From Rhabditophanes sp. KR3021 (lineage: Eukaryota; Nematoda; Chromadorea; Rhabditida; Alloionematidae), in contig CAUJLY010000002.1 of NCBI GenBank assembly GCA_963281155.1, forward strand, positions 3,100,001-3,164,000: DNA of 64,000 bases, given 5' to 3'. Below are positions 1 through 64,000 of the stretch, piece after piece; positions within the stretch are counted from its first letter, which is position 1, and each line of letters begins with the position of its first letter. The translations under genes were made by a program, and so were the position numbers. The notes beneath the pieces are model-generated. The model did not search any database. It saw only the letters and a program-made list of their open reading frames with translations, and was not told the origin of the DNA.

Positions 1-1305
1 TGCCCATGTTGAATCATATTGTGGAGCAAATGATGTGAACGCGCCATAGTTAAAATAACTCACTGGTACGCGAGCATGAGCTAGTGGCTCGTGGGAAGCA
101 ATTAGGCCAGGAGTTCCTTTTTCTAGTCTGCCAACTAAATCTCCGAGGGTGTGGCTTTTCCTGTCTACATCTCGTTCACTGATTATATTCAAGGTTGTTG
201 CCCCACCTTTATTATCCATGAAAGCCATTCTTCCTTGAAGTCTTGGAACAGTCGTTGACAGTCTCGTATTCCCATTCCCAATATTGGCCAACCTTTTACC
301 ATCCATATCATCAACCAAAGAGTTTCGGAGCATGACAGCATTTTTAGGTCTGGAGACAGGTAGAGGCTGTCTTTGTATTGGGGGCACTCCAATTTGTTCG
401 TTTGTAACTTCTTTTCCGAAAGACAGAGTATATCTTAAGTGTGCCAGGTAATTAGTTGAAAAGTAATACTTGGCAATTCCTTGCAACTTGACGGCCGCGA
501 AGTGGTATATTGATGTTGGTGGATTGTATGTCATTGCATTTTCGGCGATCAAGTTTACATCATAACTCATTTCTTGAATCTTGGCATACTGATTCTTCTC
601 AATCTTGATTAAGATGCTTTGGAAATCCATTGGTTGTGTGATGATTTTGTCATATTCTGGGGCATCAGCTACAGATACAGGGTAGGCAAAATACTCTTCC
701 GGATCTTTTTTGGAAAGCTTCCTTAGGATGGCATTGCAAAAAAGCTGGAATGCACTAAATGTGTAGTAATTGGGTTTGACATTAATAATTTGTGGTTCCA
801 CTACTTCCTCAATAACTTCCGATGTCACCTTAGGTGGTTTTTCTTCTTCGTCTAGTTTAATTCTCTTGTCTTCCACTGGCTTTCTTTCCTTCTTCCGTTT
901 GAGTGTACGAGCAGGAGTGGTGCTACCTGGGCTACTATCAGCTTTTTTAGTTCGCTTACGTTCACGTTTTGCAGTTGTATTGGTGCTCGACATGCCTTCT
1001 CCTACTGATTTATCACCACCCTCTGGCTTTTCTAAATTACGTGGTGTCATTGCAGCTAATGTTAGTGCTTTGCGTTTTGCTGACTTTCTGAGTGCTAAAA
1101 AACGGAATATCAATAATAAATTAGGTAACAACAAATAAAAATTAATCTTATATAAATTTGATTACATACATGGATCAAGCGGAGGTCGACCCCTTCTTTT
1201 AATAGTAGAAGTTGGCGTCGAGACAACCTCGTCTGTAGGCGTCATTACGGCTGGTTCTAAATTCTCCTCTGCATTCGGTGGTTGCTCGGATGTTTCGGGG
1301 TCCAT
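1..1305 (-). CDS. BRD9: BRD7/BRD9-like bromodomain protein (C-terminus outside window)
   Basis: Exons 1305-1170 and 1094-1 (minus), joined by a 75 bp GT-AG intron; the frame is open to the left edge, so the gene is truncated by the window. Residues 1-45 are acidic and end in a short basic RGRP (AT-hook-like) motif. A Lys/Arg-rich linker follows, then a bromodomain with YFAYPVSVADAPEY, QPMDF and the acetyl-lysine-contacting Asn in ENAMTYNPP. The last visible residues (ARVPVSYFNYGAFTSFAPQYDS) resemble the region after the bromodomain that BRD7 and BRD9 share. These family members are SWI/SNF (ncBAF/PBAF) subunits that bind acetylated histones in the nucleus. The ATG at 1305 is the first one and faces SMG5 across about 395 bp. 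BRD7 and BRD9 cannot be told apart here; many invertebrates have one co-orthologue. Confidence 0.88.
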
Positions 1306-1700
1306 TGTGTGTTTTAGAATAGATTAAAACAATTATAGATTTTGTATAATTAAATACAATTATAGATTGTGTATAATTAATATAAAAACACTAAAAGTAG
1401 TCTTTGTTATTTATTTTCAAACGGTGCGCGATCTAACTTATTCTATAAGCTGTTGTCGAGACGATAAATGCATTACCCGCGCTTAGATATTAGTTGATGC
1501 AAGCATTCCTGATCTTGATCAGAAATTTAATCTAACAGTCAAACGTGTGGAATATCGCATCTTCCAAAATATTCACTTGTCTTTGTTCGTTTGCATCCGA
1601 TCTATGACTGCTTTTTCTGCCCAAATGACGATGATTATGTGTTACATTATTACTTTACAAAACATTTGTTAACATTTACTATTTCATTTTAGACTGTAGC
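1306..1700. promoter_or_regulatory. Divergent intergenic spacer between BRD7/9 and SMG5
   Basis: A stretch of 395 bp separates two head-to-head start codons. It holds AT-rich repeats such as two near-identical copies of a tatagattntgtataatta block (about 1335-1380). No ORF is seen. A shared bidirectional promoter is inferred from spacing only; the SMG5 side ends in TTTTAG at 1689-1692, so an upstream noncoding exon is possible. Confidence 0.4.
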
Positions 1701-3751
1701 ATGCTTAAATCTGATGGTAAAAATAAAAATTTATACCCAATTAGAAAAACAGCTCTTGCTCTCAACTGCCATCATAAAAATATTTCCATTGAACTTCTCA
1801 AAAGTGAAAGATATTGTACTACCCTCAACCAGTAAGTGTTTGTATTAATTAGGTATACTTGTTTACATGTGATTGTTATACAATTGATGTGATTAGATTT
1901 TACATATATTTTAAAGTTGACTAATATTACACAAATGCTTTAGATTATTTACGGAAGGAAAGCTACGTATCAATGAATATAATGATGAAGACTCCCAGCA
2001 GATCTTAAGCATCTTGTGGAACATCGGCTGCTACACCCCTGCAAAGTTCTTAAGAAGACAAATGTTGTGCATGGACGACAAGCCCTTTTTTGTTAGAATG
2101 TTCCAAAACGCAATTGATGTTTACCACGAAATTGGGCAAACTTATCCAAAATACAATCAACAATGTATGATTAGGATGGGTGATTTGTGTCGTTATGCCT
2201 ACGACATTGACAAGGAAAACGTGGTCCACATTGAACGGGCAAAATGCTACTACGAGATCCTTTTCAAAAATGATATCAACAATGGACATGTTTTGAACAT
2301 GTTGGGGTTGGTTTATAGTGAGATGAAAAAACCACTCTTTGCAATTCAGTTGTTTTTGAGAGCCTGTACAGTTGGAAACAACTATTCGAAAGCATTGGAA
2401 AACGTCAAACAATGTAGGCCATCGTCTGATGATGCGCTCGAGAATGAGTTTGTTCGGTGTATTGTCAGATTTTTGAAGATTGATTTAGATTCGGAAGAAT
2501 TAAAATTGGATCACTTTAGTGGCAAGTACATGGAAATCAAAAATTCTGAAAAATTATTTGACTTTTACTACACCACCGTCTTATTAGTGAAAGGTATATT
2601 TGTGATTAATGATGAGAATGCGTACAAATATTTGATAACCAAAGTCGATGAGTTGTCGGAAACAGTGCTGGACATTATATCGAGTGAATCCCACCATACT
2701 GGCAAAATCAGACCCATCCATTTGTTTATTTGCTGTGCTCTTATTGATTGGGTTGATTTATTTTGTGCGTTTGCTTCCGTACCAAAGTGGAAAATATCAC
2801 TCATGGAAAAAGATCGGATGATCGCATTTTGCGAGAGACTCTGCACATACCTTAATGTCATTCTTGGACAAGATGCAAACACCATGGAAACATTGTCCTA
2901 TGGTAAGAAGATGTACTTTTGGAATACTCGCAACTTTACAATGATGTCTCGGTTAAACGTTGGTTTGGCAGTGATGGCTCACTTTATTACACAAGTTAAG
3001 AATAATCACCTCTGCTTCATTACCTTTCAAAATAACTTATTTCAAATGAAGGAAGACTACGCAAGTAATGGCAACGCAATCAGTGGAAGCATTTCACGTG
3101 CTTACTTTGACCATCAAGACCGCTTACAATTTGCTAAGGATGTCATACCATCGTACATTGTTCCAACTGAGGATGTGTTTATGTACCAGTTACGATTCAT
3201 TAATGATATGAAATTTAGACACAAATCAATGATCTGTGTTGACCCAACCGTTATCAGAGTGTTGGATGCCATGAAAACAAGTAAACAACAAGCCCGCTCG
3301 GCCTTAGCTTGGATTGAGAAAAACAAAAATGAATTAATTTTCTTTGAGCACATTGTTGTTTTTCCAAGAGATTACCCAAAGTTGACAAATGGAAACTCAA
3401 TATGCCTGAGGTCGATGGTTTTGAGTGCAGAAAGACTCTTGAACAAAAGGAATATTCCTGCTGACTCAGAGAACGTCATTGCCGTTTTGTTGATGAAACG
3501 TGATCCAGATGGTACAGTCTCTTTCGAAGAAAACATGATGGATTATTCCTATGAAAATTCCTTCATCAAAGTTGACAATCCGGGTAAGCAAAAACATTTA
3601 AACTAAATAAATACATACTTTTGAAGAGTATGATTTAATTTAAATGCAAAGTCTACAACATTATTAATTTATATTTCTAGCAATCTTGATAAGCACCTTA
3701 TTCAAGTTCAAGCATTTAATCGAACTTGTTACTGGACAAACAACTAGATAA
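1701..3751 (+). CDS. SMG5: SMG5-like nonsense-mediated decay factor with C-terminal PIN domain
   Basis: Exons 1701-1831, 1944-3583 and 3681-3751; all junctions keep frame with GT-AG borders. The N-terminal half is an EST1/SMG 14-3-3-like helical region (GDLCRYAYDI, ERAKCYYEIL, LNMLGLVYSEMKKPLFAIQLFLRAC), as in SMG5, SMG6 and SMG7. The C-terminal ~160 residues look like the SMG5 PIN domain (YIVPTEDVFMYQLRFINDM, DPTVIRVLDAMKTSKQQARSA, LMKRDPDGTVSF). SMG7 lacks a PIN domain. As in known SMG5, the first catalytic Asp of an active PIN appears to be missing (the motif reads VPTEDVF), so nuclease activity is unlikely. SMG5 works with SMG7 in cytoplasmic dephosphorylation of UPF1 and mRNA decay. The third exon is short and inferred from splice signals and frame. 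At about 613 residues it is shorter than vertebrate SMG5 (about 1000), lacking the long disordered middle. Confidence 0.78.
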
Positions 3752-5338
3752 ATGTACAACCTCAATTTGCGAAATATGAAAAACTATATAAAAGAAAATT
3801 GCATGAAAGAGTTTCTTACGTAAACGGATATTGCTCTCATCAAAATATCCATTTAAATCAAAAATGAAGACGACGATCGTATATTTAGTTCGTCTTTTTA
3901 TATATATACCACCACATCAATCTGAAGCGCCAGGCAAATCTTTATTATTTATGATCAGTTAAAAGCTAATTGGTTGAGATGTTTACATAAGATTCATCAT
4001 TATTTAGGATAATATTTGGTCGATGCATATTGGTGGCAACTAATACCATTGGAATGCTTTAATTTTTCTAATAGGTCTATGACATGCAACAAAAAAGTAG
4101 TGCAACCACTTTTAAAACATCACACGATTTTATATGACTAAAATATTTGATACAACAATTGAACGAATTCTTTTACATTTTTTAAATGTTACTTTATTTT
4201 TGTGTATGACATAATGATGATCGGAAATAGCATTTTTTAATATATATAATATGACACTATATACATTTTTGATATTTAATCGCTTGTCAAAATAAATTAT
4301 CTTTAATTAAATTGTGCACACTATAACTTTGCTAATATTAATGCTGTCATAAAATAAAAAAATGGCTAAATAAGTTAGTACTTGAAAATAATTCAATTAA
4401 TAAATAGATGAACAGACGAATGAGTAGAAATTGTATATAATAAGTTGCTTTTAATGCATATAAATAGATCCAATAATCTGACTTTTATCATGGATTTATG
4501 TTATCATTTTTTGAAAAGTATGTTAGGTGTCTGATTTGGAGTCAACTGAACAAACGCTATCTTCCTCATCATCGTCACTGTCTTTCTCAACTTTGGTGGA
4601 CGTCGGAATGAGGGTATTGATGGCAAGATCTTTCAACGCATCTACATATGACTTTCCTTTCTTTTTGGTTTCTCTGGGCATAATAGAAGTGGGATCCCAA
4701 TTAACAATTTGAAACTCTATTTATGTCTATCTAATTTGATATTTTAAACGCCACGTTTTTAACATTTATGTAAATTATTTGCAATAACTTAATTTTGTAA
4801 TTTAAAAGGCGAATTTTTATCAATTTAATAAAATTATACCAATCTTGACATAAAAGCATTTATTTATAAAACACAAGAAACTCCAAAGTGTCCAATCCTA
4901 TTGACGGCATCAATGATCATAGAAAACATTATAAACCTGTAGTAATAAAGTAACCATTTTTGTTACTTAACCATTGTTTTGAAAAAAGATAAAAAAGATA
5001 ATGATAAATTTATCTATAGATAATGCTGATATATATTTAGTCATATTACTTAGCGATGTTGTTAATTGCAACTTGCAAGTGTTGCACTTAAATACTGATA
5101 ATAATGTAAGGTGTGAATAATTTCTGATAATTTTGAAACCACATACGCGTTTGCATAACTTGAAGTATCTATTTACTTATTTTGTTAATATAAATTTTTA
5201 TTGAGCAAATTATTAAAAAATGAGTTAACATGAAATATTCGGACGAAATATCTTTCTCTGTATATAATATAAAATACATATAAATAAGATGAATGATTGT
5301 TAATAATAACTACTAAAATAAATAACATGACAGTATAT
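3752..5338. other. AT-rich intergenic region between convergent SMG5 and TOR
   Basis: About 1.6 kb of AT-rich sequence between the 3' ends of SMG5 and TOR. Apart from the 52-codon ORF at 4523-4681 I see no coding, RNA or strong repeat signal. Confidence 0.5.
4523..4681 (-). CDS. Small acidic hypothetical ORF, 52 aa
   Basis: A complete ATG-to-stop frame on the minus strand, in the 3' intergenic space between SMG5 and TOR. The product starts MPRETKKKGKSYVDALKDL and ends in an Asp/Glu/Ser-rich tail (EKDSDDDEEDSVCSVDS). The basic-then-acidic composition is unusual for random AT-rich sequence. I recognise no family. It could be the last exon of an unseen gene, a small nuclear or nucleolar-type protein, a relic, or chance. 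Confidence 0.25.
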   Translation of the reverse strand: MPRETKKKGKSYVDALKDLAINTLIPTSTKVEKDSDDDEEDSVCSVDSKSDT

Positions 5339-8300
5339 CTACCAAAATGGACACCATCCTACATAACATTGGCATAAGTTATCCTCCAATGTGGCTTCTT
5401 TAATAAGGCATTCTACTTGTTGTTCTACATCTAAAGACTTTTTAGGATTGAAATCACGGCCCGATAATTTTTGTCTGATGCGCTCAATCTCTGCCATTCC
5501 ATTCTTCTCCGAGCCACTTCTTTCTCCAGTCATACTTTTGTCCGTTTTTGTGGCTGATTGGAGTTTGTTACAGATCACAGGATCATACACAAAGGCTTCC
5601 AAAATAGCGAGTAATCTGTCGTCGTTATTACGGCACAACTTCAGAACTCTTTCACAAGTTAGTCTGTAATTCCCTTCAATTCCAGTTACTTCCATGGCCT
5701 TTACCATGATTCTAGTTAAACGGAAGGGGATCTTTTCAGGGAACTTCTCTCTCATCGTGGCTACCTCAAAACAATCCCCAAAATCAATATGTACAATTTT
5801 GCCACTAAGGCGATCTAACATCAGATTTGAGGGATGGCGATCTCCAAGGCCTAAAATATATCCTACCATTGACATAACAGCCATACTTCTGGTATAGTTC
5901 GTTCTTCTATCAAACCAAACTTCGGAGTTGGGACTCTTTAGCCAAAGTGTGTGTTTCAAGTCTTCTCCTGGAGTTTCATTCAAAGCATGTTTGAAAGCTT
6001 CCACCTTAAACATAAGATTGCATTTATCAAGATCGATGACATATTTCTGCATCTCGGCATGCTCTTTAGATATGTCGATCTTATTTTTCTCCCGATAATC
6101 TTTAATAAGTGAATGCAAGGTATCACAATTAGAAAGCCAGCCAATTAATCCGCATGTCTCGTTCAAGGCAATGATTGAGTAACGTTGAATAGTTAAATTT
6201 TTCCGACAAGTTGTCCTATCTTTTGTCAACAATGTGTTAATCAGACCAAACAATTGCATTACTCTTTCATCTTGACGCGGATCTTCGTGTCCTTTAAGCA
6301 GGAAACAATATTCGTTGCCGTCACTTCCAGTCATCATCAGCCTTCTTGGTCTTTGTTTCGATGAAATAACGCTCAATGTTCTCTTTACATCCTTAATCAT
6401 AATTGGACTGCTGTTCTTAGAGTAAGGATTGTATGTTCCAGGGATTACAATGTTGTAGACTCTTTTGTCAATTAATCTTGGAGCACAATATTTGTTGTCA
6501 ATTTGTTGCATACTTCTAAGATGCTGGGTAATCTTCTTGAAAGTATTGTAATACAACTCCCAGCATGCTTGAATATTCTTCGAGGCTTGATTCTGTTTGT
6601 AAGCAAGGCAATTTAGCCAAGCATCATCTAAGTCTTGTTTATAATTTTGTACAAAAGACTTTTCTTTAAGCGTTAGAATTGAGTATTCCTTACTGATCTT
6701 GGCATGCAATGGTTCTAATGTATCAAACATTCCTTCGAAGTTGTTTTCCTGGAACCATCTCCTCGAAGCTTCTTCTAAGCCTTCGTGCCACTCCTGCTCA
6801 CATGAAAAATAAGGTTTTAGATCATCATTTTATTTTTTTATTAATTTTCTACTTAGTCCAATGCTAATTATTTATATATCATAATATTTAGTATCAAATT
6901 TAAAAAGACAGCCTATCAACAGCTCTTTAACGCATCGTACTTTGAAATTTTAATGTTAGCTCAAGCTATTTACGTAAATACTAACATCAAATTTAACGTA
7001 ATTAATCACTCTTATTAATTTTAGTGCCAACATCGCCTCAATTGGCCTTTATTTAGTCTAATATGGAAGAAGAGAAGCCTACAAAAATCAAGGGGACTTT
7101 TTCAAAAGTGTCACAAGAAGAATTAGATAGCTTGTCTCAAGGAATCAAGAGTAATAGGTTAACGGCAGGCAAACCGAAAAGAAGTTGTGATGATGGCAGA
7201 AGTAAGAATTATGCTGTTGTTGGTAAGTCTAAATTTATAGTATTATAGCTAATTCACTTTAGGAAATGATGCTGATAGTGACTGTCAGATTATCAAACTT
7301 ATCGAAGGTACTAAGAAAAGAGGACCAGTCAAAAGATTAATGTCGAGAATGGGTATAAGAACATCTGCTTTCACTGCTGTTGGATTGGTAGGAGAATATC
7401 TCACTCATGTACTTTACGAAACCGGTACAAAGGACCAAATTGACGTGCCAAAAAAGTTGATCTAAGTTACGGATACTGGAGAGGAAACATTTGTTAAAGA
7501 AATCAAGAATGAACTCGATCAACTCAAAGCCAACAAGGGACACCAAGAATGCTGTGCTTACTTATTTTGGATTCTACTGTTCTCGCTGATGGATGATGAA
7601 CAAGACACCATAAAATATGCTGGTGAATCAAAAAAGGTGCCGAAAAGGATCAAAGGTCACAGAGATAGCCTCAATATTTCTCTCGAATTAGGCTTTGTCT
7701 TTGACAAGAAGGAGAGATTCCCCAACAAACTTGTCAGTGCAGGAAGTTGGTTGCTATCAAAAAGGAGTACCCATCCAAAAAGATCGCTTGAACATCGAAG
7801 CAATTCTCATAAGCGCAGCCCGTGGTCAGCTCACCAACAGCCAAGGTGGGAAGCCATCTTTAGATTTGGTCCTGAACACGAACCCCCAAGTAAACTCATA
7901 AGTTGCCCAACTTATTCTGAAGGACTTCTCAGAATGCGGATATGAAGAGCGCATTATGAAGTATTATATGTTTTTGTGTTTTAACTGAATTTTTAAGAAT
8001 AAACTTTGTATGCCAATTACCTCTGCCCACAGAATTGCGAGTCTAGTTAACTCTTCATTAACTAATTGGGCATCTTCAATAATCAAGCAAATTTCTGGCG
8101 ACCCCTTTAAGTTTTTTATAATTGTTTCGGCATTTCTTTGACGATGGCTATTAGATGATTTACTAGCTGCAACTAGTTGATAAACAATGGCAAATGGATG
8201 CTCTCGTCCAATATTTAGGACAATATTTATTAAAGTTCTTGTCAAAATATTGCTGTTTTCTCCATCTAATCTCGAAATAAGTTGGGGAATAACTTCGCAC

Positions 8301-11300
8301 CAAATGCTTGTTGGAATTTGTAGCAACTTTTCTTCGATTTCTTTGAATACTTTAAAGATTTCATCCTCTGATTCAGAAAGTAATGTTAGTAATCTCATTA
8401 AATCTTGCAAGCAGGATCCATCACAAATTGTTATGGCTTTGCAGTACGTGATAACGGCCTCTTTGTAGTAGCGCAGTTCTTCTTTAGGAGATGTGTAGCG
8501 ATGGTGATTCATTTGATATACCATTTGCTGATTAATAGGCAGCATTGGAGAAATATTTCCAATTTGATTGTTTCCCATCATCTGCCCCATCGCTTGCTGC
8601 TGTCCAATCATTTGCTGCTGACCCATCATTTGCTGATGCCCCATCATTTGCTGCTGGCCCATCATTTGCTGTTGCCCATTTATCTGGTGTTGGCCCATCA
8701 TTTGTTGCTGACCCATCATTTGTTGTTGGCCCATCATTTGATGCTGTTGCCCCATCATCTGTTGTTGATTAAGTGGTGGGATATTCACAACCATTTGTTG
8801 ATTTAAAGGTGCCATATTTTCGTGTGGATTAAACTGCTGAAGAGGGGAAGTAATTCTTTGTTGAGCAGTGGTATGCAAGTTGTTTAAGACACTCATGTTT
8901 GGCAAAGGAGGAATATTGTTTAAATGAACATTATTTGTAACTCCATTCGCCGAAGTATTCATTTGAGGACTAGTTTGTTGCTGTGGCTGTCTATCACCTT
9001 TGTTGTACTGATACCCATCGGGCATTGCTTGTCCTGCTGGAGATCTCATAAAAGCGGGATTGGCGTAGTTAGGCGATGTTTGTAAGGCTGGAGCATTCTG
9101 GTATACTGGATGATTTTGCAGACCACTGCGGGGATGATTTGGAGACATAGGAGATCCTATAGAAACTTGAGCATTCTTGCGCATGTTGTCTTTGTATTCT
9201 TGGACTTTTCTCATTCCAAGAGTATAGTAGCATTCTGCAAGTTTGTGGACAGCCTTATACCACTTGTCATTGTAATCTCTCGCCTTTTCATACAAAATGG
9301 TGACATTAATCAAGTCTGCATTAGGAATTGAAGTATTGTGGTGTCGTCTACGATGGTCTCTATGTTCGAAGTCGGTTTCCAGTATATTCAAGGTGGGGAC
9401 ATCTCTGCTAAAACTTCCACTTGGAGTGTGGTGCTTTCTGTCAAGGTGGAAACTACTGGCAGACGTCCAGTCGGCTAATTTGAGGTAAGCTTTAGATAGG
9501 GTTGTGTTCAATATTTCCTTATCCTTGATTGTTTCATCCATTCTTTGCTTCTCCATTAGACTGCACAAGTCTTTGAGTGTCTTGATAGAATGGACGATAA
9601 ACTGATTTGACTTAAATTCATCTCCTTCGGCCAATCCAATTGTTAAACCTTCACTACGCCAATGTTTACACAGGGCAAGAACCAAGGCATTATCATGGAA
9701 TGGTATCTTGAACTTGCCAAGATCTGTATCCAATTTATTGCCACTAAGCTCGTATAGAATTTGCTTGGAAGTGTCTTTATTGCCCTCGCTTCTACATAAT
9801 GATGCATATTTCAACATCATGGGAGATAATTCTTCGTTATTTAAAACCAATGATCTAACCATGAGTAACTTTTGCCAATGATCAATAGACGCTTTACACC
9901 CTTGAAGTCTTCTACTCCATACTACTGCGATTTGATCTCTGCGGTCTGGTATTCTTGCGTATTCCATAGCTTCCTCTAATTCAACCAATTGCTGGACTTG
10001 TACCATTGTTCCGTAAGCCCTTTCGTAACTTTCAGCAGCCATAATGGTCAGTTGAGTGTCTAGCATATCTCTAGTCTTTTCAATAAGTGACTCAGCTTTG
10101 GCAAAATCGTCTTTCTTAAAGGCAACGACCGCTCTCATGAAAGATCCCTCAGATGAGTTTTCATTGATCAAATTTACATAGCCTTCAAGTTTATCACTAT
10201 TCAAGACCCATAGATTACGAGCAGCGATACTAGCAACTTTGTCGTAAAGAGCATTATTTTGTCCTTCAACAAAATCTTTGACTGGAAACATGTCTTCCCT
10301 AATGACATCCAATTCTCTCCATTGCGACAAAGCTTCGTGACATCTCATTTGTCTCATGGCAATTTCTTTTTTCTTGCTTATATCACTTTCGCATACAATT
10401 TCAACTTGATAACATTCAAGTGCTTCTCTCCATTTGAACAACTTTTCTTGCCACTTCCCACAAATAGATTTTCCACGTTTTTCGGCATGAATAGTCATTC
10501 CATGAGCCAGTTCTTCTACATTTAATTTGCTGGCGTAAGATATCATCATGTCATACAAATCAATCTTCCATTCCTTATTCTTTTCCAGGTAATCTTTTTT
10601 AATCTCAAGCTCCTTGTACCTCAAAGCCTTAGCATACGCTTTTACTTCATTGGCTGTGTCACGGAGCAATTTTCTGTCAAAGGGTAAATTAACTTCTTTG
10701 CAATGATCAATAAACTCTCTCAAGTTAAGAATGGTCAAGATTACTTCTGGGACACGACACTTTTGCAAAATTGTAACCAGTGTGGCTAAAAATTCATCTT
10801 GCTGATTTTGAGTTAAATCACTCCAGACAGCAACAAAAGCGCCATTAAACAACTCCTTAGCCAATGTATGGTTGCAAAAGGAGATGGTGTGACATGCTCT
10901 AAATGCAGGAGATGGCGAATATTTCATAAACTGAAGTCTGAACGCTTCTAACCATGTTAACCATTCTTCTTTGGTTTGATTAATTTCAATTTCATGGAAT
11001 TTAAATAGAGACTTAAAATCCTTGGACCTATTTTTCGCTTCTATAATCGCGTTTTCCTTTTGATTCGAGGCAGCTTTGGCATGGTCTGGGATATATCTTG
11101 GTCTAGCCGAACTTGATGTCGCCTTTTCTTTGGCGATTGCCTTTTTAATCGTTTCGGCACGACTTCTATCATATCCGTCTGATGTCCTTTGAATCTTTTT
11201 TAATAACGAATCATAATCTTCCAACACATCAGGATCAACCTTTACACGTTCCAATGACGATTTTACAGCTTTATCAAAACATTTAAAATTTGTCCACATA

Positions 11301-14300
11301 TCCTCTGCCATCAAAAACAGCAGTTTACAGAATTGTTCTTTGAGTAAATCATTTGGAGTAAGACTTTTGGGGTTTACATATTCCTTCTTCACAAATGCCG
11401 AATCATTGAAATTTCTAAGCCATGCTTGCATTACCATAGTTGAGCATTCCTTTAGAACTTTCTTTTCCGCCAAAAGCACTAATGTCTTCAGAGCTTCAAT
11501 CCTGACATCGATAATATGAGGGCATAATTTCGGTGAAGAGACGATAGCCCCATCAAATATTGTCAAAATATTTGGAAGCAAAAGATGAATAGTCGAGGGT
11601 AGAGACTCGGCCACATTTTGTATACAATTTAATGCCTTCAAAGTTAAAGTACGATATTTGGAATGATCTATCTGAAGTATTTCAGTTAAGAATGGGCATA
11701 AATCATTTACATACTCTGAAAGTTAAAGTCTATTAGTATATGTATTTTATTATGTTTATAATACCACCCATTTTATATAAACGAACTGAAAAAGGCTGCT
11801 CGAAAACGCACAATCACTTTTGGAATAATGCTAGCAAGTTTTCAACTAAACATTTTTCTGCATCGAGTAGAGTTAGCAAAAGTGGCCTAGCCTATATTCT
11901 TGATTTGGAGAACAAGCCAGACATTGGCCACACAAATATTTTGCTTGATTCAAAGGAGGAGGCAATGAAGAAGGTTTTTGGTGGTGGAAAAGAAATGGTT
12001 GTGCTAAAAAAGACTTATGCCTCAATGAAAACGGCACAAAAATGGAGAATATTTTAATTGACTACACTAGAGATGCATGCACTAATTCTCAATCTAGGAA
12101 GCCTTCTTATGACATTGTCTCTTAATTGCTTTCAGAAAGAAAAGGCCAAGTTGCCTAGTTAATCTTCCAAGACATTTCAGATGGTAATGAAGATGTTTTA
12201 TGAAAAATAACCACCAAAGAGAAACTGAAAATTCAAAGATCCATATCTTTATCCCATTTTTAATTTAATAAACTGTACTTACTTGTAAATTGCTTTTCTA
12301 ATGCGACACCAAATTTGGCCAATGTCTCCACAATTATACATTTAAGACCATGATTTTCATCTTTCGAATCATCAAGTTTCCAAAAATTAGTTAATAATGA
12401 GAATAATTCTTTTGAGTATGGTGCAATAAGAGCTCCCGTCTCCAAGATGATGTTGCCAAGAGTTTCTACGTAACTTTTTCTATCTTTAAGTGTTTCACAT
12501 TCTCTGGTGGCTTTTATCACATTTGGGATGACTTTAGGAACAAATTGTTCCAAGGTAACATTTGATGAATTGTTGATAAAATTGAATATGACATGTATGG
12601 CGTCGATTGCTTCTGCTCTAAATAAGCCTTGAGATTCATCAGCTAAATGATGCAAAGCGGATGCTAATGCTACAGAGGGATAAAATTCGTCTAATGTGCA
12701 TTTTTCATAGTTAACCCATGTGATGATGTAATGCTGTTCATCTCCTTTCGGAATAGGCTGAGTAATGTTGATAGTTTTGGTCTCAGAGGCCAAAACTTCT
12801 CCTAGAAAGACTTTGTAGGTGTATGGATCGAGAGCTCCCAATGTTCCAATAGTCTTCAAAATTTGATGGCGAATAGAGCTGGAGGCTTCTGTCTTAAGCA
12901 ATTTCAACAACGTCCCCATTAATTTTGGATAATCCTTATATGGATCAACAACATAACCTGTACTTTGAGAATATTGGCAGATCGTATTCATTGCAGCTTT
13001 TTTCTTGTTCAAAGCATAAGACTCGCTTAAAAACTTGACCAAATTGGGGAAGATTGTTTGCAAATTCTTGACTACATCAATTCCTCCAATTAAAGACAAT
13101 GTTCCTAAAGTGTCAAGAATTGCAACCATGAAGTTTCCATCTTGGGCCTTGCTTTCAATTTTCTTAGTCAGCAGCTTTAAGACATAATCAAGGTAAGGTT
13201 TCATGAAAGCCTGAGCTTTTTCGCCAATTTTCCCGATAATTATGGCGCACGCAACGTCAGTCTTGCTGTCAGTGCTAGTATCAAGCAGAGTCAGTGTATC
13301 CATGAGAACAGTTCTTAATCTAGGATAAACCATTCCTGGATTAACTCTTGATAGTTGGGAGAACAAAGATACCGAGACTTGTCTGATTTCGTAGTCTTGA
13401 TCATTCAAGGTCATAATTAGGATTTCAATCATTTCCGGGTGAGCTAAGTGAAATAAAAAGGCCTCCTTAACGTAGCAAAAACAATTTAACACACTCATCC
13501 TAACTCTGATATCTGGGTCCGAAACTGCAGTCGTCAACAATGACTTCAACATCTTCTTGATCATTCTAAGAACCTCGATTTTGTGGTTTTTGTCTGTCGT
13601 TTCATAAACATCAACAAAGGGATTAAGCAACTTGGCACAGCATTTAACGGCAACTAATTGAATTTCGGTGGAATTACAAGTCAAATAACCTTCCGCAATA
13701 AAGTGTATGAAAAATTGCAATGAATGTCTTTCGAAATCAAATGAACCTAATGTCTCTAAAGCGAGAATCGTTTTTTTATTATCCGTAATTTTAAGTGGCA
13801 ATTCTGGATCAGGCGGACCTAAAAATTAAACGTTAAAATGTAATAAAAATGCTTGATAAATATGTGCTCATGCTCATAAAAGGTAGGAGTTTTTTGTTAC
13901 ACTTACTTTCTGGTGCAGCTAGTTTATCCGGAAGATCCCTAAATAACAGTACAGTAGATAACATTCCTAACAATCTATCGTGAACGTCAAGCTTTAGAGA
14001 AGGAATGTGTGTAACTACTTCCTGCAAGACTTCCCTTAGTCCATCACACAAGCCTTGTTTATACAGAAATGGCAGTAAGGCTTTGACTTGAGTTGAAGAA
14101 TCTTCCTTGACAGCTCTAATAATTAAGGATAAACTTTTGTACATGATTGGCATAATGGTAGTTCCTTTTTGATCTTCGGTGATAATCTTTTCAGCAATAA
14201 TCTTCAAGGCTTCGAAAACTTTGGTAGATACAATCCTTTGCTCTATTCTTTGAATGTCTGTAACGTACAAAGCCTGTGAAAGAACAATAAAGCTCATAGC

Positions 14301-15521
14301 AAATATTTTCCTACTTCCTTTTGTGATGAAGAAGACATAATCAACTAATTTGTTAATACTGTCATAAATATGCTTTAAGGCTGGATTCGGTAAATTCATT
14401 GAACTAGGATTAAGACCATCGAATGAAAAAGCACATAATCTCGGGATAAACTCCATCAACAAATCAACAATCATATCTGATTTATTTTTAGTTGCCGAAA
14501 GTGTTAATTCAAGTATTCTTTCGAAGTAGTCCTCTTCTTGTAAGATATGCAAAACTGGCCTGCTGGTAACAATAGCTACATTGCTGCGGCATTTGACAAA
14601 TGTACTAATCTTTGTGTCCAAAATACTTTTATGTGCATAGTTAATTTGCATGTCTTTGAGCCTTGTTTCTTCTACGGTCCCATTGGAAATTTTGAAAATT
14701 TCGTTTAAAAGCAACAAATTGGAGTGAAGGTATCCTTCTTTCTTCAAATATTCTTGGGACGATCCTTTTCTGTAATCATTTTCATTAAATGGACGAAGAG
14801 TGCTGTCAATGATTGTCTGTAAAAATGTTAAATAACGTTAGTGTAAAAGCATTATCAATTTACCCGAAAGGTATCCTTGGTCGTCTTTGTTTCTCTTAAT
14901 GTCATCATAGCAAAAAGAGCATTGTATGATTTGGCTGCAATAATTCTAAGCCCAGGTTTAGGATCCTTTATTAGGTCTTTGAGATTGTCAACGAATTTGT
15001 CAAACTTCTCCATAAAATCATTTTGACAATAAATGGCTAACTCTCTTGTCATAACTCCTGCGATCCACAGCTTCTTATCTTTCGATCTATTCTTGAATCC
15101 TTGTTGATAAAGCTCAAGGCATTGCTTAATTGGGAAGTCTGTGTTATCAAAAGTATAATTCTTTGTGGTCTAAACAATATTATTTGTGATCTTAATAAAT
15201 AAAATAGACTTACCTGAACAAGATATACAATAATTTTGACCATCAACAGAGCATTCTGCGGATACAATGGATCAATGAATTTAGTTAGACTTGGTATCAA
15301 AGAAGGTCCTATTTTTTCTTGTTCATTAATAGTTCTTTCAATAATAATAACTAAAAAAGACCGTATTCAAATAAGTTGTTACAAATTGTTGAAAATATAC
15401 CTATGTCATCGAGACCCTGCTTTTCTTTAGCATGATCACCGCTGTGTAATTCATTTTTAATAATTTTCATCAGCGGATCATCGTCATTTTGGCGAGAACC
15501 ATCCGTGGTATTTGATTCCAT
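5339..15521 (-). CDS. MTOR: Target of rapamycin (TOR) serine/threonine kinase, complete gene
   Basis: Seven exons: 15521-15401, 15350-15214, 15169-14864, 14816-13907, 13818-12283, 11715-8021, 6793-5339. Every junction is GT-AG and in frame, giving about 2719 residues (human 2549). Exons 1-5 and early exon 6 are HEAT-repeat sequence. Exon 6 carries the FAT domain. Exon 7 starts with the FRB helix bundle (EWHEGLEEASRRWF, Ser about 2245; Trp about 2313 in CWELYY). The PIKK domain follows, with Lys in FLLKGHED (about 2402), catalytic loop GDRHPSNLML (about 2552) and HIDFGD. The protein ends NLCQCYVGWCPFW, the TOR FATC signature. The extra length is largely a Met/Gln-rich low-complexity insert at residues ~1985-2055, where vertebrate mTOR has a variable linker. 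TOR is the kinase of TORC1/TORC2 in nutrient and growth signalling. Introns 5 and 6 hold antisense nuclease relics; introns 1-4 are only 44-88 bp. Confidence 0.97.
7063..7960 (+). pseudogene. Decayed LEM-3-type GIY-YIG nuclease ORF (copy C), antisense in TOR intron 6
   Basis: Starts with an ATG (MEEEKPTKIKG...KVSQEELDSLSQ). A 40 bp GT-AG intron of its own appears at 7223-7262. After it comes a basic segment (RGPVKRLMSRMGIRTSAF) and a stop near 7465. Nuclease-like sequence follows: TIKYAGE (7612 on), then an Arg and a His (KRIKGHRD), then GFVFDKKERFPNKLV. A frameshift near 7740 leads into KLVAIKKEYPSKKIA and another into EAILISAARGQLTNSQGG. YxG, R, H, E and LTN in this order are what I expect of the LEM-3/ANKLE1 GIY-YIG domain. 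Stops and at least two frameshifts mean it is not translatable as one protein. Start, SLSQ block and nuclease blocks recur in copy A (53442-54422). Confidence 0.68.
8560..8775 (-). repeat. Met/Gln-rich codon repeat inside TOR exon 6
   Basis: About ten imperfect 18-24 bp units, each encoding a variant of MMGQQQ or MMGQH, in tandem within the TOR reading frame. All units preserve the frame and there is no stop. They lie in the linker between the two parts of the FAT domain, so the expansion probably makes a disordered loop. The surrounding 300 residues (8776-9200) are also rich in Asn, Gln and Pro. Confidence 0.9.
11740..12235 (+). pseudogene. Decayed LEM-3-type GIY-YIG nuclease fragment (copy B), antisense in TOR intron 5
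   Basis: An open frame to 12057 contains SGLAYILDLENK, then GHTNILLDSKEEAMKKVFGGGKEMVVLKKTYASMKTAQ. The last part lines up with copy A (GKPLTVVKKTYFSKKIAE) and copy C (KLVAIKKEYPSKKIA). In another frame downstream, CTNSQSRKPSYDIVS and KGQVA*LIFQDISD match copy C (LTNSQGGKPSLDLVL, then VAQLILKDFSE), with stops at similar places. The YxG/Arg part between AYIL and GHTN seems deleted. It is a non-functional relic; homology to A and C is judged by eye. Confidence 0.6.
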
Positions 15522-15775
15522 CAATAAGAAGAAGAATGGACTGATCAATAGATTCTTTAGTAATGATAATAATTAACAATTTTGTTTAGATAACAACACT
15601 TTAATCTGATGTTGCTTCTTTGGATGATAAGCTGCAAAAAGTTCTTTTCAGGATGTTGTGAGCATTGGAAGATGGTGTCTTTACATTTTAAATTGGTAAC
15701 TTCGTTTTTTACTACTATCCTTTGAACCAAATTCACGTGATTTACGCTAATTTTAGATAAACCAAAAAATCAAAT
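15522..15775. promoter_or_regulatory. Divergent spacer between TOR and TMA7
   Basis: 254 bp between the TOR start (minus) and the TMA7 start (plus), with no ORF. A shared promoter for these two growth/translation genes is inferred from orientation and spacing only. Confidence 0.4.
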
Positions 15776-16080
<305 letters not shown>

Positions 16081-16342
16081 ATATCTTCCAGTTAATCTCA
16101 GACCTTGTATTATTATGAGTTTCCTGAACAATTACTTCCTTTTTTAATCAATTTCGTTGAAAATAAAATTTAAAGTAATGCATTTGTTAATGTGCTGTAT
16201 GGTTATAATTAAATCAAACATATAGTTATGTATTTATACCAATCCAAAATATAGTAAATTATTAATACAAAATTTTGAAGCATAGTAAATTTACTTATAT
16301 AAAATTTGAGAGAATACACATTTTATGTGATTAAAAATGTTT

Positions 16343-19300
16343 CTATAATTTGTCAACAATACTGACTCCGTCCATTTCCTTTGGAATTGTTAAATTCATG
16401 ATGTCAAGGACAGTTGGTGCTACATCACGAAGGGCCATAAGACGATCTGGTAAACTCTTTTTGAAAACAAACTTGTCAGAAGAACAAGTAAAAGGAACAG
16501 GGTTGCAAGTATGAGCGGTAAATTTACCTCCGCTTGGGGTTATCATTTGCTCCGCATTTCCGTGATCAGCAGTTACCATCAAAATGTAATTATGGGCATT
16601 GCAAGCTTCCAACACGCGTCCAATAGCAACGTCAGTAGCTTCACATGCTCTAATACATGGTTCGTATTCTCCAGTATGTCCGACCATATCTGGATTGGCA
16701 AAAATTATTAATTTATATACTTGAATTTAAATTTTGACATTAACTAAAATCTATTTGGTTACATAACAGTAATCCCCATATTAATGCAATCATTTCCATA
16801 ATAGTTATCATTATCTTATCATTGTTTATGTACAATTTCATTATTAGTGTAAATATTCCCACGCAACACTGTCGACTTTTAGTCTTTTTCTCCTAATAAA
16901 ATCAGTCCTTCTTTTATCCACAGATATTTTGTCGCTCATGAGATTCATTTACCTTTTTTGGACATAATTCACCTAGTTGGGTTTCATCATACAGAACGTC
17001 TCTCAAGCCAACACCAAATCATTCTTCTACCCATTAATACATCAACTAGCCTATACTTTGGCTATTTGGAAAATCAAAAAAGCAATACCTACTCATAATC
17101 ACGTTTCCGAGCTCATGAAGAATTTTGAAAAAGTGTCAACAGCAAATCGTGTAGGTGGAAATCTACAAATGTAATTATTGTGGACCAAGTTTTGCTACTA
17201 AGTGGTACTCCGACAAAGCCATCTGTAATGGGCTCCAAGGTGAGCGTGCTCAATTTATAAAAAAGACCAATAATATGAGTTTGGAGAAGTTCCCTTTGAA
17301 GAAGACAGATATTACTACGGAAAGTGTATTGGATGTTATTTAGCCAGAAAGACATAATCCATTAGCTTTCAATAAAGCCTATCTATACTTCTTTTTGGAC
17401 CTAAGAGCTGCTGGAAAAGTTTTGACTGAAGACAATGGTATATTCGATAGGAAAGAAATGAGAATGCCGAAATCATCAAGGCTGGATTTGAAATGATTGT
17501 CGTTATGCTGCCTGTCAGTTCTAAAGAAATAGCCGCGAACCTCGAGTTCATTCTCATGGAACGTTACAAGTGGCGAATGACGAACTGTGATCATCGACAA
17601 GTGTTCCATGAAACAAACCTGCCTCCTCAACTCAATCAACGCCTGTACAATTGTTGATACCAAATTTTAAATTATTGTCTTTTTATAGTTTCTTAATTGA
17701 CTATTTTTGGTAAACTTTTTTAATTTCGTTCCATAAATTACCTAAAATAAGAAAAATTAGTTGAGGTCATTAGAGAGATTGAACACCTGGATTCGCGAAG
17801 TTACACATCACAAATGGATGTTCTCCGAGTTCAATTTGTTTGATAAGCTCGTCAGCAACTCCAGCAGAAGACATTTCGGGAAGTAAATCGTAAGTAGCGA
17901 CTTTTGGTGATGGTACTAATCCTCTATGTTCATTCTCGAAAATAGCTTCTTTTCCTCCATTGAAAAAAAAAGGTTACATGGGCGTACTTTTCAGTTTCAG
18001 CACAATGGAATTGAGAGACTCCCTGAGAAGAAAGTGTTTCTGCCAAGACATTGACATGCGATACTGGTGGAAAAAGTGACTTGAATGGGAACTGGGCTTT
18101 GTATTGGGTCATTCCAACTACAGCCAAATTAGTTGGATGGGGGACTTCAGTCTTCATTTCTGCATCTTTGGTCATTCCAATAGCCTCGACAATTTCTCTC
18201 ATTCTATCGGCACGGTAATTGAAAAAGATTGCAGTATCATCACTTCTAATTCTAGCGTCTTCACCGAAAACAATTGGTTCCAAAAATTCATCAGTTTGTC
18301 CTTTGTCGTATCGTTGTTGTACAATCTCTTGGGCTTTGTCAGCTGTTGCAACTTCGCCTTTTCCAGCAAGCAAGGCTTCATATGCAACACGGATTCTCTC
18401 CCAGCGAGTATCTGATTTATGAGATTATTAATAACGTTAAGAATATGTTTTAATTTTGTGTTTTTAAATTTATTGTAAAAGACGCTTTGTATAGATTTTG
18501 GCAAGTATGATAATATGATTTCAAACTTTGTTTATAACATAGCTTTAATATCATTTGCCATTTCATTATTCCTTTGGCGAGACTAATGGATGCTATTAAG
18601 ATCTATATTGCTCACTATATTAATTTTAATATTTTAGATTAACTAGCATCTAATCACACACGGTTTTTTACTAAAATGGGTTTAAAAATAGGACAAGCGT
18701 TGATGTCAAGAGACCCTAGTGATGTGTCGCTTCGAAGCAGAAGGCACTCAGCTTGATCGAACACCCACAATACTTGGACAGATGGAGAATGTCACACACT
18801 CTCACCTGTAAGTGCTCAACTGATAGGCAAGCTTACCCTGACAAGTTCTTCGTTGTTAAAGAAGTAACTCCTGTTGGCTTTTAATTATATTTTTTAATTT
18901 TAAATAAACTGTATTTTTTGTGTCTATTTTTTAATTTTTCACCTCTATCCATAGCATAATATCTTCCAACAATGGTGGCCAATTCTCCATAGCTTTCAGC
19001 CGCCATAAAATCCTGAAGCTGCTTCAAGAAAGTAATTCCACTATGTGGGAGTGTGTCTCTACCATCTCCAAAGAAATGAACATAAGTATGTGGGACTCCC
19101 AATGCCTTAGCTGCCTTGAGCATTGAAAACAAGTGATTAATATGAGAATGTACACCTCCATCACTAATCAACCCAAGTAAATGAAGCCTTCCATTTCCGG
19201 CCTTAACTCTATTGACGGCATCGAGGAAGTTTTCGTTTTGTGGAAAAGCGTTTTTGTCGACAGTCATGTTAATTCTGACAATATCTTGGTAGATGACACG

Positions 19301-19528
19301 TCCAGCTCCGATGTTCAAGTGTCCAACTTCGGAGTTTCCCATAAGACCATCTGGAAGACCAACGTGGAGACCATAAGCCTCGATTTTTTGCCAATTCCCA
19401 CTGCATAATTTGTCCATTACTGGTGTTTTTGCATTCATAATGGCGTTTCCATAACTGTCATCACTAACACCCCAACCATCAATTACAATCAAACAAACTT
19501 TGTTTGCTACTTTTGAATTATTTGCCAT
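16343..19528 (-). CDS. ipgm: 2,3-bisphosphoglycerate-independent phosphoglycerate mutase, with an apparent 1-base frameshift
   Basis: Exons 19528-18943, 18411-17787 and 16689-16343. Corrected for one base, the product is about 518 residues, normal for iPGM. Exon 1 has VCLIVIDGWG (metal site) and LPDGLMGNSEVGHLNIGAGR with the phospho-accepting Ser. Exon 2 has FFNYRADRMREI and FHCAETEKYAHVTFFF. Exon 3 has DMVGHTGEYEP and VTADHGNAEQM (second metal site). In exon 2 a run of nine T (minus strand; 17963-17971) breaks the frame inside the conserved HVTFFFNGG motif; eight T would restore it. Sequence on both sides is intact and conserved, so an assembly error is more likely than a dead gene. iPGM interconverts 3- and 2-phosphoglycerate in glycolysis using Mn/Mg. 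It is used by nematodes and some other invertebrates instead of the vertebrate dPGM. Introns 1 and 2 carry antisense relics. Confidence 0.93.
17101..17657 (+). pseudogene. Decayed nuclease-like ORF (copy D), antisense in iPGM intron 2
   Basis: Frames here contain a two-cysteine knuckle (YKCNYCGPSF), NKAYLYFFLDLRAAGKVLTED and, after a frame change near 17450, GFEMIVVMLPVSSKEIAANL followed by EFILMERY and RMTNCDHRQ. The order AYLYxxLDLR, VVxLxxSxKEIA, E-x-x-LM-E, x-TN resembles the GIY start, the VVKKTYxSKKIA block and the E...LTN end of copies A-C. In-frame stops near 17341 and 17490 and the frame change make it a relic. Its assignment to the LEM-3-type GIY-YIG family is less sure than for A and C because the YxG/Arg block is not visible. 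Confidence 0.45.
18676..18884 (+). pseudogene. Unidentified decayed ORF fragment, antisense in iPGM intron 1
   Basis: A 26-codon ATG frame (MGLKIGQALMSRDPSD...) runs into a stop. A shifted frame then reads SLIEHPQYLDRWRMSHTLTC followed by a short Cys-containing stretch and DKFFVVKEVTPVGF before a stop at 18882. The composition looks like real protein, unlike the AT-rich surroundings. I do not recognise the family. It lies opposite to iPGM transcription, like the other intron relics. The frameshift near 18745 indicates decay. Confidence 0.4.
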
Positions 19529-20785
19529 GTTTCTAAAAAGAGATGTGTAAATAAGGAAGATGAAATAAATATTAATATGACATCAATTTGGCGAACAAAA
19601 GTGATAGCAAATGTAGAAAATCGTTTTAACGAGCAATGCTCTCACTATATAAGATGCTTGTTGGATGGCGAGACATTCAATTTTATATTGATTTCGGAAT
19701 GGATGCTTGGTAAAAGATGAAACGTGAGTTTTATAAAGTTATTTTGTGGCACAAATTGTTTCATATGTACTGCCTGTCTAGCTATGAGTTAATGAGATTA
19801 AGGAAAATAACATATTTATTTAGTTTATTTACTAATAATAAATTATGTGATCAAATAAACGAAGGCTATCACTATTTAAATGTAGAATGAGCAAATAAAA
19901 ATTACATACACATAAAAAGGTTTCATTTAAAAATTGGAAATATCTACAAAAACACGTGAATAACATATTTTTATCAGAGTATTTTACTTTGCTTTTTTGC
20001 ACGTAACGCAAGAGTGTTTAAAAATAATAAGCGAGCAAAAAATCTCACAAGAACTATGTGAATACAAAAATGATAATATTTGAGTAGTGTAATTGTCTAG
20101 GAGGAAGATAATATGTTTTCAATGACAGCTAATTTTTATATCGTCCGACACATTTTGTTGTTCTAAAATAATATATGTCTAGCCTAGGCGTATTTTAATT
20201 AACCTAGTTGAACATCAAAACAAGTTAACTTTTAAACACTCATTTTTGATATTAATATTGCATTAAGAAAGGCATGATATAGCGATTTCCAGCAAAAGAT
20301 TTTGAATTACATAAGCTTGCTTAAACAAAAATGTCTATATTGCCATTTGTATAAATTTATACTGATAAATATTTTTCCAAAAAAAGTTATCAAATAAGTT
20401 GTAACTTATGTTTTCGATAATATAAAAAGCCAATTTTAGCCATATCTGAAAGGCCTTGATTTGACTGATATGCTGGACTTTTAATTGTTAAAAAATATTG
20501 ATTTTTGATCATATCATGAGGCTTTGAAAAACAATTAGTAGTTATCGCTCATATTCATAGATTACCCTATAATTTGAACTAAAAGATATATAAATTTATA
20601 AAAAAACGGATTTAGAGACTCGCACACGATTGCATATTGAAAGTCTTGTTTTTAAACTCCACACCCGTAATCGAACGCTTAGCTTAAAAATAATACCTTT
20701 AAATACTTGACCTTTTAATCATATTTTTTATAATAGGTCCGACAACAAGATTTGATTTATACAATGAAATTCAGAAGGCTTTATT
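19529..20785. other. AT-rich intergenic region upstream of iPGM
   Basis: About 1.25 kb. No ORF, RNA or repeat that I can support. It does not contain the N-terminal ATPase half expected for the helicase fragment that follows. Confidence 0.5.
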
Positions 20786-21523
20786 ATGAAAGAAGAAGCC
20801 TCCTCAGACAATGACGATCTCGCTATCATACAAAAAGACGACTCCCTGCTTCTTATCAAAGAAGAATGTCCCCATGATATTTCCCCTATCAAAGATGAGT
20901 CTTGCTCAGACAATGATGATGTTCCTACCATAGATGCTGCTTCTATCAAAGAAGAGAATCCTCCATCACATGAAGAAATTTTCGAAAGGGAGTTTAAAAG
21001 TACGAAGATGGTAGCTTTGCTGGAAAAATTAGAGAAGGTTCTTGAAGACGGTGATGATAAATGCATTATTGTTTCCCAATGGACGGGGATGCTCGCCTTG
21101 GTAGAATTTCAACTCAATGAAAGAGGAATTGCCTACTACTCAATTACTGGGAAAGTGAAGCAAAGAGATCGGGATGTCGCCCAAGAAAGTTTCAATGATA
21201 GGAGCAATAGCACAAGAGTCTTGCTTTTGGCTTTAACCGCCGGTGGAACTGGGTTAAACCTTGCAACCGCCTCCCATATGTTTCTCATCGATAGTTCATG
21301 GAACCCACAAGTCGAGGCACAATGCCGCGGACGTCTTCATCGTTTTGGCCAAGATCGACCAGTCAGCATTTATAAATTTGCTATCGAAAACACCATTGAA
21401 GACCAAATCAGAGTGCTTCAAAAAAAGAAACTTGAAATGGCCAAAGGGGTCTTAGAAGGTGCCGCCAACTTCAAAGCTGCCAAACTAAGTAGACAAGATT
21501 TAGCATTCCTCTTCCAAGTTTAA
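20786..21523 (+). CDS. Orphan SNF2-family helicase C-terminal half (TTF2/lodestar-like)
   Basis: ATG at 20786, preceded by an in-frame TGA at 20765; 245 residues. Residues 1-65 are acidic and Ser-rich. From STKMVALLEKLEKVL onward it is a complete SNF2 helicase C-terminal lobe: CIIVSQWTG, LLLALTAGGTGLNLATASH (motif V), SSWNPQVEAQCRGRLHRFGQ (motif VI). It ends KLSRQDLAFLFQV, like the end of TTF2 (lodestar), which releases Pol II transcripts. The N-terminal lobe with Walker A and DExH motifs is absent from the preceding 1.2 kb. A full helicase needs both lobes, so this is a truncated duplicate, an expressed fragment, or a gene broken by assembly. There is no stop within the 245 codons, so any decay is recent. 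Confidence 0.75.
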   Translation: MKEEASSDNDDLAIIQKDDSLLLIKEECPHDISPIKDESCSDNDDVPTIDAASIKEENPPSHEEIFEREFKSTKMVALLEKLEKVLEDGDDKCIIVSQWTGMLALVEFQLNERGIAYYSITGKVKQRDRDVAQESFNDRSNSTRVLLLALTAGGTGLNLATASHMFLIDSSWNPQVEAQCRGRLHRFGQDRPVSIYKFAIENTIEDQIRVLQKKKLEMAKGVLEGAANFKAAKLSRQDLAFLFQV

Positions 21524-21809
21524 TTGTAATATACTTTGTTATTTGAGCGTATTTATTGTAAACTATTGATGATATTTTTAGTAATAAAACTAGTATTAAA
21601 ACACGTACAACATGATATTTTACATTCAAAATCAATCTTAACATACATTTTGGACCAACAGTCTATTTCTCACAAGGACATCTTGATTATTCTTTGGAGT
21701 ATCATCCTCATCCACCTTTAAAGCAAACCTATTTTAGACAATTTTCACATTATTAAATTATAGTTTGGTTCAGAATATTTATCTGTTTGCTTTGTAAACT
21801 ATTGGAAAG

Positions 21810-22607
21810 ATGCTGCTCAACACTCAAGAAATCAGTATTGATATTAGCAAAGGTATTAACAATCATATTAGTGGCAGTGCAAGTTACGACAGTCTGATCG
21901 ATGATACAGAAGAGGAGAGCAATTTTGATGATTTACACCCAACAGCTAAAATACGCATTGATGCCAGTGAGGAAAGCGATTTGGATGATTTATATGAAAC
22001 ATTCTTCTTACATATTGATTTAAAGAAGGAAAGTAATTTGGATGATTTACATGGAACTGCGGAATTAAATGATGACACGAAGGAGGAGAGCAATTCAGAT
22101 GATTTACACAAGACTGCTAAAGCAAGTATTGTTAAGACGAAGATTATTGACGAACTATCCAAGTGGTTAGTACACCCTCACATCATGGAAAGTAGATATG
22201 AGGAAGATCACGAAGGCTGGCAAAGATTTCCCTTAAACAGAAAATCTATCCCTGAAGACAACGAGTATATTGACAATCTTACTGGTGACCGATTTTTAGA
22301 CAAAGTCTTCCAAAAAAATAAGAAGCACTTCACTTTCGGTTGTTGGAAGAATTTGTCGGTGGTCAAGAGAAATCCTTACCCTCTTTCTGAATCGTCAGAA
22401 CATGTTCTAGCACACCCATACATTGCAAACCACTTGAATGATGAAGATCCTAAAATATGGTTCATGGAATGCTTACAAAAGAGTCGTGCTAATGAAGTTT
22501 CAAAATCATTCAATTGGGACACGTTCGCAAATAATATCCCATTCCACCATCAATATCCCCTGCAAATAGATTTTCAACGTAATATGTCCATTTTTAATCA
22601 TTTTTAA
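21810..22607 (+). CDS. Hypothetical protein with acidic DDLH tandem repeats, 265 aa
   Basis: A single open frame from ATG at 21810. Residues ~33-112 hold four imperfect 19-20 residue repeats, each with an EES-x-x-DDL core (EESNFDDLHPTAK, EESDLDDLYETFF, KESNLDDLHGTAE, EESNSDDLHKTAK). The C-terminal 150 residues are non-repetitive, with several Trp and His (HEGWQRFPLNRKSIPEDN, HFTFGCWKNLSVVKRNPYP). No signal peptide or membrane segment. I recognise no family. The frame is long and codon-like, so I think it is coding. It sits 290 bp after the TTF2-like fragment on the same strand, with no evidence that they form one gene. Confidence 0.55.
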   Translation: MLLNTQEISIDISKGINNHISGSASYDSLIDDTEEESNFDDLHPTAKIRIDASEESDLDDLYETFFLHIDLKKESNLDDLHGTAELNDDTKEESNSDDLHKTAKASIVKTKIIDELSKWLVHPHIMESRYEEDHEGWQRFPLNRKSIPEDNEYIDNLTGDRFLDKVFQKNKKHFTFGCWKNLSVVKRNPYPLSESSEHVLAHPYIANHLNDEDPKIWFMECLQKSRANEVSKSFNWDTFANNIPFHHQYPLQIDFQRNMSIFNHF

Positions 22608-23666
22608 ATATTTTATTATCACAAATAATATTAATTAAGTTATTATTAAATAAATGCTTAAAGACAATTTTGTTTACTTTTCAAAGATTAGAAATTCTCA
22701 AACTATTAAAAAGAATTGTTAAACTTTATTCAAATCATTAAAGACAATTGTTAAACTTTTATTCAAATCATTACAAAACAATCGTTGATTCTTTATGTGA
22801 ATCATAATTTCAATGGTTAAAGGCAATTTTATTTACTAACTTCAAGGGTACGGAGTCGCAGCCTCATCAAAGGATTTAGCGCAGTTTCTTCTTTGGTCGT
22901 TGTAAATTGAGCCTCCGTAACAATTGCTGCCATTTCAGTCATTCATCCATGTTTAGCAACATATCGTTAGAAAAAGTTACATATTAAAAACCAACCTTGA
23001 TGAATAGTTTTGTACGTATTTAAAATAAGGTAACTTCTATTCGAATTTATAAGGTTTAATAAAGATGAGTGTTTAGGCACAAACAGAATATGTAATCAGG
23101 TATATCGTTTGAACATAAATCGAATGGCTTGAGTATATGTAAGCTGTTGGCTCTGGTTCGCCATAAAGCATAAAATATAGTATAAACCATCACTGTTGAT
23201 TGTCTTTTATTTTAGTCTTTCTGTTAGTCTTTGAAGGTGATGAATACCCTAATTCAATTTACACTCCAAATAGAAACTGATAGTCTACTACCCAATATTA
23301 AGAAAAGATCTGCTTGTGAAAATTTATAAACATAAATAGTAAATTATTTCTGCAAATGACCAATAAAGTAATAAGAAGGTACAATTTTGAATTACATTAA
23401 TAAATGATATGAGAAAATTGTTTATAGTTAAGTTGTAATGTGTGTGTCAATTATATAAATATCTAAATAATTTTAATGATTGTTGTTGGACTTGAATGAA
23501 GTTGTATTTTATATACACAGGATTCAGTTGTTGTTATTGTTGACGTGATGGCAAGCAAAATTGAGATTCAAAGACTTAGTGATTGGCTGTTTAAGGAAAT
23601 GTCAAATCAATTGTCTTTTTAAAAAAGTTTATTTTGAAAATGGCCAATAATAGTGTTTTTGCTTAT
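22608..23666. other. AT-rich intergenic region, convergent 3' ends
   Basis: About 1.06 kb between the hypothetical repeat protein and the last Groucho exon. 22660-22790 has short direct repeats around aaagacaattgttaaacttt and aaatcatta. Nothing else supportable. Confidence 0.45.
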
Positions 23667-26589
<2,923 letters not shown>

Positions 26590-29147
26590 CGGATTTAGAG
26601 TTGGGTAAATAATAATTTTTTATTTTCAGACAACCAAATTGTCTCCAAGTATTAATTTAGATATTAAAAATATTTTAATCCAGCAGTTGATGTAGTCCTA
26701 AAAATAAATAAGCTTAAATAAAAACCGATAATTGCAAATCAAAAAATACACATTTAAACAATTCAAAAAATTCATAGGATTTAATTAATTAAATTGAATG
26801 GATAAAATAAACTAAGTAAAAATATTTACTAACTGATTAACCATTGGCTTCTAATATGTATACAGCCAATTTGTTTTTAATTAAAAAATGTTTTCTTCTA
26901 AATATTAACTATACAATCAACAATACGATAAAGATAATTGGACATCAAAATCTTAGCTATGACAAGGTGTTAACAACATATACCTTTTGATTAATGTCAA
27001 GAATTACTGTTCAATGATATTAGTTGTATATCAATTCCACAGACCTACTACTTTTTTCCAAATACTCGCTGCTAAAGTAACTACTCACTAATTTAACGTT
27101 TCATTTTTTACTGCCAATTTTTTAAACAAAAATAAATGTAAGAAGAGATATACAAAAAATCAGCTACTTATTGCCAGGCCAATTAATTACAAGGTTGTAA
27201 TTTATAAAATTAAAAAAGTTTTAGTAGTTGCAGTAGTGGGAAAGAAGTTTCCCATCACCAAATAATATAATTGTATGTTTTTTTGAAAGTAATAACCTAC
27301 ACACTTGTAATTATACTTTTGTTTGATAATTAGAGAGGAATCATTTTTTGCAAAAATCACGCTAAATCATTAAAAAAGTGAAATATGATAAGACAAGGAA
27401 CAACCTAGCAGGGTAGATGTTCATGGTTTGGTACATAATACATTCTGAGCATTTATTATGTTGCACAAGATAGCCCGCCAATCTGCATTCGAACACCACA
27501 AAAAAGAACGTACGATGCAACTTAAAACAAATTTGTTTAAAAAAGTTATAAATGTAGTAAATGCAATAAATAAAATGTACCTAATATATTGTAATGCAAT
27601 AAAGGAAATAAAAAGACAGGGTATTTCTACTTTTTTGAGTGTGCATTCAAAAAATGGTGACACCAACAGATATTTATTTATTAAGGAAGAAGTGTTTTAG
27701 TAGTAGTTGTGTAAAATATGTTTGTTTGAAATAAATATAGTTAACGTAACAACCATTTAAAAGATGTTTTTTGCCAAGTATGATGGGTGTTGTAATGCGC
27801 CTATTTAATTAAAGCGAAATTATGTAATCTGTAAAAGGTGTGTGGATGTTGTTGCTCTTTGTCATCTCTATTATATTATCTATCCCATTAACGTAATATC
27901 GGCATCTGCCATATGATGATGGAAGAGAATTATGCGTGATCAGACACACACAACATACCACTGAGATAGACAAATCATAGAACATTAAATTGAAGGTGAG
28001 GATGAAATTTATGCGATCATACTTATGTAATGAAGACAAAGAAATTCGTACAAAATTGATGGATTGTTCTTTAAAAAACCAAGTGGTGCGCAAAGTCATT
28101 TTTTAACTGCATAATGACAGCCATTTCATCGAAAGTGTGATTGTCAATATTATAAAACGTCCATCCTAACATTACCGAAGAGTCTGACTGACGACTTTTA
28201 GCAGCGTTATCGGAACTAACAATTGAAGTACCTTTAGGTAATTGACGAAAAAGGTATGCGATCATGTAACTAATTTTTTATCACCACCACCTAGCAATAT
28301 AATGCAAATGATACAAGCAATAATGTGTGCTAAGATAAAGGAGTAGCACCATTAAATAAAACATAACGTAGTAGCGAACATCAAAAAAGTGTTGAAATGA
28401 CGAGTTCAAAACACGATAGGCGATGGACTTACTTAAGTTATTTAAAAAGCGCACTAAATCAAAAGATCAAACGATAGTAAGTGAGTAGATTGATTGTACA
28501 CATACTCGTTAAGCACATGTAACATTATTAACTTTGATTATCATTGAATTATAATAGATTATAACATTTGGTACTAAATTTAAAAATACATTCGAATAAA
28601 TAAATAGATTGTGGTTTTTTGGATGTTTTATCATTAGTATGCGGGTGCGAATAAATGTTTTATGCAAGTAAGAAAAAGTAACCAAAAAAGAGGATTACTA
28701 GAGTTATGGCTCGCAAAAAATAGACAAACACAGCAAGAGATATAATTTTCAAAAATATTGGACATCGTAAAAGAATATACTACACGTGTTTACTCAATAT
28801 ATCCACTCCAACCTCATATCAACTATTCTTACCAAGTTTTATCATACTTCAGATTAAATATATACCTTATAATTTCAATCATAACACAATTTGCAATTAG
28901 GAATCAAAACTGTCATAGACAATCAAAGTCAAATATAATAATTGCACAGCTTTAATCAAAATAATAACAACAGATAAATCTTATTATTTTTGTTTCATAT
29001 AGTTAGTTAGTATAGTGCTATTATTTTTTACCGTTATTATTACGGACCATTAAATTTATTTTAATTTATTTCTACTCCTAATTCTTACGAATTTTAATTA
29101 ATTTCTAATTATTCCAATTAATTTTTACTAATTCTAATGACATACTT

Positions 29148-29187
29148 CTTACTCAATCCAATAACTCCTTACTCATTCCAATAAATC
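29148..29187. repeat. 20 bp tandem duplication in pyrimidine-rich tract
   Basis: Two adjacent 20 bp units (cttactcaatccaataactc, then the same with 2 changes). They end a 150 bp tract (from about 29040) of degenerate ttaattatt/ctaattc motifs. Confidence 0.75.
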
Positions 29188-32100
29188 TTAATATTTAGGT
29201 TTAGAATGGTAATTTGTTGTGACATATTTTAAGATGGAATAAAATGATACTATAACAATTGAACAGTATTATCTGTTTTAATAATAATTGTATCCCTATC
29301 TAAATGTTATCTATGACTTAATAAAGAGGATCTTTTGACGGAAGCTTATCCAGCTGTACAATGAAAAGCAGTTGTTTTCAGGTTGAATGACTTTGTGTAG
29401 AGTAGAGGAAATAGATACCATAACGTATAAGCTTACCCAGCAAAAATAGGGCATAAAGTCTTTTATATAGTTTGTTATATGTATTTACTTGTTAAATATT
29501 TTTTCTTCCATATCTATCTTTTTTTGTTCGACACTTAACATGTTTTGTTCTGGTAGGGCAAAGGAGGAATGGAGTGGTGGTGGTGTTAGTAAGATAGAAG
29601 ATTATGTCATAAAATAGCAAATAGTTTCTCCAAATTTGAGAAAGCTTAAGACTTTGCATAATGGGTAAAAAGTGATAATTGATGAAGGAATTTGATATCT
29701 AAATGGATAGATAGTTTGGTGTAATCAAAAAGTGCAATAAGTAGCTTACAAATTAAAATAGTGTTTAGAGAAAGAGCAGATTATGTTGGTGATCTAATGG
29801 TGGCAACAAAATAATCATATTAAGGATAATAAATATATTAAGCATATTAGACATATGTGAGAGGGTTATTAATATTAAGTCCTAATAAAGTTTAGTGAAA
29901 GAGACTGATGGTCTCGGAAGAAAATGGTAATGTTTGCAAAAAAGAGCAGACGGCAGCTGACACAATAACACGCACTTTTAATTGACTTATAAGACAAGCC
30001 AAATTGAGGATATATGATTGGTGTGTGTGTATGAGTAGTGGTTAGTATTATGTTGTATTGTAGTTTGCGGGATTAAATATAAATATAAACATAACAATGT
30101 CCTAATGGAGCTATAAACTTAATGAAGAACATTAAATCAACAAGCTGTTCAAAGTCAGCGGGACATAGTTATGAGCTGCGCATACTATTTTTATTACACA
30201 TTCTTTGTCATCTAATTGCGCACTGCCTTTTTTCTCTACCGTCTCTGACTTACTGTTCCTAGCAGATTTGGCCACAAACACTTATCTAACCAAATGTAAC
30301 CATTTACGTTAAGTAATTGTGGGATCCTTAATATGGTGAAGGAAAATGCTTAGAATGTCTTGAAAAGAAGAGGAAACCTAATGCCAAATAGCATTCTATT
30401 TTATAACATTTTAATACATTTGATATTACGAATATGTTTGTTGATTGGTGCGGTTGCAAAATTGAGTCAAAGCACATGTTATGGGTACAACTTAAAAAAC
30501 AAAAAATATATTAAGACATTTTTGCTTAGAGAAAATGTGTCTTGGTGATAACAAAATAGTACATCTTCTATCGGATGCCAACGGCCACCACAAACAAATA
30601 TTAACCCGATTTTTGGTAATAACAAAATAAATATTTTATTAAGAACCCATTATTTGAGGGATGGCATTAGCTTTTCTTTTATTAAGAGTAATAATTTAAA
30701 TAGATGATGTACTCTAAAAATGATGCATTTCATATTTAAATTATAAATTTATACAATTCATATCTTAAATTTATACACCCTAAAATTATATAAGAATGGG
30801 ATAAAAAATGTATGGTAGATTAAAGAATATATAATGAGGATGTATTATGTTTAAATTTGGAAAGAAATACATTTTAATGAGATTGGTGTTAAGGAGGATA
30901 GCTTGACCGAATTAACAAACTCAAAGAAAGTGCATGTAGGATTTATCTTATAACACCAACTAATCATTTTCACCATCTAGTCGTGCTTTTAATTATTTGT
31001 ACTTAAAAAATGAAACGATTCTTAATCATTTAAATATAAACTATCCCAAATTTATTTCAAAGTATAGCAAATTTATTCCATATTCATCACAAATTAATTT
31101 CGATTCTATTGTAAATATATTGCAAATTTATTGTAAACGTTTTGTAAATTGCAAATTATTTGGCAAAGGAAGTGGTGTGGAAGAAATATATGTCTATGAT
31201 CATAAATCTTTATTGCCAAAATGATGAATATGCCAAGTGTTAAAAAAACACATAGATTGCTCACATTAGATGGGATTAAATACGATTTGTGTTGTTAGAT
31301 ATATATGATATCGATGTGATCGCAACTTTAAAAAACATTAAACAGACCAACAACGATTATTTTATTCTTTTCCTACATTTAAGAAGATAAATTTGTATAA
31401 AAGTGGTTATATGAGACACAAATAGTTCCCAAGGACTTTTAATTTTTTACCTCATATTGTCTCAAACATAATATGGGGATTGGGGAAGTTTATCAACATT
31501 GTGCCCTAAGTAAAATGAAATTAAAATCGAAAATGAGAATTTATATTTTAGAACCTACATAATTATGAAATGTAAAACTATTCTATGAAATAACTTTAAA
31601 TACAGATTTATGACATAATTTTATAAGTGAAATTTTTTGAATGTAAAATAATTCAAATTTGTGAGCGTAATCTGAATTACAACTTTTGTTTATATTGTGT
31701 AACCATGTTCAAATGAGCCATACGATATGATGGCAACATAGGCCGACTAAGCAAATGCTGTATATCTATTTTAGTAGATGATATTTATAAATGATAGTGT
31801 ATCTTAAATAGTATGTTCAAAAAAATATAATTTCTAACATATAATATCCTAAATATACATTTATATCTTAAATTGCGTACGAAATGGGATTAAACAAAAA
31901 GAATGAATATACTTGTATATTTATGAATATTCATTTTGAAAGCATATCAAGTTTCATACACACAATGTGTTCCAATTTTTCTATATACAAATACATACTT
32001 CTATTTTTGTCCTTTAATAGACATCATTTTAATTGAGTTGTTTTAAAAGTTACACAAGTAAAAATAAACTAAATATTGTCGAAGTCATTTAGAATATGCT

Positions 32101-32406
32101 TTTACATGACGTGAAATTAAACTACACAATGTTATACAAAAAAGTAATTTCGACAAGATGATTAAAAAATTCTTTCAAAGGAAGTCTTATTTAGCTTCTG
32201 TCTAAATTGCCTTTAAATGTGTATGCTAAATTTATGCGTATTAAATTGAGCTTGTGAACAAAAAAATATTTATTTTTTTCGGTAATATCCGAATGTTTAA
32301 AAATGGATGTTGAGAAAGTGAATATATCAAAAAGAATAAAAGTGAATGCTTTCAATATACATAAGCAAATGTGTTTGAGTATATAAAAGTGAATCTTTAT
32401 CATTAC

Positions 32407-32505
32407 AACTCAATTATTTGAAAATATAACCAAATTATATAAATACATCAACTCAATTATTTGAAATATTACCAAATTATGTCAAAACATCAATTCAATT
32501 CTTTG
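32407..32505. repeat. Imperfect tandem repeat, 42-43 bp unit
   Basis: Units start at 32407, 32450 and 32492, each beginning aa(c/t)tcaatt(a/c)tttgaaa. They are followed by about three ~25 bp units (ttngttaatanaatattttnaaatg, 32537-32620) and then four spaced copies of a gtcatttaa-like motif (32660-32760). All are low-complexity AT-rich expansions. Confidence 0.65.
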
Positions 32506-33919
32506 AAAAATACAATGTCAATTGCAAAATAAATTTTTGTTAATACAATATTTTTAAATGTTTGTTAGTGTAATATTTTTCAATTTTCGTTAATATAAAA
32601 TTTTAAATGTTTGTTGAGTCAAATCAATCATATTAATATGTAAGTTATTTTAAGAAATGCGTTAAGTCATTTAACAGATCATGTAAATCACGATTATGTC
32701 ATTTAAATCAACGATCTTACATTAGTCATTTGATTCGCCAATATTAGTTAAGTCGTTTAAAAATACATTCATATTATTGCTACATTAGTGTGCTTCATTC
32801 TAATAATATGTATTAATGTGTATTGTCTAAGATCAAACACATAAACTTTTTATAAAAAATAGACCCAATCGAACTATTAAAAGACTATTCAAAAATGATT
32901 GAAGAGAAAGTTGCTATATAGCACATACTAAGCTCTTCTTTGCCTCGGTTAAATAAGAGCTTGCATAAATGATTAGCAAATTATATTTAATATAAAAAAG
33001 AGTCGCCAACCTTGTTCCTTTTTCCATTCTGTTAAATGGATAATGATCGAAATCAAAGTTATTGTTGTGGGTAACATCAAATTAATCATACGCATCAAAA
33101 AGAATGAACCAATTCGAGACATAATAAACAAATTGCGTATAAGTCATAAATTAAGTGTGAATTAAGACTCTTAATGTACAACTAAATTATACAAGTAATT
33201 TAGGGAATTGAGTAACAAAAGATACTGTCACCAATATATTTGCTTCTTCTCTTTACAGCAACATAATTCAACAAATTTAAGCAAGTAGTTCAGGAGGGCG
33301 GAAAATACTGTTAATATAAATAAGCAAGCCTATATTAGGTTCGAAAAAGCTAGAATAATATAATATACTTATTCAGTGTCCAAATAAAGGCCACATTTTG
33401 ATATGTACATTTTGTAGATGATGTGTGGGATATTTGGCATAAAAAAAGACATAAATATGAATTAGATGGCATGGATATGTCAAAAAAGAGGATAATAATA
33501 CAATTTAACAGATCCATCAACCTCCTCATTTACTACCATAAAAACAATTGATAACAAATGAAGTAAGTATATGGTATAGTGTAGTAATCGTTGTTAGAAA
33601 TTTATAATGATACATTTTAATTAAACATATCAATTATTTGAATTACTATTTTATTTTGGATGGACCAAATCATGTCCCCTGCCTCATCTTTCTAAACCAA
33701 TAACAACCGAAAGTGTCAAAAATGAAGATACCCATATGATGAACAGGAAAATTGTAGCATTTATAAACAACAAACATACTTCATTATCAATGTCATTTAA
33801 ACATAACACATTATTTATGGGAAAATTGAGTATTCCCAATTGGTCACATACACACACATGCCATAATAGCTTTTATTTATAAACTAAGTAACAACTGAGA
33901 TAATAAGTATATAATAACC

Positions 33920-34195
33920 TTACTTGGCATGAGTTTCAATAGTAACTGCGTGCCATTTTGATATCTCATCTTTAATAGCAGAACTGACCATCTTGTGTTG
34001 GGCGAGCTTTGATTTACCCTTAAATTCAGCACTTTCCAAAATTAGTTTGTAGTGGGCCCCGCAACCAGCAGACATATCTTCAACGGTAACTGCCGAGTTT
34101 GGAAAAGCTGCTTCTAGCATTTTTTTGATGTTTTCTTCGGCAGCATTCATGACTTTTGTTGTATTGAAGCGTAGAAATTGGAGACTTTTTAGCAT
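33920..34195 (-). CDS. BOLA3: BolA-like protein, BOLA3 type
   Basis: Single exon, 91 residues from ATG 34195. The first ~17 residues (MLKSLQFLRFNTTKVMN) are basic and hydroxylated without acids, like a mitochondrial presequence. The BolA fold follows, with VEDMSAGCGAHYKLILESAEF (Cys of the GCGA motif, a cluster-ligand candidate) and QHKMVSSAIKDEI, containing the invariant His. BOLA3 works with GLRX5 and NFU1 in delivering [4Fe-4S] clusters to mitochondrial enzymes. The GCGA motif fits BOLA3 better than BOLA1 or BOLA2. It is head-to-head with NitFhit. Confidence 0.87.
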   Translation of the reverse strand: MLKSLQFLRFNTTKVMNAAEENIKKMLEAAFPNSAVTVEDMSAGCGAHYKLILESAEFKGKSKLAQHKMVSSAIKDEISKWHAVTIETHAK

Positions 34196-34418
34196 TACTG
34201 AAAGTACCAATAAATTAATTCGAAATCATTAATGGCTAAAAAATGTGGAGATAAGCTTACACTAAATTGGGTTATCCAGCTATGTTCAGTTTAACTTCAA
34301 CTAAAGTAGCGCAACACCAACAGGGTAAAAAATAATCTAGTCAGGAGCATCAAAATAAATGATTTGATAAGAAACCTTGATAATTTGCATTTGGTGATTT
34401 GTCAGTAAACACAAATAA
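34196..34418. promoter_or_regulatory. Divergent spacer between BOLA3 and NitFhit
   Basis: 223 bp between opposing start codons, with no ORF. A shared promoter is inferred from orientation only. Confidence 0.4.
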
Positions 34419-36150
34419 ATGTCATTCGTGTCATTAGTGTCTAAAAACATCTCTAATTTTTCTAAACAGATTAGGATGGCTCATTTAAGAAAAAATCTAA
34501 TTGCTGTCGCACAATTAACATCAACACATGATTTAGATGAAAACTTCAAAACATGTGTTCAAATGGTTGAACGTGCTAAAGACAAAAGGTGTGCGATGAT
34601 TTTCTTCCCAGAATGTTTTGATTTTGTTGGAAAAGATGCTCAACAAACAATTGACTTGTCCATGGATTTGAATTGTCATTATCTCCAAAAATTCAAGACT
34701 CTTGCCAGTGATAACAAAATGTATATGTCGCTCGGCGGATTTCATCAACTCGATCCACTGAGAAAAGAAAAACCGTTTAACAACCACTTGATTATCTCTG
34801 ACAAGGGAGAAATTGTTGGTCAATACCACAAACTACATTTGTTTGACCTCGACATTCCCGGAAAAGTAAAACTAATGGAGAGTCATTTCAACAGTGCCGG
34901 CAAGAAACTTGTCGATCCCATTGATACGCCAGTCGGTAAAATAGGACTGAATATTTGCTACGATGTAAGGTTCCCAGAACTCGGCATTCTGCATAGAAAA
35001 AATGTAAGTTATACAATTGTTGGCAACTAATTATACCTAAACTTTTGTAGGGTGCCCAAATATTAGCATATCCATCAGCGTTTACTGTCGAGACTGGAAT
35101 GGCACATTGGGAAACATTAATGCGTGCTCGTGCCATCGAAAACCAATGTTACGTAATTTCTTCAGGTTAGTATAATACTATAATTAAAAACATCAAATTC
35201 ACCTTAATTAAGTCCTAATTAAAAAATTAGGACGGATAAAAAAATTACCACCATCTATTGTTAGACTTTTAAATGCGTATTTTCTTACGTTCAAAGTAAT
35301 TAGAGTAATTACATTTAAAGATGTGTAATAAATCAGAATCAGCAATTAAAGTAAATTGATCATATGACATATTTAATTTACTTTAGGACAAGTCGGAAAC
35401 CACAATCCAAAGAGATCTTCGTATGGACATTCTCTTGTAGTAGGTATGTTTCCAATTTAAATATTTGTATTCTTATTACAAGAGTTTAGATCCTTGGGGA
35501 ACAATTATTAGTCAGAACTCTAATAATGTCGGCCTTTGTTTTGCGGAAATTGATTTGGACTATCTGGACGAAATAAGATTAAGACAGCCCGTATTTTGTC
35601 ACAGACGTAATGACCTTTACATGATCCATTCCAATGTTTGTGGAGACATTGAGAGCCAAGAGACATATGACTTTGGCTCAATTAAAATACCCAGTGATCA
35701 TCTTTTTTACAAATCTAAACATTCATTCGCTCTTGTCAACCAAAAGCCGATCCTTCCTGGCCGTAATGTTGTGTCAAAAGTGAACATTTAATTAACCGGT
35801 TGTTGTTTATTATAGATGTGCTAATCTGCCCACTTAGGCAAGTAAAGAAGCTTATAGAATTGACGGATGAGGAGACTGCAGATTTGTTTATTGTTGCTAA
35901 GAAAGTGCAAGCTAAGATGGAGGAGAAGTATGGTGCCACGTCTTCAACCGTTTCATGCCAAGATGGAGTTGACGCAGGTCAGTCTGTTTTGCATGTACAC
36001 ATACATATAATTCCACGAACTAAGGGGGATTTGGGACCTGATCCGGATGCGATTTATAACGAAATTATGAAACATGACAAGGATGGCAGAACTGTTAGAA
36101 CCCATCAACAAATGACAAAAGAAGCAATGGAATTTAGAAACCTATTCTAA
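34419..36150 (+). CDS. NitFhit: NitFhit fusion protein: nitrilase plus Fhit hydrolase
   Basis: Exons 34419-35003, 35051-35165, 35387-35443, 35490-35762 and 35816-36150; 454 residues, all junctions in frame. The N-terminal part is a nitrilase-superfamily domain with the Glu-Lys-Cys triad (FFPECFDF, YHKLHLFD, NICYDVRFPE) and RARAIENQCYVISSG. The C-terminal part is Fhit: HVLICPLRQVKKLIELTDEE, then the His triad in LHVHIHIIPR. In vertebrates Nit1 and Fhit are separate; the fusion is known from flies and nematodes. Fhit hydrolyses diadenosine polyphosphates; Nit1 is a deaminated-glutathione amidase. The first 18 residues could be a weak mitochondrial presequence, with a second Met at residue 20, just before the domain. 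Confidence 0.97.
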
Positions 36151-37144
36151 TGTCTGGTAAATCAGCTTGAGTATGTATTAGCCATTTGGAAATAAATTCA
36201 TTTTCGATCATATTCAAGTATCTTTTATTACTTTCATCAAAACTATATATGAATTGTATATTTTTTGAGTTCATTTTGTTTTATCTGATAAGAAGTGGTT
36301 ATTTTATCAAAAATGAATGTTATTATTAAATCAAAAGTTGAAGAAGATTATTATTTATAAAAATCAAACACTTAAAACGCAAATATTTTAATCGCATTAA
36401 CGTTTGACTTTATCACTTTTTAATATTTGCGTTGTATATTAAGTATAAGTAGATTGGAATGTAAAAACATTCTCAAAGAAACTATGAATCTCATGATTGA
36501 ATAATATGTAGTATAATATTGTTTAATTTGGAGTAAAAAGATATCAAGTTGTTAGCTGTGCTATAAACTATTCTGTGATTTGAATGTAAGATTTTGAGTG
36601 AAAAGGATATTAATTTGTTAGGATAAAAAACGGAAATCTACAGTAAATAAAGTTTAACTGATTGTGTTGCATGTATTATTGAAGTCATTGCTCATCAAAT
36701 CAATCTCCTCTCAAATGTTATGAATATTTTGATAGCGTTAAACAGCCACTTGGGACCTGTTAGGTCGCATTTTCCTTAAACACTTAACACATGTTGGTGA
36801 TGGAAACAATGCCGAAATCATTTACAAAGTCCCGAGGGGCCTAATATCCGCTTCATTTGATAATCAAATTAGATGGATTTAGACATCAAACAAATTGAAA
36901 ATTATTTTTCCACCCAGTATCTTTTCCGACATCAACGAAAAGTGATGACTTTTTCGGTAACATCACATCATAAACGGTACTTATTTCCCTTGGCATTACC
37001 ATCAGCTAGTCTTTAGAATGATGAGTTAAGAAAGGGGTATGGTTACAAAAATGTACAGAATGCTCAAAAATAAAATTATTATTTTAACTTTCATTCTTCA
37101 CAAACACATTTATTGCCATCATAAAACTACTTAATACTGTAAAA
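36151..37144. other. Intergenic region between NitFhit and the homeobox gene
   Basis: About 1 kb. 36151-36700 is AT-rich and featureless. 36720-37020 is less AT-rich and on the minus strand holds a ~40 codon frame (MVMPREISTVYDVMLPKKSS..., about 37010-36895) with further protein-like pieces in shifted frames. I cannot identify it; possibly an old coding relic. Confidence 0.35.
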
Positions 37145-37737
<593 letters not shown>

Positions 37738-37893
37738 TCTCTATGCATTTTCTCATATTCCATAACCAAAACTTTTATTTAAAAGAAGTAATAAAGTGAT
37801 ATAATTTATGACTTATTTGTCAAAAGATGATAAATTATTCTATTCAATGGTTTGTTGGTTATTATTAAGTTGAGATTTCCAAAAATATAACAT

Positions 37894-40097
37894 TTAATTA
37901 GCATTATTCGATAAAGAGCTTTGTATTGCAAAATCCAGCTTATCACGCGTCAATCCTTTTTCATCGTTTATCCTGGATGATGGCATTTTAATAATATTAA
38001 CAACATTTTTCAACAACTCACCGCTCATTCCTTGATTCCTCTGCATTTCATATAAATTTTCCTTCATCGACTGTTCTTTGAAGACTCGTTCAAAATCTTT
38101 TGCATCAACATTGATTGGAATGATTGGTTGAATGCCGTCTTTGTTTGTTAGCATTGAGTTACGTACTGTATTTCCTCCATTACTGATTGCTTCCATTAGT
38201 TTCTGATTTAATGCCGGAGATGACACAAATTTGTGGAACATTTCAATTGCTCTAGGATCTTGTATACCTAAATACAACTTTTAAATAAAATCAAGCATTT
38301 ACGCTTAAAAACATATAAATTGTATGTTTTTCTTTGTTTACCTGTAAATCCAAACCTTTGCGCAAGTTGCTTGAGTTGATTTTCTAATACTGGATTTCCA
38401 CCAATTTGAGACAACAATAACCCCATGTTTGGTTGTTGTTTTGGGGGTTCATTATCGCCAAAAGGTGATTTAGGCTTTAAAGTGTCATCAGGCGTTAGAC
38501 TTTTCATGAACTGATTCTTCCATTCAGTAGGAATGTGTTGAGTAAGTTTCATTAAATCTGGCATGCTATTTGAATCCACTTGCGGATTGTTGTTTGGTAG
38601 TTCTGTAACAGCTGATAAAGGATAAATGCGAGGCCTATTCATATTCTCGCCTGTCATTGTTGCCTTTTGCAAGGATGTTAGTCTTTCGAAGTCTCCGTAT
38701 TTCATTGGTTTAATGGGCTTTAATGGAGAGACATTGTTATTTATGGGAAAAACTGCTGGCTGTCCATTAAGTCTTGTCAAAATTGGGGAGTCTCTTTGTA
38801 TAGTAAAAGGATTGTCTGTCTTCACATAAGGGTTTTTAGTTTCCAAGGGCGTTTCAGTCTGAACTGATTCGCAGGAAACTTCTTCCCCATTGCCATTAAC
38901 TAATTTGACATTTGAAATTGTAATAAAGTCATTTCTCCCAATAAGTGATTGTAATGAAACAGATGATGGTGAAAAACTAGCTTGAAGTGGAATTCTGAAT
39001 CTATGCCATCCATTGTTAGTCAATCCTCCTTTGCGATTAAACAAATTGTTTTGTTTGCCTTCGACATTTTGGTATACTACAATCGTCGCTGTATCAGACA
39101 TCCATAGATCAAACTCGAAAAATGAACCGAGGGGAACTAAAAAGAAACCGCTTGTAATTGAATCTGTTCCAGGCAGTTCTACAGCCAAATTAGCATCAAT
39201 TCTTTTCCAACTTTTACCAATACTCCAAAAACAGTTATCCTTCATAAATGAACACCTTATGGCTTTACAACCTTTCCCTATGTCTGGAATAAAAATATCA
39301 ACGCCATTTGCAAACGATGGGAACTCTCCAACATTAAACCTTGAGGCAGGAGGTGTTGTTCGTGAGACCGCTCGTGTCACTGCTGCGGGTTGAACATCAA
39401 ACTCAATTCCAGATTGTTGGGTCGGTATTTGTTTGATCAAACCACTGTTAATATTGCTAGATGCAGTTCCCTTTTGGCTTTTAATTACAGTCATTCGTCC
39501 ATTATTATTGGGAACAGTTTCAATTATGATGTCGTCAATAGCGACAACGTCCATTATTGAACGCATGTTTCGGACTCTAAAAACTATTTTGAATGGTTCC
39601 GTTTGAACTGGTAAGCGGATATTTTTTAATATCCATTGTTGTGGACCTTTGTCCGATACTGACTCAATACATCTGAGTTGTGTGATATCTCCCCGAGTTA
39701 CACAAATATCCAATATTGGTGAGTTTGTATTTTTTCGATAGTAGAAAATTACTTTTGTCGTAGATTCGGGTGGTGTATTTAATTCGGGTGATACCAAAAA
39801 TCCAGGTTGATCATTTGCAGGTTCTTTTTGGATGAAGGCAAATTTACCCACTAAAATAATGGACTAATAAAAAATAAACACGCCAAATTTGTTACCTCCC
39901 GTGGGACTGTTCATAATGGAGTGGATGGGATCAAGCTCAACATCTTCACCTGTCTTCCAATAATCATCAAAATTTATCCAATTGCAAAAAGTGTCCTCAT
40001 CAAAAGAACAAGAGGCATTTTTGACATCTTCATTCTCTCCTAATGCAATACCGCAATACAAAAGTAGCACACACAAAGTAAATATAAATGATCTCAT
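37894..40097 (-). CDS. Secreted protein with two MAM-type domains
   Basis: Exons 40097-39896, 39850-38342 and 38267-37894; 694 residues. A signal peptide is clear (MRSFIFTLCVLLLYCGIALG). Residues ~28-180 form a MAM domain (ASCSFDEDTFCNWINFDDYW, VIFYYRKNTNSPILDICV, VVAIDDIIIE). A second, divergent one follows about residue 240 (AIRCSFMKDNCFWSIGKSW, FDLWMSDTATIVVYQ, ISNVKLVNGNGEEVSCE). The C-terminal ~330 residues are Pro/Asn/Gln-rich and probably disordered. No transmembrane segment or GPI signal is visible, so it is likely extracellular-matrix or secreted. MAM domains serve adhesion and protein interaction. I do not recognise an orthologue. Confidence 0.82.
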
Positions 40098-40717
40098 TGA
40101 TAAATTAGTATTTATATGAAAGAAATAAAATAAAAGTAGTGAAATGAATGACCACTAGATTTAATATTTGAAAGGGATTATCTGGTGTAATGTACTTCAA
40201 TTTACTAAGCAATATTTAAATAAAACTACTATGGATCTAAAAATAGATAAATATGACAAACGAACGGCTCGCGAAATTGCAGTGAGGTAGTAGTATGGAA
40301 TATTAGAATTGGTTGTTAGTATCAATATTTGGTTGCTATGAAAATTAATGGACATAACTAGTTTGAAGATGATACTTTGTTTGCCTCAAACTACCATATG
40401 ATAGTAGTAATAATAGTAAAAGAGTGACCTGAATCAAGTGCTTGGGCAGGCAAAGTCCATGACTTAATGTGGAAGTAATTATCTTTCCCCAATGTTATTT
40501 TTATTTGTCAGAACAAGTTTTTCACATTAAAATGCTAACAATCCATCTATTTTTTAAAATCACTCAAATTAAAGCAAAAGTTAACAAGGAAGAAATGGAG
40601 ATAATGATTTGAAATGATGATGATAATAATTTACTAATGCATTTTCACTTTTATTATAACCTTCAAATAATTAGAGTAAATGCGCCCAATATTATTACGT
40701 TTGGTTTATTATAAAAT
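40098..40717. other. Intergenic region 5' of the MAM gene and 3' of MED23
   Basis: 620 bp, AT-rich, no feature I can support. Confidence 0.5.
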
Positions 40718-43700
40718 TTAGTGGTATCCTTGTTGTTGGTAGTTTGGATACATAGGTGACTGCTGCGTTGGTGGAAACATATTTTGAGGATTAGGAAATT
40801 GGGGCTGATTTGAAAATGGTCCACCCTGTAAATGAGAAGGCATTTGCATAGGATGTTGAGGTGGATGCTGGTGTGATGGATGTTGAGGTCCGAAGTGGTT
40901 ATATTGAGAAGAAATATGTTGGGGACCACCGTAAAGCTGGGGATTTACCATCCCTTGACTCGCAATCTGAGGAGGAGTATTTATAAACGGATTGTTGTAG
41001 GGATGATCTGGCAAAAATTGAACTTCTCTTTGTTCCATCATCCCCATTTGACTCCGCAGAAACTCATCTCTTGAACCCAATCTGCCAAGCGGTCTACTAT
41101 GAGTGATTCATTGTATTTGTGTGCATTGCCCTTTCATGATCTTGTTTGATGGCAAGTTCGTGTTTCTCCCGCTCCATCGGATTACTCATCTCATAATGTC
41201 TTTTCGCAGCTTCTTGTTCTTTATAACTTTTATCCACATCAAAATTGGAAGGAGATGGTTTTGGCGATTGAAGCATCATTGTCATATTTGAAGACGGGCC
41301 ACTCATATTTCCCATATTCATAAGCGGCCCAGTACTGAGTGTGTTCATGGCACTCATTGCATTGATTGGATTTATTATTTGACTACTTGTATTTCCAAAG
41401 TTGTGCATTGGCATCTGGTTATTGAAACTAATGTTTCTGCTTGGTTGTTGATATTCGGGAACTTCCTCAGGTTTCGTCTGATACAAGGGCTGTTGTTGCA
41501 AGTACTGTTGATCTTGTGCAGAGACAACATTTAATAAATTTTTTGTCTTGCCATGGAGATTTGATTGAACAACACCCTTATGAATAAACTTGGCTTTTTC
41601 CTGCAAACTTCCATGAGTCTTTGCAAGACATTGTTCTGCTAGATCTCTTACCGAATCTCCAACGTATGCATACTTGAGATTGTATAATACATCAATTAAT
41701 GCATCCTCTTTCTTTAAAGGCTTCCTGTTTTTATCTCCAATTTTTGCTGTCAATTCATAAATGAGAATAGTTAAAGTCAAATATTCCAATTGCTTCTTAA
41801 CACGGTCTTTGATATCACTAATCTTAGCCATGACAATGACGATAATTCTAATGGCAAAAAATAATTGACACTCATTGTTAACGGCATCCAGCATTCTGCT
41901 TTTGAACATATCAGGGATAGATGTTAAGAGTGATGCTGGTGCATGTTGCAAAACAGAATGGGCAATTGCAAGGTGGGCAATTATTTTAGGCGTGCTATAA
42001 TGGTACACTTCAGTATTTAAGTTGGTAAATACCAGTTCAACATCAGCATCATCTTTTAAGAATTCTAAATCAAAGAAACCTATAACTAATTCTAAGAATT
42101 CGTCATAATACGGTTTTGGAAGAGCTGATATTAATAAACCAACTGCATTTAGATGTTCATATGGAATTTTTGATGTGCTATGTAAGCCCAATTCGATGAA
42201 ACATTTGATAATTTCAACTGGTTCGATTTCCGTAGTCATGATTTCAATTACGCAAGCATGTAATGTTTGTCCAGCTGGCGGTCTAGAACGAAGCAATTAA
42301 TGAAATGTACTTATTTTTGATTTTAAATATTTTTATCCCCTCGATAGTTAAATTTTTATGTTTATTAGAAAATAAATTTGAATTAAATGTCACAAGAAGA
42401 TATTAATTGGAAGACGTTTTTTACTTGACGTTTAGATTAACTTGGTCATTCGTAAATATATAAATATCCCTTAATCCGATAAATAAAATATGAAGCATCA
42501 AAATGAAGGAGCGACCCAATAAGACAAAAAAAGTTGTTGCTGACGGTAAGTTACGGAAATTCAAGAGTATGGAGTAGATATAATGATGAAGAAACATCCA
42601 CCAATCGTTAAGAGAATATCAAGCATTGCTCAGTAAGATGCATCAAATTTGAACTACTATCGAGTAATACTATGTCTAATTTTAATAGTTTTGCCCTCTT
42701 TTAAATGAACATTTGATATGGATTATCCTTTTAGACTGTTTTAAAAATTACCTGAAATGAAAATAAAATTAGTTAAGAGCATTAGGGAAAAAACATACAA
42801 TTCACTTAATCTCCAATCTTTAGTAACATATTTTGGTGGTTCATGTTTGTAAGTGCAGGATTCAACAAGTTTCTTTAGTAAATCAGTACAAAATTCCATA
42901 GGTTCAATTTCCTTTCCAGGAGAAGTTAAGAATCTTTCTGAAAATAAACTTTTTTCATCCAAATGAGACAGGATCTTTCTAACTATAAGTTGGATTGATG
43001 GTCTATTAATTTTGAACATATGGTCAAGTGTGAAAATGGTCCGATACAAGAAATTCAATGGTAATCCATGGTAAATATAAATTGGTGCAAATATAACTAG
43101 TAATTCTTCAATGACTTTGATTCCACAATTTGTCTGCAATGCCCTAGTCAGAAGCATATCAACAAGTGGCAAAATCTTGTCTGCTAAAGTACCATAATAA
43201 ATAGGATAATGTTGATTCTGCAACAATGTGGGATCCTCATTTTGTGATTTCGCATACAATTCAGGATATGTGTTTTCTGGAAATTTCTTGTAATAATCAG
43301 TCATTGTTTTGAAGAATGTCTCCGAATCTGCTGAAGGAATACTTTGTTTTGAGGGCGAAAACGCCAAAATATAATTTAGACGTTGCTTCAAATCTTCGTG
43401 TTTTGTTACTAATTGATGAATAATTAAAATAGAAGTTTCAATGCTTTTGTCGTCATTAGCATGCATTACTAAGGATATAAATAATCTATCAAAATGGAAT
43501 ACTTGATAATGAAAAACCATATCATTTAAAATTTTGATGCATTTATCTTGTTCATCAGGGGTGTATATGCCAAAACTCCATTTATAGATCAAATAATCTA
43601 CGAAGAGGTTAACTGAGTTAATAATCTCCTTAATATTGATGTTTTCCAATACTTTATAGAAGGTTGGATTCATTTGCTTTTGAGAATTGCCAAATAATGC

Positions 43701-46420
43701 TCTATATATGACAACAAAAATAGTGTTGCCCCTTGGGTTCCTATGCAAATATTCTTTTTCAGATGAAATATGATCAGCTAATTGGTCTTGATCTAATTGA
43801 TCAACCATAAATTTTGTCTTTTCTTCCGGCATTCCCTCACATGTTTTGTATACAACCGACCCGTTATTAAAATAAGCATTTGCCGATGCAGGGAAATAAA
43901 AATTTAATGAGGTGATGGCTGTCATTGCGGAGGCACTTTCTATTCCGGTCATTTTCATAGATCTCACATAATTTAAAGAAAATATTCTGACGATTTCAGG
44001 GCAAACATTAAAACCAGGTCCAGTGGTGTCAGATGTAAATATTTCAGGAATACCATAAAACTGAAGTCTTGGATTTTTGTCTTTCTTTTTACTTTCTTGC
44101 AATGAATGTTTGATGACTTCCGTCGACATTTTTACTATATCACTTTGAGACGTCCATGTGAATATTTTTAAAATTAATTGTTCGAATGCAGAATACATTA
44201 AATTGGACAGCACATATGGCCCCTGATTAGGAACTTGCATGTGGTTTAACGACAAATTTATCAAGGCAAGTTTAGTTGTAAGCGAAGACGAGGATGTCAA
44301 TATGCGATAGTTGAATAATTCAGTTAAAATGAATAAATATTCATGGAAAGGTTCATTTACAAAGTGTTGGCCAACAGCTACCAGCGATTTTGCAGCTTGC
44401 TCTAATACTTCCACAGCTAGAATAATCCTTACAATTGATTCAATTGATGCGGGGGAAGGCATTTTTTGCGTTACATTCATTTCCCCTGACACCATAGGCG
44501 GCATTGTGACAACGTTTTTACTCATTTTGTGAAATACCCTTCTCATGTATTGAAACAAAAAGTCTCTAGCATGAAAGGTAAAACAATCTATGGAAACTAA
44601 CTCAACTGCCTTACACCTCCCTTCAGCTTTAAAGCCATAAGGCAATAGCCATGGCTCATCGTGTGGGTCAGCTTCTAGTTGCTTGCTTAATGTCGAATAA
44701 ATTTGGTTTTCAAATATTTCTCTATTGTTTGAAAATGAATTGGCAAGAACAATCAGCATCCCATCATGCAAAGATTGGTTATTTTTAATTTCCTTTTTAA
44801 AATGATTTATTTGGATTCTTAATGCCTCACTTGGAGGTTCCACTGTACCATCGCGAAATCTATGTTGAAATTGAACCCAAATTGAGGCAGGAGCAAAGAA
44901 TTTCACCATTATCTGGATATCCATTCCACTTCCAGACCAACTTTGCTCTTCAGTGTAAAGTAATCTGTAAATATCAGCGATGTTATTCATAATATTAAGA
45001 GTCATGTCCTTATTCTTGAAAGCAATAAACTGCAAGAACAACCACATTAATTCGCCCCTCGCTTTCTTGTAAGGGTTGGTTGTTAGATAGGTTTTCAATA
45101 CGGAAGTTAAGTCTTCAAATGAACTGCATCCGATATGACAAGTATAAATTACAAAGTGATTTAAGTGAAGCCAGGTATACTGATTTGCAGGATCATTTAT
45201 AGGCATGGTCGATTCTTCGATCAAATACATCGCCTGTAAAATGGCATCCTTGCAAACATCAATTGTTGGAAATATTGATACCGAAGTTTGAGGCTTATTA
45301 TAGTTGTGAAGTAAAATTTGACCACGAGGTTGGCGGAAAATAGATGTTTGGAAGTAAGTCTGAACACTTAGATTTTCGGTGGAATAAGGCAAATGTGCTT
45401 TAAAAAGATACTTGGATTCTTCGTCAAATCTCCAGGTCATGTTATGTGCTGAAAATCCAACGTGAGATAGAATGGGATACAACCAAGAGCGACAAACTAC
45501 AGATGTTATTTCAGCCAATGGTCTAAATGACAAGACAATTTGAGCGATTGTTCTTGAAATACGAGGAAATAAATAAGCTTTTGATGTGGGTAATAATCTA
45601 AATAACTCCGTTACTATGAACAAAGCTGGAATAAAGTTATTTTTTCTGTCCAGCAGATCCAAAATTAAATTTTCCATCGGTTGCATTTGTCTGGAAAATA
45701 ATGAAACATTCATTGGTATTAATGCAATTAATGTTTTATAGATTTTTAATAAATATGCTAACTCTTGTAAGACTATTCAATTTGCAAAATCGCCTCATTC
45801 CAATTATTAACCTAATAAAATGCTTATTTTTTAACCTACTGTCTGTGATATTCAGTCAAATGCGATGGAATTAAATCCATTTTATCAATCAGCAATATTC
45901 TAAGTAATGTTCGCATTTCCTTGTAATCCATGTATTTAAGTCTCTCATGAATGAATTTAAACTTCTCCCCATCCATAGGGGAATTGAACTTGTAGTCAGT
46001 ATTGATAATTAACAATTCGCAGCAAGATCCTAATGAAATTAGTTTCCTTTCATAAAGTTCATAAATAATTTTGATAATTAAGCGTTCCAATAAGTTCTGT
46101 TTGTCTTTGTATTTGTTCTGTGTAATTGAAATGAGCCGTTTTAGAATTTCAAAACGTTCCTCTGGCTTGGACATAACTGTTAATACATCAATGCACTGTG
46201 TTACCTCTCCAGTTGTTTCATCGAGGTTAATTGCCTCATTGGCAAATATATTTAATAAAGAATTAGCTTCCTGAATAAATTAGATTAAAATAGATAATAG
46301 GTGTAAACTCACTATTCGCTTTGTTAAAAAATATTCTAATTTTTCAAGGTTCGTGCATCCTGCATAAAAACCATTAGGCAAAAATTCCTGCGGCTCATTT
46401 AAAGCTGCTAGAAGAGCCAT
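40718..46420 (-). CDS. MED23: Mediator complex subunit 23 (MED23/Sur2), with apparent frameshift before the C-terminal tail
   Basis: Exons 46420-46313, 46270-45840, 45690-42799 and 42282 to 41097 (stop) or, past a +1 shift near 41085-41098, to 40718. The main frame gives 1538 residues. Landmarks match metazoan MED23: RGELMWLFLQFIAF, KCIKILNDMVFHYQVFHFDR, YKKFPENTYPELYA, HYPIYYGTLADKILPLVDM, NAVGLLISALPKPYYDEFLE, LYNLKYAYVGDSV. The intron 3 donor was set at 42798 because it joins DWRLSEL directly to PPAGQTLHACVIEIM, the expected order. The C-terminal ~150 residues of the main frame are Met/Asn/Ser/Gln-rich, and the shifted frame continues as a Pro/Gln/His-rich tail. MED23 is a tail-module subunit that links activators such as ELK1 to Pol II. 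The first exon is the least certain; an upstream start or exon is possible. Confidence 0.9.
42503..42640 (+). other. Possible short element relic, antisense in MED23 intron 3
   Basis: Intron 3 (516 bp) is the only long MED23 intron. On the opposite strand it has an ATG and a Lys-rich start (MKERPNKTKKVVADG, 42503 on) followed by a donor-like GTAAGT, then HPPIVKRISSIAQ in another frame (about 42593-42631). Both resemble parts of copy C (MEEEKPTKIKG; RGPVKRLMSRM). The match is short and may be chance. Confidence 0.25.
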
Positions 46421-49009
46421 ATTGTTTCTGTGAATAATGGTGGCGAGTTCAAACTTTTTATGCAAAAAGTTATGTTTGTTGGAATATCGTTTACGAAATT
46501 AGACTATGGTCGCCAAAATAAATGGATTCTTTTAGATCAATTCCCTTTTCCAAGCTCACCTGGAACAATTAAAATATTAAAACTACATATTATATACAAA
46601 GAATACTATATTACAGGTAATAGAATAAAAATGTGATCAGGATCACGAAAATACAATCCTGAATTCGCAAGACACCATTTAGAAAGATCAACATTATACG
46701 ATTAACTAAAACGGCACTGCATTGTGTATAAGCGGTACGTAACACAATAAACACAATATTTAATCATTAGTTGCGGCAAAGCAAGGTGTGACGTCTTGAG
46801 ACTAGTCTTGGTAAATACCATCTTTACAAATATTCTGCATAATGTCTAATACTGACTTACTTGATTGCTCATAATTTTTAAACTATCTAGAATAAATTGC
46901 ATGTCAAGCTAAAATTAAGTTGTTGTTTTTTACATGCAAATGGTCTCTCATAACAAATCAAACAAAGAAAATTGATATCAATTTAGGAAGTTAATTAACA
47001 TGCCTGTTTTAAAGGAAAAACGTAAATTTGTTTAACAACTTCAAATTGCAAACTTTTCAATATCTATCAAATGCGTCATGTTTGTTACCGTTTCTTCTTA
47101 AATTCTCAGAAAGACATTTACCACACTTTTCTGAGAAAATTTAACAATAATATTTTGCGCATAAATACAAATGTGCATATACAATATTTATTTAGTTAAG
47201 AGAGAATTGCCATATTTCAAATGAATCATTCTTGATAAATAACAATTTAATTTAAGAAATTGACTAACTAAGAATTTATGTAAACTAGTCGAATACACGG
47301 CTTCGCTGCGTTTATTACACTTTTAATGCTCTTTCTAATAAGTTGAGCATATCAACTCTTTGATTTCGCCTTATTTTTCAAAAAAACTTTGTTTGGCAAT
47401 TATATGGTACATCGGCCTCCTGTAGGCCATGCCTCTGGCTCAAAGGCTCTCAGAAAAAAGATTTGCATTATACTTTTAATTTGTGTGACGCACATACCAT
47501 TTTCACAGATATACTCCTTGCATCCTCAAAAATGAGAAAAATCAAAACGTTTTTATGATAGTCTACTTTATTTTTGACCATTGAAAAAATAGTCCAAATA
47601 AAAAACAAAAAACTTGGTTGTTTTAGCACCCTGAGACCTTTCCAAAACATGTCCCAGATCCGATTTATATGCATTTCTGACGAAAATCACTATTTTACGC
47701 TTATTTCCTTTTATAATAGAATAACTAAAAAGTAGTTAGGCCATTTGTAATTATATTGGTTGCCAATATCTTTTGAAGTATTTGATAGAAAGAACCATTT
47801 ACTGTTTCAAAAAAGTTGTGTCTAATTTTCAGAAACAAATCCAACTTGTGCATTTTAAAGGAGTTCTTCTTTTTCAAATTGATGAAAAAGATTATTTTTT
47901 GGTACCAGTTAATCAAAAAGATAACTGAATAAGTGAATGTAAATAAGTATATTTGGGTAATCTATTGTGCTTACTATAAAATGCTTAACACATGGTCTCA
48001 GTTCAAAGATAAATGTCGTTGTTTTCCGCCTTTACAATCTTCACTTTTTTTATTCACTTTTTATCTAGTAATAGTCGGAAGTTGCCGCTTTACTATGGGT
48101 TTCAAGACAAAATTAAGCTGATAAGTGTAAACAAAGAAGCAGCTAATTTAATATTTACTTGAATTTTAATATAAACGCTTGATATAACGCCTTCCTACTT
48201 ACAACTTTACAGAATGAAAGCTGTGAAGATTCATATAAAAACCCTCCTCTATTAAACTTGACTGTAAACAATGTTTAACTTGACAGTAAAAAGTTGTTTA
48301 GTTTCCATAATTATAATCTTACTCCAAACTATTAACCTACCGTGCTGTTAGTAATTACATACTGGAAGGTCATAATCTGTATGTTTTATTAGTTTCTTTA
48401 AATCTATTTAGATGACGACTTTTCCCATTTAAATTTTGGGAATCATTTTTAATAGCTTTGTCAATAACTTTTATTAGTTTTTCTCCAAATTTCATGTTAT
48501 TATCTTTTTTGGAAATGTTTTATTAGTTCACATATTTTGATAATGACATGTTTCAAGACCATAGTCTTCACCTCATCTCTAAATGTTATGTGCATTAACG
48601 AATGTTACGCCCTGTTGTGAAGGCACCTTTATGACAAATATAGTTATCATTACTCATCTTACTTTTAAGTCTGCAGAATTGTCACTTAATAAAGTTTGTA
48701 ACCTTTGAGGACACATTTTGATTTGACGTAATTATCCATACTATTTTATCGCCTGGTCTTTCATCATTGTATCGAACGAATGACATAAGCTGAAGACACT
48801 TGGTTAGACAAATAACTTCCGAGTCGCCCTATCTGATTTCACATCTAACATTTTTAGGGGACAAAGTTTCATTGATATCATTTATTTATATTGCGTACTA
48901 CTAAAGGATTAATCCATTATTCTTAAAATCACTTCTAATATTTACTTAAAGTTGACAAAATATTGCTCACTCTTGCTAATTGTTGATGTTAAATTGGTAA
49001 TGTTCAATA
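46421..49009. other. Intergenic region between MED23 and the Ly6-type gene
   Basis: About 2.6 kb, AT-rich. Near its left end is a possible short coding exon (46460-46616). 47290-47460 is locally less AT-rich, with no identifiable frame. No RNA gene or strong repeat seen. Confidence 0.45.
46460..46616 (+). CDS. Possible first exon of an unknown gene, divergent from MED23
   Basis: ATG at 46460 opens a 52-codon frame (MQKVMFVGISFTKLDYGRQN..., FPFPSSPGTIKILKL) ending in ACAG|GTAATA, a plausible donor; unspliced, the frame stops at 46636. Composition is more protein-like than nearby frames. The MED23 start lies only 40 bp away on the other strand. No second exon could be identified and I do not recognise the sequence, so it may be chance. 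Confidence 0.25.
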
Positions 49010-49665
49010 ATGCTAATTAAATATTCAATTATTCTGTATCTATTTATTTTAACAATTAAATGTGCCACCTATACAAAAGTCTTGCAGTGTTATTTTTGTG
49101 GTGTAAGAAAACGGGGTACCCAAAACTGGATTAACTTTGCTAATCAGACTTGTGTCCCACAAATTGTGTCATGTACGAGGAATAATATTGCTTGTGTCAG
49201 TGCGAAGGTCTTCGGCCCTGAAATAGAATTTACTATATCAGGTTGTAGTGAAGATTTTTTGTCTGGCTGTGAAACTCGTGTGCTTATTGATGGCGTTGCC
49301 AAGCTCGAAAGGTTTGCTTTATAAATGCTTTCTAATTTTATTTAGTCATAAATTTGCTTTTTTATAACCTTTTATTCATTTTTAGATGCCAATGTCATCA
49401 GAATTTATGCAATCGTGATTCATTAGTTAAGTCTAAAAGCAAAATGTTAGATGAACAAATTCATAATTCACTAACAAGTGAAAGTGAAGACGGTCTAATT
49501 GTGGCTCATCAGGGGGAAGCAAATGCACCCTTAAGTAACAATGAAGATGGAATAATTGGAGGTGATGTAAACAACTTCGAGCAACCAAATAGTATATCAT
49601 CTAAAGCAATATTTGATATGATATCAATTGTGAGCTTATCACTTGTACTGTATATAAATAATTAA
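49010..49665 (+). CDS. Ly6/three-finger GPI-anchored protein
   Basis: Exons 49010-49311 and 49386-49665; 193 residues. It has a signal peptide (MLIKYSIILYLFILTIKCAT), then a single Ly6/uPAR-type domain opening LQCYFCG and closing CQCHQNLCNRD (the CxCxxxxCN-type end), with ten or so Cys between. A long acidic Ser/Asn-rich stalk follows. The last ~15 residues are hydrophobic (FDMISIVSLSLVLYINN) after SSKA, which fits a GPI-attachment signal. Such proteins act on the cell surface as modulators of receptors and channels (the CD59, quiver/sleepless and boudin type). The exact subfamily is unknown. Confidence 0.75.
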
Positions 49666-50625
49666 ATTGAATATAATTATAAACTACTTAAAATCCCATT
49701 CTATTTAACTGTTTGATATGATGAAAGTCGTTCCATTAAATGCCTACTTATGTTCATGTTAAAGCAAATAAACAACATGAATTTATAATAGCTTGCTTTA
49801 GAGATAATTGTGCCTTTAAGCTTGTTTTTCTCATCAAGTTATGCTAACTGATATATTTAAATCAAATTTTTGTTTGTTCACTGCATCAAACTTTGTCAAC
49901 AATTGTCAAGAACCCTTAATGAGTGGAGTCAATGGATGAATGATTACCAATTAGTATAAAGATAAAAGTGCCCAAACAATAAGTTGAAGCAGCACCTAAA
50001 CTACAAATTGAATCAGTGCGTATTATAAACACCGGAAGAGACTAAAATTAGACGTAGTAAATCTTTCCCAAATTAGACATTCTGAAGATGTGTTTTGTGT
50101 ACTCCCGGTAGATTTTCTTTCAAACGTTGAATTAGATATTCTAAATATGATAGTTACAAATTATGAACTGTCTGACGGCGATTTTGTGTTAACTTTTGGG
50201 TTTCCGGTTGCAAATTAAATCTCCCTAAGTGTTTGAATATTTTGAAAGGAACGCATTTATTTATTATCATACCAATTTTATCAATTTTCGAATGAACGAT
50301 TCACCAATATTTGACGTGGCACAATCCAAGTGATCATTATTTTGCATTAAAAATAAGCAAAAGAAAGTACTTAATGATATCAATTAATTATTCTATGATA
50401 TCATTTCATTTTTGTATAATATTGATGTGCTGATTTAAGATACAAATTTGATAAATGTTTTGTTAATTTTATTTTTTTGCAAAAGGTTATATTGCAGTGA
50501 CCAAAATTATTTAAAAATCGTGTATTGAAGTTTACTTATTTATAAACAATTTTAATTCCTACTACCATTCATTGATAGGTTTTCTTTCCATCAAATACCA
50601 TTTTGACCTAAATTGAATCTAAGAC
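49666..50625. other. Intergenic region upstream of GMPPA
   Basis: About 960 bp. It contains one protein-like frame without a start codon (50012-50218) and otherwise AT-rich sequence. Confidence 0.45.
50012..50218 (+). pseudogene. Open frame without start codon, unknown
   Basis: A 68-codon frame from just after a TGA to a TAA. It reads KHRKRLKLDVVNLSQIRHSE, then VFCVLPVDFLSNVELDILNM, then SDGDFVLTFGFPVAN. Its base composition is less AT-rich than its flanks and it looks protein-like. No ATG near the start and no clear splice acceptor. It may be a 5'-truncated relic or the last exon of an unseen gene. Family unknown. Confidence 0.25.
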
Positions 50626-53600
50626 ATGTCCTTGAAAGCTGTAATATTAGTTGGGGGTGCGCAAAAAGGTATGTTCTTTATTGCAAAAATCCACATTTAT
50701 TCTATAAATTTTGTTTGAAATATTTTGTCTAAAATTATCTATTTAATTGAAAACTTTATCTTGATTATCGAAAACTCACTTCTCTAAATTAAAGAGACTG
50801 TTTATCTTTTATCAAAAGAAAGTGTCAAAAGTACTTACTTAACATCTGATTTATTTGAGTAAATCATTAATCCCAAAAAATCAAAGTGAACATGGCTATA
50901 CTTGCAGGAGCAGCGATTTTCTCACTATACTCTTTCTTTTTGCTACTTCCTGTATTTATATTTGCATTCGTCATTTCGAATTGCCCTTTGAGATTGTAAA
51001 ATTAATCTGTTTTGAGAAATACCACCCTTGGATAAATAAAAGATTCTTTTTAAATGACTTACTCTTTTGAATAAATTGGTGTCAAAGCATAGATGAAACA
51101 AAGATTGACTTGTTTAATAAGTAAATAATTTGTTTTTAGGTACACGATTCCGTCCTTTGTCTGAATACCCCAAAGCATTATTCCATATCGCCGGCGTACC
51201 TTTAATTGAACAACACATTGATCAACTGTCCAAAGTAAAGAATTTGGAAGAGATTGTTTTGCTCGGATTTTTTAAGGCGGATGAATTTAATGATTTTCGT
51301 GTTGCAGCTGAGGATAAATATAAAATCAGAATTAAATATTATCAGGAGCAAGAGTCATTGGGGACATGTGGAGGTCTTTTGAGTTTCAAGAACCAGTTGC
51401 TTGAAAACAATCCGGAAGCTATATTTGTTTTAAATGCAGACATTTGCGGAGACTTACCAGTCCAAGAAATGGTTGAAGAATTAAACAAAAAAAGAGACAA
51501 AGAGTGTTTAATCTTGACTACTGAAGCTACGCGTGAACAATCAACTAATTATGGATGTGCAGTGTTCAATGCAAACGATGACATCGTGCATTACGTCGAA
51601 AAACCAATAACATTTATTAGTTGCAGAATTTCGTGTGGCTTATATCTTTTCCGCCCGACAATTTTCAATTTGATAAATGAAATTCAGAAAAATTCGCTTA
51701 CAAAGCAATTGTGGCTTGAGACGGATGTTTTCCCCGAACTTGCCTCAAACAAGTTATTGTGTGGACTGCACAACACAACGCGTTGGTGGAGTCAAATAAA
51801 AACAGGAGGCTCAGTTCTTTACGGAAATAGAAATTTTCTAAAAATGTATTTAAAAACACACCCCGAAAAATTAGCTACTACTAAGAAACATGGGTGCACA
51901 ATTATTGGGGATGTTTATATAGATTCTTCAGCTCAAGTCCATCCAACCGCGAAAATCGGGCCCAATGTTTCAATGTAAGTTTATTCAAAAATTATTAGAT
52001 TCAAAAGGTTTAATTAAGGACATTATTTAAATACTAGCTATTTTTTGCATACTTCGCCAAAAAACTTTTTACATCTTTTGCCACCCTTTAAGTTGTCATA
52101 AGCTTCTGAAATTTCTTGAACGATTTCATCAATGCAATTATATTCACTGTAAGCAATTCTTACAAGTAGCAATCCTTTTCGGCGGCAGTATTCATTTTTA
52201 ATTTGGTCATTAGCTTGTTGCTCCATAAACTTTTCTTTGCTCATTCCAAAATTAGTATCGTCAAAATGTTAAGCCCGTCAACTTCGACAAGGAGGCTTGG
52301 AGGAACGAACATGTCAAAGGGCAACTTATTCCTTTTCCCTCTACAGTCATCAAATGTGTGTTCAGGATCAACTCTTTGTCCATATTTAGCTAAAAGAAGT
52401 CCCATTGTCTTGTTATGAAGAACTGAAACTTCAATACAGCAATGACAGCGAGAGCCCCGGTTTACTATGTTACTTACTAGCTGGGAATAGTGTCTTTCGC
52501 ATTTTGTGCATTTAATGCAACCTTTGAGTGTGATTGACGAGCGATGTTTTCATAATCTTGAATTGAAACTACATCTCCATTCATCAGGTTTGCATATTCT
52601 TCGGGAGCATGTGTCTTCAGCTACAAGGACATGTTTTGGTTCTTTCACAATATGAACAGCCCGTAACCCGACTTTTCATGCTAAAATGTTTCGTCCGGTC
52701 ATGGATTTCTGAATCGAATACGTGTCCTTCAGAGCATTGGCAAGTGGGTGTATATTTTTAATTGTAAATAAGCATTATATAATTAGAATATGAAAAGGAT
52801 ATGTGCAAAGTTTGGTAAATATATGCTGATTATACAATAAATATTTCTACGATTACTACAATTCGATTACGAAAAATCATAATAATAAGCACCAAACTAT
52901 TAAATAGAAGCATTCTAGAGGCACATAAAAATATTAGATGGTTCATTAAGAAATAGAACTCATCATTTAATGGTAACTCACCTTGATTTTCCTCGAAAAG
53001 AACAATGAAATTGTTTCAAGATTTTATTAGCTACCCCTTATTATGCGTCAAACTAATAATTAAACCGTTCTTTTAATTAAAACTTTATTCCATCTAAAAA
53101 AGTAATCGAATTTAATTTAAAAACGAAAGTAAAAAAATTAACATTCATTGAGTTGATGTGTATGAATAAATAACTTGATTTGATATTTCAGCGGAGCAGG
53201 GGTTGTTGTTTCAGCCGGAGTTCGCATCAGAGAAGCAATTGTCTTGGCTGAATCCGTAATTGAAGAACATGCATGTGTCCTTCATTCAATTATTGGGTGG
53301 AAAAGTAAGATTGGAGCATATGCTCGAATTGAAGGTCTGGTTTTCCTTTCCATGTTGATATTAATTAATTTTTATTTTAGGTAGGCAAAGATACAAGAAA
53401 GGAGATTTTATTAATTAAAAGTATAAAAAGGAGCTAATACTTTAGAACATATTCTCAGCGATCTTTTTGGAGAAATAAGTCTTTTTGACGACAGTCAATG
53501 GTTTTCCTTCATTAACAAACTTGTGAGAAATTCTTTCTTTCCTGTCAAAGGCATATCCCCATTTAGTTGGAAAGTTGTAGTGATATCTATGCAAGGACAT

Positions 53601-54824
53601 TCTTCGATTCATGTTGAATGCTTGTCCGACATAAAAAGAGTCCATCCACTCCATTAGCAAAGTCCATTCAGAACCAATAGGCAATGAGTCAATTGCCAAG
53701 TACGCATCACACGGCATGTCTCCTTAAACTGCAGCCAATTCATCTAATTGTCTCTTAATAGCAACGCGTCATTTAAGAGTTGTTCAGTCATTCCATTTCC
53801 CAAAGTTCTGATCCAACCGGCATGGAAAATATTCAAGGAATAATTATAAGTGACTCTACGTTCGAGGTTTGTAGTCTTGATTAGCATTTCTCCCAGATCA
53901 AAGACATTTCTTTGGAGGAATCATCCAAGAATTTTACCCCAACCTTTCTGTTTTTTTAAATTCCTTTAACATAAACAACTTCAGTTTTGCCGACAAATGC
54001 CACGCTTTAGTGAAGCGGCCTCATCTTCATGTTCGACCGATCTTCCGACGATGTCATCCGTTTGTCCAAAGTACTGAGCATAGTCTTTCATAAAACAATC
54101 AAGGAAAACTTCTTTTAAAAGATCACCAGCTTTCTTTTTAGCTTCGAAGTCTTCTTTTACTGTTCTTTCCAAAATGTCATAAAGAATCTTGAATTTTCCT
54201 TCTTCAGTGGCATTTTTGATAAGGTCCTCTATCATTTCCCTAAACGCGAATGTGTGTTCTTCTTTACTCCAAGACAACTAAGCTTTTCTTGAGGAGATGT
54301 TGCTGAAAACATTCGTGTATAATGATCGGTGCTTTTCAGCAATTGTGATAGGCTTTCTACATCTGCGTCAGAAATTTTTGCGACTTTCTCTTCATTTCAT
54401 CTTTCTTTTTAGTTCCTTCCATATTTAGAATAAATAAGCACCTGGTTGAGGCGATGTTGTTGCACTAAAATAATAAAAATGGTTCATATACGTTACATTC
54501 GGTCTTGATATAGACATGTAAATAGCGTACAGTTTATTCAATTTTAAAAATGTAAAGGAATATATTGTTAACCTAAATACCAAATAACTTATAATATGTC
54601 TACTTATTTCAATTTTTTCAGGAATTCCAACTGAGCCCAATCCAAATATTCCATTCGCGAAGTTAGATAATACCAATTTGTTCAACAATGACGGTAGATT
54701 GAATCCTTCCCTCACAATATTCGGATCCGGAGTTACTGTTGATCGTGAAACCTTGATTTACAATTGTGTTGTATTGCCTTTCAAAGAATTAAATGTCAGT
54801 TCAAAGAATCAAATTATTTTGTAA
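50626..54824 (+). CDS. GMPPA: Mannose-1-phosphate guanylyltransferase alpha (GMPPA)
   Basis: Exons 50626-50668, 51140-51974, 53192-53334 and 54622-54824; 407 residues (human 420), all junctions in frame. The nucleotidyltransferase domain starts MSLKAVILVGGAQKGTRFRP, with PKALFHIAG, LGTCGGLLSFK, FVLNADICGD and VEKPITFISC. A left-handed beta-helix follows (GDVYIDSSAQVHPTAKIGPN, IGAGVVVSAGVRI). The end (PTEPNPNIPFAKLD, LTIFGSGVTVD, VVLPFKELNVSSKNQIIL) is that of the alpha subunit rather than catalytic GMPPB. The glycine-loop reads GGAQKGTRF, as in GMPPA. GMPPA binds GDP-mannose and regulates GMPPB, which makes GDP-mannose for glycosylation and GPI anchors. Introns 2 and 3 (1.2-1.3 kb) each contain an antisense nuclease relic; intron 1 (471 bp) shows none. 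Confidence 0.96.
52038..52755 (-). pseudogene. Decayed treble-clef zinc finger plus VSR-like endonuclease ORF, antisense in GMPPA intron 2
   Basis: From the 5' end (about 52750, minus strand): a zinc-finger-like CQCSEGHVFDSEIHDRTKHF ... GCSYC; a stop near 52632; a second Cys cluster (GCIKCTKCERHYSQL ... CHCC). Then FDDCRGKRNKLPFDMFVPPS, LLVEVDG, a frame change near 52270, and QQANDQIKNEYCRRKGLLLV, RIAYSEYNCI to a stop at 52038. CxxGHxF...GCxYC is the treble-clef finger, and D...E-x-DG plus NDxIKNEYC...LLVRIAY is the VSR-like endonuclease core. I know this pairing mainly from large DNA viruses, phages and other selfish DNA. The stop and frameshift make it inactive. It lies entirely in the GMPPA intron, opposite to GMPPA. 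Confidence 0.7.
53442..54422 (-). pseudogene. Decayed LEM-3-type GIY-YIG nuclease ORF (copy A), antisense in GMPPA intron 3
   Basis: ATG at 54422 (MEGTKKKDEM), frameshift, then KISDADVESLSQLLKS, matching copy C. Another frame (54277-53981) encodes a charged helical segment (TFAFREMIEDLIKNATEEGK; DFEAKKKAGDLLKEVFLDCF). After more stops comes the nuclease part (53717-53442): YLAIDSLPIGSEW, FYVGQAFNMNRRMSLHRYHY, WGYAFDRKERISHKF, KPLTVVKKTYFSKKIAE. FYVGQ...NRRM..H is the best preserved GIY-YIG catalytic block in the window, with Tyr, Gly, Arg and His. The E...LTN end is missing beyond 53442. Several frame breaks; inactive as it stands. Confidence 0.7.
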
Positions 54825-55159
54825 ACTTAATTTCAATTCCAAGAATTAAATCATCATGTGGGCTGAGATCCAATTTAAATACTTACAGCATTTTGTAAAG
54901 TTATTTTTTTATTGTAAAATTGTAGTAAATAATATTATACATATAAACACATATCATAAAATAGTTTAATATAAATCAATGTCTTTTGCAGTCAATTAAA
55001 TACATGTATGTCCAAACTCATCAAACCTACACATAGCATCACCATCATTACCATTACATCATGGCATTGTTATACATGCTAAGTTTTTTATATCCACTTA
55101 GTCATCGTTTATTCTTGGATTAAAATTTCACGCCATTTGCCTTTTATCAACTGCTTAAG
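54825..55159. promoter_or_regulatory. Spacer between GMPPA and the type II receptor
   Basis: 335 bp, AT-rich, between tandem plus-strand genes. Presumably holds the receptor promoter and the GMPPA 3' end; no specific site identified. Confidence 0.35.
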
Positions 55160-56943
55160 ATGTTAGGGCGAAATGTGTACTATTTAACGTCTTTGTTCTT
55201 AATACTCCCTACTGCAAAGTCTTTCTTGACAGTTTCAGATTTTGATATTCTGGTAAATGAAGTAAGTAAAAGTAAAGATGCGTTCAACCTGCATGCTAGC
55301 GATGCTGATAAGTTTGGCACTAGTAAGTTTTTTACAAAATTATATAATTTTAATAAAATAATCTAGAAAAAAGAGATAATTTTTCCAAAAAAGGAACTAT
55401 TTTCTGCACGTGTAATCGCAAAAATTGTGATGCAAAAACAGTGGGACAGTACGGGAATGAATATCGTAATATGTGTGAAGTAAGAAAAGAGCAATGTTAT
55501 GCCAAACTCATCATTAACACAAATGAGTTATTATTAGGGTGTACTATAGACGAGGAACGTTACATACAAGAAGCATGTCATGGTTTCAGCCAAATAATAG
55601 ATTTCACTATTGGGTGCTGTAATAACGCATCATTATGTAATGCCAAATTATTTGTAAGCTTCATTTTAAATTACTTTAAACCATTACATTTTTAGAAAGA
55701 TCATCGAAGTAATATGTTCTGGCTGAATGGTTTAAAATTAATACTTAATGTAGCGGTTGGCCTGTTTTTATTGATAGCAATTCATGTTCGGTATCGATGC
55801 CATCATGAATACATCATAAAAAACAACTCAAATTATGATATAAGCAAATTCCACCATTGTTCTGAATGTCATACCAAAGCATGTCTGTCCGTTCAAATAG
55901 AACCGTTTAAAGGATTAAGGGATTACTCTTTTGTTCATCTTGAAAAAATCAACTATAACAATTTACTTTGGTTTAGTAAACTCACTCTTAATGAACTTGA
56001 CGATTATAGAAGAATTTTTGAACGTTTAAAGGCATCTAGAATAAATTTTCAAAACCCCGAAGATGCAATTAAAAAAGGAACATTCGGTTCAGTTTTTAGA
56101 TTTGCAAATTGTAAGGAAGAACTTGTGGTGAAATACTATAGATCCGAAAATAAATGCTCGCAATATACTAGGGAAGAAATGATCTACTTAGATCCAAATT
56201 TGAGACATTCATTTCTTATTGAATATCGAGCAGCGATACAATCCAAGACTGGGAAGTTTATATTTGCTAAGTATTATCCAGGAGGAGACGTATTAGAATA
56301 TATTAGAGAACATACAATTTCACTTAAACGATGTGTAGGATGGATGTTAAACGTGGTGAATGGACTGGATTATTTACATTTACAAAGATATGCTCATCGA
56401 GATCTAAAATTAAGCAACCTGTTCATCAAGGATAATGATGAAATTGTTATAGGAGATTTCGGCCTATCAATACATGACCAAAAAATAACAGAGAAAGTGG
56501 AGGTAGTTGGAACACTTCGATATCGCTCCCCAGATCTACTGACTCAAAGTGAAAATCATATTAATACATTTACTGACTTTATAAATCAAGACATTTATGC
56601 ATTAGGCCTGGTTTTTTCTGAATTACTTCAAAGAACATATTTCGACCGAGATGCCGACGGAACAGTTCAGGAAGATGAAAATACAGCACATGAAGGAGTT
56701 CCGGTATATAAACAGCTGTTCTTTGAGGAACTTGGTGCTGAACCAACTTTAACTACAATGCGGGAAGCAATATCTAAAAAGCTAATTCAACCTAAATTTC
56801 CAGATCATTTAAAAGGAACAGATCTAGGAGACATTTTTGAAAAAATGTTACTTAAAATGTGGGAGCATGTAAGCTTGCGCCCGACTTCAAAATACGTCAA
56901 AGATAAAATTAAGAGTTACTCCGAACGGCATTATGAATTTTAA
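55160..56943 (+). CDS. TGF-beta/activin/BMP type II receptor-like serine/threonine kinase
   Basis: Exons 55160-55322, 55367-55653 and 55696-56943; 565 residues. Signal peptide (YYLTSLFLILPTAKS), then a compact Cys-rich ectodomain (FCTCNRKNCDA, CEVRKEQCYAKL, IGCCNNASLCNAKL) ending in the CCxxxxCN box of the receptor family. One transmembrane helix follows (LILNVAVGLFLLIAIHVRY). The kinase has GTFGSVF, VVKYY (Lys), HRDLKLSN, GDFGLS and GTLRYRSPDLL, with APE changed to SPD. No TTSGSGSG-type GS box precedes the kinase, so it is not type I. DIYALGLVFSELLQ, FFEELGAEPTLTTMREAISK and KMWEHVSLRPTS fit the ActRII/BMPRII group. It should phosphorylate type I receptors on ligand binding. The sequence is quite divergent. 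Confidence 0.86.
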
Positions 56944-59212
56944 TCACAACGTTTATTTTATTCATTATAAATTACAACACTTTGTATTTATTTCAGAATT
57001 TCTATTTCATTTAACACTTTATAAAATAAATAAACGTAAATTGGCTTTTTCTTATTATATCGTATGAAATTCAAAATGAATGCAATATTTAATTTAAGCA
57101 TTCTGTGTGTGTGCAATTTTAAATTGTTATTTATCCGTATATTACATGCTTCGAATAAATATTTATATACAATTTGCAACACTATTGGCAAAAAATAATC
57201 ATTATTAAAGTGTTTCTATTCTAAAACCGTTTTTGAGTTTATAATTAATTTGGAATCAAAAGTTTATCAAATAAAAGTTATTACATACTTATTTGTGTAA
57301 TTTAATTTAAAGGAAATTGAAAATAAACAAACCAGGGATGATTAAAAAGATAGATAACATCATTGTAGATCTTCGTAATAAAAGAATGAGATGTTTATCA
57401 TTTTCACACATCAAAATAAGCTCTGCCAATTATATAAAATGTATTAGTGTGTCTTTTACTCATAATTCTTAAACAAATTGAACAATCACATTAATCTATT
57501 TTTTCAGCTCGAATCTACTGCAATCCATCAACTTTTTTAGCAGCCACTTCAAATTTTAACTATTTGTTGAACAAATTGTATATTTGGTGCCAGCTACCTA
57601 AATTATTTACTTCTAAATTATATCCAAAATTGCAATATCAAGAAAACATCCGTGCTGCGAAATTGACCGTTGATATACATTTGCGGTAATTTATTTTCCC
57701 ATAACATGTCTTCATTCCGTTATTTCTTTTATTTTTCCCATTTATTTCCTTTTAAATCCACTAATCTGGCTGCCAAAATAACATGCCGCATTACTTTATA
57801 ATGTAGACGTCTGTTTGCAGCTGTCGAAAAATGACCATTACGTATTAACATCCCGATTAGGTCATTTACTAATACCATTCTTTTTCATTTCCATTACTTC
57901 TCTAATCCAATTTTAAATTGTAAAAATTCCACTTTACTATCCACACCAAAATCCCTTACATTGTCTTTTTATGTGGGACTTCTATTTTTGAAAACAAACG
58001 ACCCATCTTTTATTAAATTTTTTACAACTGTCCATTAATCCCCTTACGGCTTCTCAGAAAGGGTCATAGTGGATATCTGTCTTTATACAAAATGAATAAC
58101 TTGTACTTGTTTAGTCATTCTTTAGCTATTTTACTGACATTTTTACCAAACTTGAGCCATCCAGCCTTTAATATTAATTTTATTCGATCCTTGTGTTTAA
58201 ATATTTTTATACATTTCTCACTCTGCGCTTTTTTGCATCTAAATATGTATCTCAATTTTACCACAGATGGGGGTACTTTGTTTATTTAGAAGTCTTTTGT
58301 TTGATTCCTCTTCGGGCTTATTAGTTTCTTTGTTATGTATTTGTCTCATATGCATATTTCTCTTTTTGAATTATATTACAATATTTGTTGCATAAAAATG
58401 CAATTTAACAGTATAAAGATTTATTTAACATATCGCATACCAATACATAAAATAGTATTAAAATACTAAATATTATAGTAGTCTTAAAACAATAACTTAA
58501 ACATATTCATATTTTGAGACCACAATCTGGCATTTTAATGAGTTTCAATTTTATTAACCGGTCTCTAATCACATCCATCTTCCCTTTAATTCATCATCCA
58601 AGATTAGAAATAAGCTTTAACTTTGCAATGGTCACCTTTCATCACTTACAATCAACCTCATTTATGTCTCTGCGAGTCAATCACACCTGTTTTAGATGAC
58701 CGACATTTTATCTTTCTCTTCTGATTAAATAAATTTGTATCTAATATCAAAATGTTACTTAAACATAATTAAACTACTTACTCAAGTTTCATAGTTCTAA
58801 TCAGAGGGCTGAGTTTAAAATTTGGTGGAAAGTTAACAATAATAGATAACACATTTTGTTTGTCATTTACATATCTACTCATAAATCGCAATCTTACTAC
58901 ACAAATCATATGGACAAAACTTGTATCGCCATTATTTTTAAACTAATTTTTTCCAAACAAATATTTCCCTACATTTCCACATTAATTAATACACACTAAT
59001 ACGCGTTTTTTCTTTTTTGATTTGCCGCTATTTCAAAAAATTAGTCCTTTGTAAGTGCCGCCAATTATTTTTTGTACAAAGCAATAAATAAGAAAATACT
59101 AATATGTATAATATGAAAATAATTAAGTACACGTTTATTCTTGCAATGGTATCAAATATTCACGAAAAAGATATTAAATATATTCTAAAAATATTACAAT
59201 TATATTTTAAAA
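56944..59212. other. Intergenic region between convergent type II receptor and innexin
   Basis: About 2.27 kb. 57508-57685 looks like an internal exon (listed separately). The rest is AT-rich, with a pyrimidine bias on the plus strand from 57690 to 59000 and no supportable gene. Confidence 0.45.
57508..57685 (+). other. Exon-like open segment with splice signals, unknown gene
   Basis: Preceded by a strong acceptor (ctattttttcag) and followed by a donor (gcg|gtaatt). One frame is open throughout, 58 codons: RIYCNPSTFLAATSNFNYLL, LNKLYIWCQLPKLF, KLQYQENIRAAKLTVDIHL. I recognise no family and found no partner exons. It could be one exon of an unannotated gene or a relic. Confidence 0.25.
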
Positions 59213-60437
59213 TTAAATGTCCTTTTGTTTTGGATGTTTTATCCAGAGATTCTTAATTATTTGCACTGCTATTTCCTCACCGGCATTTTGTTGTAAGAGA
59301 TCCAATAACACAAACCCGTCTTGCTTGATAACTTGAGTGGTGAATTCATTGATGTGTTTCTTGATATTATCATTAATCCTGGCTTTCAATAGTAAGTTCA
59401 GTACCAATCCTTGCTTAGTAGCTGGGTAAACGAATCTCGTAATTGTAACAAAAAAATTGTACATTGTTGTTACAATTAGAAGTACAATCCAGAAATACAT
59501 AAAGAGAAATACTTTCTCATTAATCATGTTCATTGTTAAAAGGCATTGAATACTTTTTTGATTAACGGCGGCAGTCTTTAAATCATCGGTGTTGCACATA
59601 GCATTTCTGGGAAAATAGTGGCAATCTATGAAGAGGCCTTCCCCGTACATACGTTTCATATGTTCATATCCCCACAATTGATTTTCATCTGCAATAAAAA
59701 GATTCATGAAGTAGAATTGAGCGATTGCGTTGATAGCATACAGTGCTTTTACCATCAATTGACCCATAGCCATCATTGATGTCTTGTAGGAACTTTTGGA
59801 AAAACGCCTGGTGTCAGCATTGTACTCGTAAAAATTAAAAATATGCACAAGTAAATCTTCCATGGCAACTTTTTTCTCTTCAGGTATAAGTATTTCTTTG
59901 ATTCGTTTGCTTTCCTTGATGATTGTGCGGATGTCAAAACCCAATGAGTCAGCAATGAAGTTCCATACAGCTTTAGGCAAGTAGAAGAAGGCAGCTTGGA
60001 GTAGTAAAAAATATGGAATCCATTGATAATAGTTGATACTTCTGCCTTGGGCTTCTTCAACTAATTCTTGAAATTCGAAATGGTTTTCGTTAAATCTTTT
60101 CAATTGTTTAGCAGTTTCATTTGTGAATAAGCCATTAATGTCGTTCAAAAATGGGAAAGTATATGTTTTACTAACGTAGCAGTAATTGGTTAGAGCCTCC
60201 TTCCATGATTCTAAAATACATATTTTATTTCAACTTTAACAATTATTACTTACCAATGTGAGTGGCAATATGGTAGCATTCTAATGGTCCTCCTAAAACA
60301 GCTGTACTTGTTGCAAAAATACAAAAAAAGATTGCCCAGATAGTAAAAGCACTGTTGAGTCGATCAACGTGGTCATCTATGACATCATTTGCCAATTTAG
60401 ACAAATCCTTGATAATGACAGGCAATGAAAGCATCAT
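59213..60437 (-). CDS. Innexin gap-junction/hemichannel protein
   Basis: Exons 60437-60254 and 60210-59213; 393 residues, the usual innexin size. Four membrane segments are visible: FTIWAIFFCIFATSTAVLGG, YYQWIPYFLLLQAAFFYLP, the ALYAINAIAQFYFMNLFI region and EKVFLFMYFWIVLLIVTTMY. YYQW(I)P is the innexin signature. Each extracellular loop has its two Cys: PLECYHIA and ALTNYCYVSKTY in loop 1, FIDCHYFPRNAMC in loop 2. Innexins form invertebrate gap junctions and hemichannels. Invertebrates usually have several paralogues, so no subtype is given. A 17 bp minisatellite lies 100 bp upstream of the start. Confidence 0.95.
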
Positions 60438-60945
60438 CCTGGCAAATGTTAAGTCAAAAACAAGTTAGTCCTGAAACACACAAATATAGTAAGAGGTATA
60501 AAGATGAGATTGTGTAAAAATTGGTATAGTACACAAATTGAGATGGCACATATATTGAGATGGTACACAACTTGAGATGGTACAAAAAATGAGATGGTGC
60601 AAAAATGAGATGGTGCAAAAAATGAAATCGTTGCATCACGCTAGTTGGGAAGAAATATGATGAGTTTAAATGTAATGGTAAAGATTTTAAAGCCAAGCTG
60701 TCATAATTCCAATTTCATCAAATCTCATTAGGACATGTAGTATTGTGTATATCATGTAAAATTTAAGTTTTATTTTAAACACGAATTAAATAGTCATTAA
60801 AGTGATAGTAAAAGAATATAAAAAGGTCATAGCCGGTTGCAATAAACACGTAAATTTTTTAAATATTTTTGTAGAATTGGAATGTGTTGCATTACAAAAT
60901 CCAATTGTTGTAGTGAGATTGTTTACATACTGCCAAAAGCTTATT
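60438..60945. other. Innexin 5' spacer
   Basis: 508 bp between the innexin start and the 3' end of the POGK-like gene, both on the minus strand. It contains the 17 bp minisatellite (60538-60630) and otherwise AT-rich sequence; the innexin promoter should lie here. Confidence 0.45.
60538..60630. repeat. 17 bp minisatellite upstream of innexin
   Basis: Units start at 60538, 60555, 60572, 60589 and 60605, with a partial one at 60622. The core is (t/a)tgagatggtncanaa; one unit is 16 bp. Diverging copies continue weakly to the left (60500-60537). Confidence 0.9.
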
Positions 60946-63900
60946 TTAAAGTGATTTTTTAATTAAATGCTGAACCGAGTTTTTTTTGCATAAATAAGGA
61001 TACTTTTCGTAGAAGGCATGAATGGGTAGTTTTGTAAATTTATTGTTCAAAATCTGATCCACAGATCCATCCTCATTCCACTTCATTTCTTCTACTTTGA
61101 TAGGTGGTTCTATTTCTTCACTTTCAAAACTTTCCGTATCGCTAGTATCACCAACTGCACTACCTTCAGTAAGTCCACCGTAATCTTTATTCAGATTTAC
61201 TCCATATCTTTTTTTGAAATTGCTAAGCCATCTTTCGGAAAATTGACACATTCCTGCCAATTGCTCCTGTGAGCATTGTTCTTTTGCTAATTTACGAGCT
61301 GTTTCTCTGATCCATTTGTTGCTTACTTTCCTACCAGTTTCTACCTACAGATGAAGTAAATGTAATAATTGCAATAGATAAACTATTCAAAACAGATAAA
61401 ATAATGGTAGTGACAGATAAATTAATTAGTTTCGAATCATTGTAAAAGTGATTGTAAAAGTAATTATCATACTTGTTAATGATTATTAATTAACTTACTT
61501 GTGTAGTATACAAAGTAAAGATCTGTCTTTCAATATCTAAAAATTAAAGATTATTATAAGTGGTACTTTCGGTTTTTTTGTTATTATTTTATAATGCAAT
61601 TAATTTTTACTTCAACAAGTGTTCTTTTTGCTAGGGTGACCGTTAAAAATAATAACTAGATCATTTTTAGTTACACGTTTATTTTTTGATAGAATGAACA
61701 TTCAAAATTAAGCCAGTGCCAACCTACCTGGAAATTGCGGCTTTCTCCCACTTCTCCCGCTTTTTAAAGAACCTGAAATTACCATAAAGTAAGTTATAAT
61801 ACCAAATCATGTTGTTTATTAATATTTGAAAGAACTATATTTGGTGGCAATGTTTAAAGTATTGTGAACTTTAAATTATATTTTAGCAATTAATTACCTG
61901 GGCGAGACTCCTTGATTTTGTCAATTTTAGACAACCATCCGTTGAGCATACTTTTAGTTATTTGAAATAGTTTACATGTCCTGTATTTATAAATAGTTAT
62001 TATTTTGTTTGTACAAATCTAAATTTTAAGGAAACCACATATATAAGGTTTCTTTATAGAAAGCATTTTTTAAATTTTCAATATTAGTTACTTCCAAATT
62101 TGTTGTCCTTATTAATGCATTTATATTGTTATTTGACTTCTAACGTCTACTAATTGTTGTCTCTTTGTCTTAGTTGTTCACTCACTTAAACTACAATTAA
62201 ACTATCGAAAAAAACGATGTAGAAAGTGATGTAAAGTCTCAAGTGAAATAAGGAGGAAATGGCTGTGACTTTTGGCATGAGACATCTGTCTTATGAAGCA
62301 ACTGACAAGTAAACACCGATTGTTAAGAAAAAGCTGCTATCTGTAGAACTATTTCATGATTTCTCCAACGCATTGACCAGAGATGATACTTTCAAGCGGG
62401 AATTGTAAGAATACTTCTGCTGATTAGAAACACCGTTGACCGATCTAAAATGCCGGAGGGAGATGATCAGGAATTAGCTAAATTTGAAATTAGGCTGGAG
62501 CTTAATAAGATAGAGGAGTTGCCGACTAGAGCTGATATTAGGAGAATCAAGCCTGAGTTTGATGAAATGTGTGAAAAGAAGCAAATTGGGTTCTGGATGA
62601 ATCGGGTTCTTCTGCATGAAAAAACAAAGAACCTTAGCGTTGATCAGCTATTGAATTTGCTGATTGATCAAACTGCTGATGAAAAAGAGAACATAGACTT
62701 TTACATAATCAAGATTATTGGTGGGGATATCCAGGTGTAAGAAGCTACAATGCAAGTAATGAATTTATCCGGTGTATGAGACACAGAAGCGATATAGTTT
62801 ATAAACTTCGCAGTCATAACCTCTTGACAGAGAAAGAATAGGAAATTTCGAAAACATGAGATTAATGTTTATTTGAAGGCCAAAAGGAAATCGTCGAAAT
62901 TAGATCCTTCAAGTTGAATGGAGAAATATGGTATCCTTCTAAAGGCTCGTATGCACCAAAAGAATATACATAGCCACTTTTGGTAATGTTTCATATTTGG
63001 AAATAGGAAGCATCTCTTCAGACTTTGTCAACAATCTCAAGCCACGGAAAGTAGAAAATACTGGCCAACATTTGAAAGTGTTATATGAATGCGAAGAGGT
63101 CGGTTACAGAATGAAAAGATCTGATGATCTTAAATATCAGATACCAAAGGTCTACTACAAAAAATGCCACCTCAAACTATGCAATGTCCAAGGAGGGAAT
63201 TTTCTGTATGAGCGAATCAGGAAAGGATGACAGGATTGTCCTACACTTTTGAACAATCATTTCTTAAGAACAGTGATTTATTTGATAAAAAATAGTCAAG
63301 AATAGACAAGATCAGAACCCATCTAACCGAAACTCTCCACCTCAGACTTCTAGCGTCTACTAAAGAATTGGCTGAGTTTTATTCTAATTAAAAGACTCAA
63401 AAACAAGATGACTAGATGTGGTCATGGTAAATGGCCGCGCCAGACGTGTACCTGCTGAATCACGTCAATTGGTGCACTATTCCTAATATTTTGGTTAAAT
63501 GATCTTTGATTTTAAGATGACTTATGACGATTAATCAAGTATATTCTTGATTCCCTCGTTTAACTAGCTTTATTTTCCGAACCTGTATTTATTTTGGCCA
63601 TTTTCATAAAAATACTCAATAACCATCAGCTTAAATTCACGTGGATAGCTCATTCTATTTGAAGTCGTGCTAGAAATTGTACTTGAGTTTCCAGAACGTG
63701 TCATATTGCTCAGTGAAAGAGACTCTTTTTTATCGCCACTCTCCAATTTGATTTTGATAAGTTGACCATCGGAAGGATTGGAGCATGTTGGTAAAAATGT
63801 ACTCTCCTTGTCAGTATCAATTTTGAGTAATGGGTTCTGCCTTATGACAGACAGATCACTTGGCAAACTGTTGTTTCCAGTTCTAGATAGATCCAAAGGG

Positions 63901-63989
63901 GCATCCTGTGGTATATTAATATTTAACAAGTTGAAATAAGTGGGGAATAAAGACATAGGTTTAACCAATCCATTGGATTCTTGAATCAT
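60946..63989 (-). CDS. Pogo/POGK-like DNA-binding protein without transposase, with a CtBP motif
   Basis: Exons 63989-63583, 61980-61898, 61772-61728, 61536-61499 and 61344-60946; 323 residues from ATG 63989. The frame is open to the window edge, so a longer N-terminus is possible. Residues 31-35 are PLDLS, the canonical CtBP-binding PxDLS motif. At ~111-160 is a Brinker/pogo-type helix-turn-helix (YPREFKLMVIEYFYENGQNK, then ITKSMLNGWLSKIDKIKES). A basic linker follows (SLKSGRSGRKPQFP), then a CENP-B-type helix-turn-helix (GRKVSNKWIRETARKLAKEQ, FSERWLSNFKKRYG). BrkDBD plus CENP-B HTH is the POGK arrangement, but the C-terminus is a short acidic tail with no DDE transposase. I infer a domesticated transposase-derived transcriptional repressor. 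Intron 1 is 1602 bp and carries an antisense relic; the others are 125-191 bp. Confidence 0.78.
62280..63230 (+). pseudogene. Unidentified decayed ORF, antisense in POGK-like intron 1
   Basis: The best frame (62450-62740) is 96 codons from ATG: AKFEIRLELNKIEELPTRAD, IKPEFDEMCEKKQIGFWMNR, LSVDQLLNLLIDQTADEKEN. Upstream, interrupted by stops, reads KKKLLSVELFHDFSNALTRD. Downstream, a second frame (62997-63230) reads ISSDFVNNLKPRKVENTGQH, LYECEEVGYRMKRSDDLKYQ, KKCHLKLCNVQGGNFLYERI. Together these suggest one ~300 residue protein broken by stops and frameshifts. I recognise neither part. It occupies most of intron 1 and is opposite to the host gene, as for the nuclease relics. Confidence 0.45.
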
Positions 63990-64000
63990 TTTAAATTGGG

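What the first reader, a model, noticed from the sequence alone, without database searches (positions are those of the whole stretch)
7063..63230. Long introns are tenanted by ORF relics that all lie antisense to the host gene
Seen: most of the ~30 introns I can place are 39-221 bp. Ten are 470-1600 bp (TOR 5 and 6, iPGM 1 and 2, Groucho 4, MED23 3, GMPPA 1-3, POGK-like 1). Eight of the ten contain a protein-like relic, a ninth (MED23 3) a possible one. Every relic is on the strand opposite to its host gene, in both plus- and minus-strand hosts. At least four encode nuclease-like domains. Inference: a family of nuclease-bearing mobile elements inserts into (or creates) introns, and only antisense insertions survive, or insertion itself is oriented. 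I know of no description of such a system.
Basis: partly seen in the sequence, partly recalled or inferred. Interest (0 to 1): 0.82.

Follow-up and report, generated by a model that had tools for sequence, protein, structure and literature searches.

The report
Nuclease-carrying mobile introns in a worm
Most of the long introns in this stretch of a small worm-like animal genome are copies of selfish elements, each carrying a gene for a homing-type DNA-cutting enzyme that runs backwards relative to the gene it sits in, which suggests that such elements insert into genes and make new introns.

Summary
The finding holds and extends beyond the window. Of its ten 469-1602 bp introns, seven carry relics of homing-type nucleases, all antisense; three (iPGM 1, GMPPA 1, MED23 3) are unconfirmed. 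Profiles trained outside the window hit it only inside six of these introns; the seventh is VSR-like. Genome searches report 153 matches for one GIY-YIG domain, 58 VSR-like and 25 of a third family. Of 54 elements examined, 40 have opposite-strand exons on both sides, 9 on the one visible side, 5 are undecided by rule, none is sense. Aligning 37 such introns in host orientation gives 105 same-strand pairs and no opposite-strand one. The exon end is repeated at the intron end (z 4.7; 92 short introns z 0.7), as if insertion duplicated a short target and created the intron; an unanchored repeat search was negative. One intact copy encodes two GIY-YIG-like domains. Best reading: mobile spliceosomal introns (introners) carrying homing nucleases. 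Closest precedent: mirusvirus "shintrons", whose authors saw no apparent equivalents in eukaryotic genomes (PMC12768974). That the nuclease drives insertion is inferred.

The parts
6794..8020 (-). TOR intron 5 (1227 bp), element intron
   Evidence: host exons both sides in one predicted gene; FRB, PI3/PI4 kinase and FATC domains in the downstream exon
7063..7945 (+). GIY-YIG element relic antisense in TOR intron 5; predicted own 40-bp GT-AG intron at 7223-7262
   Evidence: GIY2 profile 7493-7937, best E 3.3e-14
11716..12282 (-). TOR intron 6 (567 bp), element intron
   Evidence: host exons both sides in one predicted gene; alignment with the element intron of L045 starts at the first base of both
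11752..12207 (+). GIY-YIG relic antisense in TOR intron 6
   Evidence: GIY2 profile 12024-12191, E 2.8e-18
16690..17786 (-). iPGM intron 2 (1097 bp), element intron; exon end ..AATCCAG repeated at intron end
   Evidence: opposite-strand exons both sides, in two separate predictions
17143..17657 (+). relic of the third (R10) family antisense in iPGM intron 2
   Evidence: R10 profile 17475-17609, E 3e-9; GIY2 profile 8e-6
23711..24333 (-). Groucho intron 4 (623 bp), element intron
   Evidence: TLE_N in host; last host exon is only 23 bp, so the automatic rule calls it mixed
23796..24160 (+). GIY-YIG relic (part of the first domain) antisense in Groucho intron 4
   Evidence: GIY1 profile 23816-24049, E 5.6e-11
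51975..53191 (+). GMPPA intron 2 (1217 bp), element intron
   Evidence: NTP_transferase host exon; host exons both sides in one predicted gene
52053..52620 (-). VSR-like homing endonuclease relic antisense in GMPPA intron 2
   Evidence: phrog_559 E 8.6e-8 and phrog_9084 homing endonuclease 1.5e-5; not hit by my own VSR profile
53335..54621 (+). GMPPA intron 3 (1287 bp), element intron
   Evidence: host exons both sides in one predicted gene
53430..54420 (-). GIY-YIG relic (both domains, broken) antisense in GMPPA intron 3
   Evidence: GIY2 profile 53448-53768, E 4.3e-15; GIY1 53771-54106, 3e-6
61981..63582 (-). POGK-like intron 1 (1602 bp), element intron
   Evidence: opposite-strand exons both sides, in two separate predictions
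62393..63511 (+). relic of the third (R10) family antisense in POGK-like intron 1
   Evidence: R10 profile 62393-62617, E 5.9e-26; 63287-63511, 5e-5
63583..63592 (-). direct repeat copy 1 (ATAAATACAG), end of POGK-like exon before intron 1
61981..61990 (-). direct repeat copy 2 (ATAAATACAG), end of POGK-like intron 1, contains the acceptor AG
18412..18942 (-). iPGM intron 1 (531 bp): relic not confirmed
   Evidence: no profile match
50669..51139 (+). GMPPA intron 1 (471 bp): relic not confirmed
   Evidence: no profile match
42283..42751 (-). MED23 long intron (469 bp): relic not confirmed
   Evidence: no profile match; length from the models

Best explanation
The long introns are copies of mobile spliceosomal introns. 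Each copy, read along the host gene, starts with a donor and ends near an acceptor; read on the opposite strand it is a nuclease gene, often with a poly(A) signal just inside the host donor. The nuclease (in the intact copy two zinc-finger-like modules and two GIY-YIG-like domains; in other copies a VSR-like domain) is proposed to cut exonic DNA; repair copies the element in and duplicates roughly 8 bp of target, whose distal copy supplies or borders the new acceptor AG. Because the splice signals lie in the element with one polarity, only insertions with the nuclease antisense are spliced out and harmless; others break the host gene and are lost. Copies then decay, leaving relics. Shown here: family membership, location between host exons, one orientation, homology between introns that does not run into both exons, a direct-repeat excess at the junctions, antisense poly(A) signals, codon-biased divergence. 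Inferred: that the encoded nuclease drives insertion, the repair route, the source of the acceptor, and selection on orientation.
For: 54 elements: 40 with opposite-strand exons on both sides (31 inside one predicted gene), 9 with one opposite flank, 4 mixed, 1 none, 0 sense. Host exons joined across the element intron gave a Pfam match spanning the junction in 7 of 10 hosts tried (L052 WD40-type, L050 Sec3, L048 FAD_binding_1, L036 FerB by a few residues, L058 Inositol_P, L042 WD40-type, L004 SMP; not L043, L053, L002). 37 introns aligned in host orientation: 159 matches in 105 pairs among 28 introns on the plus strand, 0 on the minus strand, none running into both exons; in the 7 matches that start near both donors the start is within 17 nt of them, in the 6 that end near both acceptors the end is within 24 nt. 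Exon end versus intron end, positions -10..-3: 3.22 matches against 2.35 permuted, z 4.7, p 5e-5; 92 short introns 2.20 against 2.12, z 0.67. TTTATT (antisense AATAAA) in the first 100 nt of 25 of 37 introns, shuffled mean 5.8, maximum 11; AATAAA itself in 3. Codon-position mismatches 0.45/0.38/0.58 over 427 pairs of 33 elements. VSR-like copy L059: phrog_559 8e-21, homing endonuclease phrog_9084 7.8e-18, intron encoded nuclease phrog_7140 3.1e-12. L041: open frame, 443 aa from the first Met used, GIY-YIG above the Pfam cut-off. No Rfam family, so no group I or II intron model, at gathering scores in ten sources.
Against: Direct repeats sought anywhere within 45 bp of each junction show no excess (7.69 against 7.57, p 0.29); the signal exists only anchored at predicted splice sites, most introns show no clear repeat, and a gapped variant also gives short introns a weak value (z 1.75, p 0.048, against 5.25 for element introns). 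No terminal inverted repeats (p 0.14). No near-identical copies: the longest alignment is 77% identical, so recent mobility is not shown, and the closest pair has a nearly flat codon pattern (0.19/0.15/0.21). TTTATT is also above internal windows in the last 100 nt (13 of 37). No RNA data; all splice sites are predicted. GIY-YIG enzymes are known to leave short overhangs (recalled). L059, counted as two-sided by the automatic rule, on reading lies 3' of a gene that I recognise as ATP synthase beta, not in a proven coding intron.
Confidence: 0.7

Rival explanations
1. Ordinary selfish nuclease genes insert into introns that already existed; copies in exons or in sense orientation are removed by selection, as for nested genes and intronic transposons in general.
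For: Antisense nested genes and antisense-biased intronic elements are common (recalled). Six of 29 introns begin with a 43-47 nt stretch that looks like a complete short intron, TTTTAG followed by GTR. The unanchored repeat search was negative.
Against: No profile match in 20.5 kb of intergenic DNA of the window and no sense copy among 54; known antisense biases are partial (recalled). Exon ends are repeated at intron ends and the matches that reach intron ends stop near the splice sites, which insertion inside an old intron does not predict. The 43-47 nt stretch is shared in sequence by L047 and L055, so there it belongs to the element.
Confidence: 0.18
2. The introns are mobile, but another enzyme moves them; the nuclease is a passenger or acts only in allelic homing.
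For: Homing nucleases classically spread to the same site in an intronless allele; here the copies lie in many different genes, several genes holding two or more at different introns, which needs ectopic insertion.
Against: Nucleases of different families occupy the same niche with the same polarity, and the GIY-YIG protein diverged with codon-level constraint. No transposase or reverse transcriptase was seen in the one intact copy; other genes of the genome were not searched for a mobilising enzyme.
Confidence: 0.3
3. The relic frames are chance open frames or misread exons.
Against: Profiles trained outside the window hit it only inside six of these introns; Pfam and PHROGs matches.
Confidence: 0.01

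Closest known systems
Mirusvirus spliceosomal homing introns ('shintrons'), PMC12768974, Nat Microbiol 2025 (abstract, passages and section 9 seen)
   Same: Spliceosomal GT-AG introns without group I/II signature, carrying GIY-YIG or VSR-like homing nucleases.
   Different: There: viral genomes, mostly virion genes, with target-gene specificity; [quoted passage not shown] Here: an animal genome, many unrelated cellular genes, nuclease antisense in every decided case, direct repeats at the junctions. I saw no statement on nuclease orientation in the parts that I read.
Introners, PMC9860276, PNAS 2022 (passages seen)
   Same: Introns spread as mobile elements; target duplications in 49 of 130 families, with splice sites in some cases recruited from them.
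   Different: The passages speak of non-autonomous transposons as the source; these copies carry their own nuclease gene and show no terminal inverted repeats.
Nuclear rDNA group I introns with antisense homing endonuclease genes, PMC9548176 (abstract and passages seen)
   Same: Homing endonuclease gene antisense to the host, with own poly(A) signal and a small spliceosomal intron.
   Different: Self-splicing group I intron in rDNA with a His-Cys nuclease, not a spliceosomal intron in a protein gene.
Penelope-like elements (recalled; one paper seen in a listing only)
   Same: GIY-YIG endonuclease in a mobile element of animals.
   Different: No reverse transcriptase found in the intact copy here.

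Membership tests
Introner | Many introns of one genome alike inside but not beyond the splice sites | tested here: met
   105 pairs among 28 of 37 introns, none running into both exons; identities are moderate (77% over 1.15 kb at best length), and only 7 and 6 matches reach the two ends
Introner | Target-site duplication (present in part of the families) | tested here: met
   statistical and anchored at predicted splice sites only; unanchored search negative
Introner | Terminal inverted repeats (present in part of the families) | tested here: not met
   p 0.14
Introner | Recent or polymorphic insertions | not testable with these tools
   no second genome of the species held; no near-identical copies among those read
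Shintron (mirusvirus) | Spliceosomal intron encoding a homing nuclease, no group I/II core | tested here: met
   Rfam negative at gathering scores in 10 sources; splicing itself not tested
Shintron (mirusvirus) | Target-gene specificity, mostly virion genes | tested here: not met
   copies lie in many unrelated cellular genes
Shintron (mirusvirus) | Homing into intronless alleles | not testable with these tools
   needs a cross or an assay; in the viruses too it is proposed, not shown, in the section read
Group I intron with homing endonuclease | Catalytic RNA core | tested here: not met
   no Rfam match at gathering scores in 10 sources
Penelope-like element | Reverse transcriptase plus GIY-YIG | tested here: not met
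   Pfam scan of the intact 443-aa frame
LEM-3/ANKLE1 | LEM and ankyrin repeats plus GIY-YIG (definition recalled) | tested here: not met
   neither in the 443-aa frame

The most novel reading that the evidence does not exclude
An animal genome is supplied with new spliceosomal introns by autonomous introners: elements whose own homing nucleases (GIY-YIG, VSR-like and a third family) drive insertion into exons, with the nuclease gene locked antisense because the other strand of the same DNA serves as the intron. This would join homing elements and spliceosomal intron gain in one mechanism.
Probability: 0.45. Interest if true: 0.95.

Novelty: new variant of a known kind. Interest (0 to 1): 0.87.

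Why it matters
How spliceosomal introns are gained, and what moves introners, are open questions. The mirusvirus paper states that homing-type nucleases had not been seen in spliceosomal introns before and notes no apparent equivalents in eukaryotic genomes (PMC12768974). An animal genome with many such introns, at least one with an intact frame, would make both questions testable: express the nuclease, map its cut, look for new insertions. It also offers a simple reason for a total strand bias: one DNA segment read as a gene on one strand and as an intron on the other.

Tried and rejected
Unanchored direct-repeat search: negative. Terminal inverted repeats: none. Protein database: the single GIY-YIG sequence found nothing at E 1; alignment A2 found three short predicted proteins, all of the nematode Rhabditophanes sp. 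KR3021; the VSR-like alignment found four short proteins, one with Pfam PF04480. Viral contigs: no relative of the VSR-like family confirmed; the GIY-YIG alignment could not be searched there. SL1 leader: none with up to 2 mismatches. PDB: nothing below E 0.04. Exons that I first took for host exons in L044 and L053 proved to lie inside elements and were dropped or redrawn. L035, L037 and L044 have one visible flank. The rule skips same-strand exons within 700 bp of an element, which leans against a 'sense' call; the alignment test has no such lean but uses introns chosen with the same exon finder. The profiles were trained on the fetched loci, so matches there are by construction; only the window is an independent test. 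L001 gave the best GIY-YIG match; it is a 220-aa frame that I take for SLX1 (recalled) and was left out. Not done: other transposon families as an orientation control; structure prediction.
Full report
What the window is. The window is 3100001-3164000 of contig C2 in a 44.8 Mb, six-contig genome. Innexin, Groucho TLE_N, Med23, TOR (FRB, kinase, FATC) and nucleotidyl-transferase domains point to an animal.

The observation. I wrote a small exon finder trained on long frames of the window and the fetched loci. Four profiles (GIY1, GIY2, VSR, R10) built only from loci outside the window and run on six-frame translations of it hit TOR 5 and 6, iPGM 2, Groucho 4, GMPPA 3 and POGK-like 1, always on the strand opposite to the host, best E per intron 6e-26 to 3e-9, and nothing else in 64 kb at E below 0.05; the reversed window gave one weak stretch, E 0.007. 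The VSR profile, from four sequences, missed GMPPA 2, but that relic matches phage families annotated as HNH and homing endonucleases and finds L059. Non-exon DNA of the window is 37% intronic, or 26% without the elements; seven of seven in introns has probability 1e-3 or 8e-5 by base share. iPGM 1, GMPPA 1 and MED23 3 stay unconfirmed.

Genome-wide. Searches of the own genome report 55 matches for a first-domain query, 153 for a second-domain query (150 listed; 702 first-look candidates, 150 scored), 58 for the VSR-like family and 25 for the third family, the window included. These are matches, several of which can fall in one element, and the tool calls such counts lower bounds. I could read only part: 38 loci of about 3 kb, many of them overlapping 20 larger ones of 8.3 kb, and 4 small ones. 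In the 36 sources used, 54 elements were defined (52 by profile, 2 added by hand: R8 and L004). Strong exons lie on the opposite strand on both sides for 40 (31 in one predicted gene) and on the one visible side for 9; 4 are mixed (L004, L047, L055, Groucho 4; in the last three a host exon is short or weak, in L004 a same-strand frame intervenes) and 1 has no strong exon near (L062, where an MBOAT frame lies on one side); none is sense. Seven elements that were not used for fetching (three in L041, one each in L043, L051, L052, and the VSR-like one in L053) are two-sided opposite too; five more have one visible flank, opposite. By reading, L060 sits in a kinase gene that I recognise as STK11; L061 in an SDF2-like gene (MIR domain). 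L059 passes the rule but on reading lies 3' of an ATP synthase beta gene. Some host genes hold two or more elements in different introns (TOR, GMPPA, L041, L052, L053).

The unit is the intron. 37 introns cut at predicted splice sites (iPGM 1 and GMPPA 1 included) were compared all against all in host orientation: 159 matches in 105 pairs among 28 introns on the plus strand, none on the minus strand, none running into both exons. Seven matches start near both donors, within 17 nt of them; six end near both acceptors, within 24 nt. L047 and L055, in genes that I recognise as LST2-like and TM9SF-like, are 77% identical over 1.15 kb from the donor on. This orientation test does not use the nuclease frame.

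Signs of insertion. The end of the upstream exon resembles the end of the intron: positions -10 to -3 match 3.22 times against 2.35 in permuted pairs (z 4.7, p 5e-5), while 92 short introns of the same sources show 2.20 against 2.12 (z 0.67); a gapped variant gives z 5.25 and 1.75. A first run on 29 introns gave no permutation as high among 5000. Examples: POGK-like ATAAATACAG twice, iPGM 2 AATCCAG, L045 GATTTRG, L047 CATCGYAG, L030 with one indel. L004 has AAATCTTCC near both junctions at another offset. An unanchored search showed no excess (p 0.29), so the signal is short and tied to the junction. A target duplication whose distal copy lies at the acceptor would explain it; recruitment of splice sites from such duplications is described for introners (PMC9860276, passages).

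The passenger gene. L041 has an open frame, 443 aa from the Met used, with GIY-YIG above the Pfam cut-off at 82-126, a second GIY-YIG-type match just below its cut-off at 307-392, and weak C2H2 matches. The Y, YIG/YVG, R, E and N positions of the fold are visible in both (motif recalled). Four relatives are 36-48% identical to it. Mismatch rates by codon position are 0.45, 0.38 and 0.58 over 427 pairs of 33 elements, which suggests selection on the protein while the family spread, although the closest pair is nearly flat. TTTATT, the reverse of AATAAA, lies in the first 100 nt of 25 of 37 introns against 5.8 in shuffles, and in the last 100 nt of 13, so the antisense gene often ends just inside the host donor. 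Many of the listed matches contain stops. The TOR 5 relic has a predicted 40-bp GT-AG intron of its own.

Mechanism. One segment would serve as an intron on one strand and as a nuclease gene on the other. With that architecture only the antisense insertion is spliced out, and insertion into exons gives new introns. That the nuclease causes insertion is inference from its kinship with homing endonucleases (a weak, below cut-off match to group I intron endonucleases for L041) and from constraint.

Known or new. Mirusvirus shintrons carry the same nuclease classes in spliceosomal introns; [quoted passage not shown] Paper searches (terms: shintron, spliceosomal homing intron, introner with transposase or endonuclease, GIY-YIG with intron gain or nested gene, homing endonuclease with spliceosomal intron and animal, nematode or antisense, Rhabditophanes with genome and intron) showed no animal case in the titles and abstract beginnings listed; several lists were cut (20 of 36, 15 of 38, 12 of 107, 12 of 14), and most subscription papers and preprints are outside that library. 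A survey of intron gain in nematodes holds neither the word Rhabditophanes nor endonuclease (word search). I rate this as a new variant of a known kind, in an unexpected place.

Noticed in passing
L062:953-1237 (+): An element of the third family carries a histone-like stretch (Pfam Histone, E 4e-13; H3-like by eye) just upstream of the family's conserved part; a captured host fragment or a targeting module.
   Followed up: no
contigs C1-C6: The 150 second-domain matches listed, counted by contig: C3 6.4 and C4 5.3 per Mb but C6 (11.2 Mb, the largest) 0.9 per Mb; C6 may be a sex chromosome or gene-poor.
   Followed up: partly
window 17742-17786 (host strand -), 53335-53380; L043, L047, L055, L004: Six of 29 element introns start with a 43-47 nt stretch ending TTTTAG directly followed by GTR, like a recursive splice site; shared in sequence by L047 and L055.
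   Followed up: partly
window 8500-8800: TOR carries a long Met/Gln-rich repeat insert (QQQMMGQ units) in its large exon (frame).
   Followed up: no
window 34419-36150: Carbon-nitrogen hydrolase domain followed by an exon that looks like a HIT domain, as in NitFhit fusion proteins (recalled).
   Followed up: no
window 60946-61344: The POGK-like host of an element intron itself has a Tc5-type transposase DNA-binding domain (E 2e-9).
   Followed up: no
L059, about 1720-2100 (-): An intron of the gene that looks like ATP synthase beta holds a run of AGAATT-type simple repeats.
   Followed up: no
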